A DNA stretch of 44,983 bases from Bacteroidales bacterium (lineage in GTDB: Bacteria > Bacteroidota > Bacteroidia > Bacteroidales > F082): the NCBI GenBank assembly GCA_017539045.1, contig JAFYHS010000002.1:1-44983 (forward strand), written 5' to 3'. The translations under genes were made by a program, and so were the position numbers. The notes below the pieces were generated by a model. It did no database searches. It was not told where the DNA came from and saw only the letters and a program-made list of their open reading frames with translations. Below, in pieces: positions 1-44,983 of this stretch; position 1 is the first letter of the stretch; every line of letters starts with the position of its first letter.

Positions 1-76
1 CCTATTACGTTTTAGCTTATCAGGTTCCTTAACTATATCATTTTCAAGGGCAAGCCCTCATTCAATTCAGCGGGTG

Positions 77-84
77 CAAAAGTA
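77..84 (-). promoter_or_regulatory. Candidate leftward promoter -7 element
   Basis: The minus strand reads TACTTTTG, matching the Bacteroidota -7 consensus TAnnTTTG. No TTG stands at the expected 19-base distance. The transcript would leave the window on the left. Positions 1-60 hold no visible gene and could be its leader. Positions 85-200 hold nothing else I recognise. Confidence 0.3.
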
Positions 85-201
85 CAACTTTTTTCAATAC
101 GCCGCGCACTTTTTTGAAAATATTTGGAAAAATTGTTGATAAAAGGACTTATTAGTCTGTATTTCAATAAAATAATGCTGTTGAGAACTTATCTTTATGC
201 A

Positions 202-247
202 TAAAAAAAGCGTCTTTTTCGACTCGTTTTTGCCGAAAAAGACGCTT
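202..247 (-). terminator. Rho-independent terminator of the 110-residue gene
   Basis: A 14-base-pair stem (208-221 with 234-247) has a 12-base loop and is followed on the minus strand by a run of T. It lies about 20 bases after the stop codon of the gene ending at 268, as expected for that gene's terminator. Confidence 0.8.
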
Positions 248-267
248 ATGATTGGAGAAAAACGACC

Positions 268-600
268 TCAATATTTCACAAAACGGTCCTCACCGTTGCT
301 CAAACCGAGCAATTCGCTGCGGCCGAAGAGGAGGAAAATCTTGTGGTCCCAAATGAGCTCCCACAGGATACGGCTCACACGGACCTGTTCCTCGGGGGCG
401 AGTTCCTCACTGGTGATGGTGGTGTTGTCGTCGAGCTTTTTCACCTTGTTCTCCTGGAAAGCCACCTGAATAAGCTGGTAGCAAAGGTTGACGAAAGTGA
501 TGCCTGTGGTGTGGTCGCGGCTGTCCATCACCATATTGATTCTGTCTCTGAGCTCCTCGTTGTTGTAGAGGAGATGAACGGGATTGGAGTCGTAATTCAT
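268..600 (-). CDS. Conserved-looking hypothetical protein, 110 aa
   Basis: I do not recognise this protein. It is a soluble 110-residue protein, rich in acidic and Asn residues at the N-terminus, with no signal peptide or membrane segment. The reading frame is supported by its surroundings: a perfect Bacteroidota promoter (TTG, 19 bases, TATCTTTG) lies 25 bases upstream of the ATG and a strong terminator lies just downstream, so it is a one-gene transcription unit. An overlapping plus-strand frame at 343-618 has neither signal. It is transcribed away from the lpd operon. The function is unknown. Confidence 0.75.
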   Translation of the reverse strand: MNYDSNPVHLLYNNEELRDRINMVMDSRDHTTGITFVNLCYQLIQVAFQENKVKKLDDNTTITSEELAPEEQVRVSRILWELIWDHKIFLLFGRSELLGLSNGEDRFVKY

Positions 601-625
601 AGCTGTTTCATTTTGTAATATGGTG

Positions 626-655
626 CAAAGATAGGGATTATTTCGAAACTTGCAA
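626..655 (-). promoter_or_regulatory. Promoter for the 110-aa gene
   Basis: On the minus strand TTG (653-655) is followed after exactly 19 bases by TATCTTTG (626-633). This is the textbook Bacteroidota sigma-ABfr promoter layout. Confidence 0.75.
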
Positions 656-694
656 CATTTCGGCTACTGAACAAACACTTTTTTACACCTTATA

Positions 695-724
695 TTAATA
701 TGTCAAGCCGATTTCGTACCTTTG
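695..724 (+). promoter_or_regulatory. Promoter for the small membrane protein-lpd operon
   Basis: TACCTTTG at 717-724 fits the -7 consensus. The -33 position (695-697) reads TTA rather than TTG. The next start codon is at 743. Confidence 0.6.
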
Positions 725-742
725 CACCAAATTTTGAACAAA

Positions 743-871
743 ATGGTTACCGAATTATTAGTCGTGTGGATTGTCGGCGTAGTGGCATTCTTTGTGCTTT
801 GGGCCATTTTGGCCAAAATCATCAAACGCATCAGCGACAAGAAAAACAAATCTAAAAACACAGAAATATGA
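743..871 (+). CDS. Small single-pass membrane protein, 42 aa
   Basis: This short frame runs from an ATG 18 bases after the promoter to a TGA that overlaps the lpd start as ATGA (868-871). The product has a short N-terminus (MVTELL), one hydrophobic segment at about residues 5-27, and a basic tail (KRISDKKNKSKN), so it should sit in the inner membrane with the tail in the cytoplasm. The promoter position and stop-start overlap show that lpd translation is coupled to it. I do not recognise a family. It could be a real small protein or a leader peptide that sets lpd expression. Confidence 0.6.
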   Translation: MVTELLVVWIVGVVAFFVLWAILAKIIKRISDKKNKSKNTEI

Positions 872-2259
872 AATACGACGTCATCGTTATCGGCAGCGGC
901 CCTGGAGGTTATGTGGCTGCCATCAGAGCATCACAACTTGGAAAGAAGACCGCCGTTGTCGAGAAGGCCGAAGTGGGCGGCATCTGCCTCAACTGGGGTT
1001 GCATCCCCACCAAGGCGCTTCTGAAGAGTGCCCAAGTGTATACCTATATCAACCATGCCGAGAACTACGGCATCAAGGTGGAAGGCGAAGTGAAACCCGA
1101 CATGGAAGCCGTCGTGGCCCGCAGCCGCGGTGTGGCCGACACCATGAGCAAGGGTGTGCAATACCTCCTCAAGAAGAACAACGTGGATGTCATCGCCGGC
1201 TATGGCAAGCTCACAGCCGACAAGCAAGTGGAAGTGACCGACGCCGAAGGCAACGCCACCCTCTATGAGGCCGACCATATCATCCTCGCCACAGGTTCAC
1301 GCGTGCGTGAGTTGCCCGCCTTGCCTATCGACGGCAAGAAGATCATTGGCTACCGTCAAGCACTGGTTTTGGACAAACTGCCTGAGAGTATGGTTGTGGT
1401 TGGTTCGGGTGCCATCGGCTCGGAGTTCGCCTTCTTCTTTACCTCGATGGGTGTGAAGGTGACCTTGGTCGAGTTCCTGCCCAATGTGGTGCCTAACGAA
1501 GACGAGGAAGTCTCCAAGCAAGTGGAGCGCGCCTTCAAGAAGCTGAAGATGACCGTGATGACCGAAGCCTCTGTGACCCACGTCGACACCACAGGTGAGA
1601 AGTGCGTGTGCACCATCGCCACCAAAAAAGGTGAGAAGACCGTGGAGGCTGACATCGTGCTCTCCGCAGTGGGTGTGCAGACCAACATCGACAACCTCGG
1701 CCTCGAAGAACACGGCATCACCACCGAGCGCGGCAAAGTCAACGTGGACGAATGGTACCGCACCAACGTGCCGGGCATCTATGCCATCGGCGACATCGTG
1801 CACGGTCCCGCCCTGGCCCACAAGGCCGACCACGAAGCCACCATCTGCGTGGAGAAACTCTGCGGTCTCGACCCCAAGCCTTTGAACTACGCCAACATCC
1901 CTGGCTGCACCTACACCACACCCGAAATCGCCTCCGTCGGCCTGAGCGAAGCGAAGGCCATCGCCGCTGGCTATGAGGTGAAGATCGGCAAGTTCCCCTT
2001 CACCGCCTCAGGCAAGGCCACCGCTGCCGGCAACCGCGACGGTTTCATCAAGGTCGTCTTCGACGCCAAGACGGGCGACTGGCTGGGCTGCCACATGGTA
2101 GGCGACAACGTGACCGAGATGGTCGCCGCTGCCGTGCTCTGCCGTGAACTGGGTGCCAAGGGCGAAGACATCATCCACGCCGTGTTCCCCCACCCCACCA
2201 TGTCGGAAGGCATCATGGAAGCCGCTGCAGCTGCGTATAATGAGTGTGTACATCTATAA
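868..2259 (+). CDS. lpd: Dihydrolipoyl dehydrogenase (E3)
   Basis: This flavoprotein reoxidises the dihydrolipoyl groups of 2-oxoacid dehydrogenase complexes or the glycine cleavage system and passes electrons to NAD+. Visible features are the FAD-binding GSGPGG at residues 9-14, the redox-active pair C40/C45 in CLNWGCIPTK, the NAD-binding GSGAIGSEFA near residue 180, a second FAD motif (AIGDI) near 310, and the C-terminal HPTMSE with H442 and E447 that act on the partner active site of the homodimer. The length of 463 residues is normal. The start overlaps the stop of the upstream small gene (ATGA). No E1 or E2 gene is nearby, so the partner complex cannot be told. rfbC follows after 3 bases. 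Confidence 0.95.
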   Translation: MKYDVIVIGSGPGGYVAAIRASQLGKKTAVVEKAEVGGICLNWGCIPTKALLKSAQVYTYINHAENYGIKVEGEVKPDMEAVVARSRGVADTMSKGVQYLLKKNNVDVIAGYGKLTADKQVEVTDAEGNATLYEADHIILATGSRVRELPALPIDGKKIIGYRQALVLDKLPESMVVVGSGAIGSEFAFFFTSMGVKVTLVEFLPNVVPNEDEEVSKQVERAFKKLKMTVMTEASVTHVDTTGEKCVCTIATKKGEKTVEADIVLSAVGVQTNIDNLGLEEHGITTERGKVNVDEWYRTNVPGIYAIGDIVHGPALAHKADHEATICVEKLCGLDPKPLNYANIPGCTYTTPEIASVGLSEAKAIAAGYEVKIGKFPFTASGKATAAGNRDGFIKVVFDAKTGDWLGCHMVGDNVTEMVAAAVLCRELGAKGEDIIHAVFPHPTMSEGIMEAAAAAYNECVHL

Positions 2260-2262
2260 GCC

Positions 2263-2805
2263 ATGGAAATCATAGAAACCAAGATAAAAGACCTGTTGGT
2301 CATCAAGCCGGACGTGTTCACCGACCAGCGCGGCTATTTCTTCGAGAGCTACAACAAGGAGCGCTTCGCCCAGCACGGGCTCGACATGACCTTCGTGCAA
2401 GACAACGAGTCGCAGTCGATGAAAGGCGTGTTGCGCGGGCTGCATTTCCAGAAGCCTCCCTTCGCCCAAGGCAAGCTGGTTCGCGTGGTGAAAGGCTCCG
2501 TGATGGACGTGGCCGTCGACTTGAGGAAAGGCTCGCCCACCTATGGCCAATGGGAGTCGGTGGTGCTGACCGAAGGCAATAAGTTCATGTACTGGATCCC
2601 GGAGGGCTTCGCGCATGGCTTCGTGTGTCTTGAAGACCATTCGGTGTTCACATACAAATGCACCAACGTCTACAATAAAGCCTCGGAAGGCAGCATACGC
2701 TGGGACGACCCCGACCTCGGCATCAACTGGGACATCGAAAACCCGATTCTGTCCGACAAGGACAAGATAGCACCTTTGTTTAAAGACTTCATTACGCCCT
2801 TTTGA
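2263..2805 (+). CDS. rfbC: dTDP-4-dehydrorhamnose 3,5-epimerase
   Basis: This cupin-fold enzyme epimerises dTDP-4-keto-6-deoxyglucose at C3 and C5 on the path to dTDP-L-rhamnose for cell-surface polysaccharide. The family signature is clear: DQRGYFFESY near residue 21, LRGLHFQ with catalytic H61, K71 in the substrate pocket, PEGFAHGF near 113, and Y131. The 180-residue length is standard. It begins 3 bases after lpd. The other rhamnose genes (rfbA, rfbB, rfbD) are absent from the window, so this copy is separated from its pathway, which is common in Bacteroidales. Confidence 0.93.
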   Translation: MEIIETKIKDLLVIKPDVFTDQRGYFFESYNKERFAQHGLDMTFVQDNESQSMKGVLRGLHFQKPPFAQGKLVRVVKGSVMDVAVDLRKGSPTYGQWESVVLTEGNKFMYWIPEGFAHGFVCLEDHSVFTYKCTNVYNKASEGSIRWDDPDLGINWDIENPILSDKDKIAPLFKDFITPF

Positions 2806-2831
2806 ATTTAACGAACAGACATAGAACAAAC

Positions 2832-3821
2832 ATGAGAACAAGAATCCTCCTCTTGGCGTGCGGCATGGCCATTATATTAATAGGTGTGACCGCTGCCGTC
2901 TCCTTTTCGCTGGCTCAATCCAACGACGAGCAGCTGGAAGAATACGAAGGAACCGACAGGGAATACCTCTCCTTCGACCAGATCGACCACATCACGCACG
3001 ACATCGAACTGCCCGAGCACTTGAGCTTCTGTGGCGAGGAGGTTCCGCTCGACCTGTTCTATGTCCAGGAACGACTCGAACGCGAGATCTTAGTTAACTC
3101 ATACAGGCACTCCGCCACCATCCTATTGCTGAAACGCACCACGCGATGGTTCCCAGTCTTGGAGCCCATCATGCAGAAAAACGGCCTGCCTGAGGACTTC
3201 AAGTACCTCGCCATGATCGAGAGCGAGCTGACCAATGCCGTCTCGCCCTCGAAGGCCGTCGGCTTCTGGCAGTTTCTCGAAAGCACCGGAAAAGAATACG
3301 GGCTTGAGATCAACAAGGAGGTGGACATGCGCTACAACGTGGAGAAGGAGACCGTGGCTGCCTGCAAATACCTAAAGTCATCCTACCGCAAGTTCGGCAG
3401 CTGGACTTTGGCTGCGGCCGCCTTCAACTGCGGCAACGGACGCATCACCAAGACTACTGACGAGCAGCGTGTAGACTCCTACTACGACATGCTCTTACCC
3501 GAAGAGACGCAACGCTATGTGTTCCGCATCCTTGCCTTGAAAGTCATCACGGAGAACCCGGAGAAGTATGGCTTCCAGATTCGCGACAACGGATGGTATA
3601 GGCCTTACGAGACCAAGACCGTCACCGTTGTGCAGTCCATCCCCGACCTAGTGGATTTTGCCTACAGAGAAGGCACCAACATCAAGATGCTGAAGTATTT
3701 CAACCCATGGTTGCGCAGCAACTCGCTGACGGTTTCGGCAGGCAACAGCTACGACATCAAGATCCCGAAGGGCAAGTATGCGAAGATGCATAAGAAGATG
3801 AGGAAGGCACCAACAGAATAG
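2832..3821 (+). CDS. Membrane-bound lytic transglycosylase (SLT domain, LysM-like tail)
   Basis: This is predicted to cleave peptidoglycan glycan strands in the periplasm, forming 1,6-anhydro ends. The N-terminus holds a signal or anchor segment (about residues 4-28). The SLT domain covers about 105-240: catalytic E130 lies in MIESEL, followed by SPSKAVGFWQF and AAAAFNCGNGRI. The C-terminal 60 residues resemble a divergent LysM peptidoglycan-binding repeat, so the layout is MltD-like. I chose ATG 2832 because a longer version would begin with TTG at 2802 inside the end of rfbC and push the hydrophobic segment inward. It is the last gene of the lpd operon. Confidence 0.88.
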   Translation: MRTRILLLACGMAIILIGVTAAVSFSLAQSNDEQLEEYEGTDREYLSFDQIDHITHDIELPEHLSFCGEEVPLDLFYVQERLEREILVNSYRHSATILLLKRTTRWFPVLEPIMQKNGLPEDFKYLAMIESELTNAVSPSKAVGFWQFLESTGKEYGLEINKEVDMRYNVEKETVAACKYLKSSYRKFGSWTLAAAAFNCGNGRITKTTDEQRVDSYYDMLLPEETQRYVFRILALKVITENPEKYGFQIRDNGWYRPYETKTVTVVQSIPDLVDFAYREGTNIKMLKYFNPWLRSNSLTVSAGNSYDIKIPKGKYAKMHKKMRKAPTE

Positions 3822-3878
3822 GTGTCAAGACATTGTAAAAAGAGCCTGCAGAGGCTGTCAATCATAGGCAGATGGTGA

Positions 3879-4784
3879 CTAAGATTGATGCAGCGCTGCA
3901 ACCAAATCGTCGCTGATATTGTTCCCCATCTGACGGCACACATCTTGGCTCCATCGTTGTGCCATCGCAATACGTGAGGCTTGGTCGTCCAGACCTTGCA
4001 GCAGGGCATAGATGTAACCCGCGTTGAAATTGTCTCCCGCTCCGACTGTGCTGACGGTCTCAATCGTCTGTACAGGAAAGCTTTCACAGCCCTCAGGCGT
4101 ATAGACATGTATCGAGCGAGGTCCGTCGGTCAATATCAAGGTTTGGCAATGGCGGCTCACCCATTCATAGATGGCGTCACCGTCATGCAGGCCAAGCATA
4201 TAGTCGAAATCCTCCATCGACCCTCGCACAATGTTCGCCATGCTCATATTTTCCACGATATTAGGCATCACTTCCGGCAAATCGACGATATGATTTTTGC
4301 GGAAGTTCACATCATAATAGAGCCATGCTTCCGCTTCGTGAGCGGCACGCAACAAACTGCCCACGACGGGCCTTATGGCAGGGTTGATGGCGAAGAAAGA
4401 GCCGAAAAGCACCACGTCGTCCTTGCCTATTTGGGGCACGTTCCCATCCAGCCAAACAGAGGCATGATCCTTATAAAACAGATATTGCGCGTCGTTGTTT
4501 TCATCCAAGAAAGCCAGCGTGATATGCGACTTAGCTTTCTCGTGGCGGCAGACATATTCCGCCGAAACGCCATTGTCGATCAGGAAGCGGCAGATGATGT
4601 CGCCCACATGGTCGCCGCCCACTTCCGTCAGCATGGCGCAGGGCACGCCAGCCCGTCCGAGCGAAACAATGCTGTTGAAGGTCGAGCCACCTGGAACGGC
4701 TTTCTGCGGTTGGTCGTTCTTGAACAGGATATCCAACACGGTCTCTCCGACGCCTATTACGCGTTTGGGGGTTATGCTATTCAT
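3879..4784 (-). CDS. PfkB-family carbohydrate kinase (fructokinase/ribokinase type)
   Basis: This cytoplasmic kinase transfers phosphate from ATP to a sugar. It shows the family N-terminal signature (GGSTFNSIVSLGRAG near residue 32) and the C-terminal signature VGAGDNFNAG, in which D251 is the catalytic base. At 301 residues it has family length. Fructose is a likely substrate, but sugar specificity cannot be read from the sequence. The start lies only 10 bases after the stop of the restriction gene res, with no room for a separate promoter, so it may be read from the defence operon. Confidence 0.9.
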   Translation of the reverse strand: MNSITPKRVIGVGETVLDILFKNDQPQKAVPGGSTFNSIVSLGRAGVPCAMLTEVGGDHVGDIICRFLIDNGVSAEYVCRHEKAKSHITLAFLDENNDAQYLFYKDHASVWLDGNVPQIGKDDVVLFGSFFAINPAIRPVVGSLLRAAHEAEAWLYYDVNFRKNHIVDLPEVMPNIVENMSMANIVRGSMEDFDYMLGLHDGDAIYEWVSRHCQTLILTDGPRSIHVYTPEGCESFPVQTIETVSTVGAGDNFNAGYIYALLQGLDDQASRIAMAQRWSQDVCRQMGNNISDDLVAALHQS

Positions 4785-4794
4785 AACTGTAGGG

Positions 4795-7700
4795 TTAATC
4801 CATGGACTTTATTATATCCAACATCGCCTGGTAACTATCCACTTTGTGATAGCGGACATGGGATGTTGAAACGTTGTTGAACAGCTTCTTGGCGCAGTCT
4901 ATTTTTGCCTTTTCCACGCCTTTCAGTTGCATGGAATCCATCGAGCCTTTGGTTTCGGCTATGAAGAACACATGCTTGATGCCCATGTTGTCGTTGAAGG
5001 CGATGGCCCAGTCGGGAGCGTAGTTGCCTACGGGTGTCGGGATTTGGAACGACCTCGGCAGTTTGGCATAGACACACACTTCATCCGCTTTATCCAAATC
5101 TTCAGCAAAAGTACGCTCGCCTTGGCTATCGGGGAACACATAATCGAGAATGTGCTTCTTGGCTTCGTAGGCTTTATCCACCGTTTGGCGACTCTTCTCC
5201 TTGGTGAAGATGTCGGAATCGTATTGGTTTTCAGTGCGGTTATAGCTGATGTGCTCCACGATCATCGTGGCTTTCTGCTCGCGGATGATATGGCTTACCT
5301 TGCGGATGAACTCTTCGGGGTTGTTCTTGAACATGTACAACTTCGACCGCTGGATTCCTTTCAGAATTCGCGTGACCGTGCGGCGGGTCAGCGTAGCTGC
5401 TTTGGCGATGTCACCCACCAAGTCATAGGGCACATTGCTGGTTGACACATCACGCATCTCCTTTGTCCGCGTGCTTTGCTCACCAGTGAAATCCAACTCG
5501 TCATCGCCTTGCGTGCCTGTGGTCACCACATACTTCAACTGCGTGACATTCAACTCGCTGTTGATGGCGGCGATGGCTTTCTGAATCAGTTCTTCGCTGT
5601 CGTAATGCACCGTATAGACATAGCGGTGGTTGATTTCGTTCCACAAGGCCTTGAATTCCTTCTTCTCGGCATTGTCGTTCAAATGTTCGTTCACCACTTC
5701 TGCCTTGCCGTTGGCATCTTCCACCATATCGTCCAAAGCGGCGGGATCAAAGATACTCTGTATCAGTTTATGCACCTGCTCTTCAATGGGTTGCAGCTTT
5801 TTGCTCATCGGAGCCAAAGTACCCTTCTCCATGTCGACATGATAGTCTTGCAGGATGTTGCCTTTCTCGTCGATATAATCGTTGTCGTACAAATAACTGA
5901 CGATACTGGCGGCCTCCTGTTCCGAAATGGTGTGTTTTTCCTCACCCACTTTGACGGTAACGCCTTTGAAGTAATCCACCGTGGCCTGTGTCGGACGTTC
6001 GCGCAAAGTGTCTTTGGTTTCTTTTTGCAAAGCATCTACGAAAGAACTGTAGTTCTCATTGGCGATGACAGTCAGTTTATTGGTGTCGTGAACGGCATCA
6101 CCCAAGCGTTCCTTGTCCATGCGGTTGCCGTCATTATCAACGCAGATACGCAGACCACGCCCCACCTCCTGCCGTTTGGCGGTACTGGAGTTGGCGTGAC
6201 GTAAAGTGCAGATTTGGAACACATTGGGATTGTCCCAACCTTCGCGCAAGGCGGAATGAGAGAAAATGAATCGTGTCGGCTCATCAAAACTCAACAGGCG
6301 TTCCTTGTTTTTCAGAATCAGGTCGTAAGCCGAGATGTCATCTGATGTATCCTTGCCGCGTTTTACCTCACTATCAATTGAATGGCCTTTCTTGTCGATG
6401 GAGAAATAGCCGTTGTGTACTTGTGCAGCCGAAAACCGACGCAGGTAATTCTGATAATTGTCTTCAAACAGAGTCAGGTGCTCGTTCAAATAGCGGTTGT
6501 ACTCATCCTCAAACAACTTCCAAAGCGGGCCTTGCACCTCGTTTCCGTCTGCGTCATAGCTCTTGTAGTTGGCCACCTCGTCGATGAAGAACAACGAAAG
6601 GGTCTTGATGCCCTGCTGGAACAAGGCTCTCTCCTTCTCGAAATGCGACTTGATGGTTTCACGAATCTGTATCAGTTGAACGGCTTTTTCACTGACATCG
6701 CCCATCACCTCGCCCTGACGCAGTTGCTTGCCGTTTTGGAAATAGACGGTATTCGTTAGCGGATTGATTTCCGTGATGACAAAATCCTTGTAGGCAGGAA
6801 GTTGCGAAACGGCAAACAACGAATCGCCTTGCTCGAACTTGCAAAGTTGTCGGCGGGTGGCAGCGGCTCCTTTCACCTCGATTTCAAGTCTGATCACCGG
6901 AGCATGATTTTTGGAAAGAATAATGCTGTCGAAATAGATGTAGCTTTGCGTTCCCAACAGGTTCTGCACCGTGATGCCCTTCACCTGGATTTTCTTCACC
7001 AAGCGTTGCTTGTAAGCATCGTAGGCATCAAGCGCATAGATGCAGTTGTGCGAGGTCTTGTGGGTGGCGGAGTAGTTGAGCACAAATAACGGCTTGAAGT
7101 TCTTCAAGGCCCTTTGCGTGGCTTCGCCCTCCATCTTCTGCGGCTCGTCCATAATGATGATGGGACGGTTGGCGGCAATCACGTCGATGGGGCGACGGCT
7201 TTGGAAATCGTCGCGCTTGGAGTAGATGATACGCGCCTCCTTGTTGGCCGCGCCTTCCTTGAATGAGGTGTTGAACGCCTGCACGTTGATGATCATCACA
7301 TTGATGCTGGCGTCGCTGCTGAACGAGTCGATTTGGGTGAGGTTGGCGCTGTTGTAGATGAAATAGCGGGCTTTCTTGCCGTAGAGTTCCATGAAATGCT
7401 CCTCCAGCATGGTGAAACTCTTATAGACTCCCTCACGGATGGCGATGCTGGGCACCACCACGATAAACTTCGACCAGCCAAAGCGCTTGTTCATCTCGAA
7501 CATGGTCTTGATATAGACGTAGGTCTTGCCCGTACCCGTCTCCATCTCCACATCCAACGAGCAGGCGCCGAGGCCGTTGGTGGCCGCTAAGGACTTGCTC
7601 AGCGGGATGTCGTTCTGCACCTGCTGATGGTGGATGTTCTCCAGCAGCTGACTTGAACTGAGTTCCACATCGGCATTGCGGTAACCCACATAGTCCTCCT

Positions 7701-7845
7701 CAAACTCGGCTTTCAACTGCTGTTTCTGCTTGCCTAAGTCGCGGCGATACTGCGCGTTGGTCTTCGAGGGTTGTCCCGCGAATACGCTCACTGTGCTTTC
7801 CACCGCATCGGTCTGGTATTGCTGTATTTTGAATTTAAATTTCAT
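4795..7845 (-). CDS. Type III-like restriction enzyme, Res subunit (helicase-nuclease)
   Basis: This large protein should translocate on DNA using ATP and cut unmodified DNA together with Mod. Helicase motif I is METGTGKT (K107), motif II is DEPQ (233-236), and later motifs are HSALREGWDNPNVF and QEVGRGLRI. A PD-(D/E)xK nuclease site is visible near the C-terminus: P944-D945 and E964-T-K966, separated by 18 residues. At 1016 residues it is of usual size. The start overlaps the end of the TPR gene by four bases (ATGA). The gene is GC-rich like the chromosome (37 of 60 G/C in 7141-7200), unlike the two genes just upstream. In classical type III systems res directly follows mod; here two genes separate them. 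Confidence 0.92.
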   Translation of the reverse strand: MKFKFKIQQYQTDAVESTVSVFAGQPSKTNAQYRRDLGKQKQQLKAEFEEDYVGYRNADVELSSSQLLENIHHQQVQNDIPLSKSLAATNGLGACSLDVEMETGTGKTYVYIKTMFEMNKRFGWSKFIVVVPSIAIREGVYKSFTMLEEHFMELYGKKARYFIYNSANLTQIDSFSSDASINVMIINVQAFNTSFKEGAANKEARIIYSKRDDFQSRRPIDVIAANRPIIIMDEPQKMEGEATQRALKNFKPLFVLNYSATHKTSHNCIYALDAYDAYKQRLVKKIQVKGITVQNLLGTQSYIYFDSIILSKNHAPVIRLEIEVKGAAATRRQLCKFEQGDSLFAVSQLPAYKDFVITEINPLTNTVYFQNGKQLRQGEVMGDVSEKAVQLIQIRETIKSHFEKERALFQQGIKTLSLFFIDEVANYKSYDADGNEVQGPLWKLFEDEYNRYLNEHLTLFEDNYQNYLRRFSAAQVHNGYFSIDKKGHSIDSEVKRGKDTSDDISAYDLILKNKERLLSFDEPTRFIFSHSALREGWDNPNVFQICTLRHANSSTAKRQEVGRGLRICVDNDGNRMDKERLGDAVHDTNKLTVIANENYSSFVDALQKETKDTLRERPTQATVDYFKGVTVKVGEEKHTISEQEAASIVSYLYDNDYIDEKGNILQDYHVDMEKGTLAPMSKKLQPIEEQVHKLIQSIFDPAALDDMVEDANGKAEVVNEHLNDNAEKKEFKALWNEINHRYVYTVHYDSEELIQKAIAAINSELNVTQLKYVVTTGTQGDDELDFTGEQSTRTKEMRDVSTSNVPYDLVGDIAKAATLTRRTVTRILKGIQRSKLYMFKNNPEEFIRKVSHIIREQKATMIVEHISYNRTENQYDSDIFTKEKSRQTVDKAYEAKKHILDYVFPDSQGERTFAEDLDKADEVCVYAKLPRSFQIPTPVGNYAPDWAIAFNDNMGIKHVFFIAETKGSMDSMQLKGVEKAKIDCAKKLFNNVSTSHVRYHKVDSYQAMLDIIKSMD

Positions 7846-9650
7846 TTCTTCTCTTCTTTCTTCAATGATTCCGCTTTCTTTTCATCGGCTTCAGCTTTTG
7901 CAATATAATCGGCTTTCTTTGATGGATCTTTTTCTGATTCTGCAAGTTTTCTATAACATTTTGCGCGGTTATCGTAGGCTTGTTTAATACCATCGTCTAT
8001 TGACAAAGCATGGTCGAATTCAGGAATAGCCTTTTCAGGGAGATTCATAGCCAAATATACTTCTCCCCTGGTTACATACGACACATGGTATGTGTTATCC
8101 AATTTTATCGCATTATTAATATCATCTAAAGCTTTATCCAGTTCACCCATGATCACCCATAAATCAGCTCGATTGTTATATGCGACTGCATAACTTGGGT
8201 CAAGTTCGATAGCCTTGTCATAGTCTTTCATCGCACCTTCCTTGTCATCCCTTAGAATGCCTCGGTTGAAATATGCCACTGCATAATTGGGGTCAAGTTC
8301 TATTGCCTTGTCATAGTCTTTCATCGCACCTTCCTTGTCTCCATTGTCATCCCTTAGAATTCCTCGGTTGAAATATGCCGCTGCATAATTGGGGACAAAC
8401 TCTATTGCCTTGTCATAGTCTTTCATCGCGCCTTCCTCATCTCCCGAATCTTTCCTCAGACTTCCTCGGTTGTTATATGCCACTGCACTATTGGGGTCAA
8501 GCTCTATTGCCTTGTCATAGTCTTTCATCGCACCTTCCTTGTCTCCTTTGTTATACCTTAGATTCCCTCGGTTGTTATATGCCACTGCATAATTTGGATC
8601 CAACTCTATTGCCTTGTCATAGTCTTTCATCGCCTCTTCCTTGTCTCCCTTATCATCCTTTAAATTTCCCCGGTTATTATATGCCGCTGCATTATTCGGG
8701 TCAAGCCCTATTGCCTTGTCATAGTCTTTCATCGCGCCCTCTTTGTCTCCAAAATCCTTCCTTAAAATTCCTCGATTATTATATGCCCATGAAAAATCTG
8801 GTTTAAAATCTATCGCTTGGGTATATAATTCAATAGCTTTTTGCCGGTCTTTTTCAGACATTGCTTGTGTAAACAACTGGCTAGCTTGAGCTTCTTTAGC
8901 AGCTTTTTCGGCTGCAAGGGCATCTTCATTTATTTTCTTTTCTAATTCATCAACATGCTTTTTTAAATCTTCAATTTCAGCTAAAGATTGTTTTGCCTGC
9001 TTCGCTTGTTCGGCAGCAACCATTGCTTGTACTGTCGCAGATGCGACTTGCTCTGTAATTGTCTTCACTTGTATTTGCATCATATTCGAAGCCTCTTCTG
9101 CTTTTAAAGCTTGTATTGTGGCTGTTCTAACTTGCTCTGTAGCAGTTGAAACTTGTTCCGTAGCGAACTTGATTTGAGGTTGAATTTGAATCAATGCTTC
9201 TTTTGCATTATTTGCCTGAGTCGTCGCATTCCCAGCTTGCTCTGTTGCAACATTTACCAGATCTTTTAAGTCGTCCTTCATCTCGGAGAACCTGTTTTCC
9301 ATACGTTTTCTATTGTCATTATTAATATATAATGGTACGCCAATACCAAAGACAACTCCTATCAACCCTATAATAATAGTCAAAATAGTAAGCCAACGAC
9401 TCTGGTCTTCATCTAACTCTGAAACTTTATTTCTAACATCTCCTCGATAAAATTCAACTTCCTTCTCCATCCTCTCCAACTGCTTATGAATAGCTTGGTT
9501 TTCCGCTTGCAGTTGCAAAACAGTTTCCTCCAATACTTGCACTTCCGTCTTTTGAGGCTGCACCGTCATTGGTACAGTTTTCTTTTGCTGTCCGAAAACA
9601 CTCATACATAACAGCAATGATATAACAATTAGAATTGATTTATATTTCAT
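7842..9650 (-). CDS. Membrane-anchored coiled-coil/TPR repeat protein in a restriction locus
   Basis: From ATG 9650 the product has 602 residues: a signal peptide (MKYKSILIVISLLLCMSVFG), a coiled coil at about 35-80 predicted outside the inner membrane, a transmembrane segment (RWLTILTIIIGLIGVVFGIG) at about 86-108, a long Ala/Gln/Thr-rich coiled coil at about 110-250, and eight to nine TPR units at about 260-570. If the signal is cleaved, the TPRs would face the cytoplasm. The ATG at 9671 overlaps the stop of the AlbA_2 gene (TAATG) but would place seven polar residues before the signal peptide. No catalytic motif is visible. TPRs usually bind proteins, so a sensor or scaffold for the restriction complex is plausible. 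The gene is AT-rich. Confidence 0.8.
   Translation of the reverse strand: MKYKSILIVISLLLCMSVFGQQKKTVPMTVQPQKTEVQVLEETVLQLQAENQAIHKQLERMEKEVEFYRGDVRNKVSELDEDQSRWLTILTIIIGLIGVVFGIGVPLYINNDNRKRMENRFSEMKDDLKDLVNVATEQAGNATTQANNAKEALIQIQPQIKFATEQVSTATEQVRTATIQALKAEEASNMMQIQVKTITEQVASATVQAMVAAEQAKQAKQSLAEIEDLKKHVDELEKKINEDALAAEKAAKEAQASQLFTQAMSEKDRQKAIELYTQAIDFKPDFSWAYNNRGILRKDFGDKEGAMKDYDKAIGLDPNNAAAYNNRGNLKDDKGDKEEAMKDYDKAIELDPNYAVAYNNRGNLRYNKGDKEGAMKDYDKAIELDPNSAVAYNNRGSLRKDSGDEEGAMKDYDKAIEFVPNYAAAYFNRGILRDDNGDKEGAMKDYDKAIELDPNYAVAYFNRGILRDDKEGAMKDYDKAIELDPSYAVAYNNRADLWVIMGELDKALDDINNAIKLDNTYHVSYVTRGEVYLAMNLPEKAIPEFDHALSIDDGIKQAYDNRAKCYRKLAESEKDPSKKADYIAKAEADEKKAESLKKEEKK
8184..8786 (-). repeat. 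Six near-identical tandem TPR-coding repeats
   Basis: Six copies of a 102-base unit encode TPRs of the form AYNNRGxLRxDxGDKEGAM. The sixth copy is 93 bases long: it lacks 9 bases seen in copy five between two TTGTC direct repeats, which indicates replication slippage. The near identity at DNA level points to recent expansion. Confidence 0.85.
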
Positions 9651-9670
9651 ATGTTGTGTTTTGAATTTCA

Positions 9671-10702
9671 TTATTTAAAAAGCAATGGATTAATCCCAAT
9701 ATTATTAAGGTCTTTTGTAATTGATTTTGTTTTTTCAACGAGCTTAATATCTCTCCACTCAACTACTTTTTTCCGTTCTGGAGCATTATCTGCCATTAAT
9801 GAATAACTAATCGGTGGCAACGAGCAGATATCGTCAATACCATCACAATTCAATTCAATCGTTTCTCTTCCTCCCCTGATTCCCGGTAATAATGGGTCAT
9901 ATCTTGCCGGGCCATGTTCACCTTTGAACGAAGTCAAATCTCTAACCGTATTATCTCCAAAATACTCATAACAATTATTCTCTCTATCAATGTTGTCAGG
10001 ATGTTTATCCTTTTCTGGGATTATTTCCAAAGGAATATGAATGAAATAATTAATATACTTAGCATATACCTTACCTACATTAACCAGTCTAAACTTTAAC
10101 TCATATTTGGTTTCTGTATAATGTTTATCTTCTCGATGGTCATATAATTTAGCTATATTCAATGGCTTTTCTATGGTATTTGTTATTGTTTTATGCAACT
10201 CAAATTCCATTTCAATCACTGGATGCTTGCTCCTGTTCATCACATCGCGAATCTCATAATCTTCCATTGCTTCAATAATAGCGTTTCTTCGCCGATGATA
10301 CTGATGACTCAACCTATTTTGATGTGCAGTAATACCTTGTGGTACTTCAACTACAAAAAAACCACTCTGATCATTATAAGGAATGTAATTTATTTCCACG
10401 TTTTCAATAACAGGTTGAATATTTGAGGATAACAACTGAGAAAAACTGTCTTTTGACATTAAGGTATTAGAAATGGGGGTTAACTTTTCAGGAACAGAAT
10501 GCCCCTTACCAACAGCTTTTTCCATAATTCCATAAATAATTACTCCTCCATTTGCATTGGCCATTGCACTAACATCCTTCGCCAATTCCTCCTTCCAACT
10601 TGGTTTATTCTTATCAATGGTACTTTTATAATCTAATACCGTAGATTCTTCAATTTCGTTGTCTATCAAAGACTGCAAATCGTCTATTGTCCTTATTTTC
10701 AT
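9671..10702 (-). CDS. AlbA_2 (Schlafen-type) domain protein
   Basis: The first 170 residues match the AlbA_2/Schlafen N-terminal family: an acidic start (EIEES), LDYKS at 23-27, and the hallmark ELAKDVSAMANANGGVIIYG at 39-58. Such domains are often annotated as DNA-binding or ATP-binding, and some Schlafen proteins cut RNA. The remaining 170 residues are not a known helix-turn-helix module and I do not recognise them. The gene begins 6 bases after mod and its stop overlaps the ATG at 9671, so it is translationally linked to the TPR gene. It is very AT-rich (15 of 60 G/C in 10141-10200). It is likely a defence accessory or effector; its activity is unknown. Confidence 0.8.
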   Translation of the reverse strand: MKIRTIDDLQSLIDNEIEESTVLDYKSTIDKNKPSWKEELAKDVSAMANANGGVIIYGIMEKAVGKGHSVPEKLTPISNTLMSKDSFSQLLSSNIQPVIENVEINYIPYNDQSGFFVVEVPQGITAHQNRLSHQYHRRRNAIIEAMEDYEIRDVMNRSKHPVIEMEFELHKTITNTIEKPLNIAKLYDHREDKHYTETKYELKFRLVNVGKVYAKYINYFIHIPLEIIPEKDKHPDNIDRENNCYEYFGDNTVRDLTSFKGEHGPARYDPLLPGIRGGRETIELNCDGIDDICSLPPISYSLMADNAPERKKVVEWRDIKLVEKTKSITKDLNNIGINPLLFK

Positions 10703-10708
10703 AGCGCT

Positions 10709-12664
10709 TTATATTATCCTTCTTACCGTCTCTTTCGAATACTCCTCCCAAATCTGCTCAAAGTTGTCCGCTACATTGTCCGTGGCGAGGCTGCTGTCGC
10801 GAAGGACGAAGTAGTAGGGATGTTGGCGGGCGATTTCGGTGATGGTGGTCTCGTTCACGTCCTTGTCGAAGCAGGCCATGAGGTAGCCTTCGGCGACGCT
10901 CCAGACGGTCTTGCCGGCGATTTCGCGTTGCTCTATCTTGGCCGACAGCTCGATGCCGAGCTCTATCATGGCTTGGAAGAGCAGGTCCTCGTCGGTGCGG
11001 TCGTGCTTGATGTTGTCCTCGAAGAGCAGGTTCTCGTTGAATTGCTCGGGCGAGTAATACACATCCTGCATGTTGGAGCTGTCGAGTTTCAGCACGCGGA
11101 AGCCGATGTCCAATAGTCTGGCCTCTGAGCCTGCCGAAGAGCCAGCAAACAAACCTTCTTCAACTTTCTTCTTTTCCAATTCTTCAACGATTTTCTTGCC
11201 TGCTCGACGGATGCGCTCTTTGCCGATTTCGCAGATGTTCTTGTAGCCAGCCTTGTAGGCCTCGCTCTTTTCATCCGTTGCTTCAGGTAGTTGCACCATA
11301 ATGAACTTGCGGTTTCCACAATCCTCTGCATTGAGTTGCATGACGGCGTGGGCAGTGGTGGCGGAACCGGAAAAAAAGTCAAGAATGCAAATGTTATTAT
11401 CTTGCCTCAAAATATAAAGAAGATATTTTACCAAGCCTACTGGTTTAGAAAAATCAAATGGAATACCGATAGAGTTTAATTCTTTTGCACTATGTCTATT
11501 CTCATATTTATTAATGAAATTTGTAGGTGTTTGACCTTCTTCTTGCCTATCTCTAAGCCATATTTTTGTATATACATTCCACGTAGACTGCTTCCCATGT
11601 TCATCAAGCAACGGGGATTGTTGGGTTTTTACAAAAAGAATTTCATCATCTGAGAGCATTTTCTTATAAGACGGTTCCACCACTCTCCATCTTTTCCCAA
11701 CAGGAGGTATACACTTGGTCCCATCAGGACAATCAATGTAATATCGTGCATTTGCAGAACGTTCTAATGTCAAGGATGCCTGATAAAGCCCCATCGTTCT
11801 ATATCGTTCTCCCTTTCTAGGCCCCTCCGTTTCCACTTTGTTATAAACATTAGATATTAGTTCGTCACTCATATCACATTTGAATTGCCTAGTTGCATGT
11901 CGATCTCTTGTAAAGACTAAAACATAATCTATATTGGGACTAAAGAAATCTCCATTGTTTCCACCCGATTTCATTAATCGAGATATTGTAGTTAAATAAT
12001 TGTCACTACCAAATACTTCTTTACAAATCTTAGTAAGATTTTCGAGCTCTTCTCCTCCAATACTGATAAATATCACCCCATCCTCACTCAGCAAGTCCTT
12101 CGCCACTTTCAGCCGAGGGTAAATCATATTGAGCCAGTCGGTGTGGAAGCGTCCATTACTCTCGGTATTGGCCACGAGGCGGTTGCCTTCCTCGTCCTCC
12201 TGCCCGCTGTTGTGGACATAGTCGCCTGTGGTCTGGGCAAAGTCGTCGTTATACACGAAGTCGTTGCCCGTGTTGTAAGGCGGGTCAATGTAAATCATCT
12301 TCACCTTGCCGAGGTAGTTCTCGCGCAGCAGCTTCAGCACTTCGAGGTTGTCGCCCTCAATGTAGAGGTTCTGCGTGTTGTCGAAGTCCACGCTCTCCTC
12401 GCGGCAGGGGCGCAGCGTGTCGGTGGTCGGCGCGTTGGCCAAGCGGATGGCGTTGCGCTTGTCGGGCCAGGTGAACTGGTAGCGTTCCTCGGGGCCTTCC
12501 ACGATGTCCTTCGAGAGTTCCTGCCGGAGCTGGTCGAAGTCGATGGCCGCTTCCGGCTTCCCGTTCTCGTCGAGCCGCTCGGTGAGGCAGTTGGGGAAGA
12601 GTTCGGCAATCTTCTTTATGTTTTCGTCCACGATGTTGTGGGTTTGGAGTTTTAGTTTTTCCAT
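10709..12664 (-). CDS. Type III-like adenine DNA methyltransferase (Mod), with foreign-looking recognition domain
   Basis: This should methylate adenine (N6) at a specific site and give Res its specificity. Motif order is that of beta-class enzymes: DPPYNTGNDF at 127-136 (motif IV) precedes LDFFSGSATT at 428-437 (motif I, SAM binding). Its 651 residues are typical. The flanks are GC-rich (38 of 60 in 12361-12420), but residues about 200-430, the target-recognition region, are AT-rich (21 of 60 in 11881-11940). The break on one side coincides with motif I, which suggests replacement of the recognition domain by recombination. The start is one base after the DUF4365 stop. Confidence 0.92.
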   Translation of the reverse strand: MEKLKLQTHNIVDENIKKIAELFPNCLTERLDENGKPEAAIDFDQLRQELSKDIVEGPEERYQFTWPDKRNAIRLANAPTTDTLRPCREESVDFDNTQNLYIEGDNLEVLKLLRENYLGKVKMIYIDPPYNTGNDFVYNDDFAQTTGDYVHNSGQEDEEGNRLVANTESNGRFHTDWLNMIYPRLKVAKDLLSEDGVIFISIGGEELENLTKICKEVFGSDNYLTTISRLMKSGGNNGDFFSPNIDYVLVFTRDRHATRQFKCDMSDELISNVYNKVETEGPRKGERYRTMGLYQASLTLERSANARYYIDCPDGTKCIPPVGKRWRVVEPSYKKMLSDDEILFVKTQQSPLLDEHGKQSTWNVYTKIWLRDRQEEGQTPTNFINKYENRHSAKELNSIGIPFDFSKPVGLVKYLLYILRQDNNICILDFFSGSATTAHAVMQLNAEDCGNRKFIMVQLPEATDEKSEAYKAGYKNICEIGKERIRRAGKKIVEELEKKKVEEGLFAGSSAGSEARLLDIGFRVLKLDSSNMQDVYYSPEQFNENLLFEDNIKHDRTDEDLLFQAMIELGIELSAKIEQREIAGKTVWSVAEGYLMACFDKDVNETTITEIARQHPYYFVLRDSSLATDNVADNFEQIWEEYSKETVRRII

Positions 12665-12665
12665 A

Positions 12666-14474
12666 TTATGTGTTGTTGTTTACAAAGTGAAATATTGGCA
12701 AAGTTCGGTAAAATTCTTGAACCTCTGCGTCTAATCTATTAAAACTTCTCATCGCAAAGGCATTATCATCAAGAAGCAGATACGCTGCAAACTTTATCTT
12801 ATCAGAAGATGAACTTTCAATGGCATTATACAAGGTTTCTTTATCATCATCACTTAATAGCGACAGTCGTTTTTTGACTTGCAGAAGGTTTAGTTTATGC
12901 TTTAATATGAGTTGTTCATCGGTTTCTTCCTCAAGCATCCACTCAAACAATCCTAACGCTGTATGTATCAGTCTCTCCTGCTTGACCTCTTGTTCATCAT
13001 ACGCAGACAAAAGTGACAAGCCCAAACTGCTCGCCAATTGCAAACAATTAGGGTTTTCACTTAGATTTGCTTTAAATGAAGGGAGTATTTGTTCAAAACC
13101 AATATTAGAATACTTCAAAATCCTTTCCTTATTAAGAACGGAATATGGCGTTATGGGATAAACGCCATCACCTAATGAGCCTTGCAATTGGAAAGGAGGA
13201 TTAAAAACGTCCTCTAACCTATATGTGTTATCACCAGTTTTAATAGCAAACACAAAAACACAAATATTACAAATCGGTATCTCAACAAACATTCCAACAG
13301 GTTTGTTTTCAACCACTTCCTTTTTCTCAACAAAAGCTTGAATGAGGATATCTATCAACCGTTCATCTTTCTTTTTCAACAATCTCAAATCAAGATCCTC
13401 CTTGACATGCAGTACATCCAAGGCTTTTTTCAGTTTAACCAATCTCTCATAGGGATAGCGTAAATCCATAAGTCCAGCCAGTGCCAAATCTGCTTGATTG
13501 TCGATATGTTTCATATCATATTCGCAACCAGCTATTTGAAGTTTCTTTTCATTTGCCAATGCCAACAAAAACTCCAACTCATGAATGGTTTCAGACAAGA
13601 TACATTCTGTGCCTTTATAATCAATTTTTACATTAATGATTCCCGATTCATCTTTCGGAATTGTCATGGTTAGACTTTTACCAACAGAAACAATATCACA
13701 ATCCCTATTGTTTGTAATTGAATAGCGATCGTAAAATACCCTTCCTCCCACTGTCACAGGATTATTGTAAACTCCAGAAACGATAATTGAGCATTTACCC
13801 GTGCCAACAGGATATAGGCTTTTCACTTGTCCTTTTCCGACATTAGCATAAATGAAAAAATCATTCTTTGCCAACAATCGAGGAATGGGCTCGGGCTTAT
13901 TTGTATATCCAAACACCGTCAATTCCGCATTCCCTAAGTTTTTCAAATCCTCAAAAGTAAGAACGGGAGAATCTACCACACTTTTCTGCCTCTTGCAATC
14001 GTCATAAAATAATCTAAATGAAGATTCCAAAGCTTCAGAATCTAAGCAACTCATTTTTTCAAGAATAACGGATTTGCTCTTATTCTCGCCACATTGCTCC
14101 AGCAACTGCCTAACTTCAATTGGGGCAAGGAGAGCATAATAAACAGTCCTTGCATGATTAGTAGCATTGATATAAACAACAAAAAAGGCGATGCCTTCGT
14201 CTTTATATGCTCGCAAATCGGCTCTTTGTATAGAATAGGATATTTTATCAGAATGCTTGTCAGAAGAACTTACTCCTTTAACTTGGACAGGTATTTTTCC
14301 ATACAAAGAGTCCTTCTTCTGCCCAACATTGTCATAAAGATATATAAATCCATCCCATGCAATAGTCTTGTCATTGGTAGCCACATCGACATGTATCTTA
14401 TCACAATCTTGGAAACAATCTTCAACTGCGCTTCTGGCGGCTGCTTCAACTTTCTTTTTGCTCATCCTTGCCAT
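12666..14474 (-). CDS. DUF4365-type protein with PD-(D/E)xK-like nuclease core and large unknown C-terminal region
   Basis: Residues about 5-150 resemble DUF4365, a family with a predicted restriction-endonuclease-like fold. Possible active-site residues are D41 in AWDGF and Q64-V-K66 in PVQVKG, the (D/E)xK motif with Gln in place of Glu. The other 450 residues are unfamiliar. They contain beta-rich stretches at about 200-290 and a helical end, and might bind nucleic acid or a partner. I use ATG 14474; the longer frame starts with TTG at 14489. It is AT-rich (22 of 60 in 13561-13620), so it looks acquired. The stop is one base before mod, implying co-translation. A role as a nuclease effector of the locus is inference. 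Confidence 0.72.
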   Translation of the reverse strand: MARMSKKKVEAAARSAVEDCFQDCDKIHVDVATNDKTIAWDGFIYLYDNVGQKKDSLYGKIPVQVKGVSSSDKHSDKISYSIQRADLRAYKDEGIAFFVVYINATNHARTVYYALLAPIEVRQLLEQCGENKSKSVILEKMSCLDSEALESSFRLFYDDCKRQKSVVDSPVLTFEDLKNLGNAELTVFGYTNKPEPIPRLLAKNDFFIYANVGKGQVKSLYPVGTGKCSIIVSGVYNNPVTVGGRVFYDRYSITNNRDCDIVSVGKSLTMTIPKDESGIINVKIDYKGTECILSETIHELEFLLALANEKKLQIAGCEYDMKHIDNQADLALAGLMDLRYPYERLVKLKKALDVLHVKEDLDLRLLKKKDERLIDILIQAFVEKKEVVENKPVGMFVEIPICNICVFVFAIKTGDNTYRLEDVFNPPFQLQGSLGDGVYPITPYSVLNKERILKYSNIGFEQILPSFKANLSENPNCLQLASSLGLSLLSAYDEQEVKQERLIHTALGLFEWMLEEETDEQLILKHKLNLLQVKKRLSLLSDDDKETLYNAIESSSSDKIKFAAYLLLDDNAFAMRSFNRLDAEVQEFYRTLPIFHFVNNNT

Positions 14475-14606
14475 AACCGATTCTTTCAATCATATTTTAT
14501 TTAAAACACATCGCGACCATATTATACTTTTAGACAAATAACTCGATGGACTTTGTGTTTTCATCCTTTTGGTTGTTGGTTTATTGTTTTAGTATGTCTA
14601 TATTAT

Positions 14607-15215
14607 TCAACTATATATCCCCAAAGCCTCAAACAGCTCTGCCATTTGGGAATATGTGTAATCTCTGTCTGTTTCCTCTTTTTCCTTCATGGATTGGGCT
14701 GCATTATAAAGGGCTTTCTTTAAATCACCTCCTGTTTTCTCGAAATACTGGTGAAGCGAGTGCTTTTTGAAAAACTCTTCTGTTTTCTCATAAACACATT
14801 TTTTGTTCAATGCTTGAAGCAACTCTGGTTGATTTTGGAAACATCGGGTTGTATATGCAAAATAAAACAAGAAAAAGATTTCGGTACAACGTTCATTTTC
14901 GATGAAACGGATTTCATATTGATAATCGGACTTCTTTATTTCATGAACGCCGTTCATGCGATTCTTGAATTTTTCATATTCATGTTTTTCCTTCCCTTTT
15001 TTTTTGTTGTCCATGTCAATAACACATATTATTAAAGAATAGCCTGCATCTATTGCTTTATCTATCTCTTGCTCAAGATAGTCCAAACCCGTTGAATGCT
15101 TGGGGAATGTTGGCTTTATTGTAAGTTGTCTGAAATCATCTTTCAGCGAATTGAAATAATAGTATTCCGTAATCGCCTCTCCAATCACCAAAATAGAATC
15201 TTTAATCTTCTTCAT
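14607..15215 (-). CDS. RloB-like TOPRIM protein (AbiL/RloAB-type partner)
   Basis: The 202-residue product has the TOPRIM pattern of RloB proteins: E13 in VIGEAITEYYYF and D67-x-D69 in VIDMDN, which would bind metal for nucleic-acid cleavage. The rest is helical and charged. It overlaps the upstream ATPase gene by 14 bases, and a split ATPase plus TOPRIM pair is the known layout of RloA/RloB, lactococcal AbiL-type and, more distantly, PARIS and OLD systems. I use ATG 15215; the frame extends to a TTG at 15224. A 132-base gap without a visible gene follows before the DUF4365 start codon. The assignment as an abortive-infection effector is from family knowledge. Confidence 0.8.
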   Translation of the reverse strand: MKKIKDSILVIGEAITEYYYFNSLKDDFRQLTIKPTFPKHSTGLDYLEQEIDKAIDAGYSLIICVIDMDNKKKGKEKHEYEKFKNRMNGVHEIKKSDYQYEIRFIENERCTEIFFLFYFAYTTRCFQNQPELLQALNKKCVYEKTEEFFKKHSLHQYFEKTGGDLKKALYNAAQSMKEKEETDRDYTYSQMAELFEALGIYS

Positions 15216-16485
15216 TGCTCTCAATATATAATAAAGGTGAACCTAATTGGGGGATTGCACCTAACCGGCCGTTCCTGTATGATTTGTATAATGACAGATT
15301 CTTATGCAATCCATATTCATCTGCGCGGGTGTATTCTGAATACGCCCCAGCGCGGTCTTTCTCCGCAAAGAACACAAAATCACGATGTGTATTCAACAAG
15401 TCCTCATTTAATAATGACGTTTCCTGACTTGTAAATATCAATTGCGACTCCTTAGAATTCATAATGAATGTGTTTAAATAAAAGAGCAGCAAATCATCAT
15501 GTAATTCAGAATCGATTTCATCAATAAGAAACACATGATTCTCCGTTATCGCTTTATATAGAGACGACAAGTTCGACAAAAATTTCTTAGTACCTTCTGA
15601 CTGTTCATCATAACTCAATACGAACTTATCATTTCCTGCCGCACAAACAAAATAAACCTTTATTCGCTCAATTTGGAATACTCTATTTTCAGAAAAAGGC
15701 GATTCATCCTCAAACACCGCTCTCCTTCTGGGGAATTCTTCAGTGACTGTTTCCGTATAGAAATCAACTATATTGAAATCTGCCTTTTGCAACAATTGAA
15801 GGTAGAATCGCTTTGCCTCAGCATTTTCTTCAATTGATTTTAACACTCTTTGGGGGGAACCTTGGTGACTATTTATCTCGTGCACATATAATTCCAACCA
15901 ATAATAAAGGTCCGCTATTGGTTTCGCGTCTGTTTCAAATGATATTTTTTGGAAAACAGACAAAACCGAATGGTTGTTAAGGGTATTTTGCAAAAAAGCG
16001 TCCTTAGTCCTAGCCGAGATTTTAAGGCTTGAACCAAATTTAATTTCCGCCTGAGCTTCAGGTGACACAAAACGCCTTTCGTAAAAGAGGGATTTTGCTC
16101 CATTAGGATACCATTCCATCAGTTCATCAATAATATGTTCCTTAATATATGAAACAGTATAATCATACCTTATATGGTTGGCATAAAAAGAAACAAACAT
16201 CCTAGTTGGTTCTTTTGAACTTAACGCAAACGGCCTTCTTGTCCTAACAGAAGATTGCCGATCACTTCTCGCAAAGAACAAAAGTTCAAAGACATTTTGT
16301 ATCGCCAATAACATATTTGATTTTCCAGATGCATTGGCACCATAAATCACTGCCAATTTATTAACACGCTTCTCGCTACCCATTTCTACAGAAGCCCATT
16401 CTTCTTCTTTCGATTTGGTTTCAAAGTTCAGTGTTTGCCGTTCCTTTATGGATAGGAAATTCTCGGCCCAAAATTCTCGTATCAT
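15202..16485 (-). CDS. RloA-like AAA/ABC-type ATPase (AAA_15/AAA_21)
   Basis: This 427-residue protein starts like SMC/OLD-type ATPases (IREFWAENFLSIKERQTLNF). Walker A is GANASGKS at 49-56, a signature-like SEGTK lies at 296-300, and Walker B is HVFLIDE at 317-323 followed by SELHDD. No nuclease domain is fused; that part is in the overlapping RloB-like gene. In related two-gene systems the ATPase senses phage and releases or activates the TOPRIM partner. The gene is AT-rich (22 of 60 in 15541-15600) and is separated from the DUF4391 gene by an AT-rich spacer that may carry its own promoter, so the pair could work as an independent module. Confidence 0.85.
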   Translation of the reverse strand: MIREFWAENFLSIKERQTLNFETKSKEEEWASVEMGSEKRVNKLAVIYGANASGKSNMLLAIQNVFELLFFARSDRQSSVRTRRPFALSSKEPTRMFVSFYANHIRYDYTVSYIKEHIIDELMEWYPNGAKSLFYERRFVSPEAQAEIKFGSSLKISARTKDAFLQNTLNNHSVLSVFQKISFETDAKPIADLYYWLELYVHEINSHQGSPQRVLKSIEENAEAKRFYLQLLQKADFNIVDFYTETVTEEFPRRRAVFEDESPFSENRVFQIERIKVYFVCAAGNDKFVLSYDEQSEGTKKFLSNLSSLYKAITENHVFLIDEIDSELHDDLLLFYLNTFIMNSKESQLIFTSQETSLLNEDLLNTHRDFVFFAEKDRAGAYSEYTRADEYGLHKNLSLYKSYRNGRLGAIPQLGSPLLYIESNEED

Positions 16486-16596
16486 TTTTGTGTATTTTTG
16501 TTATTTCGCTACAAAAATAGATATAATAATTGAAATAGATACAAAAATAATTGAATTTTTTGTAAAAAAGTTACGAATATAAGATAAAAACAGCTT
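16486..16596 (-). promoter_or_regulatory. AT-rich spacer with direct repeats and candidate promoter for the RloAB-like pair
   Basis: The 111-base spacer holds two copies of TACAAAAATA (16510-16519 and 16540-16549), each followed by an AATTGAA element. Read on the minus strand each copy contains TATTTTTG, which fits the -7 consensus, so the region could hold tandem promoters or an operator. No TTG stands at the ideal distance. Confidence 0.4.
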
Positions 16597-17202
16597 TTAT
16601 GGCTCTAAATTCTCTTTCAACTCCTGAATCTGTTTATACAACCCATACCTTTTCATCGGTTGTTTCTCAGCCTTCAGTTTCTTCTCAAGTGTTTCAATCT
16701 GCTTGATGACTTTCTGCTTTTCTCCGTCAATCGTTATCTGCTCTTCGATAGTCACGCCTTCCATCACCTCGAAACTGCCAATGGTGGTTACCAGATTCTC
16801 CCAAACCTTGTCCAAGTCAAGTCCCATCAAAGGCAATGCGGCATCTTCCAACAATTCCCAATCCATGACAAAAAGCTTTTCGTGAACGACAGCAAAACGC
16901 ACCATGTAGTTGTATGCCAAGGCGAAAATCATGTTCTGCTTGATCAACTTGGTCAAAAGCAGGATGTTTTTCTCGTCATAGTGCTTGCGTTTCAGCGTGA
17001 CGAGCAACACATAGAACTCCTTCACGCGTTCCCCTTCCTTCAAGCCAGGCACGGTGGAAGGCGAAACCACATTCACGATGTCGATGCGGCTGACGTCGGC
17101 ATCAAAGGCATCGCGCTGCGCCGACTTCAAGCCAAACTTCTCGTAAATGGCCTTCTTCGGCAGCGACTTCTTGATTTCCGTTGTGGCAGGCAGGGCAAAC
17201 AT
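16597..17202 (-). CDS. DUF4391 protein
   Basis: This 201-residue protein matches the DUF4391 family as I know it: an N-terminus beginning FALPATTEIKKSLPKKAIY, a core with VSPSTVPGL and VKEFYVLLVTLK, and a charged coiled coil at about 155-201. DUF4391 genes are known as companions of SNF2-type helicase genes in restriction-like loci; the biochemical role is not known to me. Its ATG overlaps the helicase stop (TAATG), so the two proteins are probably made in a set ratio and may form a complex. Base composition is that of the chromosome, unlike the AT-rich genes that follow. Confidence 0.8.
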   Translation of the reverse strand: MFALPATTEIKKSLPKKAIYEKFGLKSAQRDAFDADVSRIDIVNVVSPSTVPGLKEGERVKEFYVLLVTLKRKHYDEKNILLLTKLIKQNMIFALAYNYMVRFAVVHEKLFVMDWELLEDAALPLMGLDLDKVWENLVTTIGSFEVMEGVTIEEQITIDGEKQKVIKQIETLEKKLKAEKQPMKRYGLYKQIQELKENLEP

Positions 17203-20200
17203 TATCTCACGATTAAAAAGTCAATCAGTTCAAAGCCATCCAAGCCTTTGATCTCCTTGGTGAACAGCTCGCCTTGAATGCCTTCAAGGAAGCTGTCGAT
17301 GTCGCTATTCTCCTTGACGGTAATGATGCTGTTGATGGCGTCGCTCAGCAGCTTGGAGTATTGGGTCATGCGGAAGCCGTCGCGGGTTTCTTTGTTAAAC
17401 TCACGGCACAAAGCGGTTTGGGGCATATTCTTACCTTTGCAGAGGCTGCGGAACTTGTCAAGTAGCTCCTTGGGCGAAAGGTGGTTGACCACCACTGAGC
17501 CGTCGTTGCGCAAATAGACGATATAGAATGGGTGAAGACGGTTCTTTTTGTCGATGTTGACACCCTTGTTGCGGTTCTTCAGCACAAAGATGACACCTGG
17601 CTCGGTGAACTCGTTGTGGCCGACAACGGCGTGGAGGCCGAAGGGCGTATGCTCCACATCCTCGTGGGTCTTCATATATTCCAGCAGGTCAAGGCGGAAC
17701 TCGTTGAGGCCAAGATCCATGATGGAAACGCCGTTGTTCATCTCCTCGATGTCGACGACTTCTTCCTGAAGCTTCTTCAGTTGAGCCTTGCGGTATTCCA
17801 AATCACCTTTCTCCTCGGGAGAAATGGGGTTGTCGTCGCCAGTAGAAGTGAGCACAGAGACCTTCATACGGGCTTCGACACGGCCTTTGAGGTCGATGTA
17901 CTCGTCAAGCGTCATGTCCGGCCAGTAGTTCACCAGCTGGATAGCTTCGTTCTTGGAGCCGATACGGTCGATACGACCAAAGCGCTGGATGATGCGCACG
18001 GGGTTCCAGTGGATGTCGTAGTTGATGAGGTAGTCGCAATCCTGCAAGTTCTGACCTTCGGAAATGCAGTCGGTGGCGATGAGGACTTCTATCTCCTCAT
18101 GGATATTGGGATAGATGGACTCTTTTTCCTTGGATATGGGCGAAAAGAGGGTGAGCACTTTGTTGAAGTCGAGTTTTTCCTTCAACTTCAAAGTGCTACG
18201 CGCGTCCACGTCGCCTGTGACCAAGGCGGTGTCCATCCCGTATTTCTGTTTGATGGGTTTGGCCAGGTTGTCGTAGAGATAAACGGCTGTATCGGAGAAT
18301 GCTGTAAAGATAAGCACCTTCTTGTTGTCGCCGTTGATGGGATGAGCGAACTTGTCGCGAAGGTCGGCAATGAGCTGCTGAAGCTTGCTGTCGTGCTCAG
18401 GGGTGATGTCGTCGAGCATCAAGCGGGTAAACTCCAACTCTTCCTTATCGCTCTGGAGGTATTGCCGCCAGCTGATATAGTCGATGTCTTCCAAGGCAAT
18501 CCTGTTTTTCTTGGTACCCACGAAGGCGTCGTTTTCCAAATCGTCAATATCAAAATCATAGCCTTCAGCCTCTTCCACATCGATAAAAGCATCATGTCGG
18601 TCTATGGTGTCGATTGTCTTGGAAATGAGGTTCATCACTCGTTGCAGTGTGAGACGGAAAGAATTGACTGAACTTTCAAGGCGCTTCAACATCAAGATAC
18701 ACATGATGCGACGGATGCCCATTTCACGGCCTGCCAAGGAAAGTCCAGCGCCATAGGTTTCGGGGTCAAGCGCATATTTCTCAACCTTGCTGGGCAGGAT
18801 AAACGCAGAAGGCGTATAGATGGCCAGGTTGAGCTTTTGGAGTTGGTTGAAGATTTCGTTGTAGTTGATGGCCGACGGAAGGTCGGTGAGCGAAGGACGT
18901 CGCGACAACGGGGGAAGCCTGAGCGGAAACTTGCCGACGGCTTCGGTATTGTAATAGGCCTCGATGTGCTTACGGCTTCGGGCAATGGTGACCGAATCAA
19001 GCACCTCGAAGAAATCAAAGCTGAGCATCCCAAGGAGCCTTTCGGTGTTGCGCTCTTCGTTGGGGAGTTTTGACCAGAAGTTATAGGCTTTTTGAGCCTG
19101 ACGGAAAATGTCGTCGATGGAGGCATTGGTATTGAGCAGCGCATCCATCCTTTTGGTGTCGCCCTCGTATGCCAGCTGAAGCTGGTTTTTGAGGTCGTTG
19201 AAGCGGTTGTTGACGGGTGTGGCCGAGAGCATCAGTACCTTGGTCTTCACTCCGGCACGAATCACCTTGTTCATGAGGCGCAAATAACGGTTCTCACGCG
19301 GGTTGTCGTCATCATCGTCTCTTGAAATCTTGCCACCATTGCGGAAGTTGTGCGATTCGTCAATCACAACCAGATCATAATTGCCCCAGTTGATTTTCTC
19401 CAACTCCACACCATTCGACTTGCCGCTATCTCGTGAAAGGTCGGAATGAAACAGCACGGCGTATGCAAGCCTGTCGCCTGCGATGGGGTTGGTGATGTAG
19501 TTGGTGCGATAGGTCATCCAGTTGTCGCAAAGTTTCTTGGGACATAGCACCAAAACATTCTTGTTGCGGGTCTCGTAGTATTTGATGACGGCCAGCGCGG
19601 TGAAGGTCTTACCCAGACCCACACTGTCGGCAAGGATGCATCCGTTGTATTTCTCCAGCTTGTTGATGATGGCCAACGCGGCGTCTTTTTGGAAGTCGTA
19701 GAGCTTGTTCCAGATTTGGCTGTCCTTGAAGCCAGTGGCCTCGTTGGGGAGAACGTCCTCGGAAATATCTTCAAGAAACTCGTTGAAGATGTTGTAGAGG
19801 GTAACGAAATAAATGAACTCTGGTGAGTTTTCGCGATAGATGTTGGAGATATGATCGATGATGTCGTCAGTGACATCGGCAAAATCCTTTTCGTTGTTCC
19901 AAAGCTCGTTGAACACACGGAGATACTGACGGGCGTTAGCCCCATCCACCTTGTTGACGAAATTCATCATACTGTTGCCACGCTCACAGCCCAGGTCGGT
20001 TGTGGTGAAGCCGTTTACAGGCGTATAGGTGTGGGTGTCGTCGTTTTCAACATTGATGAATCCGGGGAGGGTGTTATTAGTGGTGTTCGATTTGAAACGG
20101 ACTTTGTTTTTGATCCATTCGGCGCATTCGATGGCGATGGCCTTTTGTGTAAGCTGGTTGCGGAGACGGACTTCAAAGGGAGAGCCATAAAGAGTACGCT

Positions 20201-20435
20201 CACGGTCGATGCGCGGGATGTAGAACTCGCGCCGCTGTTTGTTGGTTCTTTCGGCTGTAAACGTGGGCGAAGTGAAAATAAACCTCAACTCCTTGATGTC
20301 TTTGAGCTGCTCCTTTAGCTCCTGAAAGGCATAGATGGAGAAACAGCAAGCAGCCATTGAAATCTTGCTTGCCGACTTAATCTCCACGGTTAAGTCATCA
20401 CGTAGCGTCTTGGTGACGTTATCAATCAGTTCCAT
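17202..20435 (-). CDS. SNF2-type helicase, first gene of the defence operon
   Basis: This 1077-residue protein is a superfamily 2 DNA translocase. Walker A is SVGLGKT with K276, Walker B is DESH at 359-362, motif III is SAT at 404-406, and the second lobe has KVLIFTAFSDTA, ATDCISEGQNLQ and QRFGRIDRIGSKN. The first 230 residues resemble the N-terminal region of helicases that carry a PLD-like domain, but I see no HxK catalytic motif, so nuclease activity is doubtful. The C-terminal 250 residues are unassigned. It is preceded by a TATCTTTG promoter element and leads a nine-gene operon. Similar helicases act in DISARM-like and restriction-like loci. Composition is chromosomal (31 of 60 in 18001-18060). 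Confidence 0.88.
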   Translation of the reverse strand: MELIDNVTKTLRDDLTVEIKSASKISMAACCFSIYAFQELKEQLKDIKELRFIFTSPTFTAERTNKQRREFYIPRIDRERTLYGSPFEVRLRNQLTQKAIAIECAEWIKNKVRFKSNTTNNTLPGFINVENDDTHTYTPVNGFTTTDLGCERGNSMMNFVNKVDGANARQYLRVFNELWNNEKDFADVTDDIIDHISNIYRENSPEFIYFVTLYNIFNEFLEDISEDVLPNEATGFKDSQIWNKLYDFQKDAALAIINKLEKYNGCILADSVGLGKTFTALAVIKYYETRNKNVLVLCPKKLCDNWMTYRTNYITNPIAGDRLAYAVLFHSDLSRDSGKSNGVELEKINWGNYDLVVIDESHNFRNGGKISRDDDDDNPRENRYLRLMNKVIRAGVKTKVLMLSATPVNNRFNDLKNQLQLAYEGDTKRMDALLNTNASIDDIFRQAQKAYNFWSKLPNEERNTERLLGMLSFDFFEVLDSVTIARSRKHIEAYYNTEAVGKFPLRLPPLSRRPSLTDLPSAINYNEIFNQLQKLNLAIYTPSAFILPSKVEKYALDPETYGAGLSLAGREMGIRRIMCILMLKRLESSVNSFRLTLQRVMNLISKTIDTIDRHDAFIDVEEAEGYDFDIDDLENDAFVGTKKNRIALEDIDYISWRQYLQSDKEELEFTRLMLDDITPEHDSKLQQLIADLRDKFAHPINGDNKKVLIFTAFSDTAVYLYDNLAKPIKQKYGMDTALVTGDVDARSTLKLKEKLDFNKVLTLFSPISKEKESIYPNIHEEIEVLIATDCISEGQNLQDCDYLINYDIHWNPVRIIQRFGRIDRIGSKNEAIQLVNYWPDMTLDEYIDLKGRVEARMKVSVLTSTGDDNPISPEEKGDLEYRKAQLKKLQEEVVDIEEMNNGVSIMDLGLNEFRLDLLEYMKTHEDVEHTPFGLHAVVGHNEFTEPGVIFVLKNRNKGVNIDKKNRLHPFYIVYLRNDGSVVVNHLSPKELLDKFRSLCKGKNMPQTALCREFNKETRDGFRMTQYSKLLSDAINSIITVKENSDIDSFLEGIQGELFTKEIKGLDGFELIDFLIVR

Positions 20436-20492
20436 ATACAGTATCTCAACAGGTTAAATACCACCTACAATGGTTCAATCAAAAGCTGGGGG

Positions 20493-20500
20493 CAAAGATA
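20493..20500 (-). promoter_or_regulatory. Promoter -7 element of the defence operon
   Basis: The minus strand reads TATCTTTG, 57 bases before the SNF2 start codon. There is no TTG at 19 bases upstream, only an AT-rich stretch. The rest of 20436-20576 holds no visible gene. Confidence 0.55.
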
Positions 20501-20576
20501 GTTATTATTTTATTAAATAGGTGTATATGGACGCGGTGATGTATGGACAAAAATATTATTCTAAATCGGTTATGAT

Positions 20577-21110
20577 TCACGACCGGAGGAAGTCTTTCTT
20601 AATCCATTCATCCAAAAACTGCATCTGCTCCTCGGTGTGAAACCAATGCTCGCCGCCTTCCATAACGGTTAAGGTGGCATTGTGCTTCGTAGCAAAGTCG
20701 CTAACAGCATCAAAAGGGACGAGACTGTCATAGCTCCCATACAGAATATGTGTCTGCACATTCCAACGGATAGGATGGTTCCTGACATAGCGAAGCCTTT
20801 CTCCAGTCAATTCAATGCCATTCAGCTTCTCCATGTCGACAACGGGAGAAATGAAATAGGCCTTCATAATCATCCCGTCGATATCCGCGTTCATGCTGAA
20901 GTACGCTCCGATGCTGTTGGCGATGAGTATGATGCTTTCGTATTTGGTTTTCAGTTCCTCTACCGCCTTGTGTATTTCCCGCCCCGTCTCCCATGGCGTG
21001 AAGGTCTGGTAATCCAAGCCTATCACCTCACAATCGGGGAACAGCGGCTTGTAATGCTCGCTTTCCGCTGCATTTCCGTCTTTTCCGTGAATGTATAAAA
21101 CGGCATTCAT
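20577..21110 (-). CDS. Small alpha/beta hydrolase
   Basis: The 177-residue protein shows a minimal alpha/beta hydrolase fold: a strand with an oxyanion-type HG (YIHGKDG near residue 6), a nucleophile elbow ANSIGA with S66, D128 in YGSYDSLVP, and a C-terminal H155 or H158 in GGEHWFH. No signal peptide is present, so it acts in the cytoplasm. The substrate cannot be told. It lies 37 bases after the GNAT gene on the same strand and may share its transcript. The defence operon starts downstream with its own promoter. Confidence 0.82.
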   Translation of the reverse strand: MNAVLYIHGKDGNAAESEHYKPLFPDCEVIGLDYQTFTPWETGREIHKAVEELKTKYESIILIANSIGAYFSMNADIDGMIMKAYFISPVVDMEKLNGIELTGERLRYVRNHPIRWNVQTHILYGSYDSLVPFDAVSDFATKHNATLTVMEGGEHWFHTEEQMQFLDEWIKKDFLRS

Positions 21111-21147
21111 TCTTGCTACTTCTTGATAATCAATGTTTTGATATGGG

Positions 21148-21597
21148 TTACAACCTCATCCGTTGATGCGGGATTCCATCCAACAAGAAGGGTTCGGAAC
21201 AAACCTGAAATCCCACTTTTTCATAGAAACCGAGGGCATAGCACTGTGCCTCTATCTCAATGCAGCGGGCGCCCAGACTCTCGGCCAACTTGATGGACTC
21301 TTTCATCACTTGGAGTCCGTAGTTCTTGTTGCGGTGCGTGGAGAGAACACGGCCAATGTGCCATATGCCAGTGTTCGCGTCTTTGAAAACTCTGGAATAG
21401 GCCACAATCGCACCTCCACACCATAACGTGATATGGCTGGCATAATGATCAATGCCGTCCAAATCCTGATACGGGCAATTCTGTTCCACGACAAAGACCG
21501 CCGACCTCACCTTCAGAATCTCATAGAGTTCGTGGGTGTTCAGCTCATCGAAGGTTTTGATGACGACCTGTATCCTATCATTTTCTTTTTTCGTCAT
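21148..21597 (-). CDS. GNAT acetyltransferase, ElaA-like
   Basis: This 149-residue protein belongs to the GNAT fold and looks like ElaA. It has RSAVFVVEQNCPYQDLDGID near residue 31, the acetyl-CoA site around GRVLSTHRNKNYGLQVM, and ALGFYEKVGF near the C-terminus. It would move an acetyl group from acetyl-CoA to an unknown amine. A longer frame begins with a TTG at 21633, but that codon lies inside the predicted -7 element (21631-21638), so I use ATG 21597. It is followed after 37 bases by the hydrolase gene. Confidence 0.85.
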   Translation of the reverse strand: MTKKENDRIQVVIKTFDELNTHELYEILKVRSAVFVVEQNCPYQDLDGIDHYASHITLWCGGAIVAYSRVFKDANTGIWHIGRVLSTHRNKNYGLQVMKESIKLAESLGARCIEIEAQCYALGFYEKVGFQVCSEPFLLDGIPHQRMRL

Positions 21598-21630
21598 AAG
21601 CTTCCGCGTCAATGCTTGATAATACAACGG

Positions 21631-21638
21631 CAAAAATA
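21631..21638 (-). promoter_or_regulatory. Promoter -7 element of the GNAT-hydrolase pair
   Basis: The minus strand reads TATTTTTG, 33 bases before the chosen ATG. It argues against the upstream TTG start. Confidence 0.5.
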
Positions 21639-21722
21639 CTCAAAAAAAGGAAAGTCCTGAATAATACTTGACCAATATCCAAATAGTCAAAAAAAGGAGG
21701 TGGTGATTTGTCAATTATTTCG

Positions 21723-21730
21723 TAATTTTG
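21723..21730 (+). promoter_or_regulatory. Promoter -7 element of the flavin-oxidase-like gene
   Basis: TAATTTTG fits the TAnnTTTG consensus and lies 57 bases before the ATG at 21788. It is divergent from the GNAT promoter. Confidence 0.5.
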
Positions 21731-21787
21731 GCACATCATAAAACGACACGAAATACACGACAATCAACAATTAATACAAAAAACACT

Positions 21788-22180
21788 ATGCAACAAGTCT
21801 ATAACTTCTTGAAATCTTGTGGCACTTATTACCTTGCCACAGTAGAAGGCGACCAGCCCAGAGTCAGACCCTTTGGAACCATCAACCTCTTTGAAAACAA
21901 ACTTTACATCCAAACTGGCCATGTCAAACCCATTGCCCACCAAATCGAAGCCAATCCCAAGGTGGAGCTTTGTGCCTTCAACGGCAAGGAATGGATCAGG
22001 GTGTGTGGCGTTTTGGTGGAAGACCCAAGAGTCGAAGCAAAGAAATCCATGCTTGACGCTTATCCGAACCTGAGGGCCATGTATGACGAGAACGATGGCA
22101 ACACCGCGGTGTATTACATCAAAGACGGAAAGGCTACCATCAGTTCGTTCACCACAAAACCAGAAGAGATTACCTTCTGA
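21788..22180 (+). CDS. Pyridoxamine 5'-phosphate oxidase-like (FMN-binding split barrel) protein
   Basis: The 130-residue product has the split-barrel pattern: an N-terminal helix (VYNFLKSCGTYYLATVEGD), PRVRPFGTI near residue 25, KLYIQTGHVKPIAHQIEANP near 40, and FNGKEWIRVCGV. Such proteins bind FMN or F420-like cofactors and reduce small molecules; true pyridoxine oxidase activity is not implied. I use ATG 21788 because the longer frame starts with a TTG that is part of the promoter. The stop overlaps the next start (TGATG at 22178-22182), so the two genes are coupled. Confidence 0.85.
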   Translation: MQQVYNFLKSCGTYYLATVEGDQPRVRPFGTINLFENKLYIQTGHVKPIAHQIEANPKVELCAFNGKEWIRVCGVLVEDPRVEAKKSMLDAYPNLRAMYDENDGNTAVYYIKDGKATISSFTTKPEEITF

Positions 22181-22818
22181 TGCCTGTGCCTATCATCAAG
22201 CAATCCACCAACAAAATCTGCTACATGATTCTGCCCGAAGGAATCAAGGGCGATTTGTGTGACGGTTTGAAAGGACTGTCGGAAAAACACGGCATTTCCA
22301 TTGTAGTGATAGAAGACGTCAACTGGAACGATGACTTGACGCCCTGGCCGGCAGAAGGCGTATTCAAGAAAGCGAAGCCCTTTGGTGGAAAGGCAGCGAC
22401 GTTCCTCAACAAACTGACCGATGAGATTATCCCTAACACGGAAAGGGATTTAGGCATAGAGCATGCCGAGAGAACCCTCTTGGGCGTTTCACTGTCGGGC
22501 CTGTTTGCCGTATGGACAGCTTTCAATACCGACGCGTTCACCAACATCATCAGCATATCCGGGTCGCTATGGTACGACGGCTTCGTTGAGTGGATGAAAG
22601 AGCAAACGCCTTCGCCACAATTGAAGAAGGTCTGCATGATTTTGGGCGAAAAGGAGAAAAACAGCAAGGAAAAAAGAATGGCGACAGTAGAAGAGCGAAG
22701 CCTTGCCGCTGCCGACATCTTGAAAGCAAAAAGCCAAGCTGCCGTTTCGTTTGAACTCGTAGATGGGACGCATTTCTCTCCAATTATGCCCAGGTTGGAG
22801 CTGGCGTTTTCTTTTTGA
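22180..22818 (+). CDS. Esterase of the alpha/beta hydrolase fold
   Basis: This 212-residue protein resembles the putative-esterase family (enterochelin esterase/esterase D type). The nucleophile elbow is LLGVSLSGLFA with S104 likely catalytic, followed by ISISGSLWY, and a C-terminal DGTHFSP supplies the histidine. No signal peptide is present. The start overlaps the stop of the oxidase-like gene by one base. The substrate is not known. Confidence 0.8.
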   Translation: MPVPIIKQSTNKICYMILPEGIKGDLCDGLKGLSEKHGISIVVIEDVNWNDDLTPWPAEGVFKKAKPFGGKAATFLNKLTDEIIPNTERDLGIEHAERTLLGVSLSGLFAVWTAFNTDAFTNIISISGSLWYDGFVEWMKEQTPSPQLKKVCMILGEKEKNSKEKRMATVEERSLAAADILKAKSQAAVSFELVDGTHFSPIMPRLELAFSF

Positions 22819-22912
22819 AGCCGCATTGCGACAAGAAAAGGAGCTTGCACGAGGTCGTTGAAAGACTGTTGAAAGGAATGGCGCAGAGGATGGTTTTTCG
22901 GAGAAAAAATCG

Positions 22913-22920
22913 TACCTTTG
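22913..22920 (+). promoter_or_regulatory. Promoter -7 element of uvrA
   Basis: TACCTTTG lies 20 bases before the uvrA start codon. No TTG is found at the ideal -33 position. Confidence 0.5.
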
Positions 22921-22940
22921 CCGCCCGATAAAAAACAGCC

Positions 22941-25778
22941 ATGAACGAGTTCAGCGAAGACAAAAACCTTGAGATCCTCGGTGCCAGGGAGAACAACCTG
23001 AAAAACATCGACCTTTCCATCCCGCGCAATGCCCTGGTAGTCGTCACTGGCATCAGCGGAAGTGGTAAGTCGTCGTTGGCCTTCGACACCATCTATGCCG
23101 AGGGACAACGTCGCTACATGGAGAGCTTCTCTGCCTACGCACGACAGTTCATCGGCAATATGGAACGCCCTGACGTCGACAAAATAACGGGCCTGAGCCC
23201 CGTCATCAGCATCGAGCAGAAGAGCGTGAACAAGAACCCACGCTCCACCGTGGGCACCATCACGGAGATTTACGACTTCCTGCGTCTGCTCTACGCCCGT
23301 ATTGGCGAGGCCTACTCCTACAACACGGGCGAGCGTATGGTGCGTTACACCGAAGAGCAGATAACTGACCTGATCCTCAAGGAGTTTGACGGCAAACGCA
23401 TCAACATACTGGCACCTGCTGTCCGCGGTCGTAAGGGCCATTACCGCGAGTTGTTCGAACACATACGTCAGGCAGGCTTCACCCGCGTGCGCGTCGACGG
23501 CGTGATGCGCGAGATTGAGTTCGGCATGATGGTGGACCGCTACAAGACCCACGACATCGAAATCGTCGTCGACCGTATCGAAGTGCATGAGGACAGCCTT
23601 ACCCGCATTAAGAAGTCGGTGCAGACCGCTTTCCGTTACGGCAAGGGACTGCTGATGGTCCTCGACAACGACACCGAAAAACTGCATTATTTCAGCCGCC
23701 TGCTGATGTGTCCCACCACGGGACTCTCCTACGAGGACCCCGAGCCCAACACCTTCTCGTTCAACTCGCCCTATGGCGCCTGCCCCAAGTGCAACGGTCT
23801 AGGCGAAATCGCCATCGTCGACAAGGAGAAACTCATCCCCAACCCCAACCTGAGCCTTCGCAAAGGTGGATTGGCTCCTGCGGGCGAATACAAGGCGGGC
23901 AGCTGGATCTTCAAGCAGCTGGAGGCCATAGGCCTGAAATACGGCTACACGCTCGACACGCCAATGAAGGACATCTCCGACGAAGCCCTGGACGTCATCC
24001 TCTACGGCACCAACGAGACCTTTGAGGTGAAGCGCGAGACCCTCGGCATCGTTTCGACCTACAAGATCAACTTCGAGGGCATAATCAACTTCATCGAGAG
24101 CCAGAACAACGAAGAGGCCTCGGCGGCCATCGCGCGATGGGCGGGCTCGTTCATGAACCACGTGACCTGTCCCGTTTGTGGCGGATCGAGGCTGAAGAAA
24201 GAAGCGCAATGGTTCCGCATCGACGGCAAGAACATCGCCGAGGTGGCCAACATGGACACCCTCAGCCTTGGCAAGTGGATCGACGAGCTGCCGAACAAAC
24301 TCACCGAACGCCAAAACGACATCGCGAAGGAGATCCTACGCGAGATCCACAAGCGTGTTCATTTCCTCCTCGACATCGGCATCGACTACCTCAACATGAA
24401 CCGTCCGGCGGCATCATTGTCGGGCGGCGAAGCCCAACGTATCCGTCTGGCCACGCAGATTGGCTCACAGCTGACAGGAGTCTTGTACATCCTCGACGAG
24501 CCCAGCATCGGACTGCACCAGCGCGACAACCAACGTCTCATAGAGTCGCTGAAGGAGCTGCGTGACATCGGCAACTCCGTCATCGTGGTGGAGCACGACA
24601 AGGACACCATGCTCAACGCCGATTACTTGGTCGACATCGGCCCCGGTGCAGGACGCCACGGCGGCGAAGTCGTCTTTGCTGGAACACCTGACGAAGCCAA
24701 GACGGGACATTCCATCACCTGCGACTACCTCAACGGCATCCGCCAGATCGAAGTGCCGAAGGCCCGACGCCAGCCCTTGGAAGGCGAGTTCCTCATCATT
24801 AAAGGTGCCAAAGGCCACAACTTAAAGAACGTAGACTTGAAACTGCCTTTGGGCGTGATGGTCTGCGTGACGGGTGTCAGCGGATCGGGCAAGTCCACCT
24901 TAATTAATGAGACCCTCTCCCCCATCCTCAGCCAGAAGTTTTACCGCTCGGTGAAGGAACCCCTGCCTTACGACAGCATCGAAGGATTGGAGAAGATCGA
25001 CAAGATCATCCAAATTGACCAGGCTCCTATTGGACGCACACCGCGAAGCAATCCGGCTACCTACACCAAGGTCTTCGACGACATCCGCAAACTCTATGGC
25101 GAGCTGCCCGAATCGAAGATCCGCAACTACAAGGCGGGACGTTTCTCCTTCAACGTGAAAGGTGGGCGTTGCGAGGCCTGCAAGGGCGCAGGCGTGCGCG
25201 TCATCGAGATGAACTTCCTCCCTGACGTGACGGTGCTGTGCGAGGAATGCCAAGGCAAGCGCTACAACCGTGAGACCTTGGAGGTGCGCTACAAAGGCAA
25301 GTCGATCAACGACGTGCTCAACATGACCATCAACGAGGCGGTGGAATTCTTTGAGAACATCCCAAGCATCATACAGAAAATCAGGACTTTGAAAGACGTC
25401 GGCTTAGGTTATCTGACTCTCGGTCAGGCCTCCACCACCATCAGTGGCGGCGAGGCACAACGCGTAAAGCTGGCCACCGAGCTGGCCAAGCGCGACACAG
25501 GCAAGACGCTCTATGTGCTTGACGAGCCCACCACAGGCTTGCATTTCGAGGACATCAAGGTGCTGATGAACGTGCTGAACAAACTCGTCGACAAAGGCAA
25601 CACCGTCCTCATCATCGAGCACAACCTCGACGTCATCAAGATGGCGGATTATATCATCGACATGGGTCCAGAGGGCGGCGACCGCGGCGGACTAATCGTG
25701 TGTCAAGGCACGCCGGAGGAAGTCTCCAAGTGCGAGGAGAGTTATACTGCGAAATACCTTAAGGCTGAATTGAAATAA
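22941..25778 (+). CDS. uvrA: Excinuclease ABC subunit A
   Basis: UvrA is the damage-sensing ATPase of nucleotide excision repair and loads UvrB on lesions. Both ABC modules are visible: Walker A GISGSGKS at 37-44 with signature LSGGEAQRIRLA and DEPSIGLH, and a second Walker A GVSGSGKSTL with ISGGEAQRVKLA and DEPTTGLH. Zinc-binding CxxC pairs occur in the first module (CPKCNG with CPVCGG) and in the second (CEACKG with CEECQG). The 945-residue length is normal. It has its own promoter and is convergent with the glucosaminidase gene 5 bases beyond. Confidence 0.97.
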   Translation: MNEFSEDKNLEILGARENNLKNIDLSIPRNALVVVTGISGSGKSSLAFDTIYAEGQRRYMESFSAYARQFIGNMERPDVDKITGLSPVISIEQKSVNKNPRSTVGTITEIYDFLRLLYARIGEAYSYNTGERMVRYTEEQITDLILKEFDGKRINILAPAVRGRKGHYRELFEHIRQAGFTRVRVDGVMREIEFGMMVDRYKTHDIEIVVDRIEVHEDSLTRIKKSVQTAFRYGKGLLMVLDNDTEKLHYFSRLLMCPTTGLSYEDPEPNTFSFNSPYGACPKCNGLGEIAIVDKEKLIPNPNLSLRKGGLAPAGEYKAGSWIFKQLEAIGLKYGYTLDTPMKDISDEALDVILYGTNETFEVKRETLGIVSTYKINFEGIINFIESQNNEEASAAIARWAGSFMNHVTCPVCGGSRLKKEAQWFRIDGKNIAEVANMDTLSLGKWIDELPNKLTERQNDIAKEILREIHKRVHFLLDIGIDYLNMNRPAASLSGGEAQRIRLATQIGSQLTGVLYILDEPSIGLHQRDNQRLIESLKELRDIGNSVIVVEHDKDTMLNADYLVDIGPGAGRHGGEVVFAGTPDEAKTGHSITCDYLNGIRQIEVPKARRQPLEGEFLIIKGAKGHNLKNVDLKLPLGVMVCVTGVSGSGKSTLINETLSPILSQKFYRSVKEPLPYDSIEGLEKIDKIIQIDQAPIGRTPRSNPATYTKVFDDIRKLYGELPESKIRNYKAGRFSFNVKGGRCEACKGAGVRVIEMNFLPDVTVLCEECQGKRYNRETLEVRYKGKSINDVLNMTINEAVEFFENIPSIIQKIRTLKDVGLGYLTLGQASTTISGGEAQRVKLATELAKRDTGKTLYVLDEPTTGLHFEDIKVLMNVLNKLVDKGNTVLIIEHNLDVIKMADYIIDMGPEGGDRGGLIVCQGTPEEVSKCEESYTAKYLKAELK

Positions 25779-25783
25779 TCCGA

Positions 25784-26746
25784 TTACCTCAATCGGATCA
25801 CCTGTCCCTTATACAAGCGTTCGCCTTCGTTTATCCCGTTCAAGGTTTGGATCATCTTAGGCTTCACGGCGAAGCGCAAGGCCACGTCGCGCAACGTCTC
25901 GCCTTCCTGTACCGTATAAGGCTTGGCCTTCCAGTTTCTGTTTCTCAGTTTCGACAGATACACCACGTCGCCGCTATGGAAGATGACCTCCTCGGGATGC
26001 TTCAAGCAGTTGTATTCGCAGAAACGTTTGAATTTGATGCCGAAAGCCTCTGCCAACTTCTCAGGGGTCTCCCCTTCCTTGGCAAAAACGAAACGCACCT
26101 TGTTGTTTTCATAGATGAAACGACCTTCAGGCGTCATGTCGGCCAATGGAAACACCGACTTATCCTCGGGCGCATAAGCCAACTCGAAGTACTCCTCCAC
26201 CACTTCCGGGTCAACAGGCTCCACTTCGCTTTCCTTCAGTAAACCGAGTGCAATCTGGTCATATTGGGTGAGTTCGTAGAGATTGATGCGGTCGATGAGC
26301 AGTTGGGCATACTTGGGGTTGGTGGCATAGCCAGCGGCCTTAAGGCCTTTGGCCCAACCTTCGTAGTCGGTGATATCGAGGTCGAACAAGGCGGCATAGC
26401 GGCTGCGCCCACAGAGGAACTCGGAATGGTCCTTGAACGACTCCTCGGGGCTTTTGTACTTACGGAAGCATTCATTCTTCTCGTCATCATCCATGTAATA
26501 GGTGTCGCCTTCCCAACCCTTGTGACACTTGATGCCAAAATGGTTCTTCGCCTCACGTGCCAAAGCGCTGTTGCCCGCTCCCGACTCAAGAAGGCCTTGT
26601 GCCAAGGTGATGGACGCCGGAATCTTATGGGTCTTCATCTCGCGGATGGCGATGTCTTTATAGGTCTGGATGTATTCCTCGGGGGTGATTCTTTGCGCAA
26701 AGAGCGACAACGGCAAAAGCGCAAACAACAGCAGTACTTTCTTCAT
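25784..26746 (-). CDS. Secreted glucosaminidase with LysM domain (GH73-type)
   Basis: This predicted periplasmic peptidoglycan hydrolase cuts N-acetylglucosaminyl bonds. From ATG 26746 it has 320 residues: a signal peptide (MKKVLLLFALLPLSLFA), a GH73/lysozyme-like domain at about 20-165 with catalytic E54 in LAQGLLESGAGNSA and FGIKCHKGW further on, a linker, a degenerate LysM at about 210-260, and a clear LysM at the C-terminus (YTVQEGETLRDVALRFAV). A frame extension upstream to 26839 would bury the signal peptide and cross the promoter, so I reject it. Confidence 0.88.
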   Translation of the reverse strand: MKKVLLLFALLPLSLFAQRITPEEYIQTYKDIAIREMKTHKIPASITLAQGLLESGAGNSALAREAKNHFGIKCHKGWEGDTYYMDDDEKNECFRKYKSPEESFKDHSEFLCGRSRYAALFDLDITDYEGWAKGLKAAGYATNPKYAQLLIDRINLYELTQYDQIALGLLKESEVEPVDPEVVEEYFELAYAPEDKSVFPLADMTPEGRFIYENNKVRFVFAKEGETPEKLAEAFGIKFKRFCEYNCLKHPEEVIFHSGDVVYLSKLRNRNWKAKPYTVQEGETLRDVALRFAVKPKMIQTLNGINEGERLYKGQVIRLR

Positions 26747-26767
26747 TCGACTACAAGAATTAAAGTG

Positions 26768-26826
26768 TAAAAGTACGACTTTTTCGGAAACCCAACCGTT
26801 TTGCAACGAATTTTTCACTATTTTTG
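26768..26826. promoter_or_regulatory. Divergent promoters for the glucosaminidase and rsmG
   Basis: TATTTTTG at 26819-26826 (plus) lies 21 bases before rsmG. On the minus strand TACTTTTA at 26768-26775 lies 21 bases before the glucosaminidase start. Confidence 0.45.
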
Positions 26827-26847
26827 AGGCCCATTTCAAGACACATC

Positions 26848-27474
26848 ATGGACACAAAGAGCCTATTCCAATACTTCCCAGAGCTAAGCGACAAGCAGAA
26901 AGAGCAGTATAACCAACTGAAAGACTTGTACTTGGACTGGAATAGCAAAATCAATGTCATCTCGCGCAAGGACATGGAGCATTTCTACGAGCACCACGTC
27001 CTGCATTCCTTGGCCATCGCAAAATACTATGAGCTCTTGCCTGGCATGAAGGTCATGGACTTGGGCACCGGTGGCGGTTTCCCCGGCATCCCCTTGGCCA
27101 TTATGTTTCCGCAAACCGAGTTCTACCTCATCGATGGTACAGGCAAGAAAATCAAGGTGGTCAATGCCGTGAAAGATTCCATTGGGCTAGAGAATGTGGT
27201 GGCCGAACACAAACGCGCCGAGGAAGTGAAAGACAAGTTTGATGTGATTACGGGTCGCGCGGTGATGACCCTACCCGAAATCGCCAACCTGGCTGGTAAC
27301 AAACTGAGGATCAGAGGCGACGAAGAGGCCGGCGGCATCATGTACCTGAAAGGCGGCGACCTGACGGAAGAGTTCAAGGCGCTGAACCGCTACTGGCACC
27401 ACAAGAAAGCCATCATCAGCAAATGGTTCAAAGAGGAGTATTTTATTGAGAAATATGTGATACATCTATACTAA
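26848..27474 (+). CDS. rsmG: 16S rRNA (guanine527-N7)-methyltransferase
   Basis: RsmG methylates G527 of 16S rRNA using SAM; loss gives low-level streptomycin resistance in other bacteria. The family pattern is clear: WNSKINVISRKDMEHFYEHH near residue 31, the SAM site VMDLGTGGGFPGIPLAI at about 69-85, and ITGRAVMTLPEI. The 208-residue length is typical. I use ATG 26848; the frame reaches back to a TTG at 26824 that is inside the -7 element. The M16 peptidase gene begins 7 bases later and is probably co-transcribed. Confidence 0.94.
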   Translation: MDTKSLFQYFPELSDKQKEQYNQLKDLYLDWNSKINVISRKDMEHFYEHHVLHSLAIAKYYELLPGMKVMDLGTGGGFPGIPLAIMFPQTEFYLIDGTGKKIKVVNAVKDSIGLENVVAEHKRAEEVKDKFDVITGRAVMTLPEIANLAGNKLRIRGDEEAGGIMYLKGGDLTEEFKALNRYWHHKKAIISKWFKEEYFIEKYVIHLY

Positions 27475-27481
27475 TAAGCAA

Positions 27482-30283
27482 ATGAAAAAACTGACATTAA
27501 CCTTTATCGCTATGCTGGCACTGAGTGCGACGTTGTTCGCCCAGCAAGCCATGCCTGTGCCTTTCGACCCGAACGTTAGAAGAGGCAAACTGGAAAACGG
27601 ATTGACCTATTACATCCGTCACAACGAGAAACCCGCCCAACGCGCCAACTTCTACATCGCGCAGAAAGTCGGTTCCATCCTTGAAGAAGACGACCAGCAG
27701 GGTCTGGCCCACTTCCTCGAACACATGGCCTTCAATGGCACGAAGAACTTCCCCGGCAAGGGACTCCTTAATTATATGGAGCACAACGGCGTGAAGTTTG
27801 GCGAGAACGTCAACGCTTGGACCAGCATCGAGCAGACCGTGTATATGCTCACCAACGTACCGACCACCAACATGAACCTTGTCGACTCGTGCATCCTCAT
27901 CCTCCACGACTGGTCGAGCTTCATCTCGCTTGAAGGCGAGGAGATCGACAAGGAGCGCGGTGTCATCCTTGAGGAGATGCGTCAAGGCCAAGGCGCCCAG
28001 ATGCGTATCTACGAAAAGATGTTGCCCGAGATTTATCCCAACAGTCCCTACGGTCACCGTTTGCCCATCGGCACCGAAGAAGTGGTCAGCGGCTTCAAGC
28101 ATGACGCTTTGCGTGCCTACTACCACAAGTGGTATCGTCCCGACCTGCAAGGCATCATCATCATTGGCGACGTCGACGTCAACGAGGTGGAGAACCACCT
28201 GAAGAGCATCTTCGAGGACATCCCCGCCCCCATCAACCCCGCCGAGCGCACCCGTTTCCAGGTGGCCGACAACGCCGAGCCCATCGTGAGCATCTGCACC
28301 GACCCCGAAGAGACCAACTACAACATTTCTTTGTACTACAAGCACGACATCGTGCCCTTCGAAGAGAGAGGCGACGTGCAATACTGGCTGAAGGGTTACA
28401 TGGACCAACTTGTTTCCACCATGTACAACAACCGCATGGAAGAACTGACCCAAAAAGCCAACCCGCCCTTCATCTTCGGCTATGGCTACTACGGCACCTT
28501 CTTCGTGAGCGACACCAAGGACGCTTGGACCGGATTGGCCTATGCCAAGGACAAGGACGGCATCGACGAGGCGCTGACCGCCATCGTGGCCGAGAACAAG
28601 CGTATGCAGCAATACGGCTTCACCGCGTCGGAGTTTGAGCGCGCCAAGGCCGACTTGATGAAACAAATCGAGAGCCAATACGACGAACGCGACAAGCAAG
28701 AAACCAGTCGCTATCTCTACCCCATCCTCAACCACTTCCTCACCAACGAGCCTTTGTTGGGCATCGAGAACGAATACATGCTGCTCGGACAGATCATGCC
28801 CATGCTTCCCGTGGAAGCCATCAACCAATACGCCAAGGAACTGATTCGTGAGGACAACATCGTCATCACGCTGACCGCTCCCGAGAAGGAAGGCGAGGTG
28901 CTGCCCACCAAGGAAGAACTCCTTGCCCTCTTCAACAAAGCCAAGGAAATCGAGGTGGAGCCCTACAAGGAGACTGTCAGCAACGAGCCTCTGATTGCCA
29001 CCCTGCCCGTGAAAGGCGCCATCGAGAGCAAGAAGCACGACGACACCTTCGACGCCACCGTGCTTACCTTGAAAAACGGCGCTAAGGTCATTTATAAACC
29101 CACCAATTTCAAGGACGACGAAATCCTCATGTCGGCCTACAGCTTCGGCGGTTACTCCGTCATGGACCAAAGCGACCCCTATACCCTGCAGCAACTCAAC
29201 GAGTTGGCTGGATTGGGCGGTTTGGGCAACTTCAGCGCTATCGACCTGCCCAAGGTCTTGGCCGGCAAGAAAGTCCACGTCAGCGGCAGCGTCAACACCT
29301 TCACCGAAAACGTCAGCGGCAGCTGCTCCGTCAAGGACTTGGAGACCATGATGCAACTTATCTATTTGAGTTTCGGGACGCCTCGTAACGACGAAGAGGC
29401 CTATCAATCCTTTATCACCCGCACCAAGGCCATGCTGGCCAACATTGAGTCGAACCCCGACGTCGCCTTCAGCGACAACCTCACCTTCGCCCTCTTCGAC
29501 AACCATCCGCTCCGTAAGCGCATGAAAGCCGAAGACTACGACAAGGTCGACTACGCCAAAGCCCTGAAGCTCTATGCTGACCGTTTCAAGGACGCCAACA
29601 ATTTCGTGTTCACCTTCGTGGGCAACATCGACCCCGAGACCTTCGAGCCCTTGGTCGAGCAATACATCGGAGCCCTGAAGACCAAGAAAAACGACGAGAC
29701 TTGGACCACCAACGTGCCCGCCATTACCGACAAGGATGTCACCAGCCATTACACCAAGGCCATGGAGAACCCAAAAGTCACCTGCTATATGGTTTACAAC
29801 GGAGACATGGAATTCAACCGTAAGAACCAACTGACCATGCAGGTTTTGAGCGATGTGATGGACATCGTCTACACCGAGAAGATCCGTGAAGATGAAGGTG
29901 GCACCTACGGCGTAGGCGTCAACGGCAACCTGAACAACCGTCCAAAAGAAAGCTTCATGTTCCTTATCGGCTTCAACACCAACAAGGAGATGTATGAGAA
30001 ACTGATGGGCATCGCCAAAGCCGAGCTTCAGAATGTGGCCAACCAAGGCCCGCGTCCCGAAGACCTCAAGAAGGTGAAGGAATTCCTCATCAAGAAGCAC
30101 GCCGAAGACCTGGAGAACAACCGTTATTGGATGAACTGCATCCAGACGCAGGACAGCGACGGCTACAACCCCATGGCCAACTATAACGAGATCATCAACG
30201 GCATTACCTCCAGTGACGTTGCCAACATGGCTAAGGCCGTGCTGAATGGCTACAAGAAGGAAGTGGTGCAGATACCTGAATAA
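27482..30283 (+). CDS. Secreted M16 family zinc peptidase
   Basis: This periplasmic or outer-membrane-associated zinc peptidase has a signal peptide (MKKLTLTFIAMLALSATLFA). The inverted zinc motif is HFLEH with H77, E80 and H81, and the third ligand E158 stands exactly 76 residues later, as in pitrilysins. A second, inactive M16 half follows, with no HxxEH. The 933-residue length fits two fused M16 units. It starts 7 bases after rsmG. The substrate is unknown; similar Bacteroidales proteins degrade peptides. Confidence 0.93.
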   Translation: MKKLTLTFIAMLALSATLFAQQAMPVPFDPNVRRGKLENGLTYYIRHNEKPAQRANFYIAQKVGSILEEDDQQGLAHFLEHMAFNGTKNFPGKGLLNYMEHNGVKFGENVNAWTSIEQTVYMLTNVPTTNMNLVDSCILILHDWSSFISLEGEEIDKERGVILEEMRQGQGAQMRIYEKMLPEIYPNSPYGHRLPIGTEEVVSGFKHDALRAYYHKWYRPDLQGIIIIGDVDVNEVENHLKSIFEDIPAPINPAERTRFQVADNAEPIVSICTDPEETNYNISLYYKHDIVPFEERGDVQYWLKGYMDQLVSTMYNNRMEELTQKANPPFIFGYGYYGTFFVSDTKDAWTGLAYAKDKDGIDEALTAIVAENKRMQQYGFTASEFERAKADLMKQIESQYDERDKQETSRYLYPILNHFLTNEPLLGIENEYMLLGQIMPMLPVEAINQYAKELIREDNIVITLTAPEKEGEVLPTKEELLALFNKAKEIEVEPYKETVSNEPLIATLPVKGAIESKKHDDTFDATVLTLKNGAKVIYKPTNFKDDEILMSAYSFGGYSVMDQSDPYTLQQLNELAGLGGLGNFSAIDLPKVLAGKKVHVSGSVNTFTENVSGSCSVKDLETMMQLIYLSFGTPRNDEEAYQSFITRTKAMLANIESNPDVAFSDNLTFALFDNHPLRKRMKAEDYDKVDYAKALKLYADRFKDANNFVFTFVGNIDPETFEPLVEQYIGALKTKKNDETWTTNVPAITDKDVTSHYTKAMENPKVTCYMVYNGDMEFNRKNQLTMQVLSDVMDIVYTEKIREDEGGTYGVGVNGNLNNRPKESFMFLIGFNTNKEMYEKLMGIAKAELQNVANQGPRPEDLKKVKEFLIKKHAEDLENNRYWMNCIQTQDSDGYNPMANYNEIINGITSSDVANMAKAVLNGYKKEVVQIPE

Positions 30284-30308
30284 TCTAAATCTTTAAATTA
30301 TAAACATT

Positions 30309-31922
30309 ATGACAGAAAAACTGACATTGAGAGACAACCCCACCATGCGTTGGATTGCCTTGTTGCTCTTGGCTTTGGCCATGTTTTGCGCCTACATCTT
30401 TATGGACATCCTGTCCCCCATCAAGGACTTGATGCAAACCGAACGCGGCTGGGACAGTCTCGCCTTCGGTACCATGCAAGGCGCTGAGACCTTCCTGAAC
30501 GTCTTCGTGTTCTTCCTCATCTTTGCCGGTATCATCCTCGACAAGATGGGCGTACGTTTCACGGCTGTGCTTTCGGGCGCTGTGATGCTCATCGGCGGTC
30601 TCATCAAGTACTACGCCATCAGCGAGTCGTTCTTTGGCAGCGGCGTTGAAAGATGGTTCACCGAAAACCTCAACTACATCCCACTCTTCGACGAGCTGGG
30701 CGTCTCGCCGTTCTACCGTGGCATGCCTGCTTCGGCCAAGTTGGCCGCTGTCGGCTTCATGATTTTCGGTTGCGGTACTGAGATGGCCGGTATCACCGTG
30801 AGCCGTGGTATCGTGAAGTGGTTCAAGGGTCGTGAGACGGCTCTGGCCATGGGTTCCGAGATGGCATTGGCCCGTCTGGGTGTGGCCACCTGCATGATCT
30901 TCTCACCCTATTTCGCCAAGCTCGGCGGCAGCATCAACGTGAGCCGTTCCGTGGCCTTCGGTGTGGTGTTGCTCTGCATCGCCCTCATCATGTTCGTCGT
31001 GTATTTCTTCATGGACAAGAAACTCGACGCCCAAACTGGCGAAGCCGAAGAGAAAGACGACCCGTTCAAGGTCAGCGACATCGGCAAGATCTTGTCGAGC
31101 CTCGGTTTCTGGCTGGTCGCTTTGCTCTGCGTGCTGTATTATAGCGCCATCTTCCCCTTCCAGAAGTACGCCGTCAACATGCTGCAGTGCAACCTGACGC
31201 TGACCGAGCCCGCCGCTGGTTCGTTCTGGGCCGGCGACACCGTCACCATCGTGCAATACATCATCATGCTTGTGGTGGCTGTCTGCTCGTTTGCCAGCAA
31301 CTTCTCGAAAAAGAGAGGCTTGAAGTTCGGTTTGATGGCTATCGCCGTCGTCGCCCTCGTGGTATACTGCTACATGGGTTACATGCGTGGCACTGCCGAG
31401 ACCATCTTCGCCGTGTTCCCGCTGTTGGCTGTGGCCATTACGCCTATCCTCGGCAGCTATGTCGACACGAAGGGTAAGGCCGCTTCCATGCTGATGATCG
31501 GCTCGTTGCTGCTCATCATCTGCCACCTCACCTTCGCCTTCATCCTGCCCATGTTCAAGGGCAATGCCGTCGGTGGCGTGGTCGTGGCTTATGTGACCAT
31601 CCTGGTGCTGGGCGCCTCCTTCTCGCTGGTCCCTGCCGCCTTGTGGCCGAGCGTGCCGAAGCTGGTGGACGAAAAGATTATCGGTTCTGCCTATGCCCTG
31701 ATCTTCTGGATCCAGAACATCGGCCTGTGGCTCTTCCCGCTGCTGATTGGTAAGGTCCTGGAAAACACCAATCCTGGTGTCACCGACCCCGTTGCGCTTA
31801 ACTACACATGGCCGTTGGTCATGTTGGCCTGCTTGGGTGTTGCCGCATTGATCATCGGTATCATCCTGAAGCGCGTGGATGCCAAGAAGCATCTCGGACT
31901 TGAGGAACCAAACATCAAATAA
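30309..31922 (+). CDS. MFS transporter
   Basis: The 537-residue product has about twelve hydrophobic segments in two groups of six with a charged central loop (residues about 235-260, rich in Glu, Lys and Asp), the layout of the major facilitator superfamily. LDKMGVRFTAVLSG near residue 74 is the loop 2-3 motif. It sits in the inner membrane. The substrate is not evident. The gene begins 25 bases after the M16 peptidase, so uptake of peptide-derived products is possible but unproven. A strong terminator follows. Confidence 0.88.
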   Translation: MTEKLTLRDNPTMRWIALLLLALAMFCAYIFMDILSPIKDLMQTERGWDSLAFGTMQGAETFLNVFVFFLIFAGIILDKMGVRFTAVLSGAVMLIGGLIKYYAISESFFGSGVERWFTENLNYIPLFDELGVSPFYRGMPASAKLAAVGFMIFGCGTEMAGITVSRGIVKWFKGRETALAMGSEMALARLGVATCMIFSPYFAKLGGSINVSRSVAFGVVLLCIALIMFVVYFFMDKKLDAQTGEAEEKDDPFKVSDIGKILSSLGFWLVALLCVLYYSAIFPFQKYAVNMLQCNLTLTEPAAGSFWAGDTVTIVQYIIMLVVAVCSFASNFSKKRGLKFGLMAIAVVALVVYCYMGYMRGTAETIFAVFPLLAVAITPILGSYVDTKGKAASMLMIGSLLLIICHLTFAFILPMFKGNAVGGVVVAYVTILVLGASFSLVPAALWPSVPKLVDEKIIGSAYALIFWIQNIGLWLFPLLIGKVLENTNPGVTDPVALNYTWPLVMLACLGVAALIIGIILKRVDAKKHLGLEEPNIK

Positions 31923-31930
31923 CCAACCTT

Positions 31931-31969
31931 AAATGAAAAAAGGCGACCGCTGGTCGCCTTTTTTCATTT
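31931..31969. terminator. Bidirectional rho-independent terminator
   Basis: An 18-base-pair perfect stem (31931-31948 with 31952-31969) with a 3-base loop has A and T runs on both sides, so it works for the MFS gene and for the convergent small gene, whose stop codon lies in the arm. Confidence 0.9.
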
Positions 31970-32302
31970 ATGCACAAACGGAACGTTACACATATTTAGG
32001 ATTTCCATGACGAAAGCCCGCTCTCGGGCACCGAAGTGAGCATCGGAACGCGAGAGCTTCGTCATCATGAGCGAGAAGGAGCGTTTCTTCTCCTTCGCCA
32101 TACGTTTCAACGTTTCGTAAACCTGTTTCTGCAATTCGTTTTTCGGAATCGGGACAAAGCCCTTTGTGTCGAATTCCAGTTCCTTCAGGCAGGCCTCAAG
32201 GCATTCCTTTTCCGACTTGTGGCTTTGGAAATCGGCATCGGCCAGATTGAACAACACACTGGCAACGGCGATTTTCTCCTCTTGGGTGAATTTTTCTTCC
32301 AT
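31964..32302 (-). CDS. Small TerB-like protein
   Basis: The 112-residue helical protein begins with EEKFTQEEKIAVASVLFNLADAD and resembles the tellurite-resistance TerB fold, in which acidic residues in the first helices bind metal (here D39, D41-like positions in LADADF). The likeness is weak. I use ATG 32302 because a -7-like element (TTTCTTTG, 32321-32328 on the minus strand) lies just upstream and a longer frame would cross it. The gene is convergent with the MFS gene and shares its terminator. Function is unknown. Confidence 0.65.
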   Translation of the reverse strand: MEEKFTQEEKIAVASVLFNLADADFQSHKSEKECLEACLKELEFDTKGFVPIPKNELQKQVYETLKRMAKEKKRSFSLMMTKLSRSDAHFGARERAFVMEILNMCNVPFVHK

Positions 32303-32338
32303 GATGACAGATTTTTGCTGCAAAGAAACGATTTTTTC

Positions 32339-32346
32339 TAATTTTG
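32339..32346 (+). promoter_or_regulatory. Promoter -7 element of the T9SS paralogue operon
   Basis: TAATTTTG lies 32 bases before the first paralogue and is back to back with the promoter of the small TerB-like gene. Confidence 0.5.
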
Positions 32347-32377
32347 CAGCAACAATCAACGTAAAAAAACGGCAGAC

Positions 32378-34222
32378 ATGAAGAAACTATCCTTACTATT
32401 CTTCGCTTTGGCCTCCATTGTAACATTGAATGCCCAATGGGTGGACGACCCCTCCAGCAACACCCATATCGCCAATTGTGCCAACGGTGCCGCCGAAGTG
32501 TATGTCTCAACCGACATTACAACGGGTGACTCCTACGTGCAATGGCATTACCAAGGCGAAAATGGATGGTCGCCATGGGTGCAGCGGCTTGACTTCAACG
32601 GTGTTCCACGATGGCCTGCCGACGGTATCCACGTAACCACGCCCGACTTCGCCACCTGGTCGCCAGGCTATGCCATGACCGCGGTCAACGGCGGTGTAGT
32701 CACGGTGTTCCGCACCCTCGGGCCTCATCACTGGGCTGTCAAGATCGATGCCGACGGCTCCTTCCCCTGGGGCGAACATGGCATCGTGCTCTTCGACGGT
32801 GAAGGCGGTGGCCGCTCCGAGGTGATCGCAGGCGATGACGGCGGCGTGTGGGCCTTGGGCACCGACATGGACAGCACCTTCCTACAATATGTCGATGCCG
32901 ACGGTACGCTGCATCCCAAGACCACCATCAAAGACCCCGCAAAAAAATGCACCAACGGCGTTTTGATACCCGCTGAAGACGATGTCTTTGTGGTGTATGC
33001 CAAGCAGACCCTCCAAGGCTACACCAATTACAACAAGGAAATCCACGTTGCAGGATACGACAAAAACGGCGTACAGGTTTTTCCCGAGACCCTGTTGTTT
33101 GGACTACAGACCGTAGGTGCCAGTTATGTCCACTATGCCATTCCCGACAGTAAGGGAGGCGGCTATGTCTATCAATTTCACAATGCCATAGGTGGCGTTT
33201 ATAACACCTACGTCACGCATTTCGATGAAAACGGCACACCCACCATCTCCGATCCCAACGGCATCGCCGTGCATACTCCCGACTACGGCAACTATTACAC
33301 CAATGCTTACGCCACCGTCGACCCCAAGAGCAATGATATCATTATCGCCTATCTCCAAAAGGATGCAGCCTCTCAATCACAACATCGGATCTATGTCAAC
33401 CGCATTACCGAATCGGGCGAAAAGCCATGGGGTGACGGCATTCTTGTGGCAGACTACGCCGGCCTTTCTTATAGCGACATCCATGTGGATGCCATCGATG
33501 CTGTAGATGGTTTCGTCGTGACCTACGGCACCAGCCAAGGCAGCATTGAGGCTGCGGGCTACGACCTCGATGGAAACCTGTTGTGGAACACCACCATGAG
33601 TTCGACCAGCTACAATAAAACCATTAGCGACAACACCACCGGTTTTCATTACGGGCAAAACATTGTGGCTTGGATCAACAGCGATGATGGCGGCGTCTAT
33701 GCCCAAAACATCGGCTGGGACGGCACCATAGGAGTGGTCACGCCACCTGCCCCGGTGACATGCGACCCGCCAACCGATTTCCAAGGCGAGTATTTCTATG
33801 AGACCAACATGGATTTCGGGGTGCATCTATCATGGACAGCACCTCAGGAATTGCCGCTGCACTACAACCTGTATTTCACCGATCCATCAGGCTGTACTAC
33901 AACCATTGAAGTAGACCCCAACGAAACGGATTATTTAGATCAGATGTCCATTATCGGAGCCGTCACTTACCAACTTACCGCAGTATATGAAGACTGCGAA
34001 TCCGAGTTTGCGCTCACTCCTGACGGTGAGGACCGCGTCACCATCGTGATCACTGGCATCGACGAAAACACGGAGGAAGAAATCGTGTCCATCCTGAGTG
34101 TTTACACCATCAAAGGACAACTTGTCAACGCCAAGGATCTCAACGAATTGAGTCAAGGCGTTTATATCGTCAAAGGGATTACGGATTCAGGCAAAACCAT
34201 CATAAAGAAAGTAATCAAGTAA
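32378..34222 (+). CDS. T9SS-exported repeat protein, paralogue 1
   Basis: This 614-residue protein has a signal peptide (MKKLSLLFFALASIVTLNA), then about eight repeats of roughly 45-60 residues centred on a strand-turn motif of the form (D/N)GxxxWGxxGI (for example DADGSFPWGEHGIVLF and ITESGEKPWGDGI), a fibronectin type III-like domain at about 465-560, and a C-terminal T9SS type A sorting domain (SVYTIKGQLVNAKDLNELSQ then GVYIVKGI). The repeats are likely beta-propeller blades. The protein should be exported and held at the cell surface or released. It has no enzyme motif. The next paralogue starts 24 bases later. Confidence 0.82.
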   Translation: MKKLSLLFFALASIVTLNAQWVDDPSSNTHIANCANGAAEVYVSTDITTGDSYVQWHYQGENGWSPWVQRLDFNGVPRWPADGIHVTTPDFATWSPGYAMTAVNGGVVTVFRTLGPHHWAVKIDADGSFPWGEHGIVLFDGEGGGRSEVIAGDDGGVWALGTDMDSTFLQYVDADGTLHPKTTIKDPAKKCTNGVLIPAEDDVFVVYAKQTLQGYTNYNKEIHVAGYDKNGVQVFPETLLFGLQTVGASYVHYAIPDSKGGGYVYQFHNAIGGVYNTYVTHFDENGTPTISDPNGIAVHTPDYGNYYTNAYATVDPKSNDIIIAYLQKDAASQSQHRIYVNRITESGEKPWGDGILVADYAGLSYSDIHVDAIDAVDGFVVTYGTSQGSIEAAGYDLDGNLLWNTTMSSTSYNKTISDNTTGFHYGQNIVAWINSDDGGVYAQNIGWDGTIGVVTPPAPVTCDPPTDFQGEYFYETNMDFGVHLSWTAPQELPLHYNLYFTDPSGCTTTIEVDPNETDYLDQMSIIGAVTYQLTAVYEDCESEFALTPDGEDRVTIVITGIDENTEEEIVSILSVYTIKGQLVNAKDLNELSQGVYIVKGITDSGKTIIKKVIK

Positions 34223-34246
34223 ATATTAACTTCAATACAATAAAAC

Positions 34247-36121
34247 ATGAAAAAGCTTTTCATTCTATTTATCTCGTTAGTAGCGATGCTTACCGTGAAA
34301 GCCCAATGGGTCGACAATCCCGCGACCAACACCTTCATCGCCAACAGCTCAGCTGATGCAGGCGAAGTCTATCTCTCCACCGATGAAGTTTCTGGCGATA
34401 CTTATTTGCAATTCAACCAGATGCGCTCCAACGGCTGGGTACCCACCTTGCAAAGACTCACTTTTGAAGGCATACCACAATGGGGTGACGACGGCATCAC
34501 CATCACGAGTCAGACCTGTTCCACTTGGACGCAAGGCGTAGCGATGGTCGCCACCAATGATGGCGGTGTGGTGAGCTGCTTCTCCAATGAAGCTGGACAT
34601 TGCATCGCAGTCAGAATCAATGCCGACGGCACCTTCCCCTGGGGCGAGCAAGGCATCGTCCTCTTTGGCGGACAAGGCGGTTCGCGCACCGAGCTCCTCG
34701 CTGGCAATGATGGCGGCGTGTGGGCCCTCGGCGCCGACTACGACAACACCTATCTCTGCTACATCAACGCCGACGGCACCTTGAACCCGACCATCACCAT
34801 CAGCGATGACAACGGCAAACAGTGTATGTTCGGACTGATGGTGCCAGGACTTTACAACTCCGTCTTCGTGGTCTACGAGAAGGAGTCCTGGGCTTACACC
34901 TATTACTATGAGAAGGAGCTCTTCGTCGTCGGCTTCACACCCGAAGGTGTACAGATTGCCCCCGAGGCGCAGCTCATGTCGCCTTACACGATGGGCGGCA
35001 GCTATGCACACTATGTCGTGCCCGATGGCGCCAACGGCGGCTATGCCTACATGTGGCACGCTGGCATCGGTGGCGCCTTCAACACCTACGTCTTCCATTT
35101 CGACGAAGTGGGCAACTCCACCATCAGCGACCTAAATGGCATTTCCGTGCATCCAACTGACCCTTCAAACTACTATCTTGACGCATACGCCACCTCCGAC
35201 CCCGTGAGCCACGACCTCATCATCGTTTACGAACAAACCGATGCTGCAACGCAATCGCAGAGTAGTGTCTATATGAACCGCATCACACCGACGGGTGAGA
35301 AACTTTGGGGCGACGGCATAAATGTTGCAGGTAACGTAGGAGTCAACTATTCCGACCTCTTTGTGGATGCCTTTGAAGACGGCAGCGGATTCATGGTAAG
35401 CTATACCGTTAACATGTCGGGGTTAAGCTCCGTTTTTGCCATTGGCTATGATATGCAAGGTGACCAGCTCTGGGCGAAGAATATCAGTATAGGGACATAC
35501 AACAGGACGATGTGCGATAACAGCACGGGCTTCCACCTCGGGCAAAACATCGTGGCGTGGGTGAACGGCAGCAACGGTAATGTTTACGGACAGAATATCG
35601 GCCCCGACGGCACTATGGGTCCCATCGAGCCCATCATCCCCGTTGAGCCATGCCTCGCTCCCGAGAACCTCGAAGGCGAATACGTGTATGACATGGAGAC
35701 ACAAGAGTATGGCGTGCAAATCACATGGACCGCACCCGAGTCGCAGCCCTTGCATTACAACCTCTATCGTCATGGTATCATCAATAAGGAAGACGCCGTC
35801 ATCGAAGTGCCGGGCGATGCCACCTCCTATTTCGACGAGAGCGGCTTAGGAGAGTACAAATACCAACTGACGGCCGTCTATGAGGACTGCGAGTCGGAAT
35901 TCGCCCTCACCCCCGACGGCGAGAACTATATCGACATTGTGGTGACCGGCATTGGGGAAGCCTCAGAGAACGAGATGGTCACCATCACACGCATCTTCAC
36001 CATGAACGGCCAATGCCTCAAACACAACAACACCGAAAAATTGAGCAACGGCGTATACATCATCCAAGGCCTTACCGAAGACGGCAAGCTGGTCAGCCAC
36101 AAAGTGGTGGTCAACAAATAA
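34247..36121 (+). CDS. T9SS-exported repeat protein, paralogue 2
   Basis: This 624-residue protein has the same layout as its neighbours: signal peptide (MKKLFILFISLVAMLTVKA), about eight WG-type repeats, a fibronectin type III-like domain (TWTAPESQPLHYNLYRHG region, about 490-575) and a T9SS type A tail. The first mature residues (QWVDNPATNTFIANSS) match the other two, and the repeat region is clearly homologous throughout. The three genes follow each other at 24 and 19 bases, so they form one operon made by tandem duplication. Confidence 0.82.
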   Translation: MKKLFILFISLVAMLTVKAQWVDNPATNTFIANSSADAGEVYLSTDEVSGDTYLQFNQMRSNGWVPTLQRLTFEGIPQWGDDGITITSQTCSTWTQGVAMVATNDGGVVSCFSNEAGHCIAVRINADGTFPWGEQGIVLFGGQGGSRTELLAGNDGGVWALGADYDNTYLCYINADGTLNPTITISDDNGKQCMFGLMVPGLYNSVFVVYEKESWAYTYYYEKELFVVGFTPEGVQIAPEAQLMSPYTMGGSYAHYVVPDGANGGYAYMWHAGIGGAFNTYVFHFDEVGNSTISDLNGISVHPTDPSNYYLDAYATSDPVSHDLIIVYEQTDAATQSQSSVYMNRITPTGEKLWGDGINVAGNVGVNYSDLFVDAFEDGSGFMVSYTVNMSGLSSVFAIGYDMQGDQLWAKNISIGTYNRTMCDNSTGFHLGQNIVAWVNGSNGNVYGQNIGPDGTMGPIEPIIPVEPCLAPENLEGEYVYDMETQEYGVQITWTAPESQPLHYNLYRHGIINKEDAVIEVPGDATSYFDESGLGEYKYQLTAVYEDCESEFALTPDGENYIDIVVTGIGEASENEMVTITRIFTMNGQCLKHNNTEKLSNGVYIIQGLTEDGKLVSHKVVVNK

Positions 36122-36140
36122 GGACTCAAAAAAAATTGCC

Positions 36141-37694
36141 ATGAGGAGACATTTATTTTTGGTTCTGGCTATAGCCTCTATTTTGAAACTGAACGCCCAA
36201 TGGACCGACGATCTTTTCAACAACAATTTTATCGCCAATTGCCCCAACAATGCCGACGAGATTTACGTCTCCACCGACGAGGTGTCGGGCGACACTTATG
36301 TCCAATGGACCTTTGACGATTACTATAGTTGGACACCCACGTTACAACGTCTCAACTTTGAGGGTGTGCCTCAATGGGGCAACAGTGGCATTCACCCGAG
36401 CTACTACTACGGCCTTGCCTTGTCGCATGGCATGGCCATGGCGGCAACCAATGACAACGCCGTGGTAACCTGTTTCTCCACATCTGAAACCAATTCCGTC
36501 GCAGTGAAAATCAATGCTGACGGTTCCTACGTCTGGGGCGAACAAGGTGTCATGCTATTCGACGGTGCAGGCGGCTATCGCACCGAGGTCATGGCAGGCA
36601 ACGACGGAGGGGTGTGGGCTATGGCTACCGATTACGACAGCACCTATCTCTGCTACATCGAAGCCAACGGCACAACGAATCCTACAATTACAATCAGCGA
36701 CAATAACGGTAAACAATGCCTCTCCGGCCTTATGGTTCCTGGGCCCGACAACAGCGTTTTTGTCGTCTATGAGAAAGAAAACTTAATCTACCTATATGAT
36801 TACGAAAAAGCAATCTATGTGGTCGGCTACACGAAAGACGGCACCCAAATCACGCCCGATACATGCCTCATGTCGCCACAAACTATCCATAGAAGTCATA
36901 TTCATTATGTGGTGCCCGACGGTTTGGGAGGCGGCTATGTGTATATCTGGCATGGCGGAATGGGAGGAATCAACACCTATGTGTTCCATTTCGACGCCAA
37001 CGGCATTTCCACCATCAGCGACCCCAATGGCATTGCCGTCCACACCCCCGACCCTGACAACTATTACCTCAATGCCTACGCCACCGTTGACCCCATCAGC
37101 CACGACCTGCTCATCGCTTACATCCAGACTAATGCCGATACACAATCAAAAAGTGACATCTACATCAACCGCATCACTGCCGAAGGAGAAAAGGTTTGGG
37201 GCGAAGGCAATTTAGCGGTGAGTTACGAAGACAACAAGTGTTCGCACATCAGTATCGACGCCTTTGAGGACGGTAGCGGATTCTCTCTCGTTTACCATCG
37301 AGGCATTGACATGACCGGTTACAGTTCCACCATTGCCGCCATCGGCTTCGACATGGATGGCAACGAGATATGGAACACGGCCATGAGTTCCTCCGTCTAT
37401 CCCAGAATAGCTGCCGAAAACAGTTCGGGATTCCATCTTGGGCAGAACGTCGTCACTTGGATAAACCGTAGCACCGGCGGTGTTTACGGGCAGAACATTA
37501 GTCCTAATGGAGTCATAACGAGCATTGAAGAGCAAGCCAAAGACCCAATGGTGACCATCAAAAGAATTTACACCATGAACGGTCAATGCCTTAAGCACAA
37601 CAACCCGGATGAATTGTGCAACGGCATCTACATCATCCAAGGCCTTACCGAAGACGGCAAGCTGGTCACCCGAAAGATTGTCGTCAATCATTAA
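36141..37694 (+). CDS. T9SS-exported repeat protein, paralogue 3 (lacks the FnIII-like domain)
   Basis: At 517 residues this is about 100 shorter than the other two. The signal peptide and the repeats are kept, but the sequence goes directly from the last repeat (GVYGQNISPNG) to the T9SS sorting domain, so the FnIII-like domain is missing. The sorting domain is almost the same as that of paralogue 2, including about 40 identical bases near the 3' end, which suggests gene conversion. It is the last gene of the operon and is followed by a strong terminator. Confidence 0.82.
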   Translation: MRRHLFLVLAIASILKLNAQWTDDLFNNNFIANCPNNADEIYVSTDEVSGDTYVQWTFDDYYSWTPTLQRLNFEGVPQWGNSGIHPSYYYGLALSHGMAMAATNDNAVVTCFSTSETNSVAVKINADGSYVWGEQGVMLFDGAGGYRTEVMAGNDGGVWAMATDYDSTYLCYIEANGTTNPTITISDNNGKQCLSGLMVPGPDNSVFVVYEKENLIYLYDYEKAIYVVGYTKDGTQITPDTCLMSPQTIHRSHIHYVVPDGLGGGYVYIWHGGMGGINTYVFHFDANGISTISDPNGIAVHTPDPDNYYLNAYATVDPISHDLLIAYIQTNADTQSKSDIYINRITAEGEKVWGEGNLAVSYEDNKCSHISIDAFEDGSGFSLVYHRGIDMTGYSSTIAAIGFDMDGNEIWNTAMSSSVYPRIAAENSSGFHLGQNVVTWINRSTGGVYGQNISPNGVITSIEEQAKDPMVTIKRIYTMNGQCLKHNNPDELCNGIYIIQGLTEDGKLVTRKIVVNH

Positions 37695-37718
37695 CTGACA
37701 ACTGAACAACTGATAACT

Positions 37719-37747
37719 AAAAATGGCCGCATTGCGGCCATTTTTTT
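37719..37747. terminator. Terminator after the T9SS operon and tRNA-Val
   Basis: A 12-base-pair stem (37719-37730 with 37734-37745) and a run of T end the operon. On the minus strand it can also end the tRNA-Val transcript. Confidence 0.85.
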
Positions 37748-37749
37748 GT

Positions 37750-37823
37750 GGGAACTGTTGGACTCGAACCAACGACCCCCGCCTTGTAAGGGCGATGCTC
37801 TGAACCAACTGAGCTAAGCTCCC
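37750..37823 (-). tRNA. tRNA-Val (anticodon TAC)
   Basis: The 74-base minus-strand sequence folds as a cloverleaf: acceptor GGGAGCT with AGTTCCC, D-arm GCTC/GAGC, anticodon loop CTTACAA with TAC at positions 34-36, and T-arm with GGTTCGAGTCC. CCA is not encoded. Confidence 0.97.
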
Positions 37824-37837
37824 GTGCTTTCGGGCTG

Positions 37838-37845
37838 CAAAAATA
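37838..37845 (-). promoter_or_regulatory. Promoter -7 element of tRNA-Val
   Basis: The minus strand reads TATTTTTG 14 bases before the tRNA. Confidence 0.5.
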
Positions 37846-37897
37846 GGTTTTTTTTTCGTTTTAGCGCACCTTAGTATGATTTTTGATAGAAAAATAA

Positions 37898-37905
37898 TAA
37901 ATTTG
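37898..37905 (+). promoter_or_regulatory. Promoter -7 element of the Tim44-like gene
   Basis: TAAATTTG fits the consensus and lies 32 bases before the start codon at 37938. Confidence 0.5.
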
Positions 37906-37937
37906 CACAATTTTACAGACCATCATAAGCATTATTT

Positions 37938-38867
37938 ATGGAAGGCAACAAGAAAAAGAAGTTTTTAAAGGTTCTCCCCTTCGTCATCTTGGTATTATTG
38001 GTTGGATTGGTATGTTTTGAATACATCAACCACGCCACCACCGATGTCGGCAATGTCAACCGCTATCCCACGGGAGACGGTGGCGGCGTAGGTATAGGGA
38101 ACATCGATGGACTGAGCGAGATCATCTCCTATCTGATCGGTCTCTTCATCAAAGAGCCTATGGTGGGACTCATACTGCTTGCCGTCTTTGTCGTCCTTTG
38201 GATGATGTTTAAGAAGAAACAGCAACAGCAGGCTTCCGACACCGGCTACATCAACCAGCAGGTCAACTACCAGGCTGAAAACGACATCGTGATGGACTAC
38301 ACCAGTGTGGTTGCCGAGAAAGTGAGGGCCATCGACCCCGACTTCTCGTCCGACAAGTTCATCGGCTATGCGCGCGAAGTCTTCATGAAGATTCAAGAGG
38401 CGTGGGCCAACAAGGACTGGAGACCCATCCGTCCATTCGAGAGCGAGGCTCTGTTTGCCCAGCACAAGCAACAGCTTGACGATTTCATCCGCTCAGGCAA
38501 GACCAATGTGGTGGAGAAAATCAACATCAAGCACTGCTCGCTGCGTTCGTTCAGGGAAGATGGCGACAAAGAAGTGCTCGTGGTTTGGCTCAACGCCATC
38601 ATGCGCGATTATGTCATCGACGACAACACCAAGAAGGTGATTGAGAGCGACCCCAACCGCGACTGGTACATGCGTTACGAGATGGTCTTCAACCGCAAGG
38701 CCGGCCTGAAGACCGACCTGGGCAAGAAAGGCAACAACATCACCAACTGCCCCAACTGCGGTGCTCCCACCGAGATCACCTCTGCCGGACAATGTGCCTA
38801 TTGCGGCAGTGTCATCACCACGGGCGAACACGATTGGGTGCTGACCGATATTCATTCACGGAAATAA
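37938..38867 (+). CDS. Tim44-like membrane protein with C-terminal zinc ribbon
   Basis: The 309-residue protein has two hydrophobic segments (about residues 10-29 and 66-91), a region at about 115-260 that resembles the Tim44-like domain (VAEKVRAIDPDFSSDKFIGYAREVFMKIQEAW pattern, shown here only in part), and a zinc ribbon (CPNCG at about 271 with CAYCG at about 287). It should sit in the inner membrane with the Tim44-like domain in the cytoplasm. The next gene on the strand is an SPFH/zinc-ribbon protein, a pairing known from YdjG-YdjI-like stress systems in other bacteria, so a membrane-stress role is likely. Confidence 0.78.
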   Translation: MEGNKKKKFLKVLPFVILVLLVGLVCFEYINHATTDVGNVNRYPTGDGGGVGIGNIDGLSEIISYLIGLFIKEPMVGLILLAVFVVLWMMFKKKQQQQASDTGYINQQVNYQAENDIVMDYTSVVAEKVRAIDPDFSSDKFIGYAREVFMKIQEAWANKDWRPIRPFESEALFAQHKQQLDDFIRSGKTNVVEKINIKHCSLRSFREDGDKEVLVVWLNAIMRDYVIDDNTKKVIESDPNRDWYMRYEMVFNRKAGLKTDLGKKGNNITNCPNCGAPTEITSAGQCAYCGSVITTGEHDWVLTDIHSRK

Positions 38868-38910
38868 AAACGGGATAAAAAACGGATATAACGGAAATAT
38901 AAAATTTAAC

Positions 38911-38937
38911 GGGCGAACACGTAGGTTCGCCCCTACG
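38911..38937. repeat. REP-like palindromic element
   Basis: GGGCGAAC (38911-38918) pairs with GTTCGCCC (38925-38932). An alternative stem CGTAGG (38920-38925) with CCTACG (38932-38937) excludes the first. The sequence is of the kind of short intergenic palindrome found in many copies in some bacterial genomes; only one is in this window. Confidence 0.5.
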
Positions 38938-38972
38938 ACAAACGAACAATAAACAACTAAATAATAAACACT

Positions 38973-40220
38973 ATGGGACTTATCAAAGCAATAGGAGAAG
39001 CCATCGGCAGCACCATGCGCGACCAATGGTTGGACCTCATCAAATGTGACAACATGGGTATGGAGACCCTGATGGTGAAAAAGACCACCGAATCGGGACA
39101 AATCTCAAAAGGCAGCCGTATCATCGTGGCTCCCGGCCAGGTGGCCGTCGTCTACGACAGTGGTGCCGTCCTCGACGCCACCGCTGAAGAAGGCGTCTAC
39201 ACCTTCGACAAATCCTCATCGCCTTCGTTCTTCGGTGGCCAGTTTGGCCCCGTCTTCAAGGAGATGTGGCAGCGTTTCACCTACGGTGGCACGCCCGCCA
39301 AGGAACAGGCCATCTTCTACTTCAACGCTAAGGAGATCTTGGACAACAAATTTGGCACCGCCACTCCCGTCCCCTTCCAGGACTGGTCGCACGCCATCCC
39401 CAACCAGATGACCAACTCGCTGATGCCAATGGGCGTCAACGTGCGCTGCTACGGCAAATACACCTTCCGCCTCGACGATATGGGCGTCTTCATGCGCAAC
39501 CATGCGGGCACAGCCAACGTCATCCATAAGGACGACATCACCGAGCAGATGCGCAGCGAGGTGATGGCCACGTTCCAGAACGTGCTCAACGAGATGGGCA
39601 ACAGCAACCACCGTGTGCCGGTGCTCGAGCTGCCTAGCTACACCGAAGAGATCAAGAAGACCATGGACGAGAAGGTCTTTGACGAGCCCATCCGCGCCCG
39701 TGGTGTCCGTCTGGTGAGCTTCACCATCGAGTCGGTCTCACTCGACGACGAGAGCCAGAAGAAGATCGACCGTTACGAATACAGCAGCAACAGCATGATG
39801 CAGCAAGGCAAGGTCATCGACGTGCTGGAGACCGCGGCCGGCAACGAAAACGGTGCCGTCGGTGGTTTCATGGGCGTCGGCATGGCCAATGCGGGCTCAG
39901 GCGGCATCACAGGCGGCGCCATGACGAACGCCTGGAACGGCCAAGGCCAACAGACCAGCTACGACCCCTACAACCAACAGAAAGGCGTGGTCTGCCCCAA
40001 CTGCGGCACCATCATCACGGGCAAATTCTGCCCCGAATGCGGCACACCGGCCCCGAAGAAGGAAACCAAGAAATGCCCGAAATGCGGCACGGAAAGCACA
40101 GGCAAGTTCTGCCCCGAATGCGGTACGCCTTTAGCCGCTGTAAGCGCCAAGAGATGCCCCAAATGCGGCACTGAGGTGACGGGCAAGTTCTGCCCTGAAT
40201 GCGGCACTGCCATCGAATAA
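38973..40220 (+). CDS. SPFH-domain protein with three C-terminal zinc ribbons (YdjI-like)
   Basis: The 415-residue product starts with an SPFH (band 7-like) region at about 1-290, containing GSRIIVAPGQVAVVYDSG near residue 49 and FDEPIRARGVRLVSFTIESV near 235. A Gly-rich linker follows, then three nearly equal zinc ribbons of the form CPxCGTxxTGKFCPECGT at about 345-415. There is no membrane segment. YdjI-like proteins of this type bring partners such as PspA-type proteins to the membrane under envelope stress. It lies 105 bases after the Tim44-like gene, probably in the same operon. The ribbon repeats are close at the DNA level as well. Confidence 0.82.
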   Translation: MGLIKAIGEAIGSTMRDQWLDLIKCDNMGMETLMVKKTTESGQISKGSRIIVAPGQVAVVYDSGAVLDATAEEGVYTFDKSSSPSFFGGQFGPVFKEMWQRFTYGGTPAKEQAIFYFNAKEILDNKFGTATPVPFQDWSHAIPNQMTNSLMPMGVNVRCYGKYTFRLDDMGVFMRNHAGTANVIHKDDITEQMRSEVMATFQNVLNEMGNSNHRVPVLELPSYTEEIKKTMDEKVFDEPIRARGVRLVSFTIESVSLDDESQKKIDRYEYSSNSMMQQGKVIDVLETAAGNENGAVGGFMGVGMANAGSGGITGGAMTNAWNGQGQQTSYDPYNQQKGVVCPNCGTIITGKFCPECGTPAPKKETKKCPKCGTESTGKFCPECGTPLAAVSAKRCPKCGTEVTGKFCPECGTAIE

Positions 40221-40230
40221 GAAATGGGGC

Positions 40231-40259
40231 AAAAAAAAGCGCGGCCTCACAGCCGCGCT
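40231..40259 (-). terminator. Terminator of tRNA-Gly
   Basis: An 8-base-pair GC stem (40238-40245 with 40252-40259) is followed on the minus strand by eight T. On the plus strand there is no T run. Confidence 0.75.
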
Positions 40260-40284
40260 CCCCTTGATAAAATCAAGTCCCATG

Positions 40285-40357
40285 AGCGAATAACGGGGTT
40301 CGAACCCGCGACCCTCAGCTTGGGAAGCTGATGCTCTACCAACTGAGCTACATTCGC
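40285..40357 (-). tRNA. tRNA-Gly (anticodon CCC)
   Basis: The minus strand folds as a cloverleaf: acceptor GCGAATG with TATTCGC, D-arm GCTC/GAGC, anticodon stem TCAGC/GCTGA around the loop TTCCCAA with CCC at 34-36, and T-arm with GGTTCGAACCC. CCA is not encoded. Confidence 0.95.
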
Positions 40358-40368
40358 ATTATCGGGTG

Positions 40369-40376
40369 CAAAAATA
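40369..40376 (-). promoter_or_regulatory. Promoter -7 element of tRNA-Gly
   Basis: The minus strand reads TATTTTTG 11 bases before the tRNA. Confidence 0.5.
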
Positions 40377-40414
40377 CATATTTTTTCAATCACAGAACAC
40401 AAAAAGAACACAAA

Positions 40415-41131
40415 ATGCCAATAACAGAAAAAGACGAAAGAATCATCCACGAGAGTTTCCATCCGAAATCGTGGAGCGAGATCAAGAGCCATGACTCATG
40501 GTCGGTTTTCAAGATCATGGCCGAGTTTGTGGAAGGCATGGAGAAGCTGTCGAAGGCAGGTCCTTGCGTTGCCATCTTCGGCTCCGCACGCACCCAGCCT
40601 GGCGACAAATACTATGAGATGTCCGTTGAGATCGCCGAGAAGCTCACCGACTACGGCTTCGGCATCATCACCGGTGGCGGCCCCGGCATCATGGAAGCCG
40701 GCAACAAGGGCGCGCATCAGGGCGGTGGCACGAGTGTCGGCCTCAACATCAACCTGCCTTTCGAGCAACACTTCAACCCCTATATTGACTCCGACAAGAA
40801 CATCAACTTCGACTATTTCTTCGTCCGCAAGACCATCTTCATGCGCTATGCCCAGGGCTACATCGCCATGCCTGGCGGCTTCGGCACCCTCGACGAGCTC
40901 TCCGAGGCCATCACCCTCATCCAAACCAACAAGATGGTTGAGTTCCCGGTCGTCCTCGTCGGAAGCGAGTACTGGAAAGGCCTGATCGACTGGTTCAGGG
41001 ACACCCTGCTCACCCACCACATGATCAAGGAGGAAGACTTCGACATTTTCCATATCGTCGACACTGCCGACGAAGCCGTGAAGATCATCAAGGACTTCTA
41101 CAAGAAATACGCCATCAAGCCGAACTTCTAA
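40415..41131 (+). CDS. LOG-family Rossmann-fold protein (TIGR00730 type)
   Basis: The 238-residue product matches the LOG/YgdH family, which includes cytokinin riboside phosphoribohydrolases and nucleotide 5'-monophosphate nucleosidases. Visible motifs are AIFGSARTQPGD near residue 53, the phosphate loop ITGGGPGIMEAGNKGA, and the active-site PGGFGTLDE near 150. I use ATG 40415; a longer frame would cross the tRNA promoter and the tRNA itself. The biological substrate in this organism is not certain. Confidence 0.9.
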   Translation: MPITEKDERIIHESFHPKSWSEIKSHDSWSVFKIMAEFVEGMEKLSKAGPCVAIFGSARTQPGDKYYEMSVEIAEKLTDYGFGIITGGGPGIMEAGNKGAHQGGGTSVGLNINLPFEQHFNPYIDSDKNINFDYFFVRKTIFMRYAQGYIAMPGGFGTLDELSEAITLIQTNKMVEFPVVLVGSEYWKGLIDWFRDTLLTHHMIKEEDFDIFHIVDTADEAVKIIKDFYKKYAIKPNF

Positions 41132-41138
41132 CAATAAC

Positions 41139-41232
41139 CGCCCATAGATACGCTCAAGTTTTGTCAGCACGTCATGCCGAACCTTCAGGTGAGCGTATCT
41201 ATGCTGACAAAACTTTCGGTATGACATGGGCG
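41139..41232 (+). repeat. Self-complementary element with crossed pairing blocks
   Basis: Four blocks have complements further on: O (41139-41145 with 41226-41232), A (41144-41156 with 41190-41202, 13 perfect pairs), B (41157-41169 with 41202-41214, 13 perfect pairs) and C (41171-41181 with 41215-41225, one G-T). The order is O-A-B-C-A'-B'-C'-O', so A, B and C cross each other and cannot all form one simple hairpin. Confidence 0.75.
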
Positions 41233-41678
41233 TAACAGCCGAAAACATGCGACGCTTTATCGAAGTTCCGATTCAATTGCTTGACATCGAGGGAGAAGGC
41301 TTCCATATCATGGTCAGAGGCATGATCCATGATAAGGAAGCCTCTTTCCTTATCGACACGGGTGCCTCGCGTTCGGTGTTCGACCCCAAGACCATCACCG
41401 CTTTCATCGAAGACATCCAGTTTGAGAAGAAAGAAGGCCTGAGCGCCGGCGTGGGCAGCTCCGACTTGGAGAGTGCCACGTTTGTCATCGACAGGCTGGG
41501 CATAGGTGCACTTGAAATCACGGATTATGAAGGCGTCGCCCTGGATTTGGAGAACATCCATGAGATGTATGGCAAACTTGGGCTGCCCCACATCGACGGC
41601 ATCATCGGTGGGGATTTGCTGAGACGTCACAAAGCCGTCATCAATTACAGGAGCAGGAAACTGCGGCTGACGCCTTGA
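41226..41678 (+). CDS. Retropepsin-like aspartic protease domain protein
   Basis: The 150-residue protein has the single-lobe aspartic protease pattern: catalytic SFLIDTGASRSVFD at about residues 40-53 and a second hydrophobic-hydrophobic-Gly strand with HIDGIIGGDLL near 121. Such proteins work as dimers. There is no signal peptide. The first ATG (41226) lies inside the complementary element; the ATG at 41247 (residue 8) may be the real start. The stop is one base from the convergent SUMF1-type gene. The substrate is unknown. Confidence 0.78.
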   Translation: MGVTAENMRRFIEVPIQLLDIEGEGFHIMVRGMIHDKEASFLIDTGASRSVFDPKTITAFIEDIQFEKKEGLSAGVGSSDLESATFVIDRLGIGALEITDYEGVALDLENIHEMYGKLGLPHIDGIIGGDLLRRHKAVINYRSRKLRLTP

Positions 41679-41679
41679 G

Positions 41680-42543
41680 TCATTCCTTTTCCGTCTCCTT
41701 CTCCGTTTGTTTCATCAGGATCTCCCCTTCGGGAGTTTCTTCCTTCACATATCTTGCATCCAGGCAGAGCCTGAAGCCTCCGAAGGAGTTCTTCAGCTCG
41801 GGCAATCGCTTGCCGCGCCACGACACACGGCATGAGGTCGGGGGCAGTTGCCAGCCGCCACCGCGGATGATGTACATGTCGCCGTCTTTGCCGAGCCCCG
41901 CATTGCGTTCCGCATCATAGAAGCGGTATTTCGTTTCGCACCACTCCCACACATTACCACTCATGTCGTAGATGCCCAACTCGTTGGGCAGGCGTTTCTT
42001 CACCTTTTTCAGCTTGCGGGCGTTGCCGTTGTGCCAGGCCACGCGGTCCACCTCGTCGCCACCGCAATAAATGGTGCCTTTCGAGTGGTTGCCGCCGCGC
42101 GCCGCAAACTCCCATTCCTCTTCGGTGGGCAGGCGGAAATGCATCCCTGTGAGGCTGTCGAGGCGGCGCAGAAACTCCTGCACCTCGTAATAGTTGACAT
42201 TGGTCACGGGCCGTTTCGAGCACTTTTTGCGGCTCGGGTTGTAGTCCATCACTGCCTTCCAAAGCTTTTGTGTCACCTCGGTTTGTCCGATATAGTAATC
42301 CTCACGGATGTTGACATGATGCACCGGCAGCTCGTCGAGGAGCGAGTGGCGGTCGTAGTTGAACTCGGCCGTATCCTTATGCTGGGCGCCCATCCAGAAG
42401 CCCCCTTTCTCGATGCGTACCATGTTGAACGTCACCTTGTTGACAGTATAGGTCGTTGGAGCGGGAAGCGTGTCTTGGGCGAAGAGAGCGCTTAAGGCCA
42501 TCAAGAGCAATGCTGCAAAGATAAACAGTGTTTTTTTGTTCAT
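41680..42543 (-). CDS. Secreted SUMF1/FGE-domain protein
   Basis: The 287-residue product has a signal peptide (MNKKTLFIFAALLLMALSAL) and a sulfatase-modifying-factor domain (formylglycine-generating-enzyme fold): GGFWMGAQ near residue 47, QTEVTQKLWKAVMDYNPS near 87, RLPTEEEWEFAARGG near 139, YDMSGNVWEWCE near 193, and RGGGWQ with SCRVSWRGKR near 225. True FGE needs two cysteines in this last stretch; only one (SCRVS) is visible, so it may not oxidise cysteines. Similar proteins in Bacteroidales include GldK-like secretion or gliding partners. It is transcribed divergently from the TPR regulator. Confidence 0.82.
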   Translation of the reverse strand: MNKKTLFIFAALLLMALSALFAQDTLPAPTTYTVNKVTFNMVRIEKGGFWMGAQHKDTAEFNYDRHSLLDELPVHHVNIREDYYIGQTEVTQKLWKAVMDYNPSRKKCSKRPVTNVNYYEVQEFLRRLDSLTGMHFRLPTEEEWEFAARGGNHSKGTIYCGGDEVDRVAWHNGNARKLKKVKKRLPNELGIYDMSGNVWEWCETKYRFYDAERNAGLGKDGDMYIIRGGGWQLPPTSCRVSWRGKRLPELKNSFGGFRLCLDARYVKEETPEGEILMKQTEKETEKE

Positions 42544-42563
42544 AAAAGATTATATTTAGGATG

Positions 42564-42604
42564 CAAAGATACATTTTTTTACGAATGTTTTTTCACTATC
42601 TTTG
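42564..42604. promoter_or_regulatory. Divergent promoters of the SUMF1-type gene and the TPR regulator
   Basis: The minus strand reads TATCTTTG at 42564-42571, 21 bases before the SUMF1-type start. The plus strand reads TATCTTTG at 42597-42604, 6 bases before the TPR regulator start, giving it a very short leader. Confidence 0.6.
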
Positions 42605-42609
42605 CAGGC

Positions 42610-44403
42610 ATGAAACGCCTTGTTTGGATAGGAATCTTGTTTTTGCTGGCCTTGACTGCTTGCGACAGGCCCACGCGTGAGGCGCGGCGCATGGTGAAGT
42701 GTGCCGAGCAGTTGGCCGACACCCTGCCCGACAGTGCTGCCCGATTGATCGACAGCGTGTTGCGCATGCCCGCGAGCTTCAGCGAGCGCGAGCGCATGGA
42801 TATGGCGTTGTTGCAGGCCGAGGCCTTGTTTGGCGAGCGTGGGCAAGAGATCTCGCCCGTGATGGACGATGATTTCTTCGACGAGCACGCCTACATTTCA
42901 ACCAGCCCTGAGCTGGAGCGTGCCGCCGCCTACTACGCTAAAAAGAAGCAATATGCCAAGGCCGCCCATGCCGCGCTCTACAGCGGTTTCGTGCAGCAGC
43001 ACTACGACGAGAAGGAGGCGGCCATGCGGTCGTTCAAGGAGGCGGAGCAGTATGGCATGCTTGCCCCAGACAGTCTCACTGTGGCACAGGCGGATTATTG
43101 GATTGGGAAATTGCTATATGATGATGGTAGAGAAAGGGAAGCATTGAATTCGTATGTATGTTCCGAAAGATTTATAGGGAACAAATATGGTGACCATGCT
43201 TCTATTGAAAACAGCAAGGGCGTAGCGTATATTGTAATGGGTCAAAACGATAGTGCAGAATTATGCCTTCGGCATAGTCTTTTTTACTCTTATAAAGGTG
43301 GAACTAATAGAGTAAGGCGTAAAATCTATAACAATTATTCTGTGCTATACCTTCTCCAAGGCAGATACAACCAAGCTAAGGCAAGTTTGATTCAAATGGC
43401 GAATGATCCTGGTCTGGATATTGCCGACTCTATTTTTCTTTGTTTGAATTTAGGCAAGGTATATATGTATGAAGGAATAATGGATTCCGCTTCACTTTAT
43501 TTCAATCGTCTTGATATATTGTTGCCCGACTCTATTATTTTCGGAGAGACAATGGTTTCGGCTTACGGTTCCTTGGCTAATTTTGCCGAACAACAAGGAG
43601 ACATACAAAAGACTATACAATATAAGGAATTGCGGGAAGAATATTTGTCTAAAGTGTTGGACCAGCGACAAGAACAGACGATTTATCGCATTCAAAAACA
43701 ATATGATTACGAAAATCTTCAGAATGTAATGAACCGAAAACTCATCCGAAGACAACGTGTCATCACTCTTTTTGGCATATTCACCATCATAGGTTTGACG
43801 GCATTGGCAGTTTCGCAGATTCGTCTAGCCAAAATCCGAAAAGCAGAAGCCGAAACAAAGGCCAACCTGTTCCATTTCATGCAACAGAACAAAGAACTGG
43901 CGCAAAGAAGCATAGAACAAGAGAGAAAACAACACTTCTTGACGCAGAAACACAAGGAAAGCGAACAAGCGTATGAGGATTTGCTCAAAGAAAAGCAAAA
44001 ACAAGAGGAAATCGCTTCAGAATATGGCGAAAAGCTGTCAATAAAACTAAAAAAAGAGCAGTCTATTATGTTGCGCCTGCACTTGTTCATGGAAAACCAA
44101 GGAGACGAAGAATTGCTGAAAAAACTCGAAAAGTCCGTTTTTGGGAAACAGCCGCATTTGGAGGTTATGATGGAAATCGTAGACCAAATCTATCCTCAAC
44201 TGCGAGAAATACTCAAAAAAGAGGATCTGAATCTAGACGAAAACGAGCAGTTGGATGTCATCATGTCGTATTTCAACATCTCTCGGCAAGACGAAGCTCT
44301 GTTGCTCGGCAAGACCACCGACATGGTAGACAAGATTAGAAACCGAAGCAGAAAAAAGATACAATCAGTTTCAAAAGGGACAGAGTTGCCAAAAAACATA
44401 TAG
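42610..44403 (+). CDS. Membrane-bound TPR lipoprotein with cytoplasmic helix-turn-helix-like tail
   Basis: The 597-residue product begins with a lipoprotein signal (WIGILFLLALTAC, Cys 17 or so), followed by TPR-like helices at about 20-370, a transmembrane segment (VITLFGIFTIIGLTALAVSQ) near 380-400, a coiled coil at about 405-480, and a C-terminal helical domain with ISRQDEALLLGKTTDMVDKI at about 557, which may be a DNA-binding helix-turn-helix. This is the layout of Bacteroidota membrane-spanning regulators that sense outside signals. The first 158 codons are GC-rich and the rest AT-rich, with a sharp change near 43085. The DUF3244 gene downstream is a likely target. Confidence 0.78.
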   Translation: MKRLVWIGILFLLALTACDRPTREARRMVKCAEQLADTLPDSAARLIDSVLRMPASFSERERMDMALLQAEALFGERGQEISPVMDDDFFDEHAYISTSPELERAAAYYAKKKQYAKAAHAALYSGFVQQHYDEKEAAMRSFKEAEQYGMLAPDSLTVAQADYWIGKLLYDDGREREALNSYVCSERFIGNKYGDHASIENSKGVAYIVMGQNDSAELCLRHSLFYSYKGGTNRVRRKIYNNYSVLYLLQGRYNQAKASLIQMANDPGLDIADSIFLCLNLGKVYMYEGIMDSASLYFNRLDILLPDSIIFGETMVSAYGSLANFAEQQGDIQKTIQYKELREEYLSKVLDQRQEQTIYRIQKQYDYENLQNVMNRKLIRRQRVITLFGIFTIIGLTALAVSQIRLAKIRKAEAETKANLFHFMQQNKELAQRSIEQERKQHFLTQKHKESEQAYEDLLKEKQKQEEIASEYGEKLSIKLKKEQSIMLRLHLFMENQGDEELLKKLEKSVFGKQPHLEVMMEIVDQIYPQLREILKKEDLNLDENEQLDVIMSYFNISRQDEALLLGKTTDMVDKIRNRSRKKIQSVSKGTELPKNI

Positions 44404-44449
44404 TTTTTTTCGTTTTTTTATCTGTGATTTCTCCGAAAAGTATCCAAAA

Positions 44450-44547
44450 GTTCGGAATGGGGTTCGGAATGGGATGTTTTTATTCCATTCAGAATCAATG
44501 TTATAAAAATTAATTTTGAATTATTGTTCTGAACAAGATTCGGAATC
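44450..44547 (+). promoter_or_regulatory. Direct repeats in the leader of the DUF3244 gene
   Basis: GTTCGGAATGGG occurs twice in tandem (44450-44461 and 44462-44473), and a third TTCGGAAT lies at 44540-44547. A -7-like TATTTTCG follows at 44563-44570. The boxes could be an operator for the upstream regulator. The rest of 44404-44623 shows no gene. Confidence 0.45.
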
Positions 44548-44623
44548 CATAAAACAACATCTATTTTCGTCCCGTGAATTCAAAAAAACGAAAAAATGTT
44601 AAACAACTAAAACGCACACAACC

Positions 44624-44983
44624 ATGAATAAAAAAGTTTTACTCTTAATTGGCATTTGCATCCTTGGGCTTGGTTTTATAGAAATACAAGCAGTTAGTCT
44701 CGCTAAGGCGCCTTGTTATGAATTTAATGATGATGTCAATGTGCCAAGTGGATTTGACAAAATTGATTTGCGAGGTTCTTTGATGAATGGCATAGGTCCT
44801 AATGCCATCGTAGCCGGTGCCAACGACGAGGCTGTCTATATTGGCTTCAACCAGGACTTCGGCAATGTGAGCATCTCCATATACAACGAAGCAGGCCTTG
44901 TGGTGTACAGCACCGTAGTAAACACCTCCGTGCAGCAGGTAGTCATCATTCCTTTCTCTTCTGCGGCCAGCGGCACCTACACC
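44624..44983 (+). CDS. DUF3244-type secreted protein, 3' end cut by window edge
   Basis: The frame is open from ATG 44624 to the end of the window (120 codons). It has a signal peptide (MNKKVLLLIGICILGLGF) and a small beta-sandwich region of the DUF3244 type with VYIGFNQDFGNVSISIYNEA and VYSTVVNTS. Bacteroidales often place such a gene after a membrane-bound TPR regulator, as here. The stop is not visible. Confidence 0.72.
   Translation, partial: MNKKVLLLIGICILGLGFIEIQAVSLAKAPCYEFNDDVNVPSGFDKIDLRGSLMNGIGPNAIVAGANDEAVYIGFNQDFGNVSISIYNEAGLVVYSTVVNTSVQQVVIIPFSSAASGTYT

What the first reader, a model, noticed from the sequence alone, without database searches (positions are those of the whole stretch)
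4795..20435. Nine-gene composite defence operon around a SNF2-DUF4391-Mod-Res backbone
A helicase, DUF4391, RloA-like ATPase, RloB-like TOPRIM protein, DUF4365 protein, Mod, AlbA_2 protein, membrane TPR protein and Res follow on one strand. Junctions seen directly: TAATG at SNF2/DUF4391 and AlbA_2/TPR, a 14-base overlap at RloA/RloB, one base between DUF4365 and mod, six between mod and AlbA_2, and ATGA at TPR/res. Type III restriction and RloAB are known alone; this assembly, with a membrane-anchored protein, is not one I can name. The inference is a multi-layer anti-phage system.
Basis: partly seen in the sequence, partly recalled or inferred. Interest (0 to 1): 0.8.

Follow-up and report, generated by a model that had tools for sequence, protein, structure and literature searches.

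The report
Restriction operon with swappable cargo slots
The nine genes are not one new machine but a widespread four-gene DNA-restriction operon whose internal gaps hold exchangeable, mostly defence-like genes, showing how bacteria may plug extra anti-phage modules into an existing immune system.

Summary
The nine ORFs, coordinates and junctions are real, but they are not parts of one conserved system. Four (SNF2-type helicase, DUF4391, Mod, Res) form a type III restriction-modification backbone: all 79 of 96 examined loci that reach a Res match have this order (74 by ORF calling, 5 after gap searches; one Res is a remnant). It also occurs in E. coli and on plasmids. The other five are AT-rich cargo in two of three slots: DUF4391|Mod (RloA, RloB, DUF4365 nuclease) and Mod|Res (AlbA_2, membrane TPR). 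Of the 74 loci, 50 carry cargo (108 genes, 68 clusters), with lower GC3 than the backbone in 46 of 49. Cargo differs between loci with helicases 95-98.6% identical, with breaks at gene borders. Same-family cargo shares a slot in 73 of 91 pairs (37 expected). No other examined locus has this set. RloAB has a promoter-like site and also occurs outside the operon. Embedding of defence genes in immune operons is known (type I R-M, Hma), and a helicase 5' of type III mod has been reported. I did not find this three-slot arrangement in ten searches of an incomplete library. Anti-phage function was not tested.

The parts
17202..20435 (-). Backbone 1: SNF2-family SF2 helicase/translocase, 1077 aa, labelled 'HKD+Snf2' by PADLOC (C3a139), but without an HxKx4D motif in its N-terminal 240 aa in nearly all relatives
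   Evidence: Pfam Helicase_C/SNF2-rel_dom; PADLOC C3a139 422 bits; GLGKT and DE[SA]H in 74 of 74, HxKx4D in 2 of 74
16597..17202 (-). Backbone 2: DUF4391, 201 aa
   Evidence: Pfam PF14335 94.8 bits; model pLDDT 93.5; no PDB fold match at E<=0.001
15202..16485 (-). Slot-2 cargo: RloA / AbiLi-like ABC-type ATPase
   Evidence: AAA_21 72 bits; PADLOC AbiLi 212 bits; invariant G49, N51-K55 and D322, E323 in 9 aligned
14607..15215 (-). Slot-2 cargo: RloB / AbiLii-like protein with E...DxD residues as in TOPRIM domains (TOPRIM reading recalled)
   Evidence: PF13707 78 bits; AbiLii 41 bits; invariant E16, E20, D70, D72 in 9 aligned
16512..16545 (-). Promoter-like site TTTG-N22-TATTTTTG ending 26 bp before the RloA start codon (candidate own promoter of RloAB)
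   Evidence: Only strict match on the minus strand in 4701-22200; 4 in the whole window against 1.2 expected, 3 of 100 shuffles reach 4
12666..14489 (-). Slot-2 cargo: DUF4365-type putative PD-(D/E)XK nuclease with helical C-terminus (probable start ATG at 14474)
   Evidence: Homologues directly 5' of mod in L063, L082, L088 and L110; invariant NDK, WDG, QVK in the three aligned; weak fold match of a mediocre model to chains of SPARDA complexes
10709..12664 (-). Backbone 3: type III Mod, beta-class methyltransferase
   Evidence: N6_N4_Mtase 94 bits; MTase_III 716 bits; only match in the held genome, which is 81% complete
9671..10702 (-). Slot-3 cargo: SLFN_AlbA_2-domain protein
   Evidence: PF04326 52.9 bits; homologue at the same place after mod in L061 (69% over 346 aa; 70% in the alignment)
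7842..9671 (-). Slot-3 cargo: TPR protein with two hydrophobic stretches (probably membrane-anchored) and 102-bp (34-aa) tandem repeats
   Evidence: TPR families; hydrophobic stretches 8-30 and 90-118; tandem repeats 8245-8787, 5.3 copies
4795..7845 (-). Backbone 4: type III Res, SF2 ATPase plus PD-(D/E)XK nuclease
   Evidence: RE_endonuc 109 bits, ResIII 56 bits; REase_III 963 bits
4791..22195 (.). Whole island relative to the empty chromosomal site between pfkB and an alpha/beta-hydrolase gene (gene names by my reading of the sequence)
   Evidence: In genome G810 (L185) the two flanks are adjacent: homology runs to window 4790 and from 22196, with 123 bp between them in L185

Best explanation
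A four-gene type III restriction-modification chassis (SNF2 helicase, DUF4391, Mod, Res) carries exchangeable cargo, much of it of defence-type families, at its internal gene borders. SHOWN by comparison: the chassis order recurs across phyla; cargo sits in three slots (SNF2|DUF4391, DUF4391|Mod, Mod|Res); sense cargo is more AT-rich than the chassis; cargo differs between closely related chassis, with breaks at gene ends in the pairs inspected; cargo families prefer slots. In this window slot 2 holds RloAB (AbiL-like ATPase plus TOPRIM-type pair, with its own promoter-like site) and a DUF4365 putative nuclease, and slot 3 holds an AlbA_2 protein and a probably membrane-anchored TPR protein. 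INFERRED: Mod marks self DNA and, with Res, cuts unmarked incoming DNA. SNF2-DUF4391 is an auxiliary translocase pair of the R-M complex. The cargo, expressed with it, is a second line that acts on phages escaping restriction or when restriction is blocked, as PrrC does inside a type I locus. Exchange probably runs by homologous recombination between shared chassis genes that flank each slot.
For: Order: 79 of 96 loci reach a Res match and all 79 have the order, 74 by ORF calling and 5 with DUF4391 found in the SNF2-Mod gap (for L050 full-length); in L072 Mod is frameshifted and Res a 171-aa remnant. Annotated plasmid and E. coli records show it too. Cargo: 50 of 74 loci, 108 genes of at least 100 aa, 68 clusters, 49 singletons; GC3 lower than SNF2/Res in 46 of 49 loci, Wilcoxon 6e-13; slot preference 73 of 91 same-cluster pairs, 36.7 expected, 0 of 2000 shuffles. 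Empty and filled pair L106/L046 (SNF2 98.6%): homology stops at the mod stop and resumes at the res start, around a RhuM gene. Window against L061 (SNF2 95%): slot 2 and the TPR gene replaced, AlbA_2 kept, Mod middle unalignable. Families in the first cargo set (103 genes): YhcG/DUF1016 8, RhuM 5, AlbA_2 6, Abi_C 5, RloB 2, and single AbiH, AbiU2, AbiJ_NTD3, GmrSD_N.
Against: 24 of 74 loci have no cargo of at least 100 aa, so cargo is optional. L122 has about 10 kb after SNF2-DUF4391 without Mod or Res, and L048 has the order Mod-cargo-Res-SNF2-DUF4391. Low GC3 may be a trait of these families rather than of recent arrival. Nine of 108 cargo genes are antisense, so not all can share the transcript. 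RloA/RloB-like genes lie outside the operon, antisense, 2.3-3.9 kb beyond Res in L075, L104 and L105 (RloB only seen in L075 and L104, near the locus ends), which fits loose clustering as well as slots. Many cargo genes matched no family shown. Recombination is inferred; no integrase or repeat was sought at slots. No function was measured, and the DUF4391 fold gave no significant match.
Confidence: 0.82

Rival explanations
1. A dedicated nine-component anti-phage machine in which all nine proteins act together.
For: One strand, tight or overlapping junctions at six of eight borders; junctions with sense cargo are about as tight as backbone ones (140 of 179 against 120 of 147 at 20 bp or less).
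Against: The five cargo proteins occur together in the window only among 99 loci; the L061 backbone (SNF2 95%) has other cargo; RloAB has its own promoter-like site, a RloAB-family pair is antisense in the same slot of L089, and the pair has no backbone gene near it in 7 of 7 other genomes fetched.
Confidence: 0.06
2. An ordinary defence island: unrelated genes piled up next to a type III R-M system with no special relation to its gene borders.
For: Cargo is diverse and AT-rich; RloAB-like genes also lie just outside the operon in L075, L104 and L105; the whole operon sits at a chromosomal site that holds other defence-type genes in some related genomes.
Against: The four-gene order and strand are kept, the breaks fall at the mod stop and the res start in L046/L106, 99 of 108 cargo genes are in sense and families prefer slots (relatedness not corrected).
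Confidence: 0.12
3. SNF2-DUF4391 is itself the oldest cargo: an independent two-gene defence module that became fixed beside Mod-Res.
For: Published type III systems work with Mod and Res alone, and the extra helicase of the Eco86II type was not needed for methylation and not seen in the partly purified enzyme (PMC8259958); L048 is permuted and L122 has SNF2-DUF4391 without Mod-Res in reach.
Against: The pair is found with Mod and Res in all 79 loci that reach a Res match, unlike any cargo family; its GC3 is close to that of Res (means .51.47 and .50). The loci were gathered by SNF2 or DUF4391, so Mod-Res loci without the pair were not sampled.
Confidence: 0.3

Closest known systems
Type III R-M with an extra helicase-like ATPase 5' of mod (Eco86II group; PMC8259958; passages and section 17 seen)
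   Same: Mod plus Res with an additional SF2 helicase-like gene upstream of mod, said there to lie close by in more than 500 genomes; role unknown
   Different: DUF4391 and internal cargo are not mentioned in what I saw; here DUF4391 lies between helicase and mod. Whether the two helicases are homologous could not be tested
Type I R-M loci with embedded genes (C. jejuni rloA/rloB, PMC2928727 one passage; TgvAB in V. cholerae, PMC11411939 passages; DarTG2 in E. coli, PMC12255303 passages; PrrC, PMC12707154 and PMC3710099 passages)
   Same: Defence or toxin genes, including genes named rloA and rloB, lie within R-M loci; TgvAB protects when expressed without the type I genes
   Different: Those are hsd loci; here the host operon is a type III system with three slots and slot-preferring cargo
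Guilt-by-embedding survey (Payne et al. 2024 bioRxiv, not held; seen only as cited in PMC11411939, PMC12255303 and PMC12988326)
   Same: General idea that new defences sit inside immune operons; PADLOC PDC and HEC models match some cargo here
   Different: Whether it covers this backbone could not be checked
AbiL (AbiLi/AbiLii) and PARIS
   Same: ATPase plus a TOPRIM-type partner, as RloA/RloB
   Different: RloA scores 212 bits for AbiLi and 64 for AriA; the partner matches RloB/AbiLii and no AriB model
DISARM, BREX, Hma
   Same: Methyltransferase with SNF2-type helicase
   Different: DrmD, BrxH and HmaA scores are far below C3a139 or the curated cut-off, and the other core genes were not seen in the rows shown

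Membership tests
Type III restriction-modification | Beta-class Mod with DPPY and motif I | tested here: met
   DPP[YFW] in 74 of 74 loci; a motif-I-like pattern in 62 of 70; window Mod MTase_III 716 bits
Type III restriction-modification | Res with SF2 ATPase and C-terminal PD-(D/E)XK nuclease | tested here: met
   Window: RE_endonuc and ResIII. Relatives: Walker A pattern 66 of 74 and PD..ETK pattern 66 of 74
Type III restriction-modification | One-strand methylation of an asymmetric site and cleavage 25-27 bp away | not testable with these tools
   needs SMRT sequencing and biochemistry
Type III with extra 5' helicase (Eco86II group) | Helicase homologous to that of Eco86II | tested here: inconclusive
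   Strain NCTC86 is not among the 54 and 24 E. coli records with near SNF2 DNA; whether it is in the collection was not checked and the Eco86II sequence was not at hand
AbiL / RloAB | Adjacent AbiLi-type ATPase and RloB-type protein with conserved residues | tested here: met
   AbiLi 212 and AbiLii 41 bits; RloB 78 bits; E16, E20, D70, D72 invariant in 9 aligned; P-loop invariant in 9. Anti-phage activity not testable here
PARIS | AriA plus AriB | tested here: not met
   AriA 64 bits, below AbiLi; the partner gives only RloB (Pfam) and AbiLii (PADLOC)
DISARM | DrmD at curated cut-off plus DrmA, DrmB, DrmC | tested here: not met
   DrmD 141.5 bits against cut-off 610; a DrmA model gives 71 bits to the SNF2 protein; no DrmB or DrmC in the rows shown for the nine proteins (capped at 25 rows for two of them)
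BREX | PglZ, BrxC and PglX | tested here: not met
   BrxHI model 85 bits to the SNF2 protein; no PglZ or BrxC in the rows shown
Hma | HmaA, HmaB, HmaC | tested here: not met
   HmaA 72 bits against C3a139 422 bits; HmaB and HmaC not in the rows shown

The most novel reading that the evidence does not exclude
SNF2-DUF4391-Mod-Res is a distinct four-subunit subtype of type III restriction, spread through Bacteroidota, Bacillota, Pseudomonadota and others, that has evolved as a modular platform: three defined gene-border slots accept slot-specific defence cassettes (in this sample the DUF4365 nuclease stands just before mod in 5 of 5 loci, and the YhcG cluster lies between mod and res in 9 of 9), whose products plug into or are triggered by the restriction complex.
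Probability: 0.4. Interest if true: 0.68.

Novelty: new variant of a known kind. Interest (0 to 1): 0.5.

Why it matters
It replaces 'a strange nine-gene system' by a rule: one restriction operon type with preferred cargo positions. The positions can be mined for new defence genes; 49 of 108 cargo genes are sequence singletons in this sample. Pairs of near-identical operons with and without a given cargo allow direct tests of whether that cargo needs the R-M system. Helicase DNA of this type is found in 88 of 5426 complete E. coli genomes, in 60 over at least 80% of the query, and three of the four E. coli records opened show the chassis order, so it can be studied outside uncultured gut bacteria. 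It also points to two untested subunits, the helicase and DUF4391. DUF4391 is named in one paper of the held library.

Tried and rejected
Single nine-gene machine: rejected because the five cargo proteins occur together in no other of 99 loci. DISARM, BREX, Hma and PARIS as names for parts: scores or partner genes do not fit. A strict 'HKD nuclease' reading of the SNF2 N-terminus: motif pattern in 2 of 74 only. Structure route to DUF4391 function: a confident model (pLDDT 93.5) but no match at E<=0.001; Holliday-junction resolvases (Hjc) recur in the top list only at E about 0.1-0.6 with TM-scores of 0.25 or less, so not used as evidence. The DUF4365 model is mediocre (pLDDT 70, three sequences); its five matches at E 2e-4 to 8e-4 are chains of SPARDA complexes, TM 0.28 or less, taken as weak support only (that these chains bear the nuclease is recalled). 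PDB sequence searches for RloB, RloA, DUF4391 and AlbA_2 gave nothing usable. BLASTP between the window's RloB and the L089 RloB is not significant; that link rests on Pfam. Homology with the Eco86II helicase could not be tested.

Counting, and what was mended: my first ORF calls dropped genes that overlap an over-long neighbour; a tblastn check showed DUF4365 homologues missed in L088 and L110. A second caller gave no change in the number of loci in order, a third mended it. First set: 70 loci in order, 23 bare, 103 cargo genes, 14 antisense, GC3 lower in 41 of 44, slot pairs 53 of 71. Third set, used here: 74, 24, 108, 9, 46 of 49, 73 of 91; 98 of the first 103 genes are kept and 10 added. 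The family scans and the pair table used the first set. L042 and L132 count as bare but have gaps of 987 and 615 bp before mod. Cargo under 100 aa was not counted. Of the 17 loci that reach no Res, 15 end by lack of sequence, L122 lacks it and L048 is permuted. The shuffle test does not correct for phylogeny. Cargo of the five loci completed only by gap search was not counted. Pfam and PADLOC container scans show at most 25 families, of 41 (Pfam, slot 3), 139 and 123 (PADLOC).


Full report
WHAT IS THERE. The nine ORFs of the finding exist at the stated places and strand, and the junctions match those described. Pfam gives SNF2/Helicase_C, DUF4391, AAA_21, RloB, a sub-threshold DUF4365, N6_N4_Mtase, SLFN_AlbA_2, TPR families, and ResIII plus RE_endonuc. 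PADLOC gives C3a139 'HKD+Snf2', AbiLi, AbiLii, MTase_III and REase_III. The finding leaves out two wider gaps, 111 and 117 bp, which are the two edges of RloAB. The first holds TTTG-N22-TATTTTTG just before RloA. It is the only strict match on that strand in 17.5 kb, but the pattern occurs four times in the window against 1.2 expected, so it is a candidate and no proof. Mod has one match in the held genome, which is 81% complete.

COMPOSITION. GC3 is .69.66.59 and .68 for SNF2, DUF4391, Mod and Res, and .35.38.34.28 and .35 for RloA, RloB, DUF4365, AlbA_2 and TPR. The operon is a mosaic of two sets.

THE BACKBONE IS GENERAL. DUF4391 was matched in 27 of 395 genomes of the phylum, own included (24 over the cut-off), and the window's own version in 9 of 393 of the order, own included. 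Eighteen regions were fetched, and 80 more loci came from a helicase-alignment scan of named genomes. With the window and after removal of three duplicates there are 96 loci. With HMMs built from them and mended ORF calls, 79 reach a Res match and 74 of these show SNF2, DUF4391, Mod and Res in that order. In the other five (L050, L084, L095, L101, L115) the gap search found DUF4391 between SNF2 and Mod (in L050 that search saw an 82-aa piece, while one search matched 230 of 232 positions there). L072 is decayed: Mod in two frames, Res a 171-aa remnant. Of the 17 loci without Res, 15 run out of sequence, L122 has about 10 kb without Mod or Res, and L048 is permuted. Record titles include Bacteroidota, Bacillota, Opitutales and a planctomycete MAG, besides others; MAG labels may err. 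Annotated records of Methylotuvimicrobium and Raoultella plasmids and of E. coli show the order, one E. coli with an IS3 between helicase and DUF4391. On an Enterococcus faecium plasmid the 'hypothetical protein' in that place matches the DUF4391 HMM at 67 bits. A Sphingobium plasmid copy is broken by IS elements, and the fourth E. coli record opened holds only a helicase cut short. Helicase DNA is found in 88 of 5426 E. coli genomes, 60 of them over at least 80% of the query.

CARGO SLOTS. Of the 74 loci, 24 have no cargo of at least 100 aa and 50 do. The 108 cargo genes fall 11 in slot 1, 49 in slot 2, 47 in slot 3 and 1 between Mod pieces; 99 are in sense and 9, all in slot 2, antisense. 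They form 68 BLAST clusters, 49 of them singletons. Mean GC3 of sense cargo is .38 against .54 for SNF2/Res in the 49 loci compared, lower in 46. Junctions with sense cargo are about as tight as backbone junctions (140 of 179 against 120 of 147 at 20 bp or less); longest-ORF starts inflate overlaps in both. Same-cluster pairs share a slot in 73 of 91 cases against 36.7 expected, reached in 0 of 2000 shuffles, not corrected for relatedness (all). Families by Pfam in the first set: slots 1 and 2 (56 proteins) Abi_C 4, DUF4365 3, AAA_21 3, 23S_rRNA_IVP 3, RloB 2, GIY-YIG 2, and single AbiH, AbiU2, Fic, AAA_13 and others. Slot 3 (46 proteins and the one between Mod pieces): YhcG/DUF1016 8, RhuM 5, AlbA_2 5, Fic 2, AbiJ_NTD3, GmrSD_N and others.

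TURNOVER. L046 and L106 have helicases 98.6% identical. Their DNA is alignable to the mod stop and again from the res start, and a RhuM gene lies between in L046 only. The window and L061 have helicases 95% identical. Slot 2 differs wholly, the 5' part of mod aligns at 87%, the middle of mod (target recognition, by its place) hardly aligns, the 3' part of mod with AlbA_2 aligns at 73%, the TPR gene is replaced by another AlbA_2-type gene, and Res aligns at 69%. In L104 and L108 the only unaligned block in the operon is the middle of Mod. Not all close pairs differ: L051 and L057 (96.7%) share one slot-3 cluster, and L104, L105 and L108 are all bare. In Raoultella a 2703-base gene fills slot 2; in E. 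coli UPEC 26-1 a 42-codon gene there is 93% identical over 41 aa to its residues 837-877, so it is a remnant.

THE WINDOW'S CARGO. RloAB: RloB is matched in 24 of 198 genomes of the order, own included. In the seven best others fetched, RloA and RloB are adjacent on one strand and no backbone gene is near. In L089 a RloAB-family pair is in slot 2 but antisense. In L105 the pair, and in L075 and L104 RloB near the locus end, lie outside the operon beyond Res. RloB keeps E16, E20, D70 and D72 in nine aligned proteins, as expected of a TOPRIM domain (the TOPRIM reading is recalled). DUF4365: matched in the window's genome only among 198 of the order, but in four other chassis loci, each time the gene directly before mod. 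The invariant NDK, WDG and QVK in three aligned suggest a PD-(D/E)XK nuclease; the model's best PDB matches are chains of SPARDA complexes, weakly. AlbA_2: its L061 homologue (70%) sits in the same place. Looser relatives in five fetched loci, of 18 other genomes matched, lie away from the backbone. TPR: two hydrophobic stretches and 102-bp repeats; no other locus matches it at E 1e-4.

THE CHROMOSOMAL SITE. In G810 of the same genus the flanking pfkB and hydrolase genes are adjacent, so the island spans about 4791-22195. Of seven genus members fetched, three were scanned with Pfam: McrBC-like genes stand directly before pfkB in G814, an AAA protein with further AAA and HATPase genes in G785, and an ORF6N gene lies near it in G786. 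This suggests a chromosomal hotspot.

MECHANISM. Shown are anatomy, conservation and turnover. Inferred: Mod-Res restricts unmodified DNA, SNF2-DUF4391 assists, and cargo gives further layers. Precedents for embedded genes that act with or beside an R-M system are PrrC, TgvAB and DarTG2 in type I loci (passages of PMC12707154, PMC3710099, PMC11411939, PMC12255303). An extra helicase 5' of type III mod was reported as widespread and of unknown role (PMC8259958, passages and section 17). A passage of PMC5608340 mentions an SNF2/RAD54 helicase upstream of an R-M system in Prevotella intermedia; its relation was not tested.

NOVELTY. Embedding is known and type III with an extra helicase is known. 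I did not find the DUF4391-containing four-gene subtype or its cargo slots in ten searches of the held library, which lacks preprints and most subscription journals. The Payne et al. preprint was not held and may cover part of this. Verdict: a new variant of a known kind; the nine-gene set itself is one combination among many. The recount changed numbers, not odds.

Noticed in passing
window 3879-4790 and relatives L185-L191: The spot just upstream of pfkB looks like a chromosomal hotspot in the genus: empty in G810, McrBC-like genes in G814, AAA and HATPase genes in G785, an ORF6N gene nearby in G786. In the window pfkB starts 10 bp after res, so its expression may depend on the operon.
   Followed up: partly
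L204 (MT836075.1) 1486-11791: An 'UNVERIFIED: Bacteriophage sp.' faecal record of 13.2 kb is mostly this operon, SNF2-DUF4391-two cargo genes-Mod-Res: either a mislabelled bacterial contig or carriage on a mobile element.
   Followed up: partly
window 11237-12008: The middle of mod does not align with L061 although both ends do; the same holds for L104/L108, and Mod GC3 is below SNF2/Res in 69 of 74 loci, suggesting exchange of recognition domains.
   Followed up: partly
L075, L104, L105 near their 3' ends: RloA/RloB-like genes lie antisense a few kb beyond Res, outside the operon, so the module may move into and out of the slots.
   Followed up: no
L048 1-10234: Permuted operon: Mod-cargo-Res-SNF2-DUF4391.
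   Followed up: no
L205, L206, L207, L210: In these Enterobacteria records a helix-turn-helix or WYL-type regulator gene, partial in L206, lies just before the SNF2 gene.
   Followed up: no
PMC7784981 table (one passage seen): DUF4391 is listed as enriched in hosts nonpermissive to the epibiont TM7x (3 of 3, against 1 of 10 in each of the two other groups), a possible hint of a role beyond phages.
   Followed up: no
window 27482-30283: Long overlapping ORFs on opposite strands (933 aa +, 867 aa -); the minus one is probably a composition artefact.
   Followed up: no
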